In this document: in pieces, positions 1-64,000 of the stretch
How positions within the stretch are numbered: the first letter of the stretch is position 1
Layout of the letters: the number at the start of each line of letters is the position of its first letter
NCBI RefSeq assembly: GCF_947495725.1
Contig: NZ_CANLZZ010000008.1
Coordinates: 99,906 to 163,905 of the forward strand
DNA from: an uncultured Lutibacter sp.
Lineage (GTDB): Bacteria > Bacteroidota > Bacteroidia > Flavobacteriales > Flavobacteriaceae
Direction: 5' to 3'
Length of the DNA: 64,000 nt
Program-made: the position numbers and the translations under genes
The notes under the pieces: model-generated
Databases searched by the model: none
What the model was told of the DNA's origin: nothing
The model's input: only the letters and a program-made list of their open reading frames with translations

Positions 1-233
1 CTGCTGTAAATGCCTTAAAAGAATCATTGCAAGCAATTCAACAAGATGAAATTGACTTTCATTCAAAAAAAATAAAAGATTTTAATGTTGAACACGCTGA
101 GTTTTTAACAAATAGAATGATTCAAAAAATTACTACACAATTTGTAAAACATTTAAAAGATGAGGAAACTTCGGTTGATCAAAGTATAAATGTTATAAGT
201 AAAATATTCTGCAAAGAAAAAACCGAAGTTTAG
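1..233 (+). CDS. hemA: Glutamyl-tRNA reductase, C-terminal end (partial)
   Basis: The reading frame is open from the window edge (codons starting at base 3) to TAG at 231-233. About 77 residues are visible and are mostly helical and charged, matching the C-terminal dimerisation helices of HemA, the NADPH-dependent enzyme that reduces glutamyl-tRNA to glutamate-1-semialdehyde at the start of the C5 heme pathway. The catalytic domain lies outside the window. Identification rests on this tail plus the position one base before hemC in a run of heme genes. The in-frame TTG at 27 is not the start, because the frame continues upstream of it. Confidence 0.8.
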   Translation, partial: AVNALKESLQAIQQDEIDFHSKKIKDFNVEHAEFLTNRMIQKITTQFVKHLKDEETSVDQSINVISKIFCKEKTEV

Positions 234-234
234 A

Positions 235-1836
235 ATGGATAAAATTATAAGAATTGGTACTCGCTCAAGTGAATTAGCACTTTGGCAGGCTAATACCGTT
301 GCATTACAATTAGAGCACTTTGGTTGTAAAACTGAAATTGTAAAAATTGATTCCATAGGAGATATGGTTTTAGATAAACCACTATATGAGTTAGGGATAA
401 CCGGTGTTTTTACGAAAAATTTAGATGTTGCATTATTAAATGATAAAATTGATATTGCGGTGCATTCGTTTAAAGATGTGCCAACAAAATTACCAGAAGG
501 TATTGTGCAAGCGGCAGTAATTAAAAGAGGTGATTTTAACGATATATTAATTATGAAAGAAGATGATAACTTCTTTTCAAATGAAACAGCTACAATTGCT
601 ACAGGTAGTTTACGAAGAAAGGCACAATGGTTGTATCGTTACCCAAATCATACTATTGTTGGTTTAAGAGGAAATGTAAATACTCGTCTTCAAAAATTAG
701 AAGATAATGATTGGGACGGAGCAGTTTTTGCAAAAGTTGGTTTAAAAAGACTGAAATTATTACCAAAACCAGACCAAGCTTTAATTTTAGATTGGATGGT
801 GCCAGCTCCTGCACAAGGAGCAGTTATGGTTGCTGCATTAGAAAAAAATGAAGAACTTATAGAGTTTGTAAAACAAATAAACCACGAAGAAACAGCCACC
901 TGTGTTAAAATTGAACGTGATTTTTTACGAGTTTTAGAAGGAGGTTGTACAGCACCAATTGGAGCTTTAGCATTGCTTATTAAAGATGAAATTAAATTTA
1001 AGGGAGTTTTATTTAGTCCAGATGGAAGAAATAAAATGGAATTTTCTAAAAATGTACCAAAAGATAATGCTTGGGATTTAGGTGAATTTGGAGCTAAATT
1101 TCTTTTGGAAAGAGGAGCAAAAAAATTGATGTACAATGTTCCTGCAGATATTGAAAAATCTACATTAATATATTCAACAAAAAGTTTGTCTCACGAACAA
1201 ATAGCTATTTTAAATTCAAGAATTGGAGCTGTAAGTAGTGATTTTATAACAATCAGAAACAATAGAATTAAACCGGTTATTGTTAAAAATCCAATAAAAA
1301 ATGTGGTATTTACAAGTCAGAATGCTGTGGAGGCTCTTTTAAATAATTTTGCCCCAATGGAGTTAGATTTTGAAAATATTTACTGTGTTGGTAGAAGAAC
1401 AAAAAGATTAATTGAAAAGAGAATAGGGAAAGTTAAACATTTAGAAAAAGATGCCGAAAAATTAGGGAATTATTTAGCTGAAAATTTAGAAGATAAAAAC
1501 CTTACCTTTTTCTGCGGAAATAAAAGAAGAGATGAATTACCTTCAATTTTAGAAAAGAATGAAATATTGGTGAATGAAGTTGAATGTTACCAAACACAAT
1601 TAACTCCGCGAAAAATTGAAGAAAAATTTAAAGGAATTCTATTTTACAGTCCTTCTGGAATAGAAAGTTATTTACTAGATAACTCCACAAACAATGCGGT
1701 TGCTTTTTGTATTGGCGAAACAACAGCATCTGAAGCAAAAAAACATTTTAGTGAGGTAGTAGTGGCAAAAGTTTCAACAGTAGAGAGTGTAATAAAATCT
1801 GTAAATGAATACTTTAAAGAAAGTTTAGAGGCTTAA
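235..1836 (+). CDS. hemCD: Fused porphobilinogen deaminase / uroporphyrinogen-III synthase
   Basis: A 533-residue protein that joins two consecutive heme enzymes. Residues 1 to about 300 are hydroxymethylbilane synthase: [12 protein letters not shown] near the N terminus, and [11 protein letters not shown] with Cys238 as the expected attachment site of the dipyrromethane cofactor. Residues from about 305 to the end look like uroporphyrinogen-III synthase (HemD), which cyclises the linear tetrapyrrole with ring D inversion; this half is weakly conserved, as usual for HemD. Standalone HemC is about 310 residues, so the extra length is the HemD part. The start ATG is one base after the hemA stop, indicating translational coupling. 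Cytosolic. The HemD assignment is by position and length more than by motif. Confidence 0.92.
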
Positions 1837-1847
1837 ATTATTTAGTT

Positions 1848-2813
1848 ATGAATAGAACCCGACGTTTAAGAAAAACCGAAAATATTCGCCGTTTAGTTAG
1901 AGAAAATAAAGTAACTATTGACGATTTAATTTATCCATTATTTATTGAAGAAGGAGAAAATATTGAGACCGAGATTGTTTCAATGCCTGGAATTAAAAGA
2001 TTTTCTTTAGATACAATTTCAAAAGAACTAGATGAAGTTGTTGCTTTAAATATTCCTGCAGTACTTCTTTTCGGAATTCCGTCTGAAAAAGATGATACAG
2101 GTTCCGAAACATGGAATGATGACGGAATTATGCAACAAGCAGTTCGTTTTATTAAAAAGAACTATCCAAGTTTATATGTAATTACGGATGTGTGTTTTTG
2201 TGAATATACAAGCCATGGACATTGTGGAATAATTCATGATAATGATGTTGACAATGATGCTACTTTACCAAATATTGCGAAACAAGTTATCTCACATGCA
2301 AAAGCCGGAGTAGATATGGTGGCGCCATCAGGAATGATGGATGGAATGATTCAAACTATTAGAGAAGCGCTAGACAATACCGGTTTTCCTAATTTACCAA
2401 TTATGTCGTATGCAGTAAAATATTCATCAGCTTTTTACGGGCCTTTTAGAGATGCCGCGGATTCTGCGCCAACTTTTGGAGATAGAAGAACATATCAAAT
2501 GGATCCGGCAAATAGAGATGAAGGGTTGAGGGAAGCTACTTTTGATGACCAAGAAGGAGCAGATATTTTAATGGTGAAACCGGCATTAGCCTATTTAGAT
2601 ATTATTAGAGACTTAAAAAACAACTTTGATCGTCCTATTGCATGTTACAATGTTAGCGGAGAATATGCAATGATAAAAGCAGCAGGAGCAAAAGGTTGGA
2701 TAGATGAAGAGCGTGTAATGATGGAAAGTTTGCTTTCTATGAAAAGAGCAGGTGCAGATATTATTATTACCTATTTTGCAAAGGATGTAGCTAAAATATT
2801 ATTGAAAAAGTAA
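1848..2813 (+). CDS. hemB: Delta-aminolevulinic acid dehydratase (porphobilinogen synthase)
   Basis: Condenses two 5-aminolevulinate molecules to porphobilinogen. The 321-residue length is typical. Visible active-site features are the two Schiff-base lysines (Lys191 in [13 protein letters not shown] and Lys244 in [11 protein letters not shown]) and a cysteine-rich zinc site (Cys116, Cys118 and Cys126 in [14 protein letters not shown]), so this is the zinc-dependent form rather than the aspartate/magnesium form. It starts 11 bases after hemCD and ends 6 bases before hemL, inside the heme operon. Confidence 0.97.
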
Positions 2814-2819
2814 GAAATT

Positions 2820-4112
2820 ATGAAATTAGAAAAATCTATAGAATTATATACAAGAGGTAAAAAACATTTAGTTGGAGCCGTAAATTCACCAGTAAGAGCT
2901 TTTAAATCGGTTGGGGGTGTGCCCATTTTTATTGATAAAGCAAAAGGGAGTAAAATTTACGATGTAGATGGAAATGAATATATAGATTTTGTGTTGTCTT
3001 ATGGGCCAATGATTTTGGGTCATAGAAATAGCGTAGTTGAGAAAACTGTAAAAAAATATATGAAAAATGGTTACACTTTTGGGGCATCAACTAAAGGTGA
3101 AATTATTATGGCAGAGATGGTTTGTGATGCTTTTCCAGGAATGGATAAAGTGCGTTTTGTAAACTCAGGAACAGAAGCTGTTTTAAGTGCATTACGTTTG
3201 GCTAGAGCATTTACAGGAAAAAATAAAATTATAAAATTTGCAGGTTGCTATCATGGACATTCAGATGCCCTTTTGGTTGCAGCCGGTTCAGGATTAGCAA
3301 CATTGAGTATTCCAGGAAGTAAAGGTGTGCCTGATGAAGCGGTTAAAAATACGTTGATTGCAGAATTTAATAATATCAAAAGTGTTGAACGTCATTTGAG
3401 AAAAGGTGATGTAGCAGCCGTTATTATTGAGCCTATTGCTGGTAATATGGGTGTTATTCGGCCAACTGATAAGTTTATTAAAGAATTAAGAGAGTTAACA
3501 AAATCTCATGATGTTCTATTAATTGCTGATGAGGTTATGACTGGTTTCCGTTCTAAATTTGGAGGTGCACAAGAATTACTTGGCTTTGAAGCGGATATAA
3601 CTTGTTTAGGAAAAGTAGTTGGTGGAGGTTTCCCTGTAGGAGCATATGGAGCAAGAAATGAAATTATGGAAATGGTTTCACCACTAGGAGATATGTATCA
3701 AGCAGGAACGTTATCGGGTAATCCAATAGCTATGGCTTGTGGTATTGCAACTTTGAAGGAGTTGAAGAAAAGAAATCCGTACGAAGATTTTAATAAAACA
3801 GCAGCATTTTTAGAAAGAGAAATGAAAACGGCAGCCAAAGAAAATGGAATTGATTTACACGTTAATAGATTTGGATCTATGATAAATCCATTCTTCACTA
3901 AAGTACCTGTTGTAGATTTTAAAACAGCACAAACAAGTGATACTGATAAGTTTAAAACTTTCTTTTGGAAAATGATGGAAAACGGAGTTTTCCTTCCTCC
4001 GTCTCAATTCGAGGCTTGGTTTTTAGATACAGCAATGACTAAAAGAGATATTTACAAGGTAAGAACAGCAATTAGGTTAGCGATGAAAGCTGTTGCGAAT
4101 AAGCATAAGTAA
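2820..4112 (+). CDS. hemL: Glutamate-1-semialdehyde 2,1-aminomutase
   Basis: PLP enzyme that converts glutamate-1-semialdehyde, the HemA product, into 5-aminolevulinate. The 430-residue length and fold type I aminotransferase features fit: NSGTEA (115-120), the YHGHSD segment, the DEVMTGFR cofactor-binding motif near 238-245, and the PLP lysine Lys265 in CLGKVVGGGFPVGAYG. It follows hemB by 6 bases. Gene order does not follow reaction order here, but with hemA just upstream the cluster covers every step from glutamyl-tRNA to uroporphyrinogen. Confidence 0.97.
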   Translation: MKLEKSIELYTRGKKHLVGAVNSPVRAFKSVGGVPIFIDKAKGSKIYDVDGNEYIDFVLSYGPMILGHRNSVVEKTVKKYMKNGYTFGASTKGEIIMAEMVCDAFPGMDKVRFVNSGTEAVLSALRLARAFTGKNKIIKFAGCYHGHSDALLVAAGSGLATLSIPGSKGVPDEAVKNTLIAEFNNIKSVERHLRKGDVAAVIIEPIAGNMGVIRPTDKFIKELRELTKSHDVLLIADEVMTGFRSKFGGAQELLGFEADITCLGKVVGGGFPVGAYGARNEIMEMVSPLGDMYQAGTLSGNPIAMACGIATLKELKKRNPYEDFNKTAAFLEREMKTAAKENGIDLHVNRFGSMINPFFTKVPVVDFKTAQTSDTDKFKTFFWKMMENGVFLPPSQFEAWFLDTAMTKRDIYKVRTAIRLAMKAVANKHK

Positions 4113-4198
4113 AAATATTGAATTGTTAGTTTTTAATTTTGAATTGAAGCTTGAAAGAGCTAACAACTAACATCAATCTACTAACAACTAAATTAAGA

Positions 4199-5221
4199 AT
4201 GATTAAAAACGATTTATTTTTAAGAGCCCTAAAAGGCGAAACTGTTGAGCGTCCTCCAGTATGGATGATGCGTCAAGCAGGGAGATATTTACCAGAGTTT
4301 ATAGCAATTCGTGAGAAATACGACTTTTTTACACGTTGTAGAACTCCAGAATTAGCTTCAGAAATAACAGTACAACCTATTCGTAGATATGGAATGGATG
4401 CAGCTATTTTATTTTCTGATATTTTGGTAATCCCACAAGCGATGAATATTGAGGTTGAAATGAAACCTGGAGTTGGACCTTGGTTACCAAATCCTGTAAG
4501 AACTCAACAAGATGTGGACAATGTAATTGTCCCTGATATTGATGAAACTTTAGGTTATGTAATGGAAGCTATTAAAGCTACTAAAGAACTATTAAATGAT
4601 GAAATTCCTTTAATTGGTTTTGCAGGTTCACCATGGACAATTTTATGTTATTGTGTACAAGGTCAAGGTTCAAAAAACTTTGATAAAGCAAAAGAGTTTT
4701 GTTTTACACAACCAATTGCAGCGCATACATTACTTCAAAAAATTACAGATACAACTATTGCTTACTTAAAAGAGAAAGTTAAAGCGGGTGTAAATGCAGT
4801 TCAAGTTTTTGATTCTTGGGGAGGAATGCTTTCTCCAACTGATTATCAAGAGTTTTCTTGGCAGTATATCAATCAAATTATTGAAGCATTGAAAGATGAT
4901 GCTCCAGTTATTGCGTTTGGAAAAGGATGTTGGTTTGCATTGGAAAAAATGTCTAATTCAAATGCATCTGCTTTAGGAGTAGATTGGACAGTATCTCCAA
5001 AAGTAGCAAGAGAATTAACAGGAAATAAAATTACATTACAAGGTAATTTTGATCCGGTACGATTATTATCACCTCCAAAAGTTATCAAGGAAATGGTACA
5101 TCAAATGATTGATGAATTTGGGAAAGATAAATATATTGTTAACTTAGGTCATGGAATTTTACCTCATGTTCCTTTAGATAATGCAAAAGCATTTATTGAT
5201 GCTGTAAAAGAATATAAATAG
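4199..5221 (+). CDS. hemE: Uroporphyrinogen decarboxylase
   Basis: Removes four carboxylates from uroporphyrinogen III to give coproporphyrinogen III. The N-terminal signature [17 protein letters not shown] is intact, and 340 residues is the usual length. I chose ATG 4199 ([13 protein letters not shown]) rather than the in-frame TTG at 4151, because residues before it ([15 protein letters not shown]) are encoded by a low-complexity TAACAACTAA-type intergenic repeat and do not resemble HemE. The gap to hemL (about 86 bases) and the gap to hemN both carry this repeat. Confidence 0.96.
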
Positions 5222-5298
5222 TTGGTAGTTTTTAGTTGTTAGTTTTTGGTGAGTCAGTAACTAACAACAAGTAACCAACAACCAACAACTAAAAACCA
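5222..5298. repeat. Low-complexity inverted repeat between hemE and hemN
   Basis: The whole gap between hemE and hemN is made of TTAGTTGTTAG/TTGGTTGTTGG-type words on the left and their complements (AACCAACAACTAAAAACC) on the right. In mRNA this would fold into a long imperfect hairpin reaching the hemN start codon. A related stretch lies at about 4121-4195 before hemE. Another copy, without its inverted partner, lies at 31424-31465 inside a coding sequence. Confidence 0.7.
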
Positions 5299-6657
5299 AT
5301 GAAAAAATTAATTCAAAAATATAATATTCCAGGGCCAAGGTATACCAGTTATCCAACTGTGCCTTTTTGGGATAAAGAAGGAATAGCTCAGCACGATTGG
5401 GAACGTACAGTTAAAAAATCTTTTGATGAAAGTAATGAGGTAGAGGGAATTAGTCTTTATATTCATTTACCATTTTGTGAAAGTTTATGTACGTTTTGTG
5501 CGTGTCATAAAAAAATTACAAAACGTCACGAAGTAGAACAGCCATATATTGAAACTTTATTAAAGGAATGGTATTTATATTGCGATTTATTAGTTGAACG
5601 ACCAAAAATTAGAGAAATTCATTTAGGAGGAGGAACACCAACTTTCTTTTCTTCTGAAAATTTAAAAAAATTAATCAACGGGATATTTAAAAGAGCTGAT
5701 AAATTTGAAGTTTTTGATTTTAGTTACGAAGGTCATCCAAATCATACTTCAGAAGAGCAGTTACAAACCTTATATGATTTAGGCTCTAGAAGAAATAGTT
5801 TTGGAATTCAAGATTACGATCCAAAAGTTCAAAAAGCAATACATAGAGTTCAAAGTTTTGATCAGGTTAAACGTGTGAATGATTTATCACGTAAAATAGG
5901 TTATGAATCTATAAGTCATGATTTAATTTTTGGATTGCCTTTTCAAACTGAAGAAAGTATAAGAAATACAATTAAAAATACCATTGAATTAAAACCAGAT
6001 AGAATAGCTTATTATAGCTATGCACACGTGCCTTGGATTAAAGGTGTTGGCCAACGTGGATTTGATGAAAATGATTTACCTAAGGATAATGAAAAACGTT
6101 ATTTATACGAATTAGGTAAACAATTATTTTTTGATAATGGTTATGTTGAGGTTGGAATGGATCATTTTGCATTACCAACCGATTCTTTACATAAAGCTAT
6201 GAAATCTAAAAAGTTACATAGAAACTTTATGGGGTATACTGCGGGAAAAACCGAACTAATGATTGGTTTAGGAATGTCTTCAATTTCAGATTCTTGGTAC
6301 GCTTTTGCTCAAAATGAAAAAGATGTTGACACCTATACACAAAAGGTAAATAGTGGAATTATACCTATTTTTAGAGGTCATTTATTAACAGAACAAGATT
6401 TAATAATAAGAAAGCATATTTTAAATTTAATGTGCAATCTAGAAACTGAATGGAAAATAGGTTTGGATAAAAAAGTAAAATCTGAAATAATTGATCGCTT
6501 ACAAGAAATAATTGATGATAATTTAATTACTGTTACAGAAGATAAAGTTACAGTTAAAGAGGAGGGAAGAATGTTTGTTAGAAATATTTGTATGGCTTTT
6601 GATTTACGGTTATTAGAAAATAAACCAGAAACACGAGTTTTTTCTATGACGATTTAA
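5299..6657 (+). CDS. hemN: Oxygen-independent coproporphyrinogen III oxidase
   Basis: Radical-SAM enzyme that oxidatively decarboxylates coproporphyrinogen III to protoporphyrinogen IX without O2. The 452-residue protein has the diagnostic HemN cysteine pattern Cys60-x3-Cys64-x2-Cys67-x-Cys69 in PFCESLCTFCACHKK. The fourth cysteine distinguishes true HemN from the HemW chaperone. GGGTPTFF, the SAM-contact motif, follows. Last gene of the heme operon and closed by a strong terminator. hemG/hemY and hemH are not in the window. Confidence 0.96.
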   Translation: MKKLIQKYNIPGPRYTSYPTVPFWDKEGIAQHDWERTVKKSFDESNEVEGISLYIHLPFCESLCTFCACHKKITKRHEVEQPYIETLLKEWYLYCDLLVERPKIREIHLGGGTPTFFSSENLKKLINGIFKRADKFEVFDFSYEGHPNHTSEEQLQTLYDLGSRRNSFGIQDYDPKVQKAIHRVQSFDQVKRVNDLSRKIGYESISHDLIFGLPFQTEESIRNTIKNTIELKPDRIAYYSYAHVPWIKGVGQRGFDENDLPKDNEKRYLYELGKQLFFDNGYVEVGMDHFALPTDSLHKAMKSKKLHRNFMGYTAGKTELMIGLGMSSISDSWYAFAQNEKDVDTYTQKVNSGIIPIFRGHLLTEQDLIIRKHILNLMCNLETEWKIGLDKKVKSEIIDRLQEIIDDNLITVTEDKVTVKEEGRMFVRNICMAFDLRLLENKPETRVFSMTI

Positions 6658-6671
6658 ACAGCATAAATTAC

Positions 6672-6706
6672 AAAAAAAAAGCCGAGCAATTGCTCGGCTT
6701 TTTTTA
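6672..6706. terminator. Bidirectional terminator between hemN and the cytochrome operon
   Basis: A perfect 18-base palindrome GCCGAGCAATTGCTCGGC (6681-6698), preceded by nine A and followed by a run of T. It sits between convergent genes and can stop transcription in both directions. Confidence 0.93.
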
Positions 6707-6719
6707 TACATGTAATCTA

Positions 6720-7121
6720 TTACTTTTCGCCCATTGTTCTCATATAATGAACTGTAAGCCACATGTCTTCTTCGCTCATTTTCTTTTCAAAACTAGGCAT
6801 ATCATCTCGTCCTATATAACTTTTATAAAACAAAGCTCCGTCAGATTGTGCTTGGAATTTTTTGGAGGAAAAATCTCCCAAATCTCCTTCAACTTCATCG
6901 GCTTTTGGTCCATCTCCTAAACCTTCTTTACCGTGGCAAGATTTACAATGCTTTGCATACATGGATTTACCAATTGCAATGTTTTCTTTAGAAGCTTCTT
7001 CAGGATTGGTCATTTTTTCGTATTTCGCAGGAACCTTCCAAGGTTCTTGATCTAGAGATTTAAATGCAAATAAGCCTAGGCAAATAACCCCTATAAATGT
7101 TAAAAATTTAATTGTTTTCAT
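6720..7121 (-). CDS. Small periplasmic cytochrome c
   Basis: 133 residues. An N-terminal hydrophobic signal or anchor (about 5-20) leads to a single c-heme site, KHCKSCHGKEGLG (Cys59, Cys62, His63), with Met108 in DDMPSF a plausible sixth ligand, so a class I cytochrome c. It is last in the seven-gene minus-strand electron-transfer operon and may act as the soluble or tethered electron acceptor of the quinol module encoded upstream. The partner in the respiratory chain cannot be read from sequence. Confidence 0.9.
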   Translation of the reverse strand: MKTIKFLTFIGVICLGLFAFKSLDQEPWKVPAKYEKMTNPEEASKENIAIGKSMYAKHCKSCHGKEGLGDGPKADEVEGDLGDFSSKKFQAQSDGALFYKSYIGRDDMPSFEKKMSEEDMWLTVHYMRTMGEK

Positions 7122-7191
7122 ATTTGTTGTCTAATGTTAATTAATGTTACTAAATAAATATCAATAATAATACCAATAAATTATGGTTGAT

Positions 7192-8094
7192 TTAATCTTC
7201 TTTCGCTAATTCTAATTCTTTCCCTTCATTTTTAATTTTAATTAAATTAACTATTGTGTAAATAAAGTTAGCCCAAATACCAACCAATAATATTGTTAAA
7301 ACAATATACATCCAAATAGGTGCACTTTCTGACCATAGCGTATTATTGTTTTCAATAATTTTATTGTTGAATACACCCCAATTTACTGATTTTTTTTGAA
7401 TTATACTTCCAAATTCGTCGTGATCATCAACCAAAACAAAAACATCTAAATTTCCATTTATATTACCAGGAATGTCTGTAGGAAATTCAAACTCATAAGT
7501 TCCATTTTCAAGAGTGCCTTCATTAATAGGCATTTTAGAAAGCATTCCGGCAACTGAAAATATTAAATCAATTTCTTCTTCTACATCAATTTTTTCTCCT
7601 ATACTATCAATGGTGTAAGCTTTAATATTGGCGGTTTTTACACTGTCTATTTCTAACAAGTTCAATTCTAAAAATATATCTTTAACTGTTATTTCTTTTT
7701 CGTAACCGCTAATTGCGTCCGTTTCCTCAAAAACGGCACTTAAATTTATATAACCATTTTCATCTTGTAAAAACGATTTACTTTTAGGAATAATAAGTTG
7801 AGCTATACCTTCGTCATTAGTTTTTACCGTATTTAATAGAACTTTTTCTTCTTCAGTGAAATTGTAAAATTTAATTTCGGCTTGGTAAATAGGGACTTTG
7901 TCTTTTCTGTCTTTTTTATTGGTAGCTATAAAATTAACTTCCAATAAACGAGAATTGTCTGGCTGTTTTATAGTATTAAATTTAAATGAAAACTTATAAT
8001 CTTTTACCGTTGTTTCTTGCGCAAAACTTTTAGTATTTAAAACAAATCCAATAAATACTAAAATAACTGAATATTTAATTAAATAATTTTTCAT
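7192..8094 (-). CDS. Signal-peptide protein with one C-terminal membrane helix, unknown function
   Basis: 300 residues. A signal peptide (about 1-25, ending SFAQE) is followed by a largely beta, acidic periplasmic region and one transmembrane helix near 260-285 with a short cytoplasmic KIKNEGKELELAKED tail. I recognise no catalytic motif. It lies 4 bases downstream of the NrfD-like gene and is clearly co-transcribed, so it is probably a structural or accessory subunit of that complex. Its weakly repetitive beta-strand pattern would fit Ig-like domains, but that is inference. Confidence 0.75.
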   Translation of the reverse strand: MKNYLIKYSVILVFIGFVLNTKSFAQETTVKDYKFSFKFNTIKQPDNSRLLEVNFIATNKKDRKDKVPIYQAEIKFYNFTEEEKVLLNTVKTNDEGIAQLIIPKSKSFLQDENGYINLSAVFEETDAISGYEKEITVKDIFLELNLLEIDSVKTANIKAYTIDSIGEKIDVEEEIDLIFSVAGMLSKMPINEGTLENGTYEFEFPTDIPGNINGNLDVFVLVDDHDEFGSIIQKKSVNWGVFNNKIIENNNTLWSESAPIWMYIVLTILLVGIWANFIYTIVNLIKIKNEGKELELAKED

Positions 8095-8098
8095 AAAA

Positions 8099-9433
8099 TT
8101 AATTTTTAGTAGTTGGTTTTAGTTTTCTTTTATATAATCTTTCATTATCTATAATTCCAGACATTGGAATAATTGGAACTAATTTCATTATTAAAATAAA
8201 AAGTAAAATAAAAGTAGCAACACCTGTAAAACTCAACACCCATTCAACCCAAGTGGCGGTATAGTGAATAAATTCAGGTCTAGTATCTTGTATTGGTAAA
8301 TAGGGTGTTTCTAGCGTAGGAACAATTATTAAATAACGGTTAAACCATAAGCCTATTATTGAAATTATAGCTACAATTGTAATAGATTTAATTGTTCTTA
8401 ATTTTTTGAAAAATAGAATAACTATTGGCACTAAAACACCAATATAGTTGGCAAAAATAAACATCCAAAAATACCGTGTAAATAGTGTGTTAAGTAAGTT
8501 AGTATCATGTACTTTATGGCTAAACCAACGAGAAAAATATTCACTAAAAGTAAAATAGCCATATAATAAAGAAATTATTAATAATATCGCTCCAGCGGCC
8601 ATAAAATGTACTTTTCTAATATAGTGTTCTAAATGATAATACTTTCGTATTAAATACATTGCAATTATTATTACGGCAACGCCAGAATATAATCCTGCAA
8701 CAATAAAATATGGAGCAAAAATAGAACTATTCCAACCCGGTTGAAGTGTTAAACTAAATATCCAAGCTAGTACAGAGTAAGCTACAATTGCTAATGCAAT
8801 TACCATTGCCGACATAGTTCTTGTTATTTTATGAAGTTTGGCGCGTTGAGAATCTGTGTCTTGATAGCCAATTGCTAAAAATTTATAGGTTTTTTGTCGC
8901 CATTTTGAAGCTTTTTTACTGTTGTCTCTTAAAATAGCAAAGTCTGGAATAAAAGTTAAATATAAATAAATAAAACAACCAACTAAATCAGTCATAATAG
9001 CTATAATATCCCAGGTTATTGGAGATTGAATTCTCGGATATAAAAATAAATAATGTAACCTATCTAAACGACCAATACATAATAAAATAAAAATAGGGCC
9101 AATGATTAGAGATAAAACCGTGATTATTTCAACAATTCTGGCAACGGAATTTTTCCAAGGTGTTTTAAAAAAATGTAATATTCCGGAAATAAATGCTCCA
9201 GAATAACTTAAACAAACAAAGAAAATAAAATTAATTATATAAATTCCCCAAACAACATTGTCGCGCATTCCTGTAACTTCATGTCCCTTTATAACTTGAA
9301 TTATAAATGCATAAAAGCCAACTAAAATTGTGGCAATTAAAATTCCAATCCAAATTTTTGATGTTTTTGTAGTTTTTTCTAACAATGGCAAAAATTCCTT
9401 AACGAGTTCTCTTTTTCTGTTTTTAACATCCAT
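8099..9433 (-). CDS. NrfD/PsrC-type polytopic quinol-interacting subunit
   Basis: 444 residues with about ten hydrophobic helices and an arrangement typical of NrfD/PsrC/HybB membrane subunits: an N-terminal cytoplasmic stretch, the first helix around 26-48, and a conserved GIYIINFIFFV segment. These proteins take electrons from, or deliver them to, menaquinol and dock onto a periplasmic 4Fe-4S subunit. Such a subunit is encoded immediately upstream (11-base gap). No heme-ligating pattern is obvious. Family assignment is firm, but the electron-flow direction and terminal acceptor are unknown because no catalytic subunit is encoded nearby. Confidence 0.9.
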   Translation of the reverse strand: MDVKNRKRELVKEFLPLLEKTTKTSKIWIGILIATILVGFYAFIIQVIKGHEVTGMRDNVVWGIYIINFIFFVCLSYSGAFISGILHFFKTPWKNSVARIVEIITVLSLIIGPIFILLCIGRLDRLHYLFLYPRIQSPITWDIIAIMTDLVGCFIYLYLTFIPDFAILRDNSKKASKWRQKTYKFLAIGYQDTDSQRAKLHKITRTMSAMVIALAIVAYSVLAWIFSLTLQPGWNSSIFAPYFIVAGLYSGVAVIIIAMYLIRKYYHLEHYIRKVHFMAAGAILLIISLLYGYFTFSEYFSRWFSHKVHDTNLLNTLFTRYFWMFIFANYIGVLVPIVILFFKKLRTIKSITIVAIISIIGLWFNRYLIIVPTLETPYLPIQDTRPEFIHYTATWVEWVLSFTGVATFILLFILIMKLVPIIPMSGIIDNERLYKRKLKPTTKN

Positions 9434-9444
9434 AAGTAAGAGCT

Positions 9445-10434
9445 TTAAATTTTACCTTGTTTTTTTAAATCTTGAACAAAAGGGACGTCCTTATATCGTT
9501 CAATAATATCCTCGTCAACATTAAATCCTCGTTCGAGCGGGAATTGTCTGTTAACAGCTGGTAAATAATACACATTTGGTTTTGTACCTAAATGTTCTAG
9601 ATGGCGATAGCCTCCTCGATCTTTTATTAGTTCAGAAAACCTCACAGTTTCTTCACCATTGGTAACAATATCTTCATTTTTATCTCCAAAATAAATTACT
9701 CCCATTGGACAAGAAGAAGCACAATGTGGTAGTTTTCCTTGACGAAGCATATCAGGGCAAAAATCACATTTCATAACAGTTCCTTCTGCTGCAGGAACAC
9801 TTGTTTCAGGAGAATAAGGTTGAGATTTGTCGTCAAATTTATCTTTATGTCCCCAATTAAATTGTCTTGCAGAATAAGGGCAACTTGTTATACAAAATTT
9901 ACAACCAATACAACGATCATTATCAACCAAAACAATACCATCTGTACGTTTAAACGTTGCGCCCGTTGGGCAAACAGTAACACAAGGAGGTTCATCACAA
10001 TGAAAACAAGGTTTTGGAAGCCAATATGGCGAAGCTTCAGGGTTATCTTGAATTAATTGGACTTTCATAAATTCCTCGTTATAATCGAGTTTGTGTGCTT
10101 TTTGACAACCTTCTACACATTTACGTGCATTTTTACAACGCGCCAAATCAATAACCATTACAAATTTTCTATTTGGAATTCCTTTTCTCGATTCGTCAGA
10201 AGATATATGTGCTTCGGGGTATTTATTTACATGTGCTGCATCAACTTCAACCATTTTACCATCTGGAGTAAGCAATCGAATTTTTTCGTCAGAAGATTTT
10301 GGTTCTTCTGCATTTTCAGATAAATTAGAAACTAAAGAAGTACCTGCCAATGCAGTTACACTAGACATTAATCCTAGTTTTAAAAACTTTCGTCTGTTAG
10401 TTCCTTCTTTTTTATTATTCTCTTTGTTTTGCAT
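9445..10434 (-). CDS. Tat-exported 4Fe-4S ferredoxin-type electron-transfer subunit
   Basis: 329 residues. The N terminus has a twin-arginine signal (NRRKFLKLGLMSSVTALAG). Four cysteine groups follow: CKNARKCVEGC, CFHCDEPPCVTVCPTGA, CIGCKFCITSCPY, and CDFCPDMLRQGKLPHCASSCP, the layout of PsrB/DmsB/HybA/NrfC-like subunits with up to four cubane clusters. It should sit on the periplasmic face and carry electrons between the NrfD-type quinol subunit (next gene) and cytochromes of the same operon. Related proteins normally serve a molybdopterin catalytic subunit, which is missing here. Confidence 0.93.
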   Translation of the reverse strand: MQNKENNKKEGTNRRKFLKLGLMSSVTALAGTSLVSNLSENAEEPKSSDEKIRLLTPDGKMVEVDAAHVNKYPEAHISSDESRKGIPNRKFVMVIDLARCKNARKCVEGCQKAHKLDYNEEFMKVQLIQDNPEASPYWLPKPCFHCDEPPCVTVCPTGATFKRTDGIVLVDNDRCIGCKFCITSCPYSARQFNWGHKDKFDDKSQPYSPETSVPAAEGTVMKCDFCPDMLRQGKLPHCASSCPMGVIYFGDKNEDIVTNGEETVRFSELIKDRGGYRHLEHLGTKPNVYYLPAVNRQFPLERGFNVDEDIIERYKDVPFVQDLKKQGKI

Positions 10435-10470
10435 AATTAACCTTTGTTGAAATGGTACGTTAATAAAATT

Positions 10471-10530
10471 AGACAGGCCTTCAAAATAGAAAGTTTGAGG
10501 TGTTATTTATTTGTTTTTGTCGGCCTGCCT
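10471..10530. other. Inverted repeat in the gap between two operon genes
   Basis: AGACAGGCC (10471-10479) and GGCCTGCCT (10522-10530) can pair across a 42-base loop in the 111-base gap between the DUF5777 gene and the iron-sulfur gene. This may be an mRNA processing or stability element. No T run follows, so it is not a standard terminator. Confidence 0.4.
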
Positions 10531-10545
10531 AGATATTGAGTTTGG

Positions 10546-11400
10546 TTAAAAATTGTAAATTCTAGTAATATTGAATCCAATTAAGAAATCGCCATTAAAA
10601 AAATCATATTGATTGTACATGTAGTTCTTTTGCTGAACTAATGCATTGTAATTTGTAAGCATTAATTGAAACTCATGCGCTGATGTTGCAAATTCAAACC
10701 CTAAACTAATTCCCGGTTTTGGATCAAACTGACTATTGTCAAATTTTGTAATTGGTTGGCTATAGTCAATTAAAATAGAAGTTTGTGGACTAATTTTGAT
10801 TCTGCCTCCAAAAGCAACAGAAACTAAATCATTTTTCATATCAGGGTGCACCAGATTAAAGTGTGAAATACTTGGAGCTATTTGAAAAGAAATACTCGGA
10901 CTAAACTTTTTAGCAATAATTAATTGATTGAAGTACGAGTATCTATCTTGAATCATATTAAACTTATCCTTTTTTCTTGCATCAATAGTAAAATTACCAT
11001 AATAAGAAACGCTAATAGGCATACTATTAGAGCGTGTTTGTCTTAATAAAGCAACTTTCCAATTAAAATCTTGAAAGCGATTAAATTTGGTAGTTCCATA
11101 CCCAATTGTAAGTCTTTCGTGAATTCCATAAGCTAAACCAATTCTAATATTAGAATCACCCCAAAAACCGGCTAAATCGTTTCCTGAAGGACTGTTTATT
11201 AATCCAAACCTATGTTGCATTTGTACTTCCAATGCATTTTTACTTAGCAATACGTTTGAAGGATTGTCGATTATAAGAGAACTTTCAAAGGCATCTCGCT
11301 CTAATTTTTCTTTTTTCTTTTTAGTTTCCTCTTGTGCGTTCACTAAAAAGGGAAGTATTAAAAAGATAAAAAGTAATGTTTTATAATTTTTCATATTCAA
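10546..11400 (-). CDS. DUF5777-like outer-membrane beta-barrel protein
   Basis: 284 residues with a signal peptide (cleavage after VNAQ), a lysine-rich linker, then alternating amphipathic beta strands ending in a terminal aromatic residue (RIYNF), typical of an outer-membrane barrel. The segment LSKNALEVQMQHRFGLIN matches the DUF5777 family as I remember it. The start could be Met1 or Met3 (11400 or 11394). Its place between heme lipoproteins and the Fe-S/NrfD genes suggests an outer-membrane partner of the cytochromes. A porin-cytochrome arrangement is conceivable but only inferred. Confidence 0.78.
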   Translation of the reverse strand: MNMKNYKTLLFIFLILPFLVNAQEETKKKKEKLERDAFESSLIIDNPSNVLLSKNALEVQMQHRFGLINSPSGNDLAGFWGDSNIRIGLAYGIHERLTIGYGTTKFNRFQDFNWKVALLRQTRSNSMPISVSYYGNFTIDARKKDKFNMIQDRYSYFNQLIIAKKFSPSISFQIAPSISHFNLVHPDMKNDLVSVAFGGRIKISPQTSILIDYSQPITKFDNSQFDPKPGISLGFEFATSAHEFQLMLTNYNALVQQKNYMYNQYDFFNGDFLIGFNITRIYNF

Positions 11401-11411
11401 AATCTTAAAAA

Positions 11412-11795
11412 TTAATTGTTCTTGGCGCCTTGATTAATCCAAGCCTTTAATAATCCTATTTCTTCAATAGATAATCCGCCATGTCCAGAGGATACTACAG
11501 TAATTAATTTACTAACATCTGCATCTTCAGAAATAACATAATCAGGAATTAAAGCATTATATGAATTACCTTCCCTAAGGTCAGGATCTCTATTTTCATT
11601 ATGACAACCTATGCAATTTGCAGTAAAAATAGGTTGAATGCTACTGCTTAATTCAATTTCAACATAATTAGGATCTGTTGGGTCTGTTGGAATTTCAGAT
11701 GGATTTAATATATGTTCTGGAATTTCATCGTAATAACATGAAAAGCAAAGAAAACTTAGGCTACTAACTAGAACTATTTGCAATAGTTTTTTCAT
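11412..11795 (-). CDS. One-heme c-type lipoprotein
   Basis: 127 residues. The N-terminal signal ends in SLSFLCFSC (lipid attachment at Cys17 or Cys20), followed by a proline/threonine spacer and one c-heme motif CIGCH (Cys61, Cys64, His65) in a region resembling the haem-binding Planctomycetes-type cytochrome C domain. It lies 11 bases upstream of the DUF5777 barrel gene, so both products are probably sorted to the outer membrane together. Likely an electron carrier linking the six-heme protein and the membrane module. Confidence 0.85.
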   Translation of the reverse strand: MKKLLQIVLVSSLSFLCFSCYYDEIPEHILNPSEIPTDPTDPNYVEIELSSSIQPIFTANCIGCHNENRDPDLREGNSYNALIPDYVISEDADVSKLITVVSSGHGGLSIEEIGLLKAWINQGAKNN

Positions 11796-11881
11796 CTGTC
11801 TTGTTTTTTAAATTTATTAACTTGTACTATTAAATTTCAATTTGAAATTTTAAGTTAACCTTATCATTAATGTCATTTATA

Positions 11882-11914
11882 AAAGTTCAGGAGGATAATA
11901 ATCTCCTGAACTTT
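11882..11914 (-). terminator. Strong hairpin after the six-heme cytochrome gene (attenuator or terminator)
   Basis: Perfect 12-bp stem AAAGTTCAGGAG / CTCCTGAACTTT (11882-11893, 11903-11914) with a 9-base loop, followed on the minus strand by a short TTTTAT run. It lies between the first and second genes of the cytochrome operon, so it probably lowers or processes the transcript to make the first gene more abundant. Confidence 0.7.
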
Positions 11915-11928
11915 AAAATATCTGACTA

Positions 11929-13008
11929 TTATTTTAATGCTTCAATTGAATTTATAAGTAAAGCTTTGGCGTAATTAGGGTTGTGTACACCTTGACTTTT
12001 GTCCTCTTCTAAAGTTTTATAATTCCAAATAGCTTGTGCAACTTTTGCAGGAGCCACTAAAGGATTAGAAGTACCGGCTCTATTTACTCCGTCTCCACCC
12101 AATACATAGCCACTGGCATCAATATATTTTTGTTCAAATAAAAGGTTATGTAATTCTTCCATACCTTGAGCAAATGTTTTACCAGTTTCTATCATTACAT
12201 CGGAAGGGGCTCCATTTGTATGACAAGCTGTACAAGATTGTGAGGTTGGACTCCAAGAATGTAAACCTTCTGATACATCTGAAGATTCTCCCATATGACA
12301 ACTAACACAAGAAGCGCCAGTTCTATGAGTTGAGGTTCCAACACCTGGGTAGCCAACGGTACCCGAAATATTTGCAGCCATAACACCTTCTACTAAAGTA
12401 GCTTGTGGTCCATGATGTGGTCCAAAGCGGAAACTTGTTATTGTGTAATCTCCAGTTGATCCTGGAACAGGATAACTATTTCGAGGTTGGTGACAAGTAA
12501 TACACATATTGCTTGTTCCTCCAAAATCAATAACTGTAGCCTCGTCAATTACTAAGGTAACAGGGTTAAAAGATCTTAAAGCATAGTCATGTCCATCATT
12601 TTCAAAATCAAATGTACTGTGACTTGAGTGGCAGGTTGTACATGAAATAGGAGATGGGTTTGTATATCCTTCAGGGTTAATGGCTCCATTTGTTACATAA
12701 TCTACATAACCTTCACTTCCATGACATTGTGCACAACTAGTGCTAGAACCTCTTGCGAAGGAAGTACCTGTTGCATGACCAGATAAATCAAATGATTCAT
12801 TTATAGGTGTTCTGTGGCTGTTTGAGTGACAAGCAACACAAGAAGCTGTGCCGTCAACACCATCAATACCGTCAACACCATCAATACCATTTGTGCCATC
12901 TGCACCTGCAAATCCAACAGGTCCCATAATAGGGTCACTTGTACATTGAATAAACATTAAACTTGATGCCAAAATCATCAAGAATCCTATTAATTTTAAG
13001 TTTTTCAT
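11929..13008 (-). CDS. Six-heme c-type cytochrome lipoprotein with a collagen-like stalk
   Basis: 359 residues. The lipobox Cys is Cys22 (FIQC). Residues 29-53 form eight Gly-x-y triplets (GADGTNGIDGVDG and on), a collagen-like spacer directly before the first heme. Six CxxCH motifs follow: Cys57-His61, Cys92-His96, Cys123-His127, Cys169-His173, Cys234-His238 and Cys259-His263. The last 95 residues have no heme site. First gene of the minus-strand operon that includes the Fe-S and NrfD subunits. It is probably surface- or periplasm-anchored and moves electrons. The family resembles doubled-CXXCH/NapC-unrelated multihaem proteins; a specific enzyme activity is not supported. Confidence 0.9.
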   Translation of the reverse strand: MKNLKLIGFLMILASSLMFIQCTSDPIMGPVGFAGADGTNGIDGVDGIDGVDGTASCVACHSNSHRTPINESFDLSGHATGTSFARGSSTSCAQCHGSEGYVDYVTNGAINPEGYTNPSPISCTTCHSSHSTFDFENDGHDYALRSFNPVTLVIDEATVIDFGGTSNMCITCHQPRNSYPVPGSTGDYTITSFRFGPHHGPQATLVEGVMAANISGTVGYPGVGTSTHRTGASCVSCHMGESSDVSEGLHSWSPTSQSCTACHTNGAPSDVMIETGKTFAQGMEELHNLLFEQKYIDASGYVLGGDGVNRAGTSNPLVAPAKVAQAIWNYKTLEEDKSQGVHNPNYAKALLINSIEALK

Positions 13009-13423
13009 AATATTAGATATTTGTTTGTTTAAAAGCTTATTATAAAGTTAGAGGCTAAATATTTGTTTATTGCTGATTTTTATCATAAAACAAAAATTTT
13101 TAAAATACTGATAGTCAATGTTTAAAGTCTTGTTTAGAATGGTTTTAAGTTATTTATGGTAAAAAAGTGTGAAAAAAAATTCTAGTAACGTAATATTAGT
13201 TACATATTATAAGTGTAACTAACAGATGTAAAAGGAGTTAGTAATTTGCTGTTATTAAATCACTAAAATATAGGTGGTAATTATGGTAATATAATAAATA
13301 CGCGTAATGTTTTGGCGGGTATTTTATGAATAATTAAAATCTAAATTTAGAGCTTATTTTAATAACCAAAAAAAGCCGAACTATTAATAGTTCGGCTCTT
13401 TTTAATCTGTTTTTTAACGAAAT
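13009..13423. promoter_or_regulatory. Intergenic region with a 9-bp inverted repeat (operator candidate)
   Basis: This 415-base gap lies upstream of the cytochrome operon. It contains a perfect inverted repeat TTAGTTACA (13196-13204) / TGTAACTAA (13214-13222) with a 9-base spacer, and an overlapping GTAAC/GTTAC pair starting at 13185. Dyads of this type resemble CRP/FNR-family sites, but the spacing is longer than usual. No clear TAnnTTTG box was found near 13008. The terC terminator occupies 13374-13397. Confidence 0.5.
13374..13397 (-). terminator. Terminator of the purB-terC operon
   Basis: Perfect palindrome with arms AGCCGAACTATT / AATAGTTCGGCT, followed on the minus strand by a run of T. 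It lies 26 bases after the terC stop. Confidence 0.9.
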
Positions 13424-14278
13424 TTATTTATCTAAAATCTTTTTGTTTTTTAATTTTTCATCAACTATGGTAGAATTACGTAATTGCACAGGATCTTTTC
13501 TTTTCTTCATTTTTAGATTTATAAATTCAACAAATAAAGAGAAGAAAATAGCAAAGTATAAATATCCTTTAGGAATACTATGAACTGGATTTCCAAAAAA
13601 TTCAAAATGAGCTAAATGTGAACCCTCCGCTAATAACATAACTCCTATTAACAGTAAAAATGACAATCCAAGAATTTGAATAGTTGGATGTTCATTCACA
13701 AATTTACTTACCGGACCAGCAAATATTAACATAATTATAATGGACACAACAATTGCAATAATTATAATTGCCATACCTCCAAAATAACCAAAACCTACAG
13801 GTGGTAAATCAAAACTTACTAATCCAATAGCCGTTAAAATACTATCAAATGAAAATACTAAATCTAGCATAACAATTTGAAAAATAGCACTAGATATAGT
13901 TTTACTAGCTTTTGCTTTTGTTCCCTCTTCTTCACCTTCTAATTTGTGGTGAATCTCGGCAACACTTTTATAAAGTAGAAATACACCACCTGCTATTATT
14001 ATTAAACTTTGACCGGTAATTCCGGCATTAAGCCAATTTGTATCTATTTTAAAAATAACAGTTTGCAGTCTTAGTACCCATGAAATACCAAACAACAAAG
14101 CAATTCTAAAAACCATGGCTAATAACAGTCCAATATTACGAGCCTTTGGTCTGTCTTTTTCTTCTAGTTTGTTTGAAACAATTGATATAAACACAATGTT
14201 GTCTATACCTAAAACAATTTCTAAAAAAATTAACGTTAATAAAGCAATCCACGTAGAGCCTTGTAAAAAAATCTCCAT
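13424..14278 (-). CDS. TerC-family integral membrane protein
   Basis: 284 residues with seven or more hydrophobic helices. Family features are visible: LEIVLGIDNIVFISI with its acidic residues in helix 1, and LDLVFSFDSILTAIGL with an aspartate pair in the matching central helix, the acidic metal-contact positions of TerC/Alx proteins. The usual role is metal (manganese or calcium) export or metalation of exported proteins at the inner membrane; tellurite resistance is only a historical name. It starts 3 bases after the upstream lipoprotein gene. Confidence 0.9.
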   Translation of the reverse strand: MEIFLQGSTWIALLTLIFLEIVLGIDNIVFISIVSNKLEEKDRPKARNIGLLLAMVFRIALLFGISWVLRLQTVIFKIDTNWLNAGITGQSLIIIAGGVFLLYKSVAEIHHKLEGEEEGTKAKASKTISSAIFQIVMLDLVFSFDSILTAIGLVSFDLPPVGFGYFGGMAIIIIAIVVSIIIMLIFAGPVSKFVNEHPTIQILGLSFLLLIGVMLLAEGSHLAHFEFFGNPVHSIPKGYLYFAIFFSLFVEFINLKMKKRKDPVQLRNSTIVDEKLKNKKILDK

Positions 14279-14281
14279 AGC

Positions 14282-14653
14282 TTAATCTAATATTTTAATT
14301 ATTTCTCCTTTTTGAATAAAATTTGAATGTCCAATTACAGCTTCAAACTCATACGAGTTTTTTTCTATATTGGTTATTTTAATATGAATTGGATCTTCAT
14401 CAATAGCTGTTTCTGGATTTATCATTTTTAATGTGTAATTAAAATTGTTTTTCCAAGTTATTAATAATGTGTCAATTCTATCTTCATATTTTTCAATTTG
14501 AATAGAGTCTTGCCTAATTATTACTGTTTTTTCGTAACCTTTACCTCCTGGAATTTCGAAAGTTCCAGTTTTAAATCTATCAGGGTCTAAGGGTTCGTTT
14601 TTACAACTTAATATAAGGGTAAATACTGCAATAATTAAAACAATCTTTTTCAT
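14282..14653 (-). CDS. Small lipoprotein, unknown function
   Basis: 123 residues. Signal plus lipobox ending LILSCKNEP (Cys17), then a beta-rich domain with no recognised motif. The DNA-binding or enzymatic residues expected of known lipoproteins are absent. It lies between purB (10 bases upstream) and terC (3 bases downstream) in a compact operon, so it is co-expressed with them, though no functional link is evident. Confidence 0.75.
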   Translation of the reverse strand: MKKIVLIIAVFTLILSCKNEPLDPDRFKTGTFEIPGGKGYEKTVIIRQDSIQIEKYEDRIDTLLITWKNNFNYTLKMINPETAIDEDPIHIKITNIEKNSYEFEAVIGHSNFIQKGEIIKILD

Positions 14654-14663
14654 ATGTATTTTA

Positions 14664-16007
14664 TTAAATTCCTGTATAATTACTTGGGGTAATAGCTTTT
14701 AATTCAGTTTTAATTTCTGAAGAAACATCTAAACTATCTATAAAATCGGCCATTGATTTTTGAGTGATTTTCTCGTTAGTTCTTGTCAATCCTTTTAATG
14801 CTTCATAAGGATTTGGATATGCCTCTCTTCTTAAAATTGTTTGAATTGCTTCTGCAACTACAGCCCAATGGTTTTCTAAATCTTCAGCAAATTTTGCTTC
14901 GTTAATTAATAATTTATTCAATCCTTTTAACGTAGAAGTAAAGGCAATAATTGTGTGCGCAAATGGAACTCCAACATTTCTTAAAACGGTTGAATCTGTT
15001 AAATCGCGTTGTAAACGAGAAATAGGTAATTTTGCTGAAAGATGTTCAAAAATTGCATTTGCAATTCCTAAATTTCCTTCCGAATTTTCAAAATCAATAG
15101 GATTTACTTTATGTGGCATAGCAGACGATCCAACTTCACCTTTTTTAATTTTTTGTTTGAAATAATCCATAGAGATATAAGTCCAAATATCTCTGTTAAA
15201 GTCGATTAAAATGGTGTTGATACGTTTTTGCGCATCAAAAATTGCTGCAATATGATCGTAATGTTCTATTTGTGTGGTTGGAAAAGAGTGGTGTAAGCCT
15301 AAAACTTTTTCAACAAAATGAGTCCCAAAAGCCTTCCAATCTATGCTCGGATATGCAACTTTGTGCGCGTTAAAATTACCAGTTGCCCCACCAAATTTAG
15401 CAGCGTAAGGTACATTTTGTAATAGCTTTACTTGTTGCTCAATACGTTCAATAAATACTAATATTTCTTTTCCTAAACGTGTTGGAGATGCCGGCTGACC
15501 ATGTGTTCGTGCTAACATTGGAATATCGGCCCAAGCAACGGCTAATTGTCTAAGTTTTTCTAACAAAGTTGCTAACTCAGGATAATAAACAATATCAAAA
15601 GCATCATTTATTGACAATGGTGTAGCTGTATTATTTATGTCTTGAGACGTTAATCCAAAGTGAATAAATTCTTTATAAGCTTGTAAACTTAATGCATCAA
15701 ATTTTTCTTTAATAAAGTATTCAACGGCTTTTACATCGTGGTTTGTAATACTTTCAATATCTTTAATTTTTTGAGCATCAGCTGGAGTGAAATCAATATA
15801 TATTGCTCTTAATTGAGGGAAAAGTGAGTTGTCGAAATTTACCAATTGTGGCAATGGAATTTCGCACAATGCAATAAAATATTCAATTTCTACTTTTACT
15901 CTGTATTTTATTAAGGCTTCTTCCGAAAAAAAAGGCGCTAAACTTTCTACTTTACTTCTGTATCTACCGTCAATTGGAGATATTGCGTTTAAACTTGTTA
16001 ATGACAT
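14664..16007 (-). CDS. purB: Adenylosuccinate lyase
   Basis: 447 residues, fumarase/aspartase superfamily. It cleaves adenylosuccinate to AMP and SAICAR to AICAR in purine synthesis. Visible signatures include the N-terminal SPIDGRYRSK, the ARTHGQPASPTRLGKE substrate motif, and the flexible signature loop GSSAMPHKVNPIDFENSEGN carrying the catalytic serine. The length and the PVEVE-less N terminus place it with the E. coli-type PurB group. First gene of a three-gene minus-strand operon. Confidence 0.97.
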   Translation of the reverse strand: MSLTSLNAISPIDGRYRSKVESLAPFFSEEALIKYRVKVEIEYFIALCEIPLPQLVNFDNSLFPQLRAIYIDFTPADAQKIKDIESITNHDVKAVEYFIKEKFDALSLQAYKEFIHFGLTSQDINNTATPLSINDAFDIVYYPELATLLEKLRQLAVAWADIPMLARTHGQPASPTRLGKEILVFIERIEQQVKLLQNVPYAAKFGGATGNFNAHKVAYPSIDWKAFGTHFVEKVLGLHHSFPTTQIEHYDHIAAIFDAQKRINTILIDFNRDIWTYISMDYFKQKIKKGEVGSSAMPHKVNPIDFENSEGNLGIANAIFEHLSAKLPISRLQRDLTDSTVLRNVGVPFAHTIIAFTSTLKGLNKLLINEAKFAEDLENHWAVVAEAIQTILRREAYPNPYEALKGLTRTNEKITQKSMADFIDSLDVSSEIKTELKAITPSNYTGI

Positions 16008-16082
16008 CTTTTAGTTTTGTGTTGAAAAAAGCAAAATTAATGATTTTAAGCTAAAAATGTTAGATTTATTTATTGTTTATAA

Positions 16083-16197
16083 GGTCTAAAGTAATCTTAC
16101 CGCGCGATTTATAAGCAGCGCTTTCTTTTAGATTGTTATGTTGAAGAATTAATTTTAGTTCTTGATGTGCTCAATCATAATTTTACCCAACAAAAGT
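16083..16197 (-). pseudogene. Decayed duplicate of the 3' end of the neighbouring HEAT-like gene
   Basis: About 115 bases align, with roughly one mismatch in five, to 16745-16861, the 3' end of the 16725-17300 gene. Shared words include TAAAGTAATCTTACC and GATTTATAAGCAGCGCTTTC. The copy has frameshifting differences and no start, so it is a remnant. Both copies are in the same orientation and flank the lipoprotein gene at 16236-16685. Confidence 0.85.
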
Positions 16198-16235
16198 TGG
16201 TATATATTTATATTTAATTTAAAAAATTTATTATT

Positions 16236-16685
16236 ATGAAAATTAGATTTTATATTGTTATGATATTTGTTGTAACTTTTATTATAAGTTGTGATACAGA
16301 AACAAAGATTACATATGCCGATGAATTTGTAGATCTTACGGATACCGAATTACAAGAATTTATAAGTAATTATGATTTACCTGAAGGTGTTGTTGACTTT
16401 AATGAAAAAGCGAAGATCAATGCTAAAAGCGGGGATAAAAGCTATAAAATTAATTTGAAAACATTGGATGAGTACTTAAGTAGTTTGGAAGCATATGAAA
16501 ACTCTAAATCAGGTAAATTGTCAAGAGAGATGTATAATCATTTTAAAACTATTGATTCTAAATCAGATGATGAAATAATTGCTTTCTATAAAGAAATTGA
16601 TTTAAAGTATGATGAAAATTGTTTTGCTACCTTTGTTAAGGTAAATGAAGATGGCTCATACACGCTTAAAGAGTTTCAAAAGTAG
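16236..16685 (+). CDS. Lipoprotein, unknown function
   Basis: 149 residues. Signal sequence and lipobox TFIISCDTET (Cys19) are followed by an acidic, mostly helical domain. No family recognised. It is transcribed opposite to both neighbours and sits between a decayed copy and the intact copy of the tail of the next gene. This suggests the gene arrived with, or was captured by, a recombination event at that tail. Base composition is like its surroundings. Confidence 0.7.
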   Translation: MKIRFYIVMIFVVTFIISCDTETKITYADEFVDLTDTELQEFISNYDLPEGVVDFNEKAKINAKSGDKSYKINLKTLDEYLSSLEAYENSKSGKLSREMYNHFKTIDSKSDDEIIAFYKEIDLKYDENCFATFVKVNEDGSYTLKEFQK

Positions 16686-16724
16686 AGAAAAATGATATAG
16701 TTTAAATAATAGAAAACTAAATTA

Positions 16725-17300
16725 TTAGATTTGGTTTTCTATTATTAATTTTAAAGTAATCTTACCACGAGATTTATAAGCAGCGCTTTCTTTGGGGATG
16801 TTCTGCAAAATAATAAGTTTTAATTCTTCGTGTACCCAATCATAGTTTTTCCCAAACAAAAATAACGTATTCATAGTGTACGCTTTTGTAGCAACTTTAT
16901 GATTACTAATCATCCAATCGAAACCAGCTTCAATAATCAAATCAATATGTGTGTTTGTTAATGATTTTTTTATCGAATTAGGCGTTCTTTTATTAAAATA
17001 AATTGCTAAAAAATTACAAATTTTAGAGATAGGCCGAACGGCACTATCAAATTTTACAGTTCCAATATTTTTACAAAAAGTATCTAAATGTGGAATTATT
17101 AAGTTTATGTTTTGTTCGCAAACAAGCTCTAGTACCCAAGAGGCTTTAATTGAAAGTTTATTATCTACTTCAAAAGTAATTTCAACCAAATATGGAATTA
17201 ACTGAGGGTTGTTTAAAACAACATCTCTAACACGATTACGATTTATTCTTAACGCAGTGCCTAAATTTTCCAATTCATTAATTAAAATGTCTTTATTCAT
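16725..17300 (-). CDS. HEAT-like repeat protein, unknown function
   Basis: 191 residues, almost all alpha-helical, with helical hairpins that read like degenerate HEAT/ARM repeats (for example NNPQLIPYLVEITFEV, IIPHLDTFCKNI). No catalytic motif or signal peptide; probably a cytosolic scaffold. The start ATG (17298-17300) overlaps the end of a 41-codon membrane-protein gene, so the two are translationally coupled. A decayed duplicate of its 3' end is present at 16083-16197. It lies near purB, but a decayed copy and the lipoprotein separate them. Confidence 0.75.
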   Translation of the reverse strand: MNKDILINELENLGTALRINRNRVRDVVLNNPQLIPYLVEITFEVDNKLSIKASWVLELVCEQNINLIIPHLDTFCKNIGTVKFDSAVRPISKICNFLAIYFNKRTPNSIKKSLTNTHIDLIIEAGFDWMISNHKVATKAYTMNTLFLFGKNYDWVHEELKLIILQNIPKESAAYKSRGKITLKLIIENQI

Positions 17301-17418
17301 TTCCCTCTTTGTCCTTCTTTTTTGGTGTTAATTTATACATTAAATATCCAAAGGCCACAACAACATGTAAAATTACCACAATAACTAAAGTATAATACCA
17401 AAAATTTGAAATACCCAT
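17293..17418 (-). CDS. 41-residue single-helix membrane protein
   Basis: ATG at 17416-17418 and TAA at 17293-17295. The product begins MGISNFWYYTLVIVVILHVV, continues hydrophobic to about residue 27, and ends in a charged KLTPKKKDKEGNE tail. One transmembrane helix with a positively charged C-terminal tail gives an N-out orientation. The stop overlaps the start region of the HEAT-like gene, which supports it being a real coupled gene and not noise. Function unknown. Confidence 0.65.
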   Translation of the reverse strand: MGISNFWYYTLVIVVILHVVVAFGYLMYKLTPKKKDKEGNE

Positions 17419-17607
17419 TTATTTTTCGTTAAAAAGAAAGTTTATATTTAAATTTTAAATTTACAATTTATCATTTTTTAGATTGTAACTTTTGTTTTTT
17501 ATTTTAAATTTTGTTCGCAAGCAAATATTAATTACTAAGTTTAAAAGATTTTTTTATAATTATAAATAAAAAAGCAGTACTTGCGTTTAATTATTAAATA
17601 ATATAAA

Positions 17608-18045
17608 ATGAAGAAAATACTATTGGGGATTCTAGTTTTTGTTGCGCTAATTCAGTTTATTAGACCCGAAAAAAATAGTTCTAAAGAGGATATAAATCAT
17701 ATTTCAAAAGAAGTATCAATACCAATAAATGTTCAGGAAATTATAAAGATTTCGTGTGCCGATTGCCATTCAAATAATACAGTTTATCCATGGTATAGTA
17801 AAATAGCACCAATATCGTGGTATTTAGCAATGCATGTTAATGACGGAAAAGAGCATTTAAATTTTTCGGAATGGACCTTGTATAACAAAAATCAAAAAGC
17901 ACATATTTTAAAAGATTTAAAAGAAGTACTTAAAAATCATAAAATGCCATTGCAAAGCTATTTATGGTTGCATAAAAATGCAGAGTTAACAAATAAACAA
18001 TATGCAGAACTGTTAAATTGGACTAACTCAATTATAATAGAATAA
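17608..18045 (+). CDS. Haem-binding domain protein
   Basis: 145 residues with an N-terminal hydrophobic anchor (5-20) and the signature CADCHSNNTVYPWYSKIAPISWY of the haem-binding domain family (PF14376-type): a CxxCH motif followed by the YPWY segment. Periplasmic, membrane-tethered. It probably binds one c-type heme covalently; the acceptor is unknown. It starts a two-gene unit with the MORN-repeat gene 8 bases downstream. Confidence 0.88.
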   Translation: MKKILLGILVFVALIQFIRPEKNSSKEDINHISKEVSIPINVQEIIKISCADCHSNNTVYPWYSKIAPISWYLAMHVNDGKEHLNFSEWTLYNKNQKAHILKDLKEVLKNHKMPLQSYLWLHKNAELTNKQYAELLNWTNSIIIE

Positions 18046-18052
18046 TTTAAAA

Positions 18053-18727
18053 ATGAAAAAGAAAATAGTTTACATATTAGGTTTTATTTTTTTACTTGTA
18101 AATCAACTAAATGCACAAGAAAAAATAAATCAATTTGATTTAAATGGGAAAAGAGATGGAGTTTGGAAAAAATATTATTCTAATAAAAATATTAGATACC
18201 AAGGCACATTTAAATCGGGTAAAGAAGTTGGTGTTTTTAAATATTATAGCATTATAAGCTCTAAACATCCAACCATAATAAAAACGTTTTCAGAAAAAAG
18301 TGACTTAGCAAAAGTAAACTTTTACACATTTGAAGGTGTTTTAGAAAGTTTTGGTGAAATGAAAGGAAAAAACAGAATTGGAACCTGGTTATATTATTAT
18401 CCCGATAAAACTTTAATGATTGAAGAAAACTACAAAAATGGCCTGTTAGATGGAACATATAAAAGTTTTTATAAAACAGGAAAACCAAATGAAATTTTTA
18501 ACTATACAGCTGGAAAACTTAATGGCAATGCAAAGCGATACGCAGATAATGGTTCAATTTTAGAAGATTTGTACTATAAAAATGGAAAGTTAGAAGGTGA
18601 AGCTAAATATTACAATATAAATGGAGAATTAATTTATTACGGAAATTATGAAAACGACGAAAAAGTTGGTAAGTGGAAATACGTAATAAAAGAAGAAAAT
18701 GAAACTAATAATAAATTAAAGCAATAG
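18053..18727 (+). CDS. Secreted MORN-repeat-variant protein
   Basis: 224 residues. Signal peptide (ending LNAQE), then at least five imperfect MORN-variant repeats of about 23 residues with the pattern NGKRDGVWKKYY, GTWLYYYPDKTL, NGLLDGTYKSFYKTGK, NGKLEGEAKYYNINGE and DEKVGKWKYV. Such YwqK-like beta-hairpin proteins are common in Bacteroidota and are usually exported. Role unknown; possibly a structural or toxin-neutralising surface. Co-transcribed with the haem-binding gene. Confidence 0.8.
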   Translation: MKKKIVYILGFIFLLVNQLNAQEKINQFDLNGKRDGVWKKYYSNKNIRYQGTFKSGKEVGVFKYYSIISSKHPTIIKTFSEKSDLAKVNFYTFEGVLESFGEMKGKNRIGTWLYYYPDKTLMIEENYKNGLLDGTYKSFYKTGKPNEIFNYTAGKLNGNAKRYADNGSILEDLYYKNGKLEGEAKYYNINGELIYYGNYENDEKVGKWKYVIKEENETNNKLKQ

Positions 18728-18788
18728 TTAATTTGTAGCATTTTTAATTAAATTTTGAACGAAACAATAACTACTAAAAACTTATAAA

Positions 18789-19421
18789 TTGGACATATCG
18801 AAAATATTTGATAATAATAAAGTTTGGATTTCTACTAAACTTAAAAATGATACAAACTACTTTAAAAATCTTGGGAAGGGGCAACAACCTGAAATTTTAT
18901 ACATTGGTTGTTCTGATAGTAGAGTTACAGCCGAGGAATTAATGGGCGTAAATCCAGGGGAAGTATTTGTACATAGAAATATTGCTAATATGGTTCCTAA
19001 TATAGATTTAAACGTAATGTCTGTTATTAATTATGCTGTAACCCATTTAAAAGTAAAACATGTTGTTATTTGCGGCCATTATTCATGCGGTGGAGTAAAA
19101 GCAGCAATGCAATCTTCAGATATGGGTATTTTAAATCCTTGGTTACGTAATATTAGGGATGTTTATAGGCTACATCATACCGAGTTGGATTTAATTGAAG
19201 ATGAATCTAAAAAGTACGATAGGTTAGTAGAGTTAAATGTTCAAGAGCAATGTGTTAATGTGTTAAAAACAGCTGCTGTTCAAAAAGCAATGTTAGAAAA
19301 AAGAATTACCGTACATGGTTGGGTATGGGATATTCATACCGGTAAATTGGTTGATTTAATGATAGATTTTGATAAAATTCTAAAGGATATTAGAGAAATT
19401 TACCGTTTATCAAATAATTGA
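18789..19421 (+). CDS. can: Beta-class carbonic anhydrase
   Basis: 210 residues. Interconverts CO2 and bicarbonate in the cytosol. Zinc ligands are visible as Cys41 (GCSDSR), His97 and Cys100 (CGHYSCGG), with the Asp43-Arg45 dyad. The start is TTG at 18789 (MDISKIFDNNK). The first in-frame ATG would remove conserved N-terminal helices, so a non-ATG start is preferred. No neighbour is clearly co-transcribed. Confidence 0.93.
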   Translation: MDISKIFDNNKVWISTKLKNDTNYFKNLGKGQQPEILYIGCSDSRVTAEELMGVNPGEVFVHRNIANMVPNIDLNVMSVINYAVTHLKVKHVVICGHYSCGGVKAAMQSSDMGILNPWLRNIRDVYRLHHTELDLIEDESKKYDRLVELNVQEQCVNVLKTAAVQKAMLEKRITVHGWVWDIHTGKLVDLMIDFDKILKDIREIYRLSNN

Positions 19422-19536
19422 AAATAATTAATATTTTACTGTAATTATTTAAATTCTACCAACAAAAATTGTTTTTTGTTAAAGCAAAAGTTACAATTTA
19501 AAGACTTTAAAATAATGTTGTTAAAAAAATAATAAG

Positions 19537-19544
19537 TATATTTG
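19537..19544 (+). promoter_or_regulatory. Bacteroidota -7 box upstream of the cold-shock gene
   Basis: TATATTTG matches TAnnTTTG. A weak TTG lies about 17 bases upstream. The predicted start of transcription near 19551 leaves a leader of about 23 bases before the ATG at 19574. Confidence 0.6.
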
Positions 19545-19573
19545 CGCTAATATAATATTTAAAAATTTTAATA

Positions 19574-19765
19574 ATGAGTAAAGGCACAGTAAAATTCTTC
19601 AATGAAACTAAAGGATTTGGATTCATTAAAGAAGACGACTCAAACAAAGAACATTTTGTACACATTTCTGGTTTAATCGATGAAATCCGTGAAGGTGATG
19701 AAGTTGAATTCGATTTACAGGAAGGTAGAAAAGGAATGAACGCAGTAAATGTAAAAGTTATTTAA
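19574..19765 (+). CDS. cspA: Cold-shock protein (CspA family)
   Basis: 63 residues, a single cold-shock domain. MSKGTVKFFNETKGFGFIKEDD carries both nucleic-acid-binding motifs (RNP1 GFGFI, RNP2 HFVHIS). A cytosolic RNA chaperone that melts mRNA secondary structure, usually abundant. It has its own promoter box and a strong terminator, so it is a single-gene transcript. Confidence 0.95.
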   Translation: MSKGTVKFFNETKGFGFIKEDDSNKEHFVHISGLIDEIREGDEVEFDLQEGRKGMNAVNVKVI

Positions 19766-19792
19766 TATAAATAATATACCTTTTAGAGTGTT

Positions 19793-19825
19793 AAGCCTAT
19801 CAATTTATTGATAGGCTTTTTTTTT
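19793..19825 (+). terminator. Terminator of the cold-shock gene
   Basis: Perfect 11-bp stem AAGCCTATCAA / TTGATAGGCTT (19793-19803, 19808-19818) with a 4-base loop and a nine-T run. Confidence 0.93.
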
Positions 19826-19871
19826 GTTTTAAATATATTGTAGAATAAATATAATTAGTATTTTCACTTTT

Positions 19872-20462
19872 ATGATACAAAAAGAAACAAAATTTAAAGA
19901 TAGGATTCAATTACCTTTTTACTTTGATGTAAAAAAAATGATTGCTGAAATTGAAGATCTTAATTTGGCCGATTTTATATATTATAATGTATTACCGTTA
20001 CGTTCACCTGCTCATATTGTAGATCCAACAATACCCTTTCCTCCTCCAGCAGAAGATTATGCAGATGGTACTTGGACCGAGTGGTTAGATACCGATTCAT
20101 TAAAAAAATCGCCGTATTTAACCAGTGTAATAGATTTTTTTCGTGAAAAAACAACAGTAACTTTAGTAAGGTTATTACGTTTGGAAGCTGGAAGCATTGT
20201 TAAAGAACATACAGATCCAACATTGGGAATTGAAATTGAAAAGTCTGTAATTCGGTTAACCATTCCAATTTTAACAAATAATGATGTTATATTTTATCTT
20301 AATGGAACTCCTGTGCCAATGAAAACAGGAGAATGTTGGTATTTACGACTAACAGACCCGCATAAAATTAATAATAAAGGAACTAGTGAGCGGATTAATT
20401 TAACAATTGATATGATACCAAATGAATGGGTTAGATCGGAACTAAAAAAAGCTAATTTATAA
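19872..20462 (+). CDS. Aspartyl/asparaginyl beta-hydroxylase-like dioxygenase
   Basis: 196 residues. The cupin-like Fe(II)/2-oxoglutarate core is visible: His113-x-Asp115 in KEHTDPTLG, the distal His164 in DPHKINN, and Arg174 in SERINLTID for 2-oxoglutarate. This matches the Asp/Asn beta-hydroxylase (AspH) family. Cytosolic, with no signal peptide. The substrate in bacteria is generally unknown. It stands alone between the csp terminator and the mnmA promoter. Confidence 0.85.
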   Translation: MIQKETKFKDRIQLPFYFDVKKMIAEIEDLNLADFIYYNVLPLRSPAHIVDPTIPFPPPAEDYADGTWTEWLDTDSLKKSPYLTSVIDFFREKTTVTLVRLLRLEAGSIVKEHTDPTLGIEIEKSVIRLTIPILTNNDVIFYLNGTPVPMKTGECWYLRLTDPHKINNKGTSERINLTIDMIPNEWVRSELKKANL

Positions 20463-20531
20463 GGTGTTTTCTTCTTTTAAAAACAAAAAACATTATTCAA
20501 GAATTAACATTTTCTTCATAAAAGGAATGCT

Positions 20532-20539
20532 TAACTTTG
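20532..20539 (+). promoter_or_regulatory. -7 box of the mnmA promoter
   Basis: TAACTTTG matches TAnnTTTG. Transcription would start near 20546, which is inside the longest possible mnmA frame (from TTG 20537). This supports the ATG at 20558 as the true start. The -33 element is weak. Confidence 0.55.
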
Positions 20540-20557
20540 CAAATTAAATTTAGTAAA

Positions 20558-21745
20558 ATGAAAAGAGTAATTGTAGGCTTGTCTGGAGGTGTAGACAGCA
20601 GTGTTGCTGCGTACTTATTAAAAGAACAAGGATATGAAGTTATTGGTTTATTTATGAAAAATTGGCACGATGATTCGGTAACTATTTCTAATGAATGCCC
20701 TTGGTTAGAAGATAGTAACGATGCCATGATTGTTGCCGATAAATTAGGAATACCTTTTCAGGTTGTAGATTTAAGTGAGCAATATAAGGAACGTATTGTA
20801 GATTATATGTTTAATGAATATGAAAAAGGACGTACACCAAATCCCGATGTTTTATGTAATAGAGAAATTAAATTTGATGTATTTCTTAAAATTGCATTAG
20901 ATTTAGGAGCAGATTATGTGGCTACGGGACATTACTGTAGAAAAGGAGAAGAGGTTATTAATGGATCACCTGTATACAAATTGTTAGGTGGAGTTGATGG
21001 AAACAAAGATCAATCTTATTTTTTATGTCAATTATCGCAAAAGCAATTATCAAAGGCTTTATTTCCTATTGGTGAATTAACAAAACCTGAAGTTCGAAAA
21101 ATTGCAGCAGAACAAGATTTAATTACTGCCGATAAAAAAGATTCTCAAGGTTTATGTTTTATTGGTAAAGTGCGTTTGCCCGAATTTTTACAACAAAAAT
21201 TACAACCTAAAGAAGGTGTTATTGTTCAAATTCCTGAGAATTCAGAAATTTATAACAGAGAAATTCCAATATTTAATTCAAAAGAAGAAGAATTAGCATT
21301 TTACGCTACAAAATATAAGTATTCAATAACTGATGGTAAAATAGTAGGTAAACACCAAGGCGCACATTATTTTACAAAAGGACAACGAAAAGGATTGGCA
21401 GTTGGAGGAACTAAAGAACCTTTATTTGTTATTGATACCGATGTAATTGAGAATGTTATTTATACAGGTGAAGGAAAAAATCACAAAGGACTTTACAGAA
21501 ATGTATTGTTTGTATCTAACGAAGAGCTTCATTGGATTCGTAAAGATTTGGAATTAAAAACAGGAGAATCATTATCTGTTTTATCTCGAATTCGTTACCG
21601 TCAAAAACTAGAAAAAGCAATATTATATAAAGTTGAAAATGGTTTGTATGTAGAGTTCGAAAACATGCAATCTGCAATAACTGAAGGACAATTTGTTGCT
21701 TGGTATATAAATGAAGAATTATTAGGTTCTGGTGTAATAGCATAA
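20558..21745 (+). CDS. mnmA: tRNA-uridine 2-sulfurtransferase
   Basis: 395 residues from ATG 20558 ([15 protein letters not shown]); the longer TTG frame at 20537 overlaps the promoter box. Thiolates U34 of Lys, Glu and Gln tRNAs using sulfur relayed from a cysteine desulfurase. The PP-loop SGGVDSS binds ATP. Catalytic cysteines are Cys100 ([13 protein letters not shown]) and Cys200 (SQGLCFIGK). The protein is slightly longer than E. coli MnmA because of an insertion of about 25 residues around residues 225-250, common in Bacteroidota. Cytosolic. Confidence 0.96.
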
Positions 21746-21805
21746 ATATTACAATATTTTATTTAAATAATTAGCAGTAATTTAGTAGCATAATAATATT
21801 TAAAA

Positions 21806-23491
21806 GTGAAAAATAGAGTTTTGGTTATTTTATTTGTGTTTTCATTTTCTGGCATCTTTGCTCAGGTTGAAGATGCTTGGGTTTATTTTAAGGATAAACC
21901 TAATGAGGCCAGCTATTTTGCAACACCTTTAAATATGCTTACTCAACGATCTCTAGATAGAAGAGAGCGATATAGCATACCATTAGATAGTAAGGATGTG
22001 CCTATTGAGGCTAGTTATGTTTCAAAAATAAATGAAACACCTGTTTCTATATTGGCAAGATCAAAATGGTTGAATGCTTTACATATTCAGGGCACAAAAG
22101 CTGAAATAGACGCATTAGTAAATTTGGAAATTGATGGGAATTATTTTGTAGCATCTATTGAATTTGCAAATAGATCCTTAAATGGTTCAAAGCCAAGTAA
22201 AATCAAAAATAAAATTCGACCTAAAAAGAAAAACGTTAGTACCTTAACGAATTTTGATTATGGAAATGCAGAGAATCAAATTTTAATGTTAGGAGCCGAT
22301 ACACTTCACTTAAATAATTTTACTGGAGATGGAATGCAAATAGCTGTTATTGATGCTGGTTTTCCAAAGGTAGACTCTTTGCTTGCATTTAAAAGGCTTA
22401 GAGATAACGGACAAATTTTGGGAGGATATGATTTTGTAAATAGAAGCACAGATTATGATACGGGAGGTAGTTCTCATGGGCAAATAGTTTTGTCGATTAT
22501 AGGTGGGTATTTAAAAAATGGAGTGGATGGCGCAACATCTAATTATGTTGGCACAGCGCCTGATGCTAAGTTTTATTTATTTATTTCTGAAAATGCACCC
22601 GTAGAGGTTAAATTGGAAGAAAGTTTATGGGTTGAAGCAGCAGAAAGAGCTGACAGTCTTGGAGTAGATGTAATTAACACATCTTTAGGTTATTCTGTGT
22701 TTTTTGATAATCCTAATCATAATTATGACTATAATGATATGGATGGGCAAACAGCTTTTATTACTAGAGGTGCAGAAATTGCTTTTTCTAGAGGAATGAT
22801 TTTGGTTAATTCAGCCGGAAATGAAGGCAACGATCCGGATTGGCCATATATAAATGCTCCGGCTGATGGACCTTCCGTACTAACAATTGGAGCTGTTAAA
22901 TCTGACCGAAATATAGCAACATTTAGCTCATATGGTCCAACTTCGGATGGAAGAATTAAACCAGATGTTTGTGCTCAGGGACAAGCAACGGCTATAATTA
23001 ATACATCGAGTAATGTTTCTTCAGGAAATGGAACTTCTTATTCTTCACCCGTAATGGCTGGTGTTATTGCTTGTTTATGGCAAGCTTTTCCAAACAAAAC
23101 AAATGCAGAAATTATTCAATTAGTAAAAGAGTCTGGACATTTATATGATATTTCAATTGCACCAATTCCTACTGTAGATTATCAAATGGGATATGGAATT
23201 CCTGATTTTTCGAGCATATTTGCGTCATTAAATGAAGAAGAATTGGAGATTGATAATGATGGTATTTTGTTTTATCCAAATCCATCATCAAATCGTATTC
23301 ATATAAAATTCCCTAAGGATATTAATACATTAAAAGTTTCAATATTTTCTATTTCAGGTACAATGATTTTCAAAAATGAAATAGAGAGGACTAATCCAGA
23401 TGTTGATATTTCCACATTATCAACAGGATTGTATTTACTAAAAATAGAATCAGGGAAAGAAATTAAAGAATTCAAATTATTAAAAAATTAA
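21806..23491 (+). CDS. Secreted subtilisin-like serine protease with T9SS sorting tail
   Basis: 561 residues, GTG start, signal peptide ending GIFAQ. An N-terminal propeptide (about 20-140) precedes an S8 catalytic domain with Asp183 (AVIDAGFP), His224 (SSHGQI), an oxyanion Asn in NSAGNEGND, and Ser411 (GNGTSYSSPVMAG). The last 80 residues (FYPNPSSNRIHIKF through LLKIESGKEIKEFKLLKN) form a type A C-terminal domain for type IX secretion. The product is therefore exported to the surface or medium to digest protein. First of three overlapping genes. Confidence 0.94.
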   Translation: MKNRVLVILFVFSFSGIFAQVEDAWVYFKDKPNEASYFATPLNMLTQRSLDRRERYSIPLDSKDVPIEASYVSKINETPVSILARSKWLNALHIQGTKAEIDALVNLEIDGNYFVASIEFANRSLNGSKPSKIKNKIRPKKKNVSTLTNFDYGNAENQILMLGADTLHLNNFTGDGMQIAVIDAGFPKVDSLLAFKRLRDNGQILGGYDFVNRSTDYDTGGSSHGQIVLSIIGGYLKNGVDGATSNYVGTAPDAKFYLFISENAPVEVKLEESLWVEAAERADSLGVDVINTSLGYSVFFDNPNHNYDYNDMDGQTAFITRGAEIAFSRGMILVNSAGNEGNDPDWPYINAPADGPSVLTIGAVKSDRNIATFSSYGPTSDGRIKPDVCAQGQATAIINTSSNVSSGNGTSYSSPVMAGVIACLWQAFPNKTNAEIIQLVKESGHLYDISIAPIPTVDYQMGYGIPDFSSIFASLNEEELEIDNDGILFYPNPSSNRIHIKFPKDINTLKVSIFSISGTMIFKNEIERTNPDVDISTLSTGLYLLKIESGKEIKEFKLLKN

Positions 23492-24426
23492 TGGAAAATA
23501 GTATTACAAAACTATTTAATATAGAATACCCAATTATTCAAGCCGGAATGGTTTGGAATAGTGGATGGAGATTGGCATCGGCAGTTAGTAACGCTGGTGG
23601 TTTAGGTTTATTAGGAGCGGGATCAATGTATCCTGAAATTCTTAGAGAACATATTCAAAAATGTAAAAAAGCAACAGAAAAACCATTTGGTGTAAATATT
23701 CCAATGTTGTATCCAAATATTAAAGAGATAATGGATATTATTGTTGAAGAAAACGTAAAAATTGTATTTACTTCTGCAGGAAATCCTAAAACGTGGACTT
23801 CTTTTTTAAAAGAAAAAGGTATTACAGTTGTTCATGTGGTTAGCAGTGTAAAATTTGCAATAAAATCGGAGTTAGCAGGTGTTGATGCTGTTGTTGCAGA
23901 AGGGTTTGAAGCAGGAGGACATAATGGTAGAGAAGAAACAACAACATTTACCTTAATACCAATGGTAAAGGAAAAACTTAACATCCCAGTAATAGCAGCT
24001 GGAGGTATTGCAACTGGAAGAGGGATGTTAGCAGCGATGGTTTTAGGTGCCGACGGAGTTCAAATAGGTAGTAGATTTGTGGCAAGTGAAGAATCATCGG
24101 CTCATATCAATTTTAAAGATGAGGTTGTTAAAGCGCAAGATGGTGATACACATTTAACCTTAAAAGAGTTAGCTCCAGTTCGTTTGATAAAAAATCATTT
24201 TTATAATGAACTTCAAGAACTGTACAAGCAAAAACCAACGGTTGAAGAGTTAAGGGAAAAACTTGGTAGAGGAAGAGCTAAAAAAGGTATGTTTGAAGGA
24301 GAATTGAAAGATGGAGAATTAGAAATAGGTCAGGTTGCAGGGTTAATTCATACAATTAAACCGGCCAAAGAAATAATTGATGAAATTATTTTGGAATATA
24401 ACAGTGTGAAAAAATCTTTATGTTAA
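23491..24426 (+). CDS. Nitronate monooxygenase / FabK-like flavoprotein
   Basis: 311 residues, a TIM-barrel FMN enzyme of the 2-nitropropane dioxygenase family. The FMN signatures are PIIQAGMVWNSG near the N terminus, AEGFEAGGHNG and IPVIAAGGIATGRG followed by GADGVQIGSRF. The family also includes the enoyl-ACP reductase FabK, and sequence alone does not separate the two. The ATG overlaps the last base of the protease stop (TAATG), and the gene's own end overlaps the next gene by 7 bases, so the three are coupled. Cytosolic. Confidence 0.88.
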   Translation: MENSITKLFNIEYPIIQAGMVWNSGWRLASAVSNAGGLGLLGAGSMYPEILREHIQKCKKATEKPFGVNIPMLYPNIKEIMDIIVEENVKIVFTSAGNPKTWTSFLKEKGITVVHVVSSVKFAIKSELAGVDAVVAEGFEAGGHNGREETTTFTLIPMVKEKLNIPVIAAGGIATGRGMLAAMVLGADGVQIGSRFVASEESSAHINFKDEVVKAQDGDTHLTLKELAPVRLIKNHFYNELQELYKQKPTVEELREKLGRGRAKKGMFEGELKDGELEIGQVAGLIHTIKPAKEIIDEIILEYNSVKKSLC

Positions 24427-25058
24427 AAAAGAACACTTTAAGATTAGCTTTTCGGTTTTTAATTTTTTGCTGTATTGCAGTTTTACTTTGCGGATACATA
24501 ATTGGTGAAACTACTAAAGAACATTTATATTCTAAAGTAGATCATATACCAAAGCAGAAGGTTGGAGTAGTTTTGGGAACTTCAAAAATATTAAATAACG
24601 GAAATGTAAACTTGTATTATAAGTATCGATTAAATGCTGCATACGAATTGTATAGGGCTAAAAAAATTGAGTTTATTTTGGTGAGCGGAGACAATAGCAC
24701 AAAAAACTATGATGAACCATCTACATTTAAAAATGATTTAATTGCGTTAGGTGTACCTGAAAATAAAATTTACTTAGATTATGCGGGTTTTAGAACATTA
24801 GACTCTATGGTTAGAGCTAAAGAAATTTTTGGTTTAACGGAGTTCACAGTAATATCGCAACAATTTCATAATGAAAGGGCGGTATATATTGCACGTGCAA
24901 AAGGAATAAATGCCATTGGGTATAATGCCCAAACTGTTTCCAATAGTTACGGTTTAAAAACGAAAATAAGAGAACAGTTTGCTAGAGTAAAAGTGTTTAT
25001 AGATTTTCTTTTATTTAAGAAGCCAAAGTTTTTGGGAGAAAAAATTGAAATCAAATAA
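24420..25058 (+). CDS. SanA/YdcF-like (DUF218) membrane-anchored protein
   Basis: 212 residues. An N-terminal transmembrane helix (about 10-28) is followed by the DUF218 core: VGVVLGTSK, LYYKYRLNAAYELY, LVSGDN, and the FHNERAVYIARAKGI segment. SanA-type proteins protect envelope integrity (vancomycin resistance at high temperature in E. coli). The active domain faces the periplasm. Overlaps the upstream gene by 7 bases and ends just before a bidirectional terminator. Confidence 0.87.
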   Translation: MLKKNTLRLAFRFLIFCCIAVLLCGYIIGETTKEHLYSKVDHIPKQKVGVVLGTSKILNNGNVNLYYKYRLNAAYELYRAKKIEFILVSGDNSTKNYDEPSTFKNDLIALGVPENKIYLDYAGFRTLDSMVRAKEIFGLTEFTVISQQFHNERAVYIARAKGINAIGYNAQTVSNSYGLKTKIREQFARVKVFIDFLLFKKPKFLGEKIEIK

Positions 25059-25062
25059 AATA

Positions 25063-25092
25063 AAAATGCTTAACAAGTTTGTTAAGCATTTT
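25063..25092. terminator. Bidirectional terminator between sanA-like and DUF1456 genes
   Basis: Perfect 12-bp stem AAAATGCTTAAC / GTTAAGCATTTT with a 6-base loop between convergent genes. A/T runs on both sides allow termination in both directions. Confidence 0.9.
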
Positions 25093-25095
25093 TAT

Positions 25096-25359
25096 TTATA
25101 ACTTTTTGTCTTGATGTTGTTTTGCTACTTTTGGAGGCATTGGACCTCTTAAATGAATAACCAATCCGTTTAAAAAATTACGTAAAAATTGATCGCCACA
25201 TTCTACATATTTTGGATGATCTTCATTTCTGAAAATAGCACCTAATTCACTTTTACTAACTTTAAAGTCAACTAATTCACATATTTTTATAATATCGGTA
25301 TCACGAAGTTTATGTGCTACTCTAAGTTTTTTAAAGATGTCGTTATTTGATAATCCCAT
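25096..25359 (-). CDS. DUF1456 (YehS-like) protein, single-domain form
   Basis: 87 residues containing one DUF1456 unit: NNDIFKKLRVAHKLRDTDII, then SKSELGAIFRNEDHPKY and CGDQFLRNFLNGLVIHLRG. E. coli YehS is roughly twice as long with two such units, so this is a half-length version, not a truncation, because start and end are clean. Helical, cytosolic, function unknown. Confidence 0.85.
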   Translation of the reverse strand: MGLSNNDIFKKLRVAHKLRDTDIIKICELVDFKVSKSELGAIFRNEDHPKYVECGDQFLRNFLNGLVIHLRGPMPPKVAKQHQDKKL

Positions 25360-25392
25360 TTGGCAAAGATAAACTAAAAAAATGTGTTAAGT

Positions 25393-25875
25393 TTAAATTT
25401 TTAGTTGCCAATAACCAACATCAATCCATTTATTAAATTTGAACCCAACTTCTTCAAAGTGAGCAACCTTTTTAAACCCAAATTTTTCATGAATTGCAAC
25501 ACTAATATCATTAGGTAAAGAAATTCCACCAATAATTACATGTATATTTAAAGCAATTAATTCATTAATTAAATGCTTGTAAAGCTTTTTTCCAATTCCT
25601 TTACCAAGTGCTTCTTGAGTTATATAGATAGAGCTTTCAACTGTTGCATCATAAGCACTTCTTGTTTTCCAAGTGTTGGCATATGCATAGCCTAATACTT
25701 TGTTATTTTCTTCAAAAACAATCCAAGGGTACTTTTTTGTTGTGCTAATAATTTGTTCTTCAATATCCTTAATGTTAACAGGATTTAAATCAAATGTTAC
25801 TATTGTATTGAAAACATGATAGTTATAAATTTCGGAAATTGCTTTAGCATCGGATATTTCAACATTTCTAATCAT
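25393..25875 (-). CDS. GNAT N-acetyltransferase, phosphinothricin-acetyltransferase-like
   Basis: 160 residues. The GNAT acetyl-CoA motif A is visible as SIYITQEALGKGIGKKLYKHL. The N terminus (IRNVEISDAKAISEIYNYHV) and the FHEEVGFKFNKWIDVGYWQ-type C terminus match the PAT/Bar and MnaT subgroup, which acetylates the amino group of phosphinothricin, methionine sulfone or other small amines. The physiological substrate cannot be told. Cytosolic. Confidence 0.88.
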   Translation of the reverse strand: MIRNVEISDAKAISEIYNYHVFNTIVTFDLNPVNIKDIEEQIISTTKKYPWIVFEENNKVLGYAYANTWKTRSAYDATVESSIYITQEALGKGIGKKLYKHLINELIALNIHVIIGGISLPNDISVAIHEKFGFKKVAHFEEVGFKFNKWIDVGYWQLKI

Positions 25876-25915
25876 TATACCTGCAAAGAATAATATTTAA
25901 ATTTGATTTTTACAG

Positions 25916-26839
25916 TTAATCTTTGTTTTGCTTAAGCTCTAACTGCATTTGTTTTACTGTTTGCGTACTATTATCATGACTCCATCCAGGAGGACCAAAT
26001 ATATACATAAATTTATGATACCAATTTTTAGATTTTTTAGTATCGTTCCAAATATCTTTATATTCATGGGTTAAAATAACCCACGGATTGTATGAGTTTG
26101 GAGCATGTGTTACACCATATTCAACTTCAATATTGTCATCTAGCTCTTTCCAAGTTCCAAATATTTTATCAAATATATTAAGAAATCCACCGTGGTTTTT
26201 ATCCATATACTCCACATTTTTTGCGTGGTGTACCTGATGCATTGTATGTGTGTTAAATATTTTCTCTATAAATCCCATTTTTGGAATGTAGGTAGTATGA
26301 AGTTGAAATTGCCACAAAGCTTCAATTCCTAAACAAACAACTACCATTTCTGGTCTAAAACCTAAAGCTGGCAACCACATATAAAACAAAGGTTTGTATA
26401 AAATTGTAAACCAGCCATTTCTAACGGCGGTACCTAAATTAAAATTATCAGAAGAATGGTGCACAATATGGGCTGCCCATAATGCTCTAACCATATGGTT
26501 TTGTCTATGGAACCAATAATAAGTAAAATCATCTAAAATTTGACAAGCAATCCAAACATACCAAGCATATCCAAAAGATTCCCAACCTAAAATATTGGTT
26601 CTAATTCCATTAATTTCTGGATTAAAAAACTCGAAAACAAAATTGAAAATTACAATTGCAGAAATAGTTTTAATTAAAGGAGCAATTACAGCAGAACCTA
26701 TTCCCATAAATAGGCTAGCTCCTAAATCTTTCCATTCGTATAAGTTTTTTTTATTATGACTTTTGCTATAGGTAAGCTCAAGTAAAATTAGTGCTAAAAA
26801 GCAAGGAACTCCGTACACTAATGGGTTGGTGAAATCCAT
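25916..26839 (-). CDS. Sterol desaturase / fatty acid hydroxylase family membrane enzyme
   Basis: 307 residues, four or more hydrophobic helices. The di-iron histidine clusters are complete: His111-RQN-His115, His124-xx-His127-His128, His181, and His201-xx-His204-His205. These enzymes hydroxylate or desaturate lipids using O2 at the membrane. In Bacteroidota close relatives are implicated in carotenoid or lipid (alkylglycerol/ornithine-lipid) modification; which substrate applies here is unknown. Confidence 0.9.
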   Translation of the reverse strand: MDFTNPLVYGVPCFLALILLELTYSKSHNKKNLYEWKDLGASLFMGIGSAVIAPLIKTISAIVIFNFVFEFFNPEINGIRTNILGWESFGYAWYVWIACQILDDFTYYWFHRQNHMVRALWAAHIVHHSSDNFNLGTAVRNGWFTILYKPLFYMWLPALGFRPEMVVVCLGIEALWQFQLHTTYIPKMGFIEKIFNTHTMHQVHHAKNVEYMDKNHGGFLNIFDKIFGTWKELDDNIEVEYGVTHAPNSYNPWVILTHEYKDIWNDTKKSKNWYHKFMYIFGPPGWSHDNSTQTVKQMQLELKQNKD

Positions 26840-26938
26840 TTATTGGTTTTAAATTTAAAAAAGTTGAATATAAGGATATTTTCTCAGGCCTTACAATAAT
26901 TCTACTTTTATTATATTATAAACCTTTTAAACGAGAAT

Positions 26939-27322
26939 TTATTTTGTGAAAATTAATTTAATTGCAACAATTAGCATAAAAAAGCCAAAAATTCGTTTTA
27001 ACATCTTTTGGTCTATTTGAAGTGAAATTTTTGAACCAATAAAACCACCAATAATAAATAAAGCAGATACAATAAGTGCAACTCGCCAATCAATATTACC
27101 TCCATCTCCTGAAGTATGGTAATTATAAACAGCTAAAAAAGTAACGGGTGGTAGCATTACCGCCAAACTTAAACCTTGTGCGTTGTGTTGGGATAATCCT
27201 AAAACGAGTACAAATAAAGGAACCATAATAATTCCTCCACCAACACCAACAAGACCACTTAATATTCCTGCTAATAAACCAATAATTATTAAGGTAAAAA
27301 TTGTTGTTAAGGTCATTTTCAT
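26939..27322 (-). CDS. Half-size TauE/SafE-family sulfite exporter-like protein
   Basis: 127 residues with four transmembrane helices and the family glycine motif GLVGVGGGIIMVPLFVLVLG plus a conserved SLAVMLPP segment. Full-length members are about 250 residues with two such repeats, so this is a one-repeat form and probably works as a dimer. It starts 4 bases after the transglycosylase gene. Substrate (sulfite, sulfoacetate or other organosulfur anion) unknown. Confidence 0.85.
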   Translation of the reverse strand: MKMTLTTIFTLIIIGLLAGILSGLVGVGGGIIMVPLFVLVLGLSQHNAQGLSLAVMLPPVTFLAVYNYHTSGDGGNIDWRVALIVSALFIIGGFIGSKISLQIDQKMLKRIFGFFMLIVAIKLIFTK

Positions 27323-27326
27323 CGGT

Positions 27327-28253
27327 TTAGATTTCTGATGGTATTTTTATACTATATAATTTTCTAGATTTATTGTTAAGCTTATTTTCGCGTAACCATG
27401 GATTGTGTGTTTTTAAAATATTGTAATTAATTCCTAAATTTTTTGAAAATACGGCAATATTGCTAATTGCAGTGTCTACTTCAATTAACTTTATTGGTTT
27501 TAAATTATATAAGTCTTCATTGTCAAAAATAAATCCATATTTAGTTGGATTGGATAATATTTCTTTAACTGCGACAATTCGAGGAAGATATCTTTTTGTT
27601 TCTTCACCTAAAAGTAAATCATAGTAATCATCAACTTTTTGATCTCTTATTTTTCTTGCCATTCCTGCATTTCCTGCGTTATATGCTGCCGCGGCCATTG
27701 TCCAATTACCAAAACGCTCTTTTGCTGCTTTTAAGTATTTACAAGCAACTTCGGTTGCTTTTTCTATATGGTAACGTTCATCAACATTTGAATTTACTTC
27801 AAGTCCATTTTCTTTCGCTGTATGTGGCATTATTTGCCAAAAACCTTTTGCTCCTGCAGGAGAGGTAACATTTTGCAATCCACTTTCAATTACTGCTAAA
27901 TATTTAAAATCATTTGGTACTCCATTTTTTTCTAAAATAGGTTCAATTATTGGAAAGTATTTATGAGCTCGTTTTATTAACAATAATCCATTTGATTGCC
28001 AATAGGTATTAACTAATAATTCACGATCTATTCGTTCTCTAACTCCAGATTTTTTTAATGGAACTACTTCACCTGCAAATTCTAAATTATCGGGGATTTT
28101 TAATGCTCTTATTTGATATGTTTCACTTGTATTTAAGTCACTTTCTTCTGTAGTTACAGTTTCTTTTTCAACGTTCTCTTTTGTTCCAAACATTAATAAT
28201 GAACTTACCATAATTATGGCAACAAGAGTCAATATTTTAATACTATTTTTCAT
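27327..28253 (-). CDS. Lytic transglycosylase (MltD-like SLT domain)
   Basis: 308 residues. An N-terminal membrane anchor or signal (about 6-24) is followed by a family 23 transglycosylase domain: the catalytic glutamate in YLAVIESGLQNVTSPAGAKG, then GFWQIMPHTA and AAAAYNAGN. It cleaves peptidoglycan between MurNAc and GlcNAc to form 1,6-anhydro ends. The C-terminal 60 residues resemble a single degenerate LysM region (YNILKTHNPWLRENKL). Envelope-localised. Confidence 0.92.
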   Translation of the reverse strand: MKNSIKILTLVAIIMVSSLLMFGTKENVEKETVTTEESDLNTSETYQIRALKIPDNLEFAGEVVPLKKSGVRERIDRELLVNTYWQSNGLLLIKRAHKYFPIIEPILEKNGVPNDFKYLAVIESGLQNVTSPAGAKGFWQIMPHTAKENGLEVNSNVDERYHIEKATEVACKYLKAAKERFGNWTMAAAAYNAGNAGMARKIRDQKVDDYYDLLLGEETKRYLPRIVAVKEILSNPTKYGFIFDNEDLYNLKPIKLIEVDTAISNIAVFSKNLGINYNILKTHNPWLRENKLNNKSRKLYSIKIPSEI

Positions 28254-28412
28254 CGGTATATTTTTTTTTAGATAGCTATATTCAATAAATATAATTCTAA
28301 AAGTTATTCATTAAAATTAAAAAAAAGTTAAAATAATGGATAACAGTTTACAATCATTTGTTAATGTACAAATTTATTTGATTTCATTAAAAGAAGAAAA
28401 CCATTTTAACAA

Positions 28413-29075
28413 TTAATTTAAGGCTTCAATAATTAATTTGCTAATGGATTTAGCTTTATTTAAAATCATTATATGAGTTCCATTTTTAATAGTATAACAA
28501 TTTTTTATATGCTTAATGGGAAATACATGGTCTTCCGACCCATGGATATGAATAATATTATCTAAAACTGTTTTTTGTTTCCAATGTAAAACATTATAAA
28601 TACTCCAATTTAGGTATTTTTCATCTCTTACAGATAAGTATTCCTTATATAAATCGGCTCTTTTTTTTGCAAAATCACCAAAGGCGTAAGAAGAAAAGTC
28701 TTCAAAGTTTTTAATTGATTTGGAAGGAAATAATTTATAAAGCCAGGTCCATTGAATCACTTTTAAACGTTTAGGTAATTCATTTCTACATTTTACACTT
28801 GAAACTATTATTATTTTTTTTGGGTTTAAATGCTTACTCATTTCCTGAACCATTATACCTCCAAATGATACACCAAGTAACACAGGGTTTTGTTCTAAAA
28901 CAAGTTGCGCCATACGTTTAGCATAATCTTCAATGTTTTCGTGGTCGGATATAGGCATTAACCATTCTAAATAATGTACTTTAAATTGATCTTCAGGAAA
29001 ATGTAAATACTCAAATATTTTAGAACTTGCAGCAAGGCCAGGAACAAGGTATATGTGGGTTATTTTATTATCCAT
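28413..29075 (-). CDS. Alpha/beta-hydrolase-fold protein
   Basis: 220 residues. The nucleophile elbow GVSFGG carries the probable catalytic serine. The likely acid Asp is in IHGSEDHVFP and the His in NGTHIMIL, so the triad is complete. No signal peptide. Its start overlaps the end of marC by 8 bases, so the two are co-translated. Substrate unknown; esterase or thioesterase are possible. Confidence 0.85.
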   Translation of the reverse strand: MDNKITHIYLVPGLAASSKIFEYLHFPEDQFKVHYLEWLMPISDHENIEDYAKRMAQLVLEQNPVLLGVSFGGIMVQEMSKHLNPKKIIIVSSVKCRNELPKRLKVIQWTWLYKLFPSKSIKNFEDFSSYAFGDFAKKRADLYKEYLSVRDEKYLNWSIYNVLHWKQKTVLDNIIHIHGSEDHVFPIKHIKNCYTIKNGTHIMILNKAKSISKLIIEALN

Positions 29076-29712
29076 TATTGAAAATATCTAGTAAGATTGG
29101 TTTTAACCCACTAAAGAAAAATTCCACGGCAATTACCATTACAATTAATCCCATTAAACGCATCATAACTTTATTTCCAGTTTCACCTAATTTATCGGTT
29201 ATTTTACTAGCACCAACTAGTATTAAATAGGTAAGCAGTAATACAAAAGCAATAACAGCTATTAAAACAGTTTTTTGTTGAATATCTTGCGCATCTTCCA
29301 TTAAAATAATGGCATTCGTAATAGCTCCAGGTCCGCAAATCATAGGTATTGCTAATGGAGTTATTGAAATATCATCTATATAGGCATTAATTTGTTCTTC
29401 ATCTTCGGTGTGTTTTAATGAACCTAAACGGGCTTGTAACATATCCCAACCCATCATAAAAAATATAACTCCTCCAACAATTCTAAAACTATGTACTGAT
29501 ATTCCAAAAAAATTGAATAAAATTTGACCTGAAAAAGCAAAAGCTATTATTGTTAAAAAGGCAACAACTGTAGCTTTTTTTGCAGTTTGCTTGCGTCTTT
29601 CTTTGCTTAAAGCTGCTGTCATTGTCATAAAAATAGGCATTGTGCCTAACGGATTTATGATAGTGAAAAAAGCCGTAAAAACTAATATTGCAAAAGTATA
29701 TAAATCTGTCAT
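29068..29712 (-). CDS. MarC-family integral membrane protein
   Basis: 214 residues, six hydrophobic helices. MarC features: FTIINPLGTMPIFMTMTA in helix 1, and PLAIPMICGPGAITNAIILM in the fourth. Originally linked to multiple antibiotic resistance, but its transport role is unproven. It lies between mtaB (10 bases upstream) and the hydrolase gene (overlapping). Confidence 0.92.
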   Translation of the reverse strand: MTDLYTFAILVFTAFFTIINPLGTMPIFMTMTAALSKERRKQTAKKATVVAFLTIIAFAFSGQILFNFFGISVHSFRIVGGVIFFMMGWDMLQARLGSLKHTEDEEQINAYIDDISITPLAIPMICGPGAITNAIILMEDAQDIQQKTVLIAVIAFVLLLTYLILVGASKITDKLGETGNKVMMRLMGLIVMVIAVEFFFSGLKPILLDIFNNG

Positions 29713-29722
29713 CTAAAATATT

Positions 29723-31057
29723 TTAAATAAATTCTGGAATCTTTATCCAATCGAATCGTACAATACCATCCTCGTCAATTTTAGTAAGTTTAATAGGGTG
29801 TAATGTATTTACCAATTCAGGATTCCAAGGCGCTTTTACTTTTACATAATTTTCTGTAAATCCGTGAATGAAACCTTCTTTGTTTTCACTTTCAAATAAA
29901 ACAGTTAATTCATTCCCAAGCTGACTTTCGTAAAAAGCTCTTCTCTTTTTAACCGATAGTCCGCGCAGCATTTTACTTCGTTTAGCACGCACTTTTTTGG
30001 GTACAACTCCATCCATTTCAATAGCTTCAGTATTTGGTCTTTCAGAATATGTGAAAACGTGTAAATAAGAAATATCTAGTTGATTTAAGTAATTGTAGGT
30101 TTCTAAAAACAGCTCATCAGTTTCACCTGGAAAACCAATAATTACATCAACACCAATGCACGCATTTGGCATTGTTTTTTTTATTTCTGAAACTCTGTTT
30201 GTATAAGTGTCAGTTAAATAACGACGTTTCATTAGTTTAAGTAACTCATCACTTCCGCTTTGTAAAGGAATATGAAAATGAGGAACAAAGCTATTTGAGT
30301 TGGCAACAAAATCGATAGTTTCATTTTTCAATAAATTAGGTTCAATAGAAGAAATTCGTAAACGGTGAATTCCATTAACTTTATCTAATGCCTCTACCAA
30401 TTCAAAAAATGTATGTTCGTGTTTTTTATTTCCAAACTCACCTTTTCCATAATCGCCAATATTTACACCTGTAAGAACAATTTCTTTTATTCCTTTTTCT
30501 GAAATTTCTTTGGCATTTTTTAAAACATTACTTAATTCATCACTTCTAGAAATACCTCGTGCTAAAGGAATTGTACAATAAGTACATTTATAATCGCAAC
30601 CATCTTGTACTTTTAAAAAAGCTCTCGTTCTGTCTCCAAAAGAGTAGGACCCAACATAAAAATCGGCTTCTTCAATTTCGCAGGAGTGCACTTCTCCCAT
30701 TTCATTTTTAGAAAGATCGTTTATATAATCGGTAACCTTAAATTTTTCTGTTGCACCTAAAACCATATCAACTCCATCAACAGCGGCCAATTCTTCAGGT
30801 TTTAATTGAGCGTAACAACCTATTGCTATTAAAAAAGCATTTTCGTTTTGTTTTAAAGCATTTTTAACAATTGTTTTAAATCGTTTATCGGCATTGTCGG
30901 TAACAGAACATGTGTTAATTACATAAATATCTGCAACTTCATCAAATTCTACACGATCAAATCCTTCGTTTTTAAAATTACGTGCAATTGTTGAAGTTTC
31001 AGAAAAATTAAGTTTACATCCTAGTGTGTAAAATGCCACTTTTTTTTGTGCGCTCAT
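29723..31057 (-). CDS. mtaB: tRNA (t6A37) methylthiotransferase
   Basis: 444 residues. Radical-SAM enzyme that adds a methylthio group to N6-threonylcarbamoyladenosine 37. An N-terminal UPF0004 domain has three cysteines for the auxiliary cluster (LGCKLN, NTCSVTDNAD, IGCYAQL). The radical-SAM cluster is CDYKCTYCTIPLARG. The C-terminal TRAM-like region binds tRNA. The order and spacing of motifs match MtaB rather than MiaB or RimO. Cytosolic. Confidence 0.94.
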   Translation of the reverse strand: MSAQKKVAFYTLGCKLNFSETSTIARNFKNEGFDRVEFDEVADIYVINTCSVTDNADKRFKTIVKNALKQNENAFLIAIGCYAQLKPEELAAVDGVDMVLGATEKFKVTDYINDLSKNEMGEVHSCEIEEADFYVGSYSFGDRTRAFLKVQDGCDYKCTYCTIPLARGISRSDELSNVLKNAKEISEKGIKEIVLTGVNIGDYGKGEFGNKKHEHTFFELVEALDKVNGIHRLRISSIEPNLLKNETIDFVANSNSFVPHFHIPLQSGSDELLKLMKRRYLTDTYTNRVSEIKKTMPNACIGVDVIIGFPGETDELFLETYNYLNQLDISYLHVFTYSERPNTEAIEMDGVVPKKVRAKRSKMLRGLSVKKRRAFYESQLGNELTVLFESENKEGFIHGFTENYVKVKAPWNPELVNTLHPIKLTKIDEDGIVRFDWIKIPEFI

Positions 31058-31105
31058 TCTTGTACATTTATCGGATGCAAAAGTACAGAATTTTATTTTT
31101 ATAGC

Positions 31106-31423
31106 ATGATAGCAAATACACCAAAACCACCTTATTATGCTGTAATATTTTCAACGCTAAGAACTTCAGATAATGAAGGTTACGATGAAATGGCAGTAAA
31201 AATGGAAGAATTAGCAAAAAAGCAGGATGGCTATTTGGGAATTGAATCAGCACGAAATGATTTAGGTATTACGGTTTCTTATTGGGAAAGTTTAGACGCT
31301 ATTTTAAAATGGAAGAACAATGCAGAGCATTCAGTTGCTCGAAAAAAAGGAAAGGAATTGTGGTATAAAAAATACCAACTTAGAATTTGTAAAGTGGAAC
31401 ATGACTATGGTTTTGAGAAATAA
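31106..31423 (+). CDS. Antibiotic biosynthesis monooxygenase (ABM) domain protein
   Basis: 105 residues from ATG 31106 (MIANTPKPPYYAVIFSTL). Frame upstream to 31046 is open but overlaps the divergent mtaB start. A ferredoxin-like ABM fold is indicated by the pattern YDEMAVKMEELAKKQDGYLGIES and ISYWESLDAILKWKNNAEH. Family members act as small monooxygenases or heme/quinone-binding proteins. The gene overlaps the start of the next one by 23 bases. Confidence 0.8.
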   Translation: MIANTPKPPYYAVIFSTLRTSDNEGYDEMAVKMEELAKKQDGYLGIESARNDLGITVSYWESLDAILKWKNNAEHSVARKKGKELWYKKYQLRICKVEHDYGFEK

Positions 31424-33011
31424 TTGTTGGTTATTGGTTGTTAGTTATTGGTTGTTGGTTTCTTGTTCTTCAAATGAAATAAAGAATAAAGATTTAAAAG
31501 TGTTTAGATATAATGAACACGCCAATATAACAACATTAGATCCTGCATTTGCAAAAGATTTAAGAACTATTTGGGTTACCAATCAGTTATTTAATGGGTT
31601 GGTTCAATTGGATGAAAAATTAGAAGTTCAGCCAGATATTGCAAAATCTTGGACAGTTTCTAACGAAGGTAAAACCTATGAGTTTCATTTAAAAAAAGGA
31701 ATTAAGTTTCATAAACATATATTGTTTGGAAAAGATTCAACTAGAAATGTTACAGCGAGTGATTTTGAGTATAGTTTAAAACGATTAATAGATCCAGAAG
31801 TTGCTTCTCCAGGAAAATGGGTGTTAGAGTTTGTAGATGATTTTAAAGCAAAGAATGATAGTACTTTTGTAATTAATTTAAAGCAGTCCTTTCCGCCTTT
31901 TTTAAGTATTTTAAGTATGAAATATTGCTCGGTTGTTCCAAAAGAAGCTGTTGCATATTTTGGGGATAATTTCAGGGCAAATCCTATAGGAACAGGACCT
32001 TTTAGGTTTAAGTTATGGGTTGAGAATACCAAACTTGTTTTTAGAAGAAACCCTATTTATTATGAAAAAGATGAAACGGGAAATCAATTACCATATCTAG
32101 AAGCTGTTGCTATTACATTTTTACCTGATAAACAAAGCGAATTTTTACAGTTTATACAAGGTAATTTAGATTTTATGAGCAGCATAGATGCGTCTTATAA
32201 AGATGATTTACTTACAACTCAAGGTGAATTAAAGGAGCATCATAAAAATAACATTCATATGATTTCTAGTCCTTATCTAAATACAGAATATTTAGGGGTT
32301 TATATGGATGCAGAAGAAAAAGAAGTGAGTTCTATAAAAATTAGAAAAGCTATAAATTATGGTTTTGACCGTGTAAAAATGTTAAAGTTTTTACGAAACG
32401 GAATTGGTACACCTGCTGTTAACGGATTTATTCCAAAAGGTTTACCTAGTTTTAATGAAATGCAAGGATTTACCTATCAACCAGAAAAAGCAAAACAATT
32501 GGTGCAAGAATATATTAAAGAATCAGGAAATGAAAATCCATCAATTACTATTAGTACAAATAGTCAGTACCTAGATTTATGCGAGTATATACAACGTGAA
32601 GTAGGAAAAACGGGCTTAAATGTAAACATTGATGTTATGCCTCCTTCAACATTAAGACAAACAAAAGTAAACGGTAAACTAAGTATTTTTAGAGGTAGTT
32701 GGGTGGCAGATTATCCTGATGCAGAAAATTACTTGTTCATTTTTCATAGTAAAAACTTTTCGCCAAATGGACCAAATTATATTCATTACAGTTCTAAAGA
32801 ATTTGATAATTTATATGAAGAATCTATAAAAATATCAGACAATAAAATACGCAGAGGCATGTATCAAAAAATGGATAGCATGGTAATGGCTTCGGGTGCA
32901 ATTATACCTTTGTATTATGATGAGGTTGTACGTTTTACACAGAAAAATGTACATGGTTTAGGTATAAACCCTGTTAATATGTTAAGCTTAAAGAATGTTC
33001 AAAAGGATTAA
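31401..33011 (+). CDS. Oligopeptide-type ABC transporter substrate-binding lipoprotein
   Basis: 536 residues from ATG 31401 (31407 is an alternative). A lipoprotein signal runs to the lipobox WLLVSCSSN. The body is a family 5 solute-binding protein (OppA/DppA): LDPAFAKDLRTIWVTNQLFNGLVQLDE and later KGIKFHKHILFGKDS, with DYPDAENYLF near the C terminus. It would bind peptides or similar solutes for an importer whose membrane and ATPase genes are not in the window. The hydrophobic core of its signal peptide is encoded by a TTGGTTGTTGG-type repeat. Confidence 0.88.
   Translation: MTMVLRNNCWLLVVSYWLLVSCSSNEIKNKDLKVFRYNEHANITTLDPAFAKDLRTIWVTNQLFNGLVQLDEKLEVQPDIAKSWTVSNEGKTYEFHLKKGIKFHKHILFGKDSTRNVTASDFEYSLKRLIDPEVASPGKWVLEFVDDFKAKNDSTFVINLKQSFPPFLSILSMKYCSVVPKEAVAYFGDNFRANPIGTGPFRFKLWVENTKLVFRRNPIYYEKDETGNQLPYLEAVAITFLPDKQSEFLQFIQGNLDFMSSIDASYKDDLLTTQGELKEHHKNNIHMISSPYLNTEYLGVYMDAEEKEVSSIKIRKAINYGFDRVKMLKFLRNGIGTPAVNGFIPKGLPSFNEMQGFTYQPEKAKQLVQEYIKESGNENPSITISTNSQYLDLCEYIQREVGKTGLNVNIDVMPPSTLRQTKVNGKLSIFRGSWVADYPDAENYLFIFHSKNFSPNGPNYIHYSSKEFDNLYEESIKISDNKIRRGMYQKMDSMVMASGAIIPLYYDEVVRFTQKNVHGLGINPVNMLSLKNVQKD
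31424..31465. repeat. TTGGTTGTTGG low-complexity repeat used as signal-peptide codons
   Basis: The stretch consists of TTGGTTATTGGTTGTTAGTTATTGG-type words, related to the repeats flanking hemE. In frame it encodes the hydrophobic WLLVVSYWLLVSC core and lipobox of the substrate-binding protein. Confidence 0.75.
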
Positions 33012-33232
33012 TTGAAGCCTTTTTAGTGTAATATTTTTATATTCGATTGGATGAAATAATATCTTAAATCTTTTGTTATAAACTACTTTCTTTTATTGTA
33101 ACAATATTTATGATTTTTATATTATTTACAATCCTAGTTAAAATGAGTTAAATATGTTAAAGTTGTTTTAAATATAATTTTATGTTCAAATAAAAGCTGT
33201 TCATTTGTTTAGAATAATTCAAATTATATATT

Positions 33233-33787
33233 ATGAAAAAAATTGTACTAACAATTGTAATAACGGTTTTAGGCTTATTAAATGTAAATGCACAAGAAGT
33301 TGAATTTGGAGCTAAATTAGGTGTTAATTTTTCCTCTGTTAGAGGAGACAATTCAAGTGATTTGGAACCTGTAACAGCTTTTAATATAGGTGTTGTTTCA
33401 GAAATACCAATTTCTGAGAAGTTTTCTTTTCAACCTGAATTATTGTATTCAGGTAAAGGGTTTAGTATTGGAGATGATGTGGTTTCATTAAATTATTTCG
33501 ATATTCCATTAATGGGGAAATATTATTTTACAAAAGGATTAAGTATTGAAGCTGGTCCGCAGATAGGATTTTTGCTCTCTGCAAAACAAGAAAATTTAAA
33601 CGTAAAAGAATCGTATAATGCAGTTGATTTTGGGGTGAATTTAGGAGTGGGATATAAACTCGAAAACGGAATTAACTTTGGAGTACGTTATAATTTGGGA
33701 TTATCTGATATAAACGATATAGATGGTTTTACTGATAAGAATAAAATTAATGTAGTACAAGTTTCTATTGGTTACAACTTTTTTTAG
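33233..33787 (+). CDS. Small outer-membrane beta-barrel protein (OmpW/porin-like)
   Basis: 184 residues. Signal peptide ending NVNAQ, then VEFGAKLGVNFSSV and repeated amphipathic strands with glycine/aromatic turns. The C terminus ends VSIGYNFF with a final aromatic residue for BAM insertion. The pattern matches the Bacteroidota outer-membrane barrel family with eight strands (PF13568-type). No extra domain. Stands alone, with a terminator just after. Confidence 0.88.
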   Translation: MKKIVLTIVITVLGLLNVNAQEVEFGAKLGVNFSSVRGDNSSDLEPVTAFNIGVVSEIPISEKFSFQPELLYSGKGFSIGDDVVSLNYFDIPLMGKYYFTKGLSIEAGPQIGFLLSAKQENLNVKESYNAVDFGVNLGVGYKLENGINFGVRYNLGLSDINDIDGFTDKNKINVVQVSIGYNFF

Positions 33788-33807
33788 ACATATTTATTTT
33801 AATGTTC

Positions 33808-33835
33808 AAAACCGAAACAAATCAGTTTCGGTTTT
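33808..33835. terminator. Terminator after the barrel gene, shared with the convergent cupin gene
   Basis: Perfect 11-bp stem AAAACCGAAAC / GTTTCGGTTTT (33808-33818, 33825-33835) with a loop of 6 and T tracts on both strands. Confidence 0.9.
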
Positions 33836-33865
33836 TTTATGATTAGATTGTTATGTATTGGTAAT

Positions 33866-34411
33866 TTAGATAAATTTAATACCATGTTTAGCACAAATTT
33901 CAGCTACTTTTTCAAAATTTGGGGGACTGGCTGGAAGTTCCGCCAATTCTTTAAACATATGTTCTATTCCTGCAGGAAAAGCAGAGGTAATCATCTTGGC
34001 TTTTTCTGTTCCAACAACTTTCCATGAGTGCGGTATTTCTTTTGGTGCAAAAGCTACATCGCCTTCATTTAAAATTGTTGTTTTTCCATCAACCATAATT
34101 TCAATTTGTCCTTTAATAACTCTAAATATTTCATCTTCTTTGGTGTGAATATGTGGTGGAATACCAACTCCAGGTTCAACATTGTCTACCCATTCAACAA
34201 TTTGATTTCCAGTGTCACTACCAACCAATTTATGAGTTTGTATATCACCTATAACATTTAAAATATTACCTTCAGAATCTTTAATTATTTTTGGTTGAAT
34301 TTTACTAGTATGAAATTTGTGATTGATTGAATTTTGAGTTTGAATAATTCCTGGAATTAGAGCAATTCCTAGACCAATACTCGACGTTTTTATAAATTTT
34401 TTTCTGTCCAT
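33866..34411 (-). CDS. Exported cupin-domain protein
   Basis: 181 residues. The N terminus DRKKFIKTSSIGLGIALIPG resembles a Tat-like or hydrophobic signal but lacks the twin arginine (it has RK). A single cupin barrel follows: PHIHTKEDEIFRVIKGQIEI and EGDVAFAPKEIPHSWKVVG provide the conserved His, Glu and His metal ligands. Likely a periplasmic small-molecule-binding enzyme. No operon partner. The divergently placed AraC-type gene upstream could regulate it. Confidence 0.85.
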   Translation of the reverse strand: MDRKKFIKTSSIGLGIALIPGIIQTQNSINHKFHTSKIQPKIIKDSEGNILNVIGDIQTHKLVGSDTGNQIVEWVDNVEPGVGIPPHIHTKEDEIFRVIKGQIEIMVDGKTTILNEGDVAFAPKEIPHSWKVVGTEKAKMITSAFPAGIEHMFKELAELPASPPNFEKVAEICAKHGIKFI

Positions 34412-34494
34412 GATAAAGTTTTATTGCAAAATACATTGGAAAAAGTATTACAACAATGTGAAAATCACGGTATATTCTTAGAATTTAGGAAAAA

Positions 34495-35298
34495 CTAATT
34501 CTTTCTTAGAGTTGAAGGTGTAATTCCAGTATGAGATTTAAAAAAATAACTAAAATAATCTGGAGACGAAAACCCTAAATCAAAACTTATCTCTTTTACC
34601 GATTTGTTAGAGAATTTTAATGCATACCGCGCTCTCATTAGCAATTGTTCAATTATAATACTTTTGGCACTTACATTAAGCACTTCTTGTACACATTCAT
34701 TTAAGTATTTTGGAGATACATTAAGAAGCTTAGCAAAGTAAGTCACTTCATGATTTTTTAATACTTGTTTGTCTACTAGTTTTTTAAATTTATAAACTAT
34801 ATTAGTTTTAGAGTTATTATTTGAAGCTATTGATTTAATATTACACTGTCCGTCGCAGTATATAAAAAAGGTATTTAATAAAGACAATATGGCATCATCT
34901 TTATGATTAAGATGCGACCCTAAAAGTTCATCAATCATTTCCAAAATTGCTTGTGTTCTTTTCTCAATACCTGGGCTTAATTTAAAAAGTGGAATTTCGC
35001 ATGAATTGAAAAATCTTACTTTGTTAATATGAAGATTACTTAAAATAGGATTATTTAAAACTTCACTAGCTAGGTACAAAATATAACCAGAAGAAGAGGT
35101 ACTATTATTTTTAATTATCTTCCAATTATATTTGGGATCTAGAAAGAGAATAGAATTCGATACGTTTTTATATAAAACACCACCTATTTCAATACCTTCC
35201 ACTTCATTTTTTATCCAACAAACTGCAAAATCATTGCTTTGATGTTTTAAAGTAGTTTCTTTAATAATTTGTGATATGTTTATAGAATCGAGTTTCAT
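34495..35298 (-). CDS. AraC/XylS-family transcription regulator
   Basis: 267 residues. The C-terminal about 100 residues form two helix-turn-helix motifs (FAKLLNVSPKYLNECVQEVLN and EISFDLGFSSPDYFSYFFKSHTGITPSTLRK), the AraC signature. The N-terminal part is a cupin-like sensing region with no clear ligand. It ends 84 bases after the cupin gene's start (same strand) and may regulate that gene or other targets. Confidence 0.9.
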   Translation of the reverse strand: MKLDSINISQIIKETTLKHQSNDFAVCWIKNEVEGIEIGGVLYKNVSNSILFLDPKYNWKIIKNNSTSSSGYILYLASEVLNNPILSNLHINKVRFFNSCEIPLFKLSPGIEKRTQAILEMIDELLGSHLNHKDDAILSLLNTFFIYCDGQCNIKSIASNNNSKTNIVYKFKKLVDKQVLKNHEVTYFAKLLNVSPKYLNECVQEVLNVSAKSIIIEQLLMRARYALKFSNKSVKEISFDLGFSSPDYFSYFFKSHTGITPSTLRKN

Positions 35299-35722
35299 TC
35301 AATACTTTATTAATTTAAATAAGGTTAAGAATCCTGTTTAAATACCTAATTTAGAAAATAAAAACCAAATATAAAATTCACATAGATTTTTAGTAAAAAG
35401 TTACCACTTTTAAATTAATTTAATAAAGTGTGTTTTTTTGCAATCTGTCTTATCTTCAATAGACATTAATTATTTCGAATAATATAAAACCACATTGTAG
35501 GTAATTTTATAATGTTATAAAAATTCTTTTTTCCCAATGGACCGTATTGTTTTAACGTTCCAACTTTTTAATACGGTTTTAACTACATATTGCTTTTAAA
35601 ATATAGTTTGTTAAAGTTTAAAAAATACTTGAGTAAAATGATTTTAATCAATTAATAATAGATAATTTAGTATTAAATTGCAATTAGATCAAAGATTTGT
35701 ATTATTAAACAATAATATCTTT
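35299..35722. promoter_or_regulatory. Intergenic region with inverted repeat
   Basis: A 424-base AT-rich gap before the TPR-kinase gene. It contains an inverted repeat ACCGTATT (35541-35548) / AATACGGT (35570-35577) with a 21-base loop, followed by a T-rich run, possibly an operator or small terminator. No reading frame with coding character or clear RNA gene is seen. Confidence 0.45.
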
Positions 35723-38053
35723 ATGAAAAACCCCACACTGCTCGTATTTATCCTTTTTAATTTTTTTAACATTTTTTCCCAAACATCAAAAATTGACAGT
35801 CTTGAAAGTATATTACAGCAACATACAGAAATTGATACTATTAGGGTTAACTTTTTAAATGATTTTGCGGAAGCAACAATTGAAATTAATACAACAAAAA
35901 GCCTAAATTTTTCGGAAGAAGCATTTACACTTGCTAACAAGCTAAGTTATAAAAAAGGTACAGCAGAGAGCTTATATTTGTTGGGTTTAGGTTTTTATAA
36001 TAAAGCTGATTATAAAAAAAGTCTTGATTATTTTATAAAAAGTTTAGATACGTTTGAAGCTCTTGAAAATAAAGATAGAAAAATAGACTGTTTAATATAT
36101 TTTGGTAGAATAAATGAAAAACAAGGAAATTATATTTTATCAATTAAAAATTACCAAAAAGCATTAAAAATAAGTGAAGAAATTGGCAACAAACAAAAAA
36201 TGGCAGTTTGTTTAAAATATATTGGAATAATTAATGAATATCTGGGTAACTATGAATTGTCAATAGAGTATTACCAAAAAGCGATTAAAATAAATGAAGA
36301 TATTAACAATAAGCAAGGAAAAGCCAATTGTTTAAATAATATTGGGATAATTTATTATATGCAAGGTAATTATTCTTTGTCACTTGAAAATTACCAAGAA
36401 TCATTAAAAATTAATGAAGAACTGGATTCTAAACAACATATAGCAAATTGCTTGAACAATATAGGTATAATATATCACGACCAAGCCAATTACTCAGCGG
36501 CTTTACCCTATTATGAAAAATCGTACAAGATCAGTAAAAAAATTGATTATAAACAAGGAGAAGCAAGGGGTTTAAATAATCAAGGGGAAGTTTACAGATT
36601 ACAATCTAATTTTACATTGGCCTTATCTAATTTTCAAAAATCATTAAAAATTAAAGAAGAAATTGGAGATAAAAATGGAATAGCTAGAACATTAAATAAT
36701 ATTGGTAGAATATATTTTCACGAAAATAATTATGCACTTGCATTTGATTACTACCAAAAAGCTTTGAAAATAAGTAACGAAATTAATGATAAGTTACTTA
36801 TTTTAGATTCAAACGCCAACCTTGGGGCTTATTATTTAGGAACCTCTAATTTTAAGAAAGCATTAGACTTTACTCAAAAAAGTTTTGAAATTGCCAATGA
36901 ACTAAAACATTTAAATGAACAAAAACGTATTTATTTGCAAATTTCTGAAATTTACACTGCCACAAAAAACTATAAAAAAGCTCTAGAAAATTATATTCGA
37001 TATAAAGAATTAAATGATAGTGTTTTCAATGAAAAAAATATAAAAGAAATTACAGGTCTTGAATATAAGTACAAATTCGAAAAGGAAAAACAGGCTATTG
37101 AGTTAGAACAACAAAAGAAGAACGCTATAATTACAGAAAAATCAAAAGGTCAAAAAATATTAAATATCACATTTATTCTAGGATTTATTTTAATGTCGAG
37201 TTTAGCTTTAGTAATTCTAAGAAGTTCTTTACAAAAACGTAAAGCCAATATTATTCTTAGAAATCAAAAAATGCAAATTGAAGAAACAAATAAAGCGTTG
37301 ACATTACAAAAGGAAGAAATTGAAAATGTTGTGTTTGAGCTTGAAAAGGCAAATAAAACAAAAGATAAATTTCTTTCTATAATTGCACACGATTTAAAAA
37401 GTCCGTTTAATGCATTGCTTGGTTTTTCAAATCTTTTATTAAAAAATCATTCAGTGATAGATGAAAAAGAAAGAGAAACTTTTATAAAATGCATACATGG
37501 TAGTTCAATAAAAACCTATAGGTTATTAGAAAATTTACTTACGTGGGCTCGATCTCAAACAGGTAAACTAAAATTCTCTACAGAAATTATTAATTTATCA
37601 ACATTAATAAATGAAACAATTTCATTACTAGAAGAACCTGCTCGTAATAAAAATATAAAGCTAATTTTAAATGAGGAAAAGGATTTATTGATAAAAGCCG
37701 ACAAAAATATGATAGATACGGTAATAAGAAATTTAGTTTCGAACGCAATTAAATTTACACCTAAAGGAGGTGTTATTTCTGTAAAGTCTCAAACCATTAC
37801 TGATGAAAATAATCAGAAATTTGCCCAATTTTCAGTAAAAGATAATGGAGTTGGTATTTCACAAGAATTACAATCGAAGTTGTTTAAAATAACAGAAAAT
37901 GTTACAACTAAAGGCACTGAAGAAGAAACAGGAACTGGATTAGGTTTAATTTTATGCGAAGAGTTTATAGAAAAGCATAATGGGAAAATTTGGGTAGAAA
38001 GTGAGGTTGATAAAGGAAGTAAGTTTTCATTTATAATTCCAATATCTTTGTAA
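35723..38053 (+). CDS. Secreted-TPR sensor histidine kinase
   Basis: 776 residues from ATG 35723 (MKNPTLLVFILFNFFNIFS); the longer TTG frame at 35678 adds nothing conserved. Signal peptide, then about nine TPR repeats (residues 70-430) that face the periplasm, one transmembrane helix near 475-495, a coiled-coil linker, then HisKA (His556 in FLSIIAHDLKSP) and HATPase (NLVSNAIKFTP, DNGVGIS, GTGLGLILCEEFI). The TPRs probably sense a periplasmic protein or peptide. No response regulator is adjacent, so it is an orphan kinase. Confidence 0.93.
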   Translation: MKNPTLLVFILFNFFNIFSQTSKIDSLESILQQHTEIDTIRVNFLNDFAEATIEINTTKSLNFSEEAFTLANKLSYKKGTAESLYLLGLGFYNKADYKKSLDYFIKSLDTFEALENKDRKIDCLIYFGRINEKQGNYILSIKNYQKALKISEEIGNKQKMAVCLKYIGIINEYLGNYELSIEYYQKAIKINEDINNKQGKANCLNNIGIIYYMQGNYSLSLENYQESLKINEELDSKQHIANCLNNIGIIYHDQANYSAALPYYEKSYKISKKIDYKQGEARGLNNQGEVYRLQSNFTLALSNFQKSLKIKEEIGDKNGIARTLNNIGRIYFHENNYALAFDYYQKALKISNEINDKLLILDSNANLGAYYLGTSNFKKALDFTQKSFEIANELKHLNEQKRIYLQISEIYTATKNYKKALENYIRYKELNDSVFNEKNIKEITGLEYKYKFEKEKQAIELEQQKKNAIITEKSKGQKILNITFILGFILMSSLALVILRSSLQKRKANIILRNQKMQIEETNKALTLQKEEIENVVFELEKANKTKDKFLSIIAHDLKSPFNALLGFSNLLLKNHSVIDEKERETFIKCIHGSSIKTYRLLENLLTWARSQTGKLKFSTEIINLSTLINETISLLEEPARNKNIKLILNEEKDLLIKADKNMIDTVIRNLVSNAIKFTPKGGVISVKSQTITDENNQKFAQFSVKDNGVGISQELQSKLFKITENVTTKGTEEETGTGLGLILCEEFIEKHNGKIWVESEVDKGSKFSFIIPISL

Positions 38054-38123
38054 GTGTACAATGTTTAGTTTTGAAGTTGACTTTTATTAGGGAGTAATTA
38101 TGATATATTTTGTTAATTAATGT

Positions 38124-38261
38124 TTATGCTTTAGTTGTTTTTTTAATTTCTTTCTGAAGTTTTTCAGCATTTTTAGCTAACATATTATACAATTCATTCA
38201 TATAATTAGTGCCAGCATTTCGTGAATTACTGCCAATAAAAGCAGAATAGAAAATGTACAT
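38124..38261 (-). CDS. Possible 45-residue small protein or gene remnant
   Basis: ATG at 38259-38261 and TAA at 38124-38126. The product ends in a charged helix (NELYNMLAKNAEKLQKEIKK). It lies in the gap between the kinase and the methyltransferase gene. The composition reads as coding, but the N terminus looks like the middle of a larger protein, so it may be the leftover 3' end of a lost gene. Confidence 0.35.
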   Translation of the reverse strand: MYIFYSAFIGSNSRNAGTNYMNELYNMLAKNAEKLQKEIKKTTKA

Positions 38262-38313
38262 AATTTTTGTAAATATTGGATAGTCAGATAATTATTTGTA
38301 AATAGTATTTGTT

Positions 38314-38901
38314 TTAGTTATTTATAAAGGTTGTTAAATACCTGTTTACTCTTTTTTTATAATCAATATATTTTGTATTGTGAATTTTTTGTAAATACTC
38401 TTCTTCTTCTAAAATCATTTTATGAAAAACGACTACAAGAATTAAATATAAAACAATTAAAATAATTGAAGGAAAAATAAGAATGTAGCCAAAAATTAGA
38501 ATATCATAGGATAAAAAATATGGATTTCGACTAATTTTGTAAATTCCTTTTGTAACCAAATTTGTTTTTTGATCATATTTAATTCCAACTCTCCAAGAGT
38601 TTTTCATTGCCACCAAAGCTAGAATACCTGTAACAAATCCAACGAAAATAAATACGAAACCAATAGTTTTTAGCAGAGAATATTTTAACAACTCTATTTC
38701 TAAAACCCATTTAGGCTCAAGTATAATCAATCGTAATAGAATTAATAAATAGATAAATGTTGAAATGAAAATGGATATTGTTAATTTAATAGATTTTCCT
38801 GTTATCGATTGTTTTGTAGATAAAAATGTTTTAATATTTCTAATAGCAAAAGCAATAATAAAAAAAACAAGTATTAATCCTAAGTAAATTTTTTCTATCA
38901 T
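38314..38901 (-). CDS. Isoprenylcysteine/phospholipid methyltransferase-like membrane protein
   Basis: 195 residues with five hydrophobic helices. The C-terminal third carries the ICMT/PEMT family pattern: GIYKISRNPYFLSYDILIFG (the RNPxY SAM-binding segment) and EEEYLQKIHNTKYIDYKKRV. It transfers methyl groups at the membrane; the substrate in bacteria is uncertain (phospholipid, hopanoid or isoprenoid thiol). No operon partner. Confidence 0.87.
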   Translation of the reverse strand: MIEKIYLGLILVFFIIAFAIRNIKTFLSTKQSITGKSIKLTISIFISTFIYLLILLRLIILEPKWVLEIELLKYSLLKTIGFVFIFVGFVTGILALVAMKNSWRVGIKYDQKTNLVTKGIYKISRNPYFLSYDILIFGYILIFPSIILIVLYLILVVVFHKMILEEEEYLQKIHNTKYIDYKKRVNRYLTTFINN

Positions 38902-39306
38902 TTTTAGTTCAATTCTAATTCTAAATTTTTTTTTGTATAAAATACAATTTATGAAAGCTTAAATATATTACATTTTTGTTTTACAAACATTTTATTTAAT
39001 TAAGGATAATATTTTTTAGTTGAATGATGTAGTATTTGTAGAGGCCTTTGTTTAGGTTATTTATATTTATTCACTTGTTTGAAAAAATTCAGTGTATATG
39101 TTAAAATAAGTAAATGTCAGTTTGACATTTGTTAGAATTAAAGTTTAGTTGTGAATCTGAAAAATTGACAGCGAAATAAACTATTAATGGAAAAAAATTA
39201 TTGGAAAATATGTTTTATTCAATTTGGTATTTTTTTTGTTTTATTGAAGTCGAAATCAGTTAAGATTTCAATTTTGAAATAATGTTTAATTTAAAATTTT
39301 GTAATT
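38902..39306. promoter_or_regulatory. Upstream region of hsp20 with palindromes
   Basis: A 405-base AT-rich gap. It contains AAATGTCA (39112-39119) / TGACATTT (39123-39130), an 8-bp dyad with a 3-base spacer, and GAAATC (39252-39257) / GATTTC (39264-39269). Either could bind a heat-shock or redox regulator for hsp20. No CIRCE element is visible. Confidence 0.5.
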
Positions 39307-39783
39307 ATGAGCAATTTAGTTAGTGTTCCTAAAAACGGAAGTTTAGCAAACAGCAATTCAAATCAAAACTTCCATTCATTGTCTAATTGGTTAGATGAAA
39401 TATTTGATATAAACCTACCATCAGTATTTACATCAAACTTTAATACTGGAATTACTTTACCAAAAGTAAACATAAAGGAAACTGCTGATGCCTATTTGGT
39501 AGATATGGCAGTTCCTGGTCTAAAAAAATCAGATTTCCAAATTAATCTTGATAATGATGTATTATCAATCTCAACAGAGACGAAAGATGAAAGTGAGCAG
39601 AAAGCCGAAAATTATACGCGTCGAGAATTTGGATATTCCTCGTTTAAAAGAACTTTTAGTTTACCTGAAACTGTGGATGAAGATAAAATAAAGGCAAGCT
39701 ATAACGAAGGTATATTAAGTATTTATTTACCTAAAAAAGAAGAGGCTAAGCAAAAGCCTGTAAGAACAATTAAAATTTCATAA
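39307..39783 (+). CDS. Small heat-shock protein, Hsp20/alpha-crystallin family
   Basis: 158 residues. A flexible N-terminal arm (1-50) precedes the alpha-crystallin domain (about 53-140) with LPKVNIKETADAYLVDMAVPG and YNEGILSIYLPK; the C-terminal I-x-I motif is TIKIS. An ATP-independent holdase that prevents aggregation. Cytosolic. It is followed by a lipoprotein gene of the same orientation. Confidence 0.94.
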   Translation: MSNLVSVPKNGSLANSNSNQNFHSLSNWLDEIFDINLPSVFTSNFNTGITLPKVNIKETADAYLVDMAVPGLKKSDFQINLDNDVLSISTETKDESEQKAENYTRREFGYSSFKRTFSLPETVDEDKIKASYNEGILSIYLPKKEEAKQKPVRTIKIS

Positions 39784-39887
39784 CGATTATTGTTTTATGA
39801 TTAAATGTTTTGATGAGGCTGATTTGATGGCCTCATCATAAACTATAAATTGCTATTAAAATATGTCTAATTTTAAAATTTAAAACA

Positions 39888-40364
39888 ATGAAAAAGTATA
39901 TTTTATTATTAACAACAGTATTATTATGTGTTAGTTGTAGTGGACAAGAGACTAAAACAAAAAAAGAAGAAAAAGAAAATATTACAGAACAGCCAAAAGG
40001 AACTTGGAAAGTAGATAAAGAGTTTGATGAAAATGGAAACCTTATAAGATATGATAGTATATATTCTTGGTCCTCAGATAGTAAGTTTAACAATTTATCA
40101 TCACTAGATAATGATAGTTTGATTAAGTCTTTTAAATCAAGATTTTTTTCAAATTTTTCAAGATTTGAAAATCAGGGTTTTGAAGATATTTTTGCTCAAG
40201 ATTCACTTTTTAGCAACCGTTTTTTTACAAACGACTTTTTTGGAAGTGATTTTGGAAAGGATTATATAGATATTGACAAAATGACCCAAGAGATAATAGA
40301 AAGACAAAAGAAATTTTTAGAAAAATATCAGTCAGAATTTTTAAAACCTGAAGACGAAAACTAA
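39888..40364 (+). CDS. Acidic lipoprotein downstream of hsp20
   Basis: 158 residues. Lipobox LLCVSCSGQ (Cys17), then a charged linker and a low-complexity region rich in Ser, Phe and Asp (FSRFENQGFEDIFAQDSLFSNRFF). It resembles an Hsp20-adjacent lipoprotein common in flavobacteria, but no domain is recognised. Its last codons and stop lie inside the terminator stem. Confidence 0.7.
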   Translation: MKKYILLLTTVLLCVSCSGQETKTKKEEKENITEQPKGTWKVDKEFDENGNLIRYDSIYSWSSDSKFNNLSSLDNDSLIKSFKSRFFSNFSRFENQGFEDIFAQDSLFSNRFFTNDFFGSDFGKDYIDIDKMTQEIIERQKKFLEKYQSEFLKPEDEN

Positions 40365-40386
40365 TTAGTTTTCGTCTTCAGGTTTT
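40343..40386. terminator. Very strong terminator overlapping the end of the lipoprotein gene
   Basis: A perfect 19-bp stem (40343-40361 with 40368-40386, inner sequence CCTGAAGACGAAAAC) and TAATTA loop, with a T run on the right. The stop codon is in the loop, and the last seven residues are coded by the left arm. Confidence 0.92.
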
Positions 40387-40504
40387 TTTAATATTTCCTC
40401 ATTTGATTATAAATCAATTAAAATGCTATTTAGAACTTGTTTTTCTGTGTTCATACTTTCGTTGTTTAGATTGTCTAATTTTTAGTCAACCTATTTCAGG
40501 AAAG

Positions 40505-40572
40505 TACATCCCTTTAGGATTTTCGTAAGTAGGCTAGAACCAAACAATAAAATATACCAGTTGTTGGCTGTA
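40505..40572. repeat. attC-like site R1 (half site, distal array end)
   Basis: Only the right half of a class A site: GGATTTTCGTAAGTAGGCTA, then the right R box GTTGGCTGTA (40563-40572). The left arm and its stem are missing. It marks where the array was broken. Confidence 0.8.
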
Positions 40573-40575
40573 GTT

Positions 40576-41457
40576 TTATTTAAATATTTTAAAAACTTCA
40601 TATTTTAATAATTCAATTTTTCTATCAGTATCATATTGTTGAGCTAGTTTTGAAATAGCTAATAAATATTCTTTATTTGATCCGCAAACCATTTTGTCAG
40701 CATTAATAAATGCTAAAATATCGACTGAAATTCTATGCGTTGGTTGTAATTCTAATAATTTCTTTCCGTTGGTATGATAAATTATTTTTCCTTTTGATAG
40801 AGGGAAAATTGATTCCGAATTTAATATGTTTTTACAATTCTCATTCCATAAAATTAATGGGTTGTCAGATAATAAATTAAATTGATTCATTCCTTTTTCA
40901 GTATAATACAATTTCCAATTATCAACATTCTTTTTCGTATCTGATTCTATAAAATTCTGAACAGCTCTCATAATTTTGGTGCTTTCTTTGAATGCTGGTT
41001 CATTTAAAATCCTTTCATATATTTCTTTAGAAACATTTTTTCCTTTTTCTTTGTTTTTTAGTGAAAAAAAAGAGTTTTCATTTCCTAAAAATTTTGAATA
41101 ATCTGTTTTGGTATTATCTTGGCTTGGAACTCTCCAATGAGTTGTTGCAATAAATAAAAAAAGGTGTAATAAATCATAAGGTTCAATTAAGATAGGCTCA
41201 AATTTTTCAGTTAATTTCTTGAAGGTTGGAGCAAACATATTTTCTCCAAATTGATATAAATTTTCAACAAAATCGGTTTCTATACCATTTACTTCAAATG
41301 TATTTCTATTCCAATCAAAAAAAACTTGTTTTGGGCTTTTTCGAAGTTTACTTATTTCTCCTTTAGTTTTATCAAATACTGATAATTTTCCATCGTCTCC
41401 TATAAATCCTTTTATAAAAAACTCTGGAATGTAATGATGTCGTTCTGAATTTTTCAA
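40576..41457 (-). CDS. DUF4238 protein (cassette 12)
   Basis: 293 residues. The N-terminal HHYIPEFFIKGF and the segment SDNPLILWNENCKN match DUF4238, a family found in many bacterial accessory regions and suspected to be nuclease-like or defence-related; its activity is unknown. It sits alone in the distal cassette. The stop is 4 bases from the R box GTTGGCTGTA, whose partner TACAGCCAAC is at 41480-41489. Only 31 bases separate the cassette boundary from the start, so no promoter of its own is apparent. Confidence 0.82.
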   Translation of the reverse strand: MKNSERHHYIPEFFIKGFIGDDGKLSVFDKTKGEISKLRKSPKQVFFDWNRNTFEVNGIETDFVENLYQFGENMFAPTFKKLTEKFEPILIEPYDLLHLFLFIATTHWRVPSQDNTKTDYSKFLGNENSFFSLKNKEKGKNVSKEIYERILNEPAFKESTKIMRAVQNFIESDTKKNVDNWKLYYTEKGMNQFNLLSDNPLILWNENCKNILNSESIFPLSKGKIIYHTNGKKLLELQPTHRISVDILAFINADKMVCGSNKEYLLAISKLAQQYDTDRKIELLKYEVFKIFK

Positions 41458-41479
41458 TTTAGCAATTTTTTCAGTTAAT

Positions 41480-41682
41480 TACAGCCAACGGTCTTGTGTA
41501 TGAAACGTAGCGTATAAATAAACACTAACTTTTCGGATTTTGCACGAGCCGAATTTTTAATTTTTATGTTTAATTTCTTTTTCTAAATATAACCAAATTA
41601 AAAATTTGGCGTACTTTATAAAAAAGCAAAAACCTCTCGAAAAGCCTATAATAGCTATGTTTTATACACGTTGTTACCTGGC
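41480..41682. repeat. attC-like site R2 (class D, long)
   Basis: Left R box TACAGCCAAC, spacer, stem GTGTATGAAACGTAGC (41496-41511) pairing with GCTATGTTTTATACAC (41654-41669) through two G-T wobbles, right R box GTTACCTG (41673-41680). Inner hairpin CCAAATTAAAAATTTGG. It shares TAGCGTATAAAT with the attI region at 57744-57755. Confidence 0.85.
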
Positions 41683-41704
41683 TGGTTTTCTTTCCGCAAA
41701 CTTG

Positions 41705-41781
41705 TTAGCGTTGGCGTGAAAGCTCTTTTAAATTTGTGAGGCACGAGCAAACTTTAAATGTGCTTGAACTTGCGTTGGCTA
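41705..41781. repeat. Type C hairpin repeat, left copy
   Basis: Imperfect 17-bp stem AAGCTCTTTTAAATTTG (41720-41736) / CAAACTTTAAATGTGCTT (41748-41765), loop TGAGGCACGAG, ending in GCGTTGGCTA that overlaps the stop of the receiver gene. A compensated second copy lies at 46440-46513; both face the same way and flank the four-gene operon. Confidence 0.75.
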
Positions 41782-42663
41782 TTTTTCCAATTCAGAATTC
41801 AGTAGGTCTATATTTTCCTTATGTTTTAATAAATCTTCTCTCACTTGTTGACAGAAATCTTCATTAAAATCTAAACCATTTTTTCTGTCTCTGAAATATT
41901 GACGTTCACCATCATCAATTAATTCTGCGTGAGCAAACTTGTTCCTAATCAAAATGATTTCTTTTTCATAGTCAGTCATAACAGATTTTATTTCTCCGTC
42001 ACTTAAGTTTCTAACTATTGCTCTCCATCTATGAGAGGCACCAATTGTTCTTAAAATTGAGTCAATATCTTCAACTTTGTCAATGTTTTTATTGAATTCG
42101 TCATTAGATTTTTTGTACTTCTTTTTAATTACAGCTATAATATCATCTGGTGATTTAGAACTTGCTAATATTTTTTGCAGAATATTTTCCATTTCAACAT
42201 CTAAACTGCTTGTCTCGTGCATAATCATTCCACGCATAGCAACGATGTTTTGAAATTTCTTTATTGTCAATTCTATAAGGTTTATAGTAGCTCTCAAAAC
42301 TTCCTCTCTGTGGTCACCAAGAAGTGTATTTGTTTCAAGAAAACTAACTCTACTAATCTTATCGGTATCTTTTAAATCCGCTTTTGCTGTGTAAAAAAGG
42401 ATTTCAGTCATTACAGAATAATCTTGACTACGGATTTTCTTAATCACTTCATCACCATTTATGTCGTTAAGATGATAATCTGTAAGAATAAGGTCAAATG
42501 AATTGTCTAATTTTTTAAAAAAATCTTCTGATTTTGAAGCTGTAATAATTTCAGGCCTAAAACCTTGTTGCGATAAATATTCCGAAACTTCTTCTATGAT
42601 TTCATCCTCAATAAAATCTTTAATTTGGTCATCCAACCATAGTATTTTGTAATCTAGTTTCAT
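41779..42663 (-). CDS. Receiver-domain protein with HEPN-like C terminus (cassette 11)
   Basis: 294 residues. N-terminal receiver: acidic pair Asp11-Asp12 (LWLDDQ), phospho-acceptor Asp62 (LILTDYHL), Thr92 (FYTAKAD). The usual lysine about 17 residues later is not seen (FLETNT). The C-terminal half is helical, has no DNA-binding motif, and contains RNKFAH (Arg240, Asn241, His245), the Rx4H signature of HEPN ribonuclease toxins; a second Rx4H, RGMIMH, is at 144-149. I infer a phosphorylation-controlled RNase effector for the kinase encoded just upstream (4-base ATGA overlap). Catalysis is unproven. Confidence 0.75.
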   Translation of the reverse strand: MKLDYKILWLDDQIKDFIEDEIIEEVSEYLSQQGFRPEIITASKSEDFFKKLDNSFDLILTDYHLNDINGDEVIKKIRSQDYSVMTEILFYTAKADLKDTDKISRVSFLETNTLLGDHREEVLRATINLIELTIKKFQNIVAMRGMIMHETSSLDVEMENILQKILASSKSPDDIIAVIKKKYKKSNDEFNKNIDKVEDIDSILRTIGASHRWRAIVRNLSDGEIKSVMTDYEKEIILIRNKFAHAELIDDGERQYFRDRKNGLDFNEDFCQQVREDLLKHKENIDLLNSELEK

Positions 42664-44939
42664 TTAATCGTTATTTTAATGGTTGTTCCTTCTTTTATTT
42701 TTGACTCTACACTAACTTCACCTTTCAGGCTGTTTTTGACTAGGTCATTTATTTGGAATAATCCAATGCCCGAACCATTCGTTGTAGTAAAACCAAGGTC
42801 GAATATTTTAGTTAGATTCTTTTCTGGTATTCCTTTTCCATCATCTTTAAAAGAAATAATTAGGTTTTTCTTTTGCTCCTCAAAATTTATTTTTAAAGTA
42901 TTTGCTTCAGCTTTTTCTGCATTAGAAATAATACTATCAATAATGGTAGTGATTTCAAGAGGTCTAAATTCTTTGACAAACTCTTTGTTTTCTAAACCTG
43001 TAATAGTCAGACTCATTTTAGTGTCAATGACTTTATCCTCTAATAAATATAGTTCATTAATGTAGTCCTTAATGAAGTCTACTAAATCCATTGTAACTTC
43101 AGAAGCTTTAAGATTGAAATTTGCTTTAGTTACAAAGTTTGCAATTGAATTTATCTTGGAAGCTTCTAATGAAATTATTTTGATGTACTTCTGTGTTTTA
43201 GAATCAATATTTTCTACACCAAGATGTTTAATTAAAAGTTTTAAGTTTCTTGATACTCGACTAGATGAATGATAAATTTGATGTTGAAGACCAACTATTC
43301 TCTCTTTATCTGTTCCAATTAATGACCCTTGAAATGCTCCTTTTTTCTTTTCAGTTTCTAGATTAGTTTCTAGTTCTTCATTTTTGATTAAATTATCCAA
43401 AGCTTCATCTGAAGCTTCGTCAGTTGACTTTTTTAAATCATCAAGGTTTTTTTCAATTTTAGAAATACTATCTACAATAGCATCTTTATCATAATCATCA
43501 CTTTCTAACTGTTTTTTAATTTTAGTTAAAGTGTTTTTAGTTGATTTTTCTTGTTTCTTGTCTACTATTTTAAAAATTTCAGGGGAAACCTCAAAAGAAA
43601 TTAATTCTTTAGATTTAGTAAGGTTAACAACTAATTTTTCTATTGCTTCTTGTTGACTTTGATTATCTAATTTGATATAATCTTCATTTGATAGTTCATT
43701 TCCCCAATCAGTTATATCAATGATATATTTCTCTAGTTTTTTAATTGATGAATAAAACCAATCTACAAGTTCAAAATAGGCTTTCGTTTTAATTAATCCA
43801 TCACCTCTACTTGATGTTTCTTTTAGAAGCTCATTTGGTTCGGCAATTGAAATATAGCCTAATACATCTCTAGTTCCTAAATATCTGCTGTATCCTTGAG
43901 TTTTTCGGTTATCCATTTTGAATGGGTCTTCACCTCTTTCTCCATAAGGATAAATACGTAATCCATTTTTGTAAACAAATACGTGTCCATATTGAATAGG
44001 TTGTGTTCCCATTCTTCTAGTAAAAGTTGATTTTGCAGATTGATTCAAGTGATAAATATGAACGTCTACGTTATCTAAAAATTTGTATGAATTTGATTCA
44101 GTTATTTTATAAACTAATTTTCCTCCTTCAGTTAGACTAGTTACTATTTCACCATTTTCAATTGTACTTATAATTTTTGTGGTCTTAATTTCTAAAGTTT
44201 CGAAAATTAAGTTTTGAATTTCACCATTTACAGTATTTTGGTATTCATTCTCGCTTTTATCATTTTCAATTTCATCAGGAACAATCAATTCTATCTTAAA
44301 CTCGTCACCCTCAATTTGAGTATTAGGGTTAATAAGTTTGGCTAGCGCATCTTTTAAATCTAAAAACTTTTCTTTATTCCAATCACTTTTTAAATTCGTT
44401 ATTTCCAAAACTGTACCGTGCTCAATATTGTAATTACTTTTTACGATAGTTTCGTGAATAACACTAATATTTACAAACTCTTCTTTTAAGTTCCCCTCAA
44501 ACTTATCCCATTCTGTTAATAAAGTTTCAACTTTAGCATTTAACTCATCTTTTATTGTCTCAAGGTATAATTCACCACCAAGTCTATCACAAGAAAATCG
44601 ACCAATCCCTTTTGCTCCAGCATATGCTCTTTTGATTTTGATTTTGTCACGATAATCATAACTATCCTCTTCTGTTCCTTCTTTTTTTGCAGAATAAGCG
44701 ACGAAAAGCCATTTATTAATTAAATCATCATAATTCATTCCTTTGCCATTATCTTTTATTAGAATTTTGGCGTTATCTGAATAAATATCTTCAAAGGTGA
44801 TTTCAACTTTTGTAGCGTGAGCATCATAAGAATTTTTTACGAGCTCAAAAACAGCAATGAAATCATCACTTATTAAATCACTTCCTATGATGTTCTTTAA
44901 TGCAGAACTAATTTTAAATTGTAGTGGTGTTTTCTGCAT
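42660..44939 (-). CDS. MORC-like/histidine-kinase double GHKL ATPase (cassette 11)
   Basis: 759 residues with two Bergerat folds. The N-terminal one (about 20-150: AVFELVKNSYDAHAT, IKDNGKGM, GAKGIGRFSCDRLGGE) resembles MORC/Hsp90-type ATPases of restriction loci. A middle region and coiled coil (about 460-560) lead to a DHp-like helix (GLQHQIYHSSSRVSRNLK) and a C-terminal HATPase (IISNAEKAEANTL, FKDDGKGIPEKN, GSGIGLFQINDLV). It probably senses DNA or phage damage and phosphorylates the receiver-HEPN protein encoded next. Its ATG overlaps the methyltransferase stop by one base. Confidence 0.82.
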   Translation of the reverse strand: MQKTPLQFKISSALKNIIGSDLISDDFIAVFELVKNSYDAHATKVEITFEDIYSDNAKILIKDNGKGMNYDDLINKWLFVAYSAKKEGTEEDSYDYRDKIKIKRAYAGAKGIGRFSCDRLGGELYLETIKDELNAKVETLLTEWDKFEGNLKEEFVNISVIHETIVKSNYNIEHGTVLEITNLKSDWNKEKFLDLKDALAKLINPNTQIEGDEFKIELIVPDEIENDKSENEYQNTVNGEIQNLIFETLEIKTTKIISTIENGEIVTSLTEGGKLVYKITESNSYKFLDNVDVHIYHLNQSAKSTFTRRMGTQPIQYGHVFVYKNGLRIYPYGERGEDPFKMDNRKTQGYSRYLGTRDVLGYISIAEPNELLKETSSRGDGLIKTKAYFELVDWFYSSIKKLEKYIIDITDWGNELSNEDYIKLDNQSQQEAIEKLVVNLTKSKELISFEVSPEIFKIVDKKQEKSTKNTLTKIKKQLESDDYDKDAIVDSISKIEKNLDDLKKSTDEASDEALDNLIKNEELETNLETEKKKGAFQGSLIGTDKERIVGLQHQIYHSSSRVSRNLKLLIKHLGVENIDSKTQKYIKIISLEASKINSIANFVTKANFNLKASEVTMDLVDFIKDYINELYLLEDKVIDTKMSLTITGLENKEFVKEFRPLEITTIIDSIISNAEKAEANTLKINFEEQKKNLIISFKDDGKGIPEKNLTKIFDLGFTTTNGSGIGLFQINDLVKNSLKGEVSVESKIKEGTTIKITIK

Positions 44940-46144
44940 TAGGATATAAGCTGTTTTAAAATTAAACCTGCTTGTTCTCCAAACAATGGCGGAATTGCAT
45001 TTCCAATTTGTGAATATCTTGGAACTTCTTGAGTTCTTCGTTTTCCTCCAGTAGTGTATTTTCCTTTGAACTCATATGTGTCTGGAAAAGATTGTATTCT
45101 CGCATATTCACGAACAGTCATAATTCTAGGTTCGCAATAATGAATATAGTCATCAGGTAATGTCGTAATCGTAGGTGTTGGTTTGTTAGCTTCAAGGATT
45201 TTTGTACTACTTTTTTTAAGTTGAAACCTTTCTCTATATGCTGAACTTGTTAGATTTTCATCCAATGCAATTTTAAACCTAGCTTTTACTACATCTGTAT
45301 GTTTTGCAAATCTATGACTGTCAACTTTACCATTCTTTCTTTTATATTTTCGGACAAATTTTTGATAATTTGATAAAGCTTCTCCATAAATTCCTTCATT
45401 AAATTTTGGTGTTTCAGATGCGATGACACCATTAGATTGTAACAAGTCAGAAATTGCATTTTCTAATGTTGGATTGAGAGTAAGATTTTTACTTACTAAA
45501 AAAGATTCTTTATTTTCTTGAATTCCATTAAAAAAGCTTTCCTTATTTATAGATGGATTTTCTTTGATAAAATCATTTTGAATACCAACTAAAATAAATC
45601 TTGTTCGTTTTTGAGGGATTCCATATTTAGAAAAATCGATTAATTGACCTTTAACAGAATATCCCAAATTCTGTAGTTGTTCAACTACATATGTAGAGTA
45701 TGCTTTGCCTTTTTTGTCATTATTTTTAAAACCAAGAGTAAAACCTTTTACATTTTCAAAAAATATTAATTTTGGTTTTACATAGTCTATAAATTTTATA
45801 TAGGAATTAATTAAGTCATTTCTAGAGTCATTTTCTATTCTTCTACCAGCCATTGAAAAACCCTGACAAGGTGGACCACCTGCAACCAAATCTATTTTTC
45901 CGCGTAACTCAATTAGGTTTTTAGAATTATTTTCTAAAATTTCATTTATATCGTGGTGTTTTTGCTCTAACCAATTTGGCCAATCAAAGTGCTTTTTCTT
46001 TTTGATTAGATTATGCTCAAGAGTTTTAAATGCATCTTCACTTTTTTCAATTGCAAAAGCACCTTTCCATCCTGCGTTATGTAAACCGAGAGAAAGTCCT
46101 CCACAACCAGAAAACAAGTCTATATATTTTTTAGAATTACTCAT
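44939..46144 (-). CDS. DNA (cytosine-5-)-methyltransferase (cassette 11)
   Basis: 401 residues. The C5-methyltransferase motifs are present in order: I (DLFSGCGGLSLG), IV with the catalytic Cys93 (GGPPCQGFSMAG), VI (FFENVKGF), VIII (QKRTRFILVG) and X (QIGNAIPPLFGEQ). It would methylate a specific DNA sequence, as a self-protection mark, or without a restriction partner. No restriction endonuclease is in the operon; the kinase and HEPN-like protein take that place. The start is adjacent to the regulator stop. Confidence 0.93.
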   Translation of the reverse strand: MSNSKKYIDLFSGCGGLSLGLHNAGWKGAFAIEKSEDAFKTLEHNLIKKKKHFDWPNWLEQKHHDINEILENNSKNLIELRGKIDLVAGGPPCQGFSMAGRRIENDSRNDLINSYIKFIDYVKPKLIFFENVKGFTLGFKNNDKKGKAYSTYVVEQLQNLGYSVKGQLIDFSKYGIPQKRTRFILVGIQNDFIKENPSINKESFFNGIQENKESFLVSKNLTLNPTLENAISDLLQSNGVIASETPKFNEGIYGEALSNYQKFVRKYKRKNGKVDSHRFAKHTDVVKARFKIALDENLTSSAYRERFQLKKSSTKILEANKPTPTITTLPDDYIHYCEPRIMTVREYARIQSFPDTYEFKGKYTTGGKRRTQEVPRYSQIGNAIPPLFGEQAGLILKQLIS

Positions 46145-46360
46145 TTATGCACTTTCTTTAGTTGAATATAATAATTCTCTTATGTCAATATCTAACGCGT
46201 TAGCAATATTTAATAAATTTTCTAAAGAAGGTTGTCTAGCATTAGTACACCATTGTGATATTGTAGATTCATCTTTCTCTAATTTTTCTGCTAACCATTT
46301 GTTTTTTCTCCTGGTTTCTGCTAGTGCAACTTTGATTCTATTTATTTCCACTTTAGCCAA
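46145..46360 (-). CDS. Xre-type HTH regulator of the methyltransferase operon
   Basis: 71 residues from TTG 46360, or 68 from GTG 46351; the latter leaves a better leader after the -7 box. HTH motif: KNKWLAEKLEKDESTISQWC, followed by RQPSLENLLNIANAL, the Xre/Cro pattern. It resembles controller proteins of restriction-modification systems and probably represses or times the operon. It is the first gene of the compact four-gene unit. Confidence 0.88.
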   Translation of the reverse strand: MAKVEINRIKVALAETRRKNKWLAEKLEKDESTISQWCTNARQPSLENLLNIANALDIDIRELLYSTKESA

Positions 46361-46377
46361 TTAATTTGTGTTTTACG

Positions 46378-46385
46378 CAAATATA
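46378..46385 (-). promoter_or_regulatory. -7 box of the four-gene defence-like operon
   Basis: On the minus strand TATATTTG, a perfect TAnnTTTG. Transcription would begin near 46371, 10-20 bases before the regulator start. It gives this cassette its own promoter, unlike most others in the array. Confidence 0.65.
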
Positions 46386-46439
46386 TTAACTTATTGCTAA
46401 TAATGTTTACATTTCAGAAGATATTTTCCATATGAAAGA

Positions 46440-46513
46440 GTGGTGGGAATAGGCAAGCTCTTTTTATTTTTGAGGCACGAAAAAAATGAAATGTGCTTGA
46501 CTGCGCGTTGGCT
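46440..46513. repeat. Type C hairpin repeat, right copy
   Basis: Stem between AAGCTCTTTTTATTTTT and AAAAAAATGAAATGTGCTT (46455-46498) with compensating changes relative to the left copy and the conserved loop GAGGCACGA. It ends in GCGTTGGCT (46505-46513). The gap 46361-46530 is otherwise the operon promoter region. Confidence 0.7.
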
Positions 46514-46522
46514 TTTCAGCTT

Positions 46523-46661
46523 GCAGGTAACGGTTTTGTGTATGGTTAGTTGCGTGTTTAAGCAACTAATTTAGTAAACAAAAACGAACGCGAGAAAATT
46601 CCGAAGGAATTTTCCAAGTAGGCAACGACCAAAGCAATTAATTATACACGTTGTTGTGCTT
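46523..46661. repeat. attC-like site R3 (class A)
   Basis: Left R box CAGGTAAC (46524-46531), 6-base spacer, stem GTGTATGGTTAGTTGC (46538-46553) pairing with GCAATTAATTATACAC (46634-46649) with three G-T wobbles, spacer GTT, right R box GTTGTGCTT (46653-46661). Inner hairpin GAAAATTCC-GAA-GGAATTTTC. Confidence 0.88.
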
Positions 46662-46664
46662 TCG

Positions 46665-47432
46665 TTATTTCTCCAGTTCTTGCTCAATTTCTTTTAGTAT
46701 GGTTTCTATTTCCGTCTTTATGCGACCAAATAGCCGCGGTCCATTTGTGGCATTAGCTAACAATTGATAACCCAATAGGTAATTTTCAAATTCAGATGAT
46801 TCGAACATCAGCTTGTTATCTAGTTTTTCGGATATCGACTCGTGCTCAAAATCCATAAATCCTATATCCATCACTATTTTCCGTATACTTCCCTTTTCAT
46901 AAAGAATAGTACGCAATTTTTCGTCTGTGAATTCTGCTCCATTTATCTGTTTGTTTAAAAAATTCAATGAACTATCAAAAGAGGCCAAGTTTTGCCTTAA
47001 GCTTTTATTCAAAATGATATTGAGCTTACCTGAACTAATGATGTCATTTAAAACTCCTGTTGCCGGTATATAGCTAATTTCACTACCGAAAATAGGGGCG
47101 AACTTTTGAGAAATTATTTGACTATTGACTGTATTAAGCACCTTTTTGTCAAATAAAGTCAATAGATATTCAAGTGATTGTATACGCAGCTCATTTTCTT
47201 GAATAGAGGTATTTATTTTATTTAGATTCGTTTCAAATTCTGATTGTAGAGATAATAAATATTCCCGCTCTAAACTTCTTTGTTCGTTGTAATTATTGTT
47301 ATTATTAATCTGTAAAGCGATTAATATTCCAATCACAACAAGTATAATTTCACCGACAGCATAAAGTAAATATTTACTGAATTTATTTTCAGTCAGCATT
47401 TTTTGGCGAATTTTTCTAAAAAGATTTATCAT
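46665..47432 (-). CDS. DUF6090 membrane protein (cassette 10)
   Basis: 255 residues. The N terminus MINLFRKIRQKMLTENKFSK and one transmembrane helix (about 24-43, VGEIILVVIGILIALQINN) are characteristic of DUF6090, a family abundant in flavobacterial accessory regions. The remainder is a helical coiled-coil-like periplasmic or cytoplasmic domain. Function unknown. Cassette-specific boxes GTTGTGCTT / AAGCACAAC bound it. Its start is 30 bases from the boundary. Confidence 0.83.
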   Translation of the reverse strand: MINLFRKIRQKMLTENKFSKYLLYAVGEIILVVIGILIALQINNNNNYNEQRSLEREYLLSLQSEFETNLNKINTSIQENELRIQSLEYLLTLFDKKVLNTVNSQIISQKFAPIFGSEISYIPATGVLNDIISSGKLNIILNKSLRQNLASFDSSLNFLNKQINGAEFTDEKLRTILYEKGSIRKIVMDIGFMDFEHESISEKLDNKLMFESSEFENYLLGYQLLANATNGPRLFGRIKTEIETILKEIEQELEK

Positions 47433-47454
47433 TGGTTATTGGTTTCTGATAATG

Positions 47455-47592
47455 AAGCACAACGGGTTTTTATAAGATTTGTGCGACTGGAAAATCGGAG
47501 ATTTTTCGGTTGTAGCAAATCGTTTGTTGAATGTTTGTCGGTTCGTTATTTAGTTTAAATGTGAGCATAAATTTTATGAGGTGTTAGCCACA
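47455..47592. repeat. attC-like site R4 (class B)
   Basis: Left R box AAGCACAAC, spacer, stem TATAAGATTTGTGC (47471-47484) / GCATAAATTTTATG (47565-47578) with three G-T wobbles, right R box GTTAGCCACA (47583-47592). Inner hairpin GGAAAATC-GGA-GATTTTTC. Confidence 0.88.
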
Positions 47593-47593
47593 G

Positions 47594-48811
47594 TTAATTT
47601 TTTACATAAAAGATATTTTCTTTATTAATAATAATTGACTCTGATTTAATTGAATCTCTTAAAAATACATAGTCATTTGAAAATCCAATAATTTTTAATT
47701 TCTCATAACTTTTATTTTCGAAGCTCGGTGTTAGCTTAATTTTCGGTGAATCTATTGACCAATTATTCTCAATTAGATGAATATCTTTATAAATAGAAAT
47801 TCCAATATTTAAGTAAAATTGTGATATAAATGTTAAAATAAACAATGCTTTTAAAGAGTTTTTGAAATATTTAACTGATAGATAATCAGCAATAAAAAAG
47901 AAAATAGGAATTAATAAATAATGAAGGGCTTCATATTTCAATTTTCCATTAATATAAAACTGAAATATAACAGAAATTATTAAGACTATAAAAATGAATA
48001 TATACGAGTTTTTTTGTTTTTTTTTGGCTTTAGTTGATGATAAGTATGAAAGATTCTTTGAATAATCGATTAAGGATATAGTAATACCAATAATAGCAAA
48101 AAAACCAGCTAATAATGCTGCTTCAATTTTTTCGATGGATACAGAAATATAATCAGATAAAGTAAAAAAATTGTGAATATTAAAGCCAAAGTGACGAAAA
48201 TATATCTTACTATAATAGTATGCCCCAATAAAAATAATAGGTGTAATCATTGCAAGAATATTTCCAATTTCTGAAAGTGAAAAATCTATTTTATAAGTAG
48301 ATCTATCATAAAGATTGATAAATTCAGATTTAGTTTTTTTTCTTATAACTTTCGTGAACTCATTTAATTTATCGAGGTTAACATTTGAAACTATTGGATT
48401 AATTGGAAATTTCCTATTCTGAAGTATCTTTTTTCCTCCATATTCTGTATATATTGAATCTCTAACTTTAGCGAATGCGTCAATTAGTTCTAATGAGAGT
48501 TCGTCATTTAGAATAATCTCAATTGAATTTTTAATTTCCTTTTTCCTTTTTTCATATGTTATCTCATCTTTATTATCAAAATTGTACTCAAGTAATTTAG
48601 ATAATACGAAAAAAACCAATTCATCTTGATTATTATCATATCCATAGATTTTTGTATCGAGCAAATTTCTAATCCTAACATTTAAACACCGATATATGTA
48701 TGTTTCAACTTTGAGTGCTTTCTTAAATCTTCTAAATTCAAGTTTTATCTTGAGTTTCTGTAATGGTAAAACAAAAACTTTAAGTATAATATTAATTATT
48801 AATGATTTCAA
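47594..48811 (-). CDS. Polytopic membrane protein, unknown function (cassette 9)
   Basis: 405 residues. Helices are predicted near 195-215, 240-265 and in several segments from about 278 to 355, with a long cytoplasmic N-terminal region (about 1-190). No family was recognised with confidence. The segment YYYSKIYFRHFGFNIHNFF just after the first helix is distinctive and could be a family marker. The cassette is bounded by GTTAGCCACA / TGTGGCTAAC. Start is 28 bases from the boundary. Confidence 0.7.
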   Translation of the reverse strand: MKSLIINIILKVFVLPLQKLKIKLEFRRFKKALKVETYIYRCLNVRIRNLLDTKIYGYDNNQDELVFFVLSKLLEYNFDNKDEITYEKRKKEIKNSIEIILNDELSLELIDAFAKVRDSIYTEYGGKKILQNRKFPINPIVSNVNLDKLNEFTKVIRKKTKSEFINLYDRSTYKIDFSLSEIGNILAMITPIIFIGAYYYSKIYFRHFGFNIHNFFTLSDYISVSIEKIEAALLAGFFAIIGITISLIDYSKNLSYLSSTKAKKKQKNSYIFIFIVLIISVIFQFYINGKLKYEALHYLLIPIFFFIADYLSVKYFKNSLKALFILTFISQFYLNIGISIYKDIHLIENNWSIDSPKIKLTPSFENKSYEKLKIIGFSNDYVFLRDSIKSESIIINKENIFYVKN

Positions 48812-48830
48812 ATTTGTCGTTTCAAATTAT

Positions 48831-48971
48831 TGTGGCTAACGTGATTGTGTATGGTTAGTTGCGTGTTTAAGCAACTAATTTAGTAAACAAAAACGAACGC
48901 GAGAAAATTCCGAAGGAATTTTCCAAATAGGCAACGACCAAAGCAATTAATTATACACGGTGTTGTAAGCA
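48831..48971. repeat. attC-like site R5 (class A)
   Basis: Left R box TGTGGCTAAC, spacer GTGATT, stem GTGTATGGTTAGTTGC (48847-48862) / GCAATTAATTATACAC (48943-48958), spacer GGT, right R box GTTGTAAGCA (48962-48971). It is nearly identical to R3 in the core but has different R boxes. Confidence 0.9.
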
Positions 48972-48975
48972 GTTT

Positions 48976-49845
48976 TTATTCACACATTGCGTTCAAATAA
49001 AAACTCAAATTTTGTCCTCCTTTATCCCAACTATCCATTGCTTTTTCTCTGAAATATGCTGTATGAGTTGGTGAACTTGCAGTTGAAATCGCAAAATATT
49101 TACTCTTTTCATTTGCTTTTACACTTTCAAGCCATTGAATTGTTACTGCAACATCTTCGATTTCTTTATTAAGAAAAATTTCATAAGGTTCTAAATCAAT
49201 TGTAAACCAACCCAGAAAGTTGTCTTTTATTTCGAACACGATGTTCTGTTGAACTATCAAATCTGTAGGAAGTCCGTCTTTAATTCTATAAAAGTTTACC
49301 CTAAATTTTAAAGATTTGAAGTCATTTGAAGTTATATTAAAATTCAAATCTTTGATATGGCAATTTCGTCTCATTTTAAATTTCATTCCTCTTTCTTTAC
49401 TCAATCGGTCGTCAACATCTTTTTCATAATATGAGTAAAAATTCGAGTGAAACAAACCGAGTCCTTTTGATGTCCTTCCAATTTTTTTTGATTTTAGTTT
49501 TATTTTTTTTGAATTCACAACTACTTCATCTAATTCCATATTTTTGGGTTGAAGTAAAATCGGTTTTTTTATTTTATTTAGTTCTGATACCAAATATTTT
49601 TCAGTTTTAAAGCCAATGTATGAAAAAACAACAGTGTCTTTTGAAGATACTTTGTCATTTAATAAAAGCTTGAATAAACCATTGTTATTAGAAACGGTTC
49701 CGACAGTTTTGTTTTTAATTCCAATATTAACATAGGCGAGAGGTTCACTATTCTCGAAATTCCAAACTTTTCCAGTTATTGTTTTTTCTTGAGAGTGAAC
49801 AATTACACTTATAAAAACTGATATTATAGAGAAGAAAATTTTCAT
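48976..49845 (-). CDS. CarboxypepD_reg-like exported protein (cassette 8)
   Basis: 289 residues from ATG 49845 (MKIFFSIISVFISVIVHSQE); ten more codons are open upstream but would hide the signal peptide. After the signal comes a carboxypeptidase-D regulatory-like domain (TGKVWNFENSEPLAYVNIGI and FSYIGFKT), typical of TonB-linked or secreted Bacteroidota proteins. The C-terminal half is beta-rich and not recognised. Probably periplasmic or outer membrane. Cassette boxes are GTTGTAAGCA / TGCTTACAAC. The 139-base 5' region could hold a promoter, but no clear box is seen. Confidence 0.8.
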   Translation of the reverse strand: MKIFFSIISVFISVIVHSQEKTITGKVWNFENSEPLAYVNIGIKNKTVGTVSNNNGLFKLLLNDKVSSKDTVVFSYIGFKTEKYLVSELNKIKKPILLQPKNMELDEVVVNSKKIKLKSKKIGRTSKGLGLFHSNFYSYYEKDVDDRLSKERGMKFKMRRNCHIKDLNFNITSNDFKSLKFRVNFYRIKDGLPTDLIVQQNIVFEIKDNFLGWFTIDLEPYEIFLNKEIEDVAVTIQWLESVKANEKSKYFAISTASSPTHTAYFREKAMDSWDKGGQNLSFYLNAMCE

Positions 49846-49975
49846 AAAGGTCGCTGATTTTTGTTTAGTTAGCAATGTTAAAAAATCAGAAATAATTTTT
49901 AGTTAAGAATTTAATAATTGGGAAAATCTTAAGATTCAGACAATGAATTTGTCGATTTTGAGGCTGTTCTTAAAT

Positions 49976-50175
49976 TGCTTACAACGTCTCGGCTATGGTT
50001 AGTACGGGAATTAAAAGTAGTGAACTTTCGATTAAGCACTTAGCCAAAACTTTTTATTTTGTTTTATCTTTTTTGTTCAAAACCAAATCAAAAGATTTGG
50101 CGGATATTATAAAAACACACTAAACTTTGGATTAAACACCAAAACCCGTATTAATTATAGCCATTGTTGTGGTGC
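49976..50175. repeat. attC-like site R6 (class D, long)
   Basis: Left R box TGCTTACAAC, spacer, stem GGCTATGGTTAGTACGGG (49991-50008) / CCCGTATTAATTATAGCC (50145-50162), 18 bp with three G-T wobbles, right R box GTTGTGGTGC (50166-50175). Inner hairpin CCAAATCAAAAGATTTGG as in R2. Confidence 0.9.
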
Positions 50176-50186
50176 GTATTTTATTT

Positions 50187-51758
50187 TCAAATTGGAAATC
50201 CTTCTCTCCGTAATTCACTTTTTTCTTGTTGGTTGAAGTTTTTTCTAATTAATTCCATTCTTGTTCTGTTTTCCCTTTTCTGTCTAATCCAATGGTATAA
50301 ATTTCCAATTTTAGATTCGGTCAAAGACCAATAACCCTCTGGATTAATTGACTTATTGTAACGAAATGATTTCCATTCTTCTGTCCTATCTTTTTGTCGA
50401 GTTCTAATCCTACCTAAAGGACGTTCTTCGTCAAATACTAAGTACCAAACATCAACGATGTCTTGTTGTATTTCGTCAGGGAGTTCATCAATTCTGTCTC
50501 TTAAAGCACTATTAAACCTGTTTTGAAAATTTGCTTTATTTGGATTTTCTCTTTCTAAAAGGTCATTAACAAATCTTGTAGCAGTATCTACTGGAGTTCT
50601 GCTTTTGGAAGACAAATCGAGAATGTCATTTATTTTCTCCATTACGTCTAATTTTTTCCCTGATTTATTGGCTTTTTTAATTCCTTGTATCCAAGTTCCT
50701 ATGCGAACACCTTTATATTCATAACGTTGGCTTAATCCTACGTTTTCTCCTTCATCAACTGCTTCTTGTAACAATTTCAATTTAGTGTCAGCTTTCCACT
50801 CTTGCCATAATTTATGTGCATCGCCAAAGTAAAATTGTTCCTGTTTTAGTAGTTCTTCGTGGTCGTCAGGTAGTATTTTGTTTTTGTAATAAATCTTTTG
50901 TTTCAAGTACCAATTATAAAGTGAAGGATTTTTGTAATCACTTGGAACAGTAACACTATATTTTTCTCCTTTTTCACGGTTTTCCTTTTTGAACTCTTTA
51001 AATAAATCAAAGAAATCTGGCCAAGAATTCAAATAATCTTGAGTAATTGCAGGTATGTAGTCCGCATCATTTTTGTACGAAGGCGGTTTTGATTCAATTT
51101 CACCTAAAGAACCTTTATCAAATTTTATCTTCTTTCTTTTAGCAAAAGCTTTTTTATTAGATTTTACAAATTCAAACTCAGCATCTGTTTTCGATTCAGG
51201 CCATATAAAGCCTGATTCTTCTAGGTCTTTTAAAACTTCTTGTGTAAGTTTTTGTACATTCTTATCTGTACCATTCAGAATAGGCTCGAAATATTCTTCA
51301 AATTGTCTAACTAACTTTTTTCCTTGCTGATTAGTCTTTGAGAATTCAAAAAATGTAGACGCTTCTATATTATCAAATAGACCAAAACTTGTCAAGTTTG
51401 AAGAACCTGTAATGAAGCGATAATTATGCTTTCCTTGAAAAAAATAGATTTTGGGGTGAAACATTATTTGGTCTTCTGTGCAGAAAATCCAAGTTTCAAT
51501 ATTGTTGTCGATTAAAAACTGAAGAGCTTCTCTCGAAGTCCCTTTTGGTACAATTCCAAGATAGAATTTTAAATACTTAAATTTTTTTGAAGCTTCAAGC
51601 AGTTCTTTCTTAATTCTGTTAATCCCTGACATTTTCGTAAATGCAGAGAACCCAACAAAAGAATAGTAGTCTTCATTTTTAAAGGAATCAATCATATAGT
51701 GTCCAACCGTATTGGTATGGTTTTTATGAAGTCCGTGACCTAAAAATTCTACTCTCAT
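50187..51758 (-). CDS. PLD-superfamily (HKD) nuclease-like protein (cassette 7)
   Basis: 523 residues. A phospholipase-D-type half site at His101-x-Lys103 (MFHPKIYFFQG) and GSSNLTSFG with Asn121; only one HKD motif is visible, as in NgoFVII/BfiI-like restriction nucleases that dimerise. The long C-terminal part (about 240-523) is helical and may bind DNA or a partner. No methyltransferase is adjacent in this cassette. Probably a defence nuclease. Cassette boxes are GTTGTGGTGC / GCACCACAAC. Start is 25 bases from the boundary. Confidence 0.8.
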   Translation of the reverse strand: MRVEFLGHGLHKNHTNTVGHYMIDSFKNEDYYSFVGFSAFTKMSGINRIKKELLEASKKFKYLKFYLGIVPKGTSREALQFLIDNNIETWIFCTEDQIMFHPKIYFFQGKHNYRFITGSSNLTSFGLFDNIEASTFFEFSKTNQQGKKLVRQFEEYFEPILNGTDKNVQKLTQEVLKDLEESGFIWPESKTDAEFEFVKSNKKAFAKRKKIKFDKGSLGEIESKPPSYKNDADYIPAITQDYLNSWPDFFDLFKEFKKENREKGEKYSVTVPSDYKNPSLYNWYLKQKIYYKNKILPDDHEELLKQEQFYFGDAHKLWQEWKADTKLKLLQEAVDEGENVGLSQRYEYKGVRIGTWIQGIKKANKSGKKLDVMEKINDILDLSSKSRTPVDTATRFVNDLLERENPNKANFQNRFNSALRDRIDELPDEIQQDIVDVWYLVFDEERPLGRIRTRQKDRTEEWKSFRYNKSINPEGYWSLTESKIGNLYHWIRQKRENRTRMELIRKNFNQQEKSELRREGFPI

Positions 51759-51774
51759 TTCGTTTTTTTTATAT

Positions 51775-51910
51775 GCACCACAACGGGTTAGAGCATGAAA
51801 AGTTGCGGGTTTGAAAACGCAATTTTCAGCTGTTTAAAATTATGTTTTTTATTTGTTTTAAATATCATGTTAGTTAGAAATAAGCAATTTTTTATGCGCA
51901 TTGTTGGCTA
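51775..51910. repeat. attC-like site R7 (class E)
   Basis: Left R box GCACCACAAC, 8-base spacer, stem GCATGAAAAGTTGC (51793-51806) / GCAATTTTTTATGC (51884-51897) with two G-T wobbles, spacer GCATT, right R box GTTGGCTA (51903-51910), which overlaps the OLD stop codon. Confidence 0.88.
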
Positions 51911-53821
51911 TTGGGCATTTTGTTCAAAACTATCAATCTTAAGGTAAAGCTTTTCAATTAAATCTTTTAATCGTGAGCAATCTTCAATTTTTGCTTTTGA
52001 TTTAAAATCTAAACAGAATTTTTCAGAAAGTTTGAATTTTAATGAATCTAACTTTTGCTTATTAGTTTTCAGAATATGCGATTGATTTTTTAATTGATGA
52101 ATAATCGGTTTATTCACTTCAAGATTAAATGATTCATCCATTTCTTTATCAAAATAATTTTTCACAAACTCTAAAGGGAGTAGATCTTCAATTGTACTAT
52201 CATTTGGTAATTCTGATAATAAGTCTTTCAGAGTGAATAAGTTTGAACCTGAATAAGAATCTGATTGATTCTTTAAAATTAATTTTTTATTATCTCTCCC
52301 TTCTTTGTCAGAATCAAGTAAGATAAAAGCTGATATTTTTTCTTCATTGAGTAATCTTGCAAATCCTGGAGTTTTACTAGCTCCTCCAGCTGATTTTATA
52401 GAATAGAAAAGTTTATTTTTTAAAATATTAAGAGAGTGTGAAATGATATTTTTATCATCATTTCCTTCAACAATTATTATGTTTTTAGGTAGTAGCTCTT
52501 TGAAAAGGTTTAATCCAAAAGCTGAAGTAAGTACAGTATCATCTTCAATATTTGCGTCTTGACTTATTTGAGAAATTCTGGTTTCAGATTTTTCTTTTTT
52601 TACTAACCAATGCCTTTCAGGTGTTTCTGTATCAATCATATAGTGGCTATGAGTGGAAACTAGAACATTATTATTTTTTCCAATTTTCAGGATTTCATCT
52701 CTCATATATCTAACTCCGCTTGGGTGTAAATGAACCTCTGGTTCGTCAATTAGAATAATTCTGTTTTTAAGATTGTTGCTTTCGTTTTGTGCAGATAATG
52801 ATAATATTAAAGATACAAATTGCTTAAAACCATCACTCCTTTGATTCATTGTATAATATGCGAATTTTTTATCTTTATCCTCAATCTGAACTTGACATTT
52901 GGAAGCGTTAATTGATATCCTAATTTTTATTTTATGCTCTTTCCATATACGGTTAATGTGTCTTGTAATTTTATCTGTCATTTTTTCCTGCAATTCATCT
53001 CTTCTTGCTTGATTGCTTAAGGCTCTTTCAATCGTATATTTAATATCTTCATCTTTGGTTTTACCATAGATATTAAATATATTTTTTAGGGGAATTGAAA
53101 TATCTGTATCCTCTTTAAATTTTTCTAGATCAATTACATCATTTATTAAATATTTTGAACTAGATCTCCAGATTTGGATTTTTGGCAAATTATGATTTAA
53201 AACAGTTTTTAAAGATGATGAGATTTTATTTTCCAGAATTGATTTTGTAAGTAGTTTCTGATTCTCTGAAAGAAAAGATTTTGCGTTTTTTTCGGTTATT
53301 TCTTCTTCTATTTCATTGTAATCTTTTAATAATTCTATCGTTTCTTTTTTAGTTGTTTTATTAGCTACTGTTACTGATGAAGTATTAATTATATATTGAT
53401 AAAAAGGTAAATCTGAATTTATAGTTATACTGTAATTTTCATTTGAACCTTCTGAATTTATGTAGGTGTTTTTTTGTAATTTAAGAAATTCAATTTTGTT
53501 AGAAAAGTCTTCGCTAACACCAATTTTTTCAGTTATTTGTTTTCTCCAAAAGGGAATGTGTGTTAACTCTAAATTTGTATATAAATCTATATATCCATTA
53601 TCTTCTTGAGCTTCAAGAAAGCAGTAGTCTTCATAATCAATTGCTGACATTCCTTTGCTAATTAAACTTATAGCTTCTAGGATTGCACTTTTTCCACTTT
53701 CATTCATTCCTACTAAAAATAAGGTGTTGCTTTTCTTTGAACCATCGCCATAAGTTTCAATAGGAATTGTTATATTTTTTATACTTCTGAAATTTTTAAT
53801 GTTAATTGATTTAATTTTCAT
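51908..53821 (-). CDS. OLD-family ATPase/TOPRIM nuclease (cassette 6)
   Basis: 637 residues. Walker A GMNESGKS (38-45) near the N terminus, Walker B around 352-362 (ILIDEPEVHLHPSG), and a C-terminal TOPRIM nuclease domain (IIIVEGNDDKN near 443-452, and FILLDSDKEGRDN). Overcoming-lysogenisation-defect nucleases cut phage DNA, sometimes with a partner; no Gabija-type helicase is in this cassette, so it acts alone or with others. The TAG stop lies inside the R box GTTGGCTA; partner TAGCCAAC is at 53859-53866. Confidence 0.92.
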   Translation of the reverse strand: MKIKSINIKNFRSIKNITIPIETYGDGSKKSNTLFLVGMNESGKSAILEAISLISKGMSAIDYEDYCFLEAQEDNGYIDLYTNLELTHIPFWRKQITEKIGVSEDFSNKIEFLKLQKNTYINSEGSNENYSITINSDLPFYQYIINTSSVTVANKTTKKETIELLKDYNEIEEEITEKNAKSFLSENQKLLTKSILENKISSSLKTVLNHNLPKIQIWRSSSKYLINDVIDLEKFKEDTDISIPLKNIFNIYGKTKDEDIKYTIERALSNQARRDELQEKMTDKITRHINRIWKEHKIKIRISINASKCQVQIEDKDKKFAYYTMNQRSDGFKQFVSLILSLSAQNESNNLKNRIILIDEPEVHLHPSGVRYMRDEILKIGKNNNVLVSTHSHYMIDTETPERHWLVKKEKSETRISQISQDANIEDDTVLTSAFGLNLFKELLPKNIIIVEGNDDKNIISHSLNILKNKLFYSIKSAGGASKTPGFARLLNEEKISAFILLDSDKEGRDNKKLILKNQSDSYSGSNLFTLKDLLSELPNDSTIEDLLPLEFVKNYFDKEMDESFNLEVNKPIIHQLKNQSHILKTNKQKLDSLKFKLSEKFCLDFKSKAKIEDCSRLKDLIEKLYLKIDSFEQNAQ

Positions 53822-53858
53822 TCTGGAGCAATTTTTTATTAATTTTTTTGTCGCCTTG

Positions 53859-53994
53859 TAGCCAACGTTGTTGTATATGGTTTGTTGCGTGGTTTAAGCA
53901 CTAAATTTAGCAAATAAAAACCGAATAGAAAATCCGCGAGGATTTTCGTAAGTAGGCTAGAACTAGCAATAAATTATATACGGTGTTGTAAGTT
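53859..53994. repeat. attC-like site R8 (class A)
   Basis: Left R box TAGCCAAC, spacer GTTGTT, stem GTATATGGTTTGTTGC (53873-53888) / GCAATAAATTATATAC (53966-53981) with three G-T wobbles, right R box GTTGTAAGTT (53985-53994). Inner hairpin GAAAATCC-GCGA-GGATTTTC with a GNRA-type loop. Confidence 0.9.
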
Positions 53995-53999
53995 GTTTT

Positions 54000-54845
54000 T
54001 TATTTTATTTCCTTGTTTATTCGATTAACTATTCTGTCTCTTTTTCTTTCCCAAGTTGAGTTATTTAGAATATTTTTTATACTAAATAAACTTTCGATTT
54101 GTCCTTTAAATTGAGTTAATGCTGATGTATCATTTATTTCAAATCCTTGAGTTAACGGAATTACTCCTTTAATATCTTTAAAAGACAAAGGTGGAATTAA
54201 TATCGGAATATGAGTGTTAGTTTTCATCCAAGTTGCTCCCATTTCGCACAAACAAACAGGACTTTGATAAAAGTTTTCTGATAAAATAAATAGTACAAGT
54301 GCATTATTATCTAATTCGTTTTTTATTCTCTCTAAAAAGTTATCTCCATAGTCAATTCCATAACCATTAAAAGAAGTGCAAAATATTTGAGTACTATTTA
54401 AACCTATAGATTCCAAAATTTCTATAACTTCCTCCACAATTGCAGAATCTTTTGAAGAGTGACTGATAAAAATCTTTGTTATTAAATTATTATCTTCTAG
54501 TTCATTACTTTCTTCGATTTCTGGAATAGTTCCTAACTCTTCTTTAAATTCTTCTAGATAATTTTCTATTGATTGTATTAATGTATCAAAGCTCCTTTTG
54601 TAATAATTTCTATGAGTTTGACTATAATCTTGACCTCCAATTTTCATACCTCTATAATGAAATTCTAGGGTATTAAGTTGTTTAACTTCCACAGATTTTT
54701 CTCCAAATAGTTTTACGAATGTTCTCTCGACTAAATTTTTCCAACTTTTAAATTTTGGATTACTATCTGATTCAGATTGAATTTCTTTTGATTTTTCAAT
54801 CAATTTATTTAGTAGTTCTATTTTTCTTTCAATCTTGATGTTCAT
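54000..54845 (-). CDS. TIR-domain protein (cassette 5)
   Basis: 281 residues. A helical N-terminal domain (1-115) precedes a TIR domain (about 123-240) with KIFISHSSKD and Glu201 in VCLCEMGATW, the position of the catalytic glutamate of NADase TIRs. Such proteins deplete NAD or make signal nucleotides during phage infection. No obvious partner (such as a Thoeris ThsA) is in the same cassette; adjacent cassettes hold OLD and PLD genes. Start is 24 bases from the boundary. Boxes are GTTGTAAGTT / AACTTACAAC. Confidence 0.9.
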   Translation of the reverse strand: MNIKIERKIELLNKLIEKSKEIQSESDSNPKFKSWKNLVERTFVKLFGEKSVEVKQLNTLEFHYRGMKIGGQDYSQTHRNYYKRSFDTLIQSIENYLEEFKEELGTIPEIEESNELEDNNLITKIFISHSSKDSAIVEEVIEILESIGLNSTQIFCTSFNGYGIDYGDNFLERIKNELDNNALVLFILSENFYQSPVCLCEMGATWMKTNTHIPILIPPLSFKDIKGVIPLTQGFEINDTSALTQFKGQIESLFSIKNILNNSTWERKRDRIVNRINKEIK

Positions 54846-54860
54846 AGGTTTTGGTTAAAT

Positions 54861-54995
54861 AACTTACAACGTGATTTTATATGATTTGTGCGACTGGAAA
54901 ATCGGAGATTTTTCTGCCGTAGCAAATCGTTTGTTGAATGTTTGTCGTTAATGTTAGTTCGAATGTAAGCATAAATTATATGAGGTGTTGGCAAC
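54861..54995. repeat. attC-like site R9 (class B)
   Basis: Left R box AACTTACAAC, spacer, stem TATATGATTTGTGC (54878-54891) / GCATAAATTATATG (54969-54982) with G-T wobbles, right R box GTTGGCAAC (54987-54995). Confidence 0.88.
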
Positions 54996-55001
54996 TGGCT
55001 T

Positions 55002-55520
55002 TTATTTTTTTAATCTCGTTCCATAATTCAAATTCTCAAAATATTCTAATTGTCTCTCAAATAAAAATCCATTTGCGATAAACTCCATTTCGTATTTTTC
55101 CGTGTCAATTATTAGTCTCATATTTTTAATAGAATACTCAGAAATATATATTTTGAAATATCTCGCTGTCAAAATAGAAACTCCCAGTTTTAAAAGAATC
55201 CACATAGGTGAAAATGGAAAAGGATTAATTCTTTCCTCGCCTCTGATTAATTCAATTCTATTTATCTCATTTTTCGTAAGTGGAATTGCACTCAGTTCAT
55301 TGGAGAAATTTAATCGTAATAATATTCCGTTAGAATATTTCTCAAAATTACTTTTTGAATCAATTTTTATTATCTCAGAATTGTCAGTTTTATTTATAAA
55401 TGACTTTAAAAAATAAGAACCATTTCCTATAGTTTTAGGTTTTCTAAACCCAAATTTATTCGGTTTACCAATCAAATTTTCTATTTTGTGTTGGTTTATA
55501 TTCTTTTCAGTTAGAATCAT
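55002..55520 (-). CDS. Unknown protein (cassette 4, second gene)
   Basis: 172 residues, beta and helix mixed, no signal peptide visible and no family recognised. The first part (GKPNKFGFRKPKTIGNGSYF) is basic. It follows the 70-residue gene by 11 bases and shares its cassette (boxes GTTGGCAAC / GTTGCCAAC), so the two probably work as a pair. Confidence 0.65.
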   Translation of the reverse strand: MILTEKNINQHKIENLIGKPNKFGFRKPKTIGNGSYFLKSFINKTDNSEIIKIDSKSNFEKYSNGILLRLNFSNELSAIPLTKNEINRIELIRGEERINPFPFSPMWILLKLGVSILTARYFKIYISEYSIKNMRLIIDTEKYEMEFIANGFLFERQLEYFENLNYGTRLKK

Positions 55521-55531
55521 TTATCCTCTTT

Positions 55532-55744
55532 TTACCAATTGAGTGAAATAAAGATTACTATTAATAAAACTATTGTCGCATAAAATCCAACTTTGCCATT
55601 TTTTGCTTCAGTCTCAGTTTTATTTTTGACATTCTCTGAAGTATAAATCTTAAATTCTAAGAAATAAGAACTGAAAGGTTTGTAGTTTCCAAATAGAGAA
55701 TTATAACAAAATCTTAATGTTGCACCTAATAATTGAAGAATCAT
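55532..55744 (-). CDS. Small membrane protein (cassette 4, first gene)
   Basis: 70 residues, ending in a hydrophobic helix (about 50-68, GFYATIVLLIVIFISL). The N-terminal half holds a hydrophobic segment too. It may be a holin-, toxin- or anchor-like small protein for the next gene, but this is speculation. Start is 48 bases from the boundary. Confidence 0.6.
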   Translation of the reverse strand: MILQLLGATLRFCYNSLFGNYKPFSSYFLEFKIYTSENVKNKTETEAKNGKVGFYATIVLLIVIFISLNW

Positions 55745-55784
55745 TTATCAATAATCTTTTTAATAATTATGTTTTTCATCGCTT

Positions 55785-55921
55785 GTTGCCAACGGTTTTT
55801 TATAAGATTTGTGCGAATGGAAAATCGGAGATTTTTCGGACGTAGCAAATCGGTTTGTTGAATGTTTGTCGTTTTAGTTTAAATCAAATTTAAGCATAAA
55901 TTTTATGAGTTGTTGTATACT
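55785..55921. repeat. attC-like site R10 (class B)
   Basis: Left R box GTTGCCAAC, spacer, stem TATAAGATTTGTGC (55801-55814) / GCATAAATTTTATG (55894-55907), right R box GTTGTATACT (55912-55921). Confidence 0.88.
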
Positions 55922-55928
55922 GTTTTTT

Positions 55929-56312
55929 TTACTCATTCAGTAAATTTGTCTCATTCTTAATGTATTTTGCTCCTTTTTGTAATTCCTCAATATTTATCAT
56001 TCCGTTATATCCATAAAAGTTAATCGTTGAATCTTTCTTATGAACTAAAACAACAATCGGTTGTCCAGAATTTAAATATAAATCAATATTTTTTTCTCCA
56101 CCTCTGAAAGGTTCTTTTTCTCCTAAATAATAGAAATATTCAATATCTCTTACTCTCGAAGAATCAAAAGGGCTTGAGCTCTGTTTAACTTTAGTAATTA
56201 CTCCTTGTACCTCATTAAATTCATTCTCGTTATAATCCTCATATTTCTTTTCTCCACAAGAGTAAATCAGTCCAATAAATAATAGTAAAATCAGATAATT
56301 ATTCTTTTTCAT
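55929..56312 (-). CDS. Lipoprotein, unknown function (cassette 3)
   Basis: 127 residues. Lipobox IGLIYSCGEK (Cys19), then a small mostly beta domain with GEKEPFRGGEKN and PIVVLVHKKDST. No family recognised. Boxes GTTGTATACT / AGTATACAAC. Start is 59 bases from the boundary. Confidence 0.68.
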   Translation of the reverse strand: MKKNNYLILLLFIGLIYSCGEKKYEDYNENEFNEVQGVITKVKQSSSPFDSSRVRDIEYFYYLGEKEPFRGGEKNIDLYLNSGQPIVVLVHKKDSTINFYGYNGMINIEELQKGAKYIKNETNLLNE

Positions 56313-56362
56313 TTTTAATCTTTCTACAATTTTTATTTTTTACTAAATGTTCGTTTCAAAAT

Positions 56363-56498
56363 AGTATACAACGGGTTTTTATATGATTTGTGCGACTGGA
56401 AAATCGGAGATTTTTCGGACGTAGCAAATCGTTAGTTGAATGTTTGTCGTTAATGTTAGTTCGAATGTAAGCATAAATTATATAAGGTGTTATACACA
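56363..56498. repeat. attC-like site R11 (class B)
   Basis: Left R box AGTATACAAC, spacer, stem TATATGATTTGTGC (56380-56393) / GCATAAATTATATA (56471-56484), right R box GTTATACACA (56489-56498), which contains the stop codon of the next cassette gene. Confidence 0.88.
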
Positions 56499-57029
56499 GG
56501 CTTTTAAATTCCGTTTAAATGTCTCAATATTTTTCCTATTTCCTCCAAATGAAAAATTTGAAAGAATATTATTCGGGTTTTCAATGCTATTTATCAATAT
56601 TAATCTGTCTTTTTTTAGAATAGTGACTCTTTCTCCAAAACCGATCAAACTAGATTCAGACACTCCGGAAAAATAGTTCTTACTTTTATCAAGTTTTTTC
56701 CATTCAAGTTCTTTTATTGTAAATTCAAGAGCTTTCTCAAATCTATTATTGTCATTATCAATCTCTATCGTTTTAAACTCTAGATTTTTATACTTTATTA
56801 TAAATATTATTATTGAAATCAAGAAGAGAACAATCGGTAATCCAATCCCATCAATTACTCTATCGTAACTAATTTGGTCATTTCTTATGATACTCGATAT
56901 TAGGAAATATATATTAAGAATTGGAACAACTGAAATTACTATTGCAGGTGAATAGTGAAGATATAATTCAACCATAGTTAAAGTCAATCTATTATTTTCG
57001 GCTATTTTAGATATATCTTTTTCTTTCAT
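56490..57029 (-). CDS. Membrane protein, unknown function (cassette 2)
   Basis: 179 residues with two transmembrane helices (about 27-48 and 65-85) and a C-terminal soluble region (about 90-179) resembling a PH-like beta domain (KTIEIDNDNNRFEKAL and GFGERVTILKKDRLILI). No family assigned. Boxes GTTATACACA / TGTGTATAAC; the TAA stop is within the first box. Start is 30 bases from the boundary. Confidence 0.68.
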   Translation of the reverse strand: MKEKDISKIAENNRLTLTMVELYLHYSPAIVISVVPILNIYFLISSIIRNDQISYDRVIDGIGLPIVLFLISIIIFIIKYKNLEFKTIEIDNDNNRFEKALEFTIKELEWKKLDKSKNYFSGVSESSLIGFGERVTILKKDRLILINSIENPNNILSNFSFGGNRKNIETFKRNLKACV

Positions 57030-57050
57030 TAATTAGAGTTGTTACTCGCT

Positions 57051-57187
57051 TGTGTATAACGTGATTGTGTATGATTAGTGGCGTGTTTAAGCACCTAATT
57101 TAGCAAATAAAAACCGAATAGAAAATCCGCGAGGATTTTCGTAAGCAAGCTAAAACTAGCCATTAATTATACACGGTGTTGCCAACA
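57051..57187. repeat. attC-like site R12 (class A)
   Basis: Left R box TGTGTATAAC, spacer GTGATT, stem GTGTATGATTAGTGGC (57067-57082) / GCCATTAATTATACAC (57159-57174) with two G-T wobbles, right R box GTTGCCAACA (57178-57187). The T-A to G-C pair near the base of the stem, relative to R3 and R5, is a compensatory change. Inner hairpin GAAAATCC-GCGA-GGATTTTC. Confidence 0.9.
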
Positions 57188-57192
57188 GTATT

Positions 57193-57642
57193 TTATTCCA
57201 CTATTAATTCATTCGGTATTTCATAAGTTGCAGAATATTGTAAATTCTTTCCTCTTTTTTTAAATTCAGAAAATGCTTCTCGATACCATTTCGGGTCATT
57301 TGGTTCAGCATTTAGTTGTTCGTGAACTCTAACACTATAAAAATCTCCATTCAGCCAAGGTTCAATTCCGTAAATTCCAATTCCGTTTTTTTCCACTCTG
57401 TTCAGAACAATGTCAAAGTCAGATTCAGAAAAGTAATATATCGATTCAGAGTCGAATCCGTCATTCAAATTTTTAAGCCCGAAGAATATTTTCGATTTTA
57501 AGAATTCCTCCTTTTTCAATTCTAAATTTTGAGTTTCTTTATTCAATTCCGTTTTTATTTCGTTTTCAGATTGTTTCTTTTCCTTGTTTACACAACTTAT
57601 AATTAAAAGACTAAATATTGTTATGGAAACTGCTTTTCTCAT
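57193..57642 (-). CDS. Lipoprotein, unknown function (cassette 1, next to the integrase)
   Basis: 149 residues. Lipobox LLIISCVNKE (Cys17), a charged coiled linker, then a small alpha/beta domain (RVEKNGIGIYGIEPWLNGDF, VRVHEQLNAEPNDP). No family recognised. Boxes GTTGCCAACA / TGTTGGCAAC. The start is only 11 bases from the boundary, so it must use an outside promoter. Most recently inserted cassette by position, if insertion occurs at the integrase side. Confidence 0.7.
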   Translation of the reverse strand: MRKAVSITIFSLLIISCVNKEKKQSENEIKTELNKETQNLELKKEEFLKSKIFFGLKNLNDGFDSESIYYFSESDFDIVLNRVEKNGIGIYGIEPWLNGDFYSVRVHEQLNAEPNDPKWYREAFSEFKKRGKNLQYSATYEIPNELIVE

Positions 57643-57654
57643 ATTGTTGGCAAC

Positions 57655-57809
57655 TCTGTTATATGTTCATATTAAATACACTTATCCCTAATAAATGTCG
57701 GGATAAGGTGAATAAATGTACATGTTATTAATTTTTAAATTCATAGCGTATAAATCTAACATTCAAATGTAAAAAATATGATGAATTAATGCTATGACTA
57801 TTATCATTT
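57655..57809. promoter_or_regulatory. attI-like region and candidate cassette promoter
   Basis: The interval between the integrase stop and the first cassette boundary. It contains TCATAGC (57741-57747) / GCTATGA (57791-57797), a second hairpin CTTATCCC / GGGATAAG near 57681-57707, and TAGCGTATAAAT (57744-57755) shared with R2. On the minus strand a perfect TAnnTTTG box, TACATTTG, lies at 57764-57771, pointing toward the cassettes. It is not a symmetrical attC, as expected of an attI. Confidence 0.65.
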
Positions 57810-58991
57810 TTAATTATTTTGGTTTAATTTTAAATTCTCTGCTTTATTCCCATTAAATTTAAACTTCTTTACTGCTACATCTAACGGATTATTTATTTTT
57901 TCCAAACTACTTGTTGAAACATGGGTGTAAATCATGGTGGTTTCAGGCTTATTATGCCCTAAAAGGGTTTGAATCAATCTAATATCAGTTCCGTTTTCTA
58001 ACAAATGTGTAGCATAGCTATGTCTTAAAGTGTGTGGTGTTACTGTTTTTGTGATGCCTGCAAGTTTGCACGACTTTCGTAAAAATGCTCGAACGCTGCT
58101 CGCCGTATACTTATTTCCTGGTGTGCCTTCGGCAAAATATATAATAGGATTATAAGTTCTAATATAATTGTTTATTAACGGAGTTAAACTTACAGCCATA
58201 TTAACATATCTGTCCTTTCTTCCTTTACTATTTTTAATAGCTATTTGATAGCGATGAACATCAATATGTTGTAATTTCAAATTAATAAGTTCTCCAACCC
58301 TTAAACCACACGAATAGATTAATGCTATAATAGCTCTATGCTTTAGATTTTTTGTAACTCTAAGAATTTCTAATATTTCAGGTTGAGATAAAACAATTGG
58401 CAAAAATTTCGATTTCTTAGGCCTTATTAAATTCAACGCTTCTATCTTAGATTCCGGATAAAAAGCTATAAATAATTTCATAGCACTAATAAATTGTCTG
58501 TGTGTACTAATACTATATTTTTTTGGAATAAATACATCTTCAATAAACAATTCCACATCTCTATTAGTTAATGTGTTAAGTGGTTTTTCTTTAATGTATT
58601 TTAAAAAATCAGCTATAAAAATAGAATATGTTTCAACGGTACTTTTGCCATACATTCTGCCTTGTAGGTATTTTACAAAGGCCTCTAATATATTTTTATT
58701 ATAATTACTTAAACTTCGTGCTAACTTTATTGTATTGTTTTTTGGAGCACTATATAAAGAGTCATCTTCTTTTATAGTTGTTAAATGACTAAAAGATTTT
58801 CTTACCGACTTTAAATTTTCTTGATTAAATTTTCCGTGCCAACATCTTCTGGATTTACTCCATTTAAACTTTCCAATATTTCTAATTATTAGAAGCAATT
58901 GATCGTTATACTTAAAAAATAGAAGTATAGAATCAATATTGTTTATTACATCTCTTTTAAGTGTGATAATAGGTAATAAGTTATTTTTCAT
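57810..58991 (-). CDS. IntI/Xer-like tyrosine recombinase of the cassette array
   Basis: 393 residues. Residues about 20-70 (NIGKFKWSKSRRCW) form a HARP-like N-terminal extension. A SAM-like core-binding domain (about 95-180, STHRQFISAMKLF) and a catalytic domain follow: Arg231 (SCGLRVGE), Lys256, His320-xx-Arg323 (TPHTLRHSYATHLL), His346 and Tyr355 (TTMIYTHVS). STHRQ, LPIVLS, AGITK-x-x-TPHTLRHS and the end NPLDVAV resemble integron integrases closely. However, Arg231 to Arg323 is 92 residues, as in XerD, so the IntI-specific insertion (spacing about 134 in IntI1) is absent. It is co-oriented with and upstream of the cassettes. Confidence 0.92.
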   Translation of the reverse strand: MKNNLLPIITLKRDVINNIDSILLFFKYNDQLLLIIRNIGKFKWSKSRRCWHGKFNQENLKSVRKSFSHLTTIKEDDSLYSAPKNNTIKLARSLSNYNKNILEAFVKYLQGRMYGKSTVETYSIFIADFLKYIKEKPLNTLTNRDVELFIEDVFIPKKYSISTHRQFISAMKLFIAFYPESKIEALNLIRPKKSKFLPIVLSQPEILEILRVTKNLKHRAIIALIYSCGLRVGELINLKLQHIDVHRYQIAIKNSKGRKDRYVNMAVSLTPLINNYIRTYNPIIYFAEGTPGNKYTASSVRAFLRKSCKLAGITKTVTPHTLRHSYATHLLENGTDIRLIQTLLGHNKPETTMIYTHVSTSSLEKINNPLDVAVKKFKFNGNKAENLKLNQNN

Positions 58992-59404
58992 AGCATTTCA
59001 AATATATTAAATATTTTATTAAAATTTGAAATTAGTAAGTGATTTAATTACTTGTTTTAATGCTACTTAATTAATTAAAACGTGGACAGACTTAAGGTAA
59101 TTTAATATGTAAAATGGAATTTTTAAAAAAGTATATGCATACTTTTTAACAATTATAGGCATAAATAATGTCAAAGATGCTTATAAGATTTGTAAAAGGT
59201 GGTAATCTTTTTAGTAAATATACTAGTATTTTATACTAATTATACTAGTATATTTATATAGAAATACTACTATATATTTTTGAAAATACTACAATAAATT
59301 AATAGTTTTGAGAAGTTCAACTTTTATAGACTATTCTAAAGGTATAAAATAGTAGTAGTTAAAAAGTTATTTTCCGATTTTTTTATTAACAAAAACAATT
59401 AAAT
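58992..59404. promoter_or_regulatory. AT-rich control region between integrase and HU-like gene
   Basis: A 413-base divergent gap. Two perfect palindromes ATACTAGTAT lie at 59220-59229 and 59242-59251, 22 bases (two helix turns) apart, a likely paired operator. AATACTAC recurs twice near 59263 and 59285. On the plus strand TATTTTTG (59275-59282) matches the -7 box and could drive the HU-like gene. Confidence 0.55.
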
Positions 59405-59809
59405 ATGGCCATACGATACCGTATTACAAAAAGAAGTAATACCATAGCGAATAATAAAAAACCTCAATATATTCTACAAGCGGTGAATACTGGCACAATA
59501 GATTTGAGAAGAATTAGTGAAGAAATTAGTACTGAAAGTAGTTTAAGTATTCCAGATGTTATGAGTGTTATAATTGCCTTAGGTATAAAAATGCAACAAC
59601 ATTTAGAAGATGGTAAAATATTAGATTTAGGCGAATTAGGAAAATTTAAAATAGGTTTTCAAGGAAAAGCTGCTGATGTGGCTAGTGAGTTAACACCAAA
59701 ACGTTCTATTAAAAAATTTCATTTAAATTATCAACCTTCATTATCAATGAAACATCGGTTAAAAAAAGCGATAACAGTTTATAAAGAGGGTAGTAGAAGT
59801 AAAGGTTAA
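59405..59809 (+). CDS. HU/IHF-related DNA-binding protein
   Basis: 134 residues, of the Bacteroidota HU-related type (longer than HU): IRYRITKRSN at the start, GKILDLGELGKFKIGFQGK in the middle and LNYQPSLSMKHRLKKA at the end. It bends DNA and may assist the recombinase in synapsis. It is divergent from the integrase across the twin-palindrome region. This could also be an ordinary chromosomal nucleoid protein. Confidence 0.85.
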   Translation: MAIRYRITKRSNTIANNKKPQYILQAVNTGTIDLRRISEEISTESSLSIPDVMSVIIALGIKMQQHLEDGKILDLGELGKFKIGFQGKAADVASELTPKRSIKKFHLNYQPSLSMKHRLKKAITVYKEGSRSKG

Positions 59810-59826
59810 AATAAAGGCTTATAAAC

Positions 59827-59973
59827 AAATAAATGAGGCTGTCTGAAAAGCATTAAAACTCGTCATTCTGAATTTATTTCAGAATCTCATCATACTGATA
59901 TTCAATCATTATGAGAACCTGTAATAAATTCAGGTTGATGAAAAGTTTACTTTTTAGACAGTCTCATTTATTT
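59827..59973. mobile_element. MITE-like inverted-repeat element
   Basis: About 147 bp. Terminal arms AAATAAATGAGGCTGTCT at the left (59827 on) and AGACAGTCTCATTTATTT at the right (ending 59973) are complementary except one bulge. Inside are further palindromes (CATTCTGAATTTATTTCAGAAT and AACCTG-TTCAGGTT). No protein. It lies between convergent genes and may act as their terminator. Confidence 0.75.
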
Positions 59974-59994
59974 AATTGTTAAATTAAAAGAGAG

Positions 59995-62121
59995 TTAATT
60001 ATTATTTTCAACAATATAGTTCATCATTTTATTAATTAAATGTACCCTATCATAACCTCTAACATTATGTTCGTGCATTGGGTAAGTAAAAAAGTCTATC
60101 TGTACTTTTTGTTTAATAGCTTCTTGCAGTAAACTCATACTATGTTGAGGAACAACCACAGGATCAACACTTCCGTGAATAATTAACAATTTTCCATCTA
60201 AGTTTTTAATGTATTTGGCAACCCTTGTTTTATCATAGCCGGTTGGGTTTTCCTTTGGAGTATCCATATAACGCTCACCGTACATTACTTCGTAGTATTT
60301 CCAGTCAATAACCGGTCCACCAGCAACAGCAGTTGTAAACACACCAGGATTACGTAACATTAAACTAGTTGTCATAAATCCACCATAACTCCAACCATTA
60401 ACAGCAATTCTTTCGCTATCTACATAATTTAAACTCTTTAAATAGTCAATACCTTTTAGTTGATCGCTTATTTCGGCATCGCCCAAATTACGGTGAATAA
60501 TACTTTCAAAAGCAAAACCTCTGTTTGCAGACCCACGGTTGTCTAAGGTAAATACAATATAATCGTTTGCTGTGGCAAAAGCTTGCATCCATAAATTAGA
60601 ACCACCTAACCAAGAGTTTGTAATCATTTGAGCGTGAGGCCCGCCATATACATACACAAGTACAGGGTATTTTTTTGAAGCATCAAAGTTTGCAGGCTTA
60701 ATAACACGAGTATATAATGTTGTACCATCATCACCTTTTATATTACCAAATTCAGTTGTTCCTAACTTGTACTCTTGTAATGGATTTTCTGCACTAAAAA
60801 TAGAAGTTGTTTTCCCTTTTTTAGTGTCAATTATATGAATGTTATTAGGAGTAGTTAAGCTACTATATTGGTCTATTAAATAGTTTCCATTAGAACTAAG
60901 TTTTGTGTTATGTGTGCCAGCTTCCGAAGTTACTTTAGTGTATTTACCTGTTTTAAGGTTTACCTTATAAGTATGATTTTCTCTTGCATCTTCACTAGTT
61001 CCTGTTATAAATACATTTTTTGCTTTCGAATCAAAACCTAAAATATCGGTAACTACCCATTTAAATTTTGTTAACTGTTTTACTAATTTTCCATTAGTTG
61101 TATATTCATATAAGTTCATAAAACCATCACGTTCACTAAACCATAAAAAGTTGGTATTGCTGTTTGGTAAAAATACGGCATCGTGCTCTGGTTCTACCCA
61201 TTTGTCGTTTTTTTCATCTAATATTGTTGTTACTTTTTCTCCAGTTTCAACATTGTACATATTGTACCAATAATGATTTTGACCTCTATTTATTTCAGCA
61301 ACCAACACAAATTTTTCATTAGGTGTCCAAGATAGGTTTGTTAAATAATGCTCGTCTCTGGTATCAATATTTAAATAGATAGTTTTTTGAGTTGCTAGAT
61401 TATAAATACCAATTTTAGCTTGTTCACTACCTTGTCCGGCCATTGGATATTTAATATTTTTTAACGAAGCAGGGTAGGTGTTTACATCAACTAAAGGGTA
61501 ATCAGTAACATTGCTTTCGTCTTTTTGATAAAATGCTAGGTAACTTCCATTAGGACTCCAAAAGGTTCCTTTAACAATTCCAAACTCACTTCTGTGAATT
61601 GGTTGTCCAGAAACAATATTAGTATCTTTAAAATCAGTAACTGCAATTTTTGAATTTGTTTCGTTAGCTATATATAAATTATTGTCAATTGTATAGGCTA
61701 CAGCTTTTGCTTTGGAATTGTACTCGTTGTTTTGAGCGTTTTCATCAAATTGAATAGTTTCTTCTTTTGAATTTGAAACATAGTTGTAAATTTCAACTGA
61801 ATTGCCATTTCTAAATGAAAATGAAGAGGATGAAATATCTTGTAAACTAGGGAAACGTTTTAAAGAATTGTATGTTTTTTGAAGATCTTCAAGAGTAAGA
61901 GTTTTAACTTCAACATTGCTTTTTGCATCGGTATAAATTAAAGCGTTTTCTTTTTGATAAACATAAATATTAGAATTGTCTACCCAATGTCTGTTGTAAA
62001 TTGATGAAGGATACAATCCTTTATAATAACCTAAAACGGCATCGTCAATAGTTAATTCTTTTTGTTGTGAAAAGCCAAGAAATAATACTCCTAAAAATAA
62101 AAATGTAAACAGTTTTTTCAT
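59995..62121 (-). CDS. Dipeptidyl-peptidase-IV-like S9 serine peptidase
   Basis: 708 residues. Signal peptide ending GFSQQ. A beta-propeller N-terminal domain (about 35-490) precedes the S9 alpha/beta-hydrolase domain with Ser578 (NGWSYGGFM), Asp653 (HGSVDPVV) and His685 (MHEHNVRG). It removes Xaa-Pro dipeptides from peptides in the periplasm, helping use of protein as a carbon source. Length fits the bacterial DPP-IV group. Confidence 0.93.
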   Translation of the reverse strand: MKKLFTFLFLGVLFLGFSQQKELTIDDAVLGYYKGLYPSSIYNRHWVDNSNIYVYQKENALIYTDAKSNVEVKTLTLEDLQKTYNSLKRFPSLQDISSSSFSFRNGNSVEIYNYVSNSKEETIQFDENAQNNEYNSKAKAVAYTIDNNLYIANETNSKIAVTDFKDTNIVSGQPIHRSEFGIVKGTFWSPNGSYLAFYQKDESNVTDYPLVDVNTYPASLKNIKYPMAGQGSEQAKIGIYNLATQKTIYLNIDTRDEHYLTNLSWTPNEKFVLVAEINRGQNHYWYNMYNVETGEKVTTILDEKNDKWVEPEHDAVFLPNSNTNFLWFSERDGFMNLYEYTTNGKLVKQLTKFKWVVTDILGFDSKAKNVFITGTSEDARENHTYKVNLKTGKYTKVTSEAGTHNTKLSSNGNYLIDQYSSLTTPNNIHIIDTKKGKTTSIFSAENPLQEYKLGTTEFGNIKGDDGTTLYTRVIKPANFDASKKYPVLVYVYGGPHAQMITNSWLGGSNLWMQAFATANDYIVFTLDNRGSANRGFAFESIIHRNLGDAEISDQLKGIDYLKSLNYVDSERIAVNGWSYGGFMTTSLMLRNPGVFTTAVAGGPVIDWKYYEVMYGERYMDTPKENPTGYDKTRVAKYIKNLDGKLLIIHGSVDPVVVPQHSMSLLQEAIKQKVQIDFFTYPMHEHNVRGYDRVHLINKMMNYIVENNN

Positions 62122-62264
62122 TATTGATTGAATTTTTAAGCTACAAATTTAGAAATTAAAAATGTGAATGATTAATTATATTAAACAATAATCTAATACT
62201 ATTGTAGCTTTTTTCGTCACTTCGGTACTTCGATTTTAGAAGTAGCTAGTTTTGTTAATTCTTG

Positions 62265-64000
62265 TCCGTTACTTCAAGTGTTTCTAGTTTTTTCTGGCTC
62301 GTCACTTCTAGTGCTTCGAGTTTGAGAGAAGTGTATCGAGAAGTTATGTTCTTAGTAGCAATTGTTCTCGATACAATTTTCTACGTTGCACTCCGTAAAT
62401 CACTCGAACTGACGATTTGTTTTTTGGTTCCGTCACTTCGAGTGCTTCGAGTTTGGGAGAAGTGTATCGAGAAGTCATGTTTTAAGTTATAAATATTCAC
62501 GATACAATTTTCTACGTTGCCTCCGTAAAACACTCACGCTGCCGTTTGGGGAGTTAATTAAATTTCTTTTTAGCAAGATTAGGAAGCATTCTAAAATTTC
62601 CATTAATCAAAGCCTCTTTCTTTGTTTTAGACCATTTTTTTATTTGTTTTTCTTTGTCAATAGCCAAATTAATATCAGTAAATTCAGCATAGAAAACTAA
62701 TTCTATAGGTCTTCTTTTATTTGTGTAACTGTTAATATGTAAGCCGTTTTGATGTTCGAATAACCTTTTAGAGAGATCGGAAGTGACACCAGTGTAGTAA
62801 GTGTTATCGGCACATTTTAAAATATATACAAATGATAGTTTCATAGGTTTAAAATTATTAATAATTTTTTCTTTTCTCGTCACTTCGAGTGTTTTTTTGG
62901 AATTGCTGTTGCAAACAGGAATTCCAAAAAAATGTATCGAGAAGTTATGTTCCTAGTAGCAATTTTCTCGATACAATTTTCTACGTTGCACTCCGTAAAA
63001 TCACTCGAACTGACGATTTGTTTTTTGGTTCCGTCACTTCGAGTGCTTCGAGTTTGGGAGAAGTGTATCGAGAAGTTATGTTCCTAGTAGCAATTGTTCT
63101 CGATACAATTTTCTACGTTGCACTCCGTAAAATCACTCGAACTGACGATTTGTTTTTTGATTCCGTCACTTCGAGTGCTTCGAGTATGGGAGAAGTGTAT
63201 CGAGAAGTCATGTTCCTAGTAGCAATTGTTCTCGATACAATTTTCTACGTTACACTCCGTAAATCACTCGAACTGACGATTTGTTTTTTGGTTCCGTCAC
63301 TTCGAGTGCTTCGAGTTTGAGAGAAGTGTATCGAGAAGTCATGTAACAGAAAATGTTCTCAATACAATTTTCTACGTTGCCACCGTAAAACACTCGAACT
63401 GACGATTTGTTTTTTGGTTCCATCACTTCGAGTGCTTCGAGTTTGAGAGAAGTGTATCGAGAAGTCATGTAACAGAAAATGTTCTCAATACAATTTTCTA
63501 CGTTGCCACCGTAAAACACTCGAACTGACGATTTGTTTTTTGGTTCCGTCACTTCGAGTGCTTCGAGTTTGGGAGAAGTGTATCGAGAATTCATGTAACA
63601 GAAAATGTTCTCGATACAATTTTCTACGTTGCACTCCGTAAATCACTCGAACTGACGATTTGTTTTTTGATTCCGTTACTTCGAGTACTTCGAGTTTGGG
63701 AGAAGTGTATCGAGAAGTTATGTTCCTAGTAGCAATTGTTCTCGATACAATTTTCTACGTTACACTCCGTAAATTACTCGAATTGACGATTTGTTTTTTG
63801 GTTCCGTCACTTCGAGTGTTTCGCTTTTTTTCTGGATCGTCACTTCGAGTGTTTTTTTGGAATTGCTGTTGCAAACAGGAATTTCTAAAAAATGTATCGA
63901 GAAGTTATGTTCCTAGTAGCAATTGTTCTCGATACAATTTTCTACGTTGCACTCCGTAAAATCACTCGAACTGACGATTTGTTTTTTGATTCCGTCACTT
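62265..64000. repeat. Tandem array of about 130-bp nested palindromic repeats
   Basis: Around ten units, spaced 126-132 bp (starts of CGTCAC near 63032, 63164, 63295, 63421, 63547, 63674, 63805). Each unit has an outer inverted repeat CGTCACTTCGAGTG / CACTCGAACTGACG and an inner one GTATCGAG / CTCGATAC, separated by a 17-base linker ATTTGTTTTTTGGTTCC. Copies differ by point changes and short deletions. Some carry a variant arm with GGAATTGCTGTT / AACAGGAATTCC. The run continues past the window end and is broken by the GIY-YIG gene. Confidence 0.92.
62554..62844 (-). CDS. GIY-YIG domain protein embedded in the repeat array
   Basis: 96 residues from ATG 62844 (MKLSFVYILKCADNTYYTG); the frame is open 13 codons further but those come from the repeat sequence. 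The GIY-YIG signature is FVYILKCADNTYYTGVTSD with the downstream Arg and the NKRRPIELVFYAEF segment, the YhbQ/UPF0213 type. Predicted nuclease, perhaps acting on hairpins. It lies between the second and third repeat units, as if it belongs to them. Confidence 0.85.
   Translation of the reverse strand: MKLSFVYILKCADNTYYTGVTSDLSKRLFEHQNGLHINSYTNKRRPIELVFYAEFTDINLAIDKEKQIKKWSKTKKEALINGNFRMLPNLAKKKFN

What the first reader, a model, noticed from the sequence alone, without database searches (positions are those of the whole stretch)
40505..58991. Flavobacterial integron-like cassette array
Twelve one-to-four-gene modules in one orientation are separated by related hairpin sites next to a tyrosine recombinase. 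The organisation is that of a chromosomal integron, yet the sites are longer (135-203 bp) with 8-10 base specific boxes, the recombinase is Xer-length, and the recombinase is co-oriented with the array. I know of integrons mainly in Proteobacteria and a few other phyla; whether this form has been described I cannot check.
Basis: partly seen in the sequence, partly recalled or inferred. Interest (0 to 1): 0.95.

Follow-up and report, generated by a model that had tools for sequence, protein, structure and literature searches.

The report
Integron-like arrays with Xer-type recombinase
This flavobacterium carries a row of twelve gene cassettes, each with two mutually complementary ends, beside a DNA recombinase that lacks the part defining integron enzymes, so it is likely a gene-capture system that works like an integron but is predicted to run on a different enzyme, and relatives of the set-up occur in many other Bacteroidia.

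Summary
Window 40434-57705 holds 12 same-strand cassettes, 12 hairpin sites and an attI-like site beside a 393-aa tyrosine recombinase. The key fact: the two end boxes of each cassette are complementary over 8-10 nt (12 of 12), while the boxes within a site agree over only 3-5 nt (permutation 0 of 200,000). Integron cassettes are built that way. A box-blind test agrees: 195 of 284 intervals exact, 1.3% expected. In a congener, recombinase and attI are conserved, homology ends within the first cassette's box, and no cassette is shared at DNA level. The site helix covaries (13 of 17 pairs). The recombinase lacks the ~40-aa IntI-specific insert (102 of 102 testable rows) and lies outside the IntI clade. 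Canonical IntI occurs in 1 of 295 class genomes, this recombinase family in 152. Two features have no counterpart known to me: A.C mismatches bracketing the box, and several attI-like sites, each upstream of one or more sites, in a genome with one close recombinase. Recombination itself is untested.

The parts
57810..58991 (-). tyrosine recombinase, 393 aa; extra N-terminal domain (~1-90), SAM-like core-binding domain (~101-177), catalytic domain (~202-360)
   Evidence: Pfam PF00589 3e-37, PF13495 3.6e-16; NCBIfam XerA 210 bits (cut-off 220), integron integrase TIGR02249 199 bits (cut-off 265); AF2 pLDDT 85.7; 58 of 149 genomes of its family at E<=1e-60
57652..57705 (-). attI-like site TATCCCG...CATATAACAGA|GTT at the recombinase-proximal end of the array
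   Evidence: ATATAA within 12 nt before the first box in 21 of 41 loci not chosen for it, background 0.65% of GTTs; conserved with G698, where homology ends in the first box
57178..57654 (-). cassette 1: ORF 57193-57642, 149 aa, no family
   Evidence: end boxes complementary, 10-nt run
57058..57180 (-). recombination site 1 (attC-like hairpin)
   Evidence: model R1 110.2 bits; fold z -4.3
56489..57060 (-). cassette 2: ORF 56490-57029, 179 aa, no family over its cut-off
   Evidence: end boxes complementary, 10-nt run
56370..56491 (-). recombination site 2
   Evidence: R1 58.4 bits
55912..56372 (-). cassette 3: ORF 55929-56312, 127 aa, no family over its cut-off
   Evidence: end boxes complementary, 10-nt run
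55791..55914 (-). recombination site 3
   Evidence: R1 46.6 bits
54987..55793 (-). cassette 4: ORFs 55002-55520 and 55532-55744, no family over its cut-off
   Evidence: end boxes complementary, 9-nt run
54868..54989 (-). recombination site 4
   Evidence: R1 46.3 bits
53985..54870 (-). cassette 5: ORF 54000-54845, TIR domain, SpbK-like candidate anti-phage protein
   Evidence: end boxes complementary, 10-nt run; TIR_2 6e-12; PADLOC spbK 5e-43
53864..53987 (-). recombination site 5
   Evidence: R1 108.3 bits
51903..53866 (-). cassette 6: ORF 51908-53821, OLD-like AAA ATPase plus TOPRIM
   Evidence: end boxes complementary, 8-nt run; AAA_15 9e-27, OLD-like TOPRIM 1.5e-5; PADLOC Old 7e-30
51782..51905 (-). 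recombination site 6
   Evidence: R1 74.7 bits
50166..51784 (-). cassette 7: ORF 50187-51758, weak PLD-like match, below the Pfam cut-off
   Evidence: end boxes complementary, 10-nt run
49983..50168 (-). recombination site 7 (long form)
   Evidence: R1 52.4 bits
48962..49985 (-). cassette 8: ORF 48976-49875, CarboxypepD_reg-like domain
   Evidence: end boxes complementary, 10-nt run
48838..48964 (-). recombination site 8
   Evidence: R1 99.5 bits
47583..48840 (-). cassette 9: ORF 47594-48811, 405 aa, no family
   Evidence: end boxes complementary, 10-nt run
47461..47585 (-). recombination site 9
   Evidence: R1 45.1 bits
46653..47463 (-). cassette 10: ORF 46665-47432, DUF6090; recurs in another array of the same genome (contig C10)
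   Evidence: end boxes complementary, 9-nt run; 89% DNA identity over 966 nt, from about the 5' box to the CCGTT after its 3' site
46529..46655 (-). recombination site 10
   Evidence: R1 105.9 bits
41673..46531 (-). cassette 11: four genes, 46145-46360 HTH, 44939-46144 C5 cytosine methyltransferase, 42660-44939 double HATPase (weak BbrUII-like), 41779-42663 receiver domain; restriction-modification-like
   Evidence: end boxes complementary, 8-nt run
41487..41675 (-). recombination site 11 (long form)
   Evidence: R1 52.6 bits
40563..41489 (-). cassette 12 (terminal): ORF 40576-41457, DUF4238
   Evidence: end boxes complementary, 10-nt run
40434..40565 (-). recombination site 12, terminal, degenerate
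   Evidence: R1 25.2 bits, E 0.0023

Best explanation
This is a chromosomal array of gene cassettes built like an integron's, and the neighbouring Xer-type tyrosine recombinase, which lacks the integron-specific insert, is predicted to insert and remove the cassettes at a nearby attI-like site. SHOWN: each cassette has complementary 8-10-nt ends; each is followed by an asymmetric hairpin site of a type whose helix covaries; the array lies in the recombinase's orientation beside an attI-like motif shared with relatives; homology between cassettes of different loci can start and stop at the GTT boxes; a congener has different cassettes in the same place. INFERRED: the recombinase cuts at G^TT; an excised circle rejoins its two end boxes, so that one strand of it folds into a full hairpin with a 10-bp stem; that folded strand recombines with attI (insertion) or with another site (excision). 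The conserved A.C mismatches and the unequal central spacer would mark which strand and which end is used, the role that extrahelical bases have in attC. INFERRED too: the one recombinase serves the other attI-like sites of the genome in trans, and a promoter in attI may drive the first cassettes. Some cassettes carry candidate anti-phage genes, so a likely benefit is a store of defence genes.
For: Within-cassette complementarity 12 of 12, within-site 3-5 nt, permutation 0 of 200,000. Box-blind, cross-trained scan of 111 sequences (window included): sites in 70; 358 of 359 sites downstream of the recombinase; 195 of 284 intervals match 6/6, permuted 1.3%. Of 56 loci with >=3 kb downstream, 41 have a chain of >=3 cassettes downstream and 0 upstream; letter-permuted control 0.25 (L072 repeats L032). 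Upstream stretches were often shorter, but in the 18 loci with >=9.9 kb on both sides it is 15 downstream, 0 upstream. Model R1: 110 of 110 hits in 27 family loci are on the recombinase's strand and downstream, none in a canonical Vibrio integron (the model was trained partly on such loci). Helix: 88.5% of cells paired vs 69.5% shuffled and 27-38% slid; 13 of 17 pairs change on both sides; G.U almost absent, which fits folded DNA. Detector positive control: 12 canonical Vibrio cassettes, runs 9-13. Congener G698: 81% identity over HU, recombinase and attI, ending in the first box. Cassette 10 recurs in another array of this genome. A cassette shared by two genera (L033, L048) is homologous from CCGTT to CCGTT, including its 3' site. 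A lone cassette with the full signature sits in a lytic Polaribacter phage.
Against: No excision, circle or strand transfer has been observed. Some homologous cassettes keep gene and boxes but carry a different inner site (L061_16 vs L078_0, L048_9 vs L066_0, L048_3 vs L120_2), which a crossover at G^TT alone does not give. Sites occur in 76 of 91 genomes of the family without a close recombinase at E<=1e-60, so another enzyme could act on them; that threshold also misses diverged relatives. Two genomes with the recombinase (G062, G127) show no site. 89 of 284 box-blind intervals are not exact, 36 of these with one mismatch; those matching at fewer than 5 of 6 positions are longer (median 1871 vs 651 nt), as missed sites would make them. 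Fifteen of the 56 loci had no chain of >=3, and 41 of 111 sequences gave no box-blind site (many stop soon after the recombinase). Folding the window's sites beats shuffles clearly in some (z -4.8) and weakly in others (-1.1). The attI-like motif is missing in about half of the loci tested, where other sequences stand before the first box (20 of 41 without ATATAA). Plasmid relatives L164-L167 give no chain of 3 at 9 nt.
Confidence: 0.87

Rival explanations
1. It is an ordinary integron whose IntI has diverged and lost the insert, that is, a new member of the integron family.
Against: Below the TIGR02249 cut-off of 265; insert absent in 102 of 102 testable family rows, present in 15 of 15 IntI rows; the 10 IntI rows of the tree form one clade (100/100, stem 2.95) with no family row inside; XerA scores slightly higher by profile. 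The tree is not rooted, so a common ancestor with IntI is not excluded.
Confidence: 0.12
2. The sites work as double-stranded palindromic recombination sites, not as folded single strands.
For: Inverted-repeat covariation alone would also fit a dimer binding double-stranded DNA; attI itself shows no long hairpin.
Against: The end boxes vary freely (164 different 10-mers among 335 cassettes) yet are complementary within the cassette (box-blind); the helix has conserved mismatches and unequal spacers; both are hard to explain without strand folding.
Confidence: 0.12
3. The arrays are moved by another enzyme in trans (for example the host XerC/D pair or an IntI), and the neighbouring recombinase is a bystander.
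For: Many genomes have sites without a close recombinase. Two putative attC sites of Polaribacter phage P12002L were tested with IntI1 and one recombined (PMC9892861, passages); I did not show that they are of this type.
Against: Where arrays are found beside it, the recombinase is at the same end and in the same orientation, often with the same attI-like motif; canonical IntI is nearly absent from the class.
Confidence: 0.06
4. The hairpins are dispersed repeats (REP- or MITE-like) that happen to lie between genes near a recombinase.
For: Similar sites occur at several places in the genome.
Against: Complementarity of boxes hundreds of bases apart, uniform orientation, attI heads, cassette boundaries.
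Confidence: 0.01

Closest known systems
Chromosomal integrons (IntI/attI/attC; Vibrio integron L051 as control)
   Same: Cassettes in one orientation from an attI-like site; AAC/GTT boxes; cassette ends complementary over 9-13 nt in the Vibrio control and 8-10 nt here; R-L-variable-L-R hairpin with an unequal central spacer; many sites per genome (up to 135 in ten genomes counted).
   Different: Recombinase without the IntI insert and outside the IntI clade; array on the 3' side of the recombinase and co-oriented with it; A.C mismatches bracket the box; several attI-like sites in a genome with one close recombinase.
Xer recombinases, especially XerA (PDB 5hxy, 4a8e)
   Same: Closest by profile (210 bits) and by Z (21.6 and 20.8, with poor rmsd) over residues ~96-373.
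   Different: Extra N-terminal domain; associated with cassette arrays; the genome has two other, Xer-length recombinases (312-313 aa; L053, L054).
CALINs (attC clusters without integrase)
   Same: Groups of sites away from the recombinase in the same genome.
   Different: Most of those groups follow an attI-like site (9 of the 10 best attI hits, window included, lie upstream of a site).
IntI in inverted orientation (Treponema-type; recalled, not checked)
   Same: Integrase and cassettes transcribed the same way.
   Different: Those enzymes are IntI; this one is not by the insert test.

Membership tests
Integron (IntI-based) | IntI-specific additional domain around patch III of the integrase | tested here: not met
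   Motif spacing 65-68 residues in 102 family rows (10 of 112 rows lacked a motif) vs 108-109 in 15 IntI; alignment of 9 family and 15 IntI rows. Called a defining characteristic in PMC9668308 (passages) and essential for integron function, though not fully conserved in the integron-like subgroup, in PMC8138268 (passages).
Integron (IntI-based) | Integrase falls in the IntI clade / passes TIGR02249 | tested here: not met
   199 bits vs cut-off 265; IntI monophyletic 100/100 with no family row inside, 61 rows (39 of 112 family rows, 10 of 15 IntI rows used)
Integron (IntI-based) | attI-like insertion site next to the integrase gene | tested here: met
   Motif before the first box in 21 of 41 loci, background 0.65%; homology with G698 ends there. 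Activity not tested; about half of the loci have another sequence there.
Integron (IntI-based) | attC: R''-L''...L'-R' with AAC/GTT and pairing of the cassette's own ends | tested here: met
Integron (IntI-based) | G|TTRRRY heptanucleotide | tested here: not met
   22 of 335 boxes and 0 of 12 in the window; but only 1 of 12 in the canonical Vibrio control, so the test discriminates poorly
Integron (IntI-based) | Conserved extrahelical bases on the R''-L'' arm | tested here: inconclusive
   Conserved A.C mismatches seen (93% at L+0/R-1, 51% at two inner positions); helix register varies between sites
Integron (IntI-based) | attI x attC and attC x attC recombination by the integrase | not testable with these tools
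   Bench assay needed
Xer recombinase | Xer sequence and fold | tested here: inconclusive
Xer recombinase | Acts on a dif site for chromosome dimer resolution | not tested
   No dif search was made

The most novel reading that the evidence does not exclude
Bacteroidia own a second, non-IntI class of integron: an Xer-derived recombinase that arrived independently at folded-strand cassette exchange, reads A.C mismatches in place of extrahelical bases, and from one gene feeds many attI sites scattered round the chromosome. It would replace the canonical integron in that class and show that the IntI insert is not needed for cassette recombination.
Probability: 0.5. Interest if true: 0.95.

Novelty: new variant of a known kind. 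Interest (0 to 1): 0.86.

Why it matters
Integrons are held to depend on IntI and its extra domain. A widespread cassette system with complementary cassette ends and attI-like sites but no such domain would show that folded-strand cassette capture has more than one enzyme solution, or that the insert is dispensable. It would also explain how marine and other Bacteroidia, where canonical IntI was found in only 1 of 295 sampled genomes, could gather and reshuffle small accessory genes, including phage-defence genes, and would give a new set of cassette recombination sites for genetics. Integrase-based annotation may miss it, since the enzyme fails the TIGR02249 cut-off.

Tried and rejected
Dispersed-repeat reading: rejected. 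First chain detector at 8 nt without paired arms was too loose on long sequence (a control chain of 10) and was replaced by 9 nt plus paired arms (control maxima mostly 1-2, one of 4). Compensatory box changes between homologous cassettes (33 of 34 changed 3' positions changed at both ends) are NOT used as evidence, because the detector demands complementarity in both cassettes; the box-blind scan replaces them. Folding energy of circle versus junction (circle lower in 217 of 227) is likewise partly by construction. In-57 positions 4-9 are complementary by selection; positions 10-14 are free. The 29 attI rows of A5 were partly picked by the motif itself, so the unselected count is used instead; one picked row (L045) was left out of A5. 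First AF2 model (20 close rows) was poor in the catalytic domain (mean pLDDT 65) and was replaced. The N-terminal domain was not searched alone, so its fold is untested. A tblastx of G698 against window cassettes gives many short hits scored as sums; the longest outside the sites is the HTH of cassette 11 (43% over 76 aa), so a distantly related restriction-modification-like cassette may exist in both. No empty phage site: P12002S carries the same stretch (97.6%). A -7-like TAnnTTwG (recalled motif) occurs in 14 of 29 attI rows, 12 at one offset, shuffled mean 2.1; no -33 element was sought, so a promoter stays a guess.

Literature: ten searches of the open library listed no paper that I recognised as being on this system in Bacteroidia; two listings were cut (20 of 116, 12 of 129). 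Subscription papers and preprints are not held, so absence from print is not shown. Bacteroidota are named among integron-bearing phyla (PMC8618304 and PMC9668308, passages), but I could not see whether any of those are of this type. A lead from memory, repeats on a Microscilla plasmid, could not be checked.


Full report
What is there. The window lies in a 4.24-Mb genome of 29 contigs. On the - strand, from a recombinase at 57810-58991 down to 40434, twelve modules of one to four genes are separated by hairpin sites. A covariance model of the site (R1, 37 training rows, 4 from the window) finds 12 sites in the window, all on the - strand and all in the array.

The decisive pattern. Each module starts (gene sense) with GTT plus about seven variable bases and ends with their complement plus AAC. 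The two ends of one module pair over 8-10 consecutive bases in 12 of 12, while the two boxes that make up one site agree over 3-5 bases in 11 of 11; 0 of 200,000 permutations of box partners reach the observed sum. This follows if every module has been a circle cut at one point inside a self-complementary site, as integron cassettes are. PMC2727003 (passages) states that most canonical cassettes self-pair over 9-11 nt, and the same detector finds 12 cassettes with runs of 9-13 in a Vibrio integron.

Is it general? Of these 111, 56 have at least 3 kb downstream; 41 of the 56 show a chain of three or more cassettes downstream, none upstream, and 0.25 per letter-permuted control (L072 repeats L032 and has no such chain). 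Since that detector uses complementarity, I repeated the test without it: a site profile trained on half the loci and applied to the other half (gene-sense strand only; window included, L072 left out) finds 359 sites in 70 of 111 sequences, 358 of them downstream of the recombinase; of 284 intervals between neighbouring sites, 195 have 6/6 complementary box positions and 36 more 5/6, against 1.3% exact under permutation. R1, on both strands of 27 family loci, gives 110 hits, all on the recombinase's strand and all downstream (24 of 27 loci hit), and none in the Vibrio integron.

Cassettes come and go. Congener G698 has an 87% identical recombinase. Window 57642-59803 (HU gene, recombinase, attI) aligns at 81% in one piece; the alignment ends about 10 nt after the first GTT, inside the box, and beyond it only the site repeats match (blastn, hits of 100 nt or more); G698 has 12 detected cassettes of its own there. 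One of them may be a distant protein-level relative of cassette 11. Within the own genome, cassette 10 recurs in contig C10 at 89% over 966 nt: the match runs from about the 5' box to the CCGTT of the next cassette, its 3' site included. Between loci, 14 cassette pairs are shared among 335 cassettes from 54 loci, several only in part; the cleanest, L033_0 and L048_7 (two genera), runs from CCGTT to CCGTT at 93%. In others the gene and boxes are shared but the inner site is of another type; I cannot explain that by one crossover point. A lytic Polaribacter phage carries a single cassette with a site (E 1.2e-10), matching boxes over 10 nt, the mismatch at position 11 and pairing after it.

The site. 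In gene sense it reads AAC-A-nn-G-t-n-TATAA-...-ATTGC ... GCAAC-...-CaTA-naC-...-C-GTT. Arms covary, mostly in one register. On 37 sites, 88.5% of cells pair against 69.5% shuffled and 27-38% slid, 13 of 17 pairs change on both sides, and G.U pairs are nearly absent, as expected of folded DNA rather than RNA. The 10-bp box is bracketed by A.C mismatches: at position 11 the pair is A.C in 279 of 335 and A-T in 8 (box-blind, 170 of 195 exact intervals), followed by renewed pairing at 12-14 (86, 87, 79% against 55, 43, 44% permuted); on the inner side A opposite C in 93% of 164 distinct sites, and 51% at two more places. The 12 Vibrio control cassettes show no fixed mismatch at position 11. Strand-marking by these mismatches is inference.

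attI. Before the first box, ATATAA lies within 12 nt in 21 of 41 loci not chosen for it, against 0.65% of all GTTs in the same sequences; 16 of these 21 also have TATCC about 50 nt upstream. The rest, mostly other branches of the family, have other sequences there. A sequence-only model from 29 rows, the window's among them, finds in the own genome ten hits with E < 0.1; nine lie 0.5-2.4 kb upstream, same strand, of an R1 site, the tenth (C5:35982) does not, and only the window copy is beside the recombinase. One close family recombinase with several attI-headed groups of sites is unlike the single attI of canonical integrons as I know them.

Spread. Recombinase at E<=1e-60: 31 of 38 genomes of the genus, own included, 58 of 149 of the family, 152 of 295 of the class by profile (arrays were not checked there). 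Canonical IntI: 1 of 295 in the class, but 84 of 296 in a phylum-wide sample. R1 sites: 132 of 149 genomes of the family, including 76 of the 91 without a close recombinase and excluding two with one. Ten genomes that I picked hold 13 to 135 sites each.

Cargo. A TIR/SpbK-like protein, an OLD-like ATPase and a methyltransferase with an HATPase partner suggest defence; six of the twelve cassettes have no family over its cut-off, counting the weak PLD-like one.

Verdict. It is organised like an integron in the sequence tests of cassette ends, site helix, orientation and attI; it is not an integron by the enzyme tests, and the GTTRRRY and extrahelical-base tests do not decide. I file it as a new variant of a known kind. 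Whether it evolved independently is open.

Noticed in passing
G000 contigs C10:3688, C5:377563, C5:271110, C5:276211, C5:283274, C9:17143, C1:180775, C2:513733 (loci L168-L173): Further attI-like sites, each followed on the same strand by one or more sites of the window's type; no relative of the recombinase was found by tblastn (E<=1e-3) in the fetched stretches L168-L173.
   Followed up: partly
L174 14503-15197 (Polaribacter phage P12002L): A lone cassette with matching end boxes in a lytic phage; the near-identical phage P12002S has the same stretch.
   Followed up: partly
L061_16/L078_0, L048_9/L066_0, L048_3/L120_2: Homologous cassettes with the same gene but a different type of inner site, not explained by a single crossover point.
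   Followed up: no
window 57681-57707: The attI-like region contains an inverted repeat CTTATCCC...GGGATAAG, also seen before one other group of sites in the genome (L169).
   Followed up: no
L165 and L166 (Chryseobacterium plasmids): Relatives of the recombinase (41% identity) on plasmids, with same-strand genes downstream and weak site hits (five in L165, one in L166 at E<=0.05); possible mobile versions.
   Followed up: partly
L161 and L163: Shorter relatives of the recombinase (about 41% identity) lie beside erm(F) in a Flagellimonas plasmid and beside blaVEB-3 in a Klebsiella plasmid.
   Followed up: no
L068-L147: 52 of 80 named loci end within 3 kb downstream of the recombinase, while 60 of 80 have 9.9 kb or more upstream, as if the arrays broke the assemblies.
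   Followed up: no
L061, L066, L067 and L102, L133, L138: Other branches of the family have a different sequence with a palindrome just before the first GTT.
   Followed up: no
window 59405-59809: An HU-HIG gene upstream of the recombinase is inside the stretch conserved with congener G698; HU hits next to two more distant recombinases (L110, L112).
   Followed up: no
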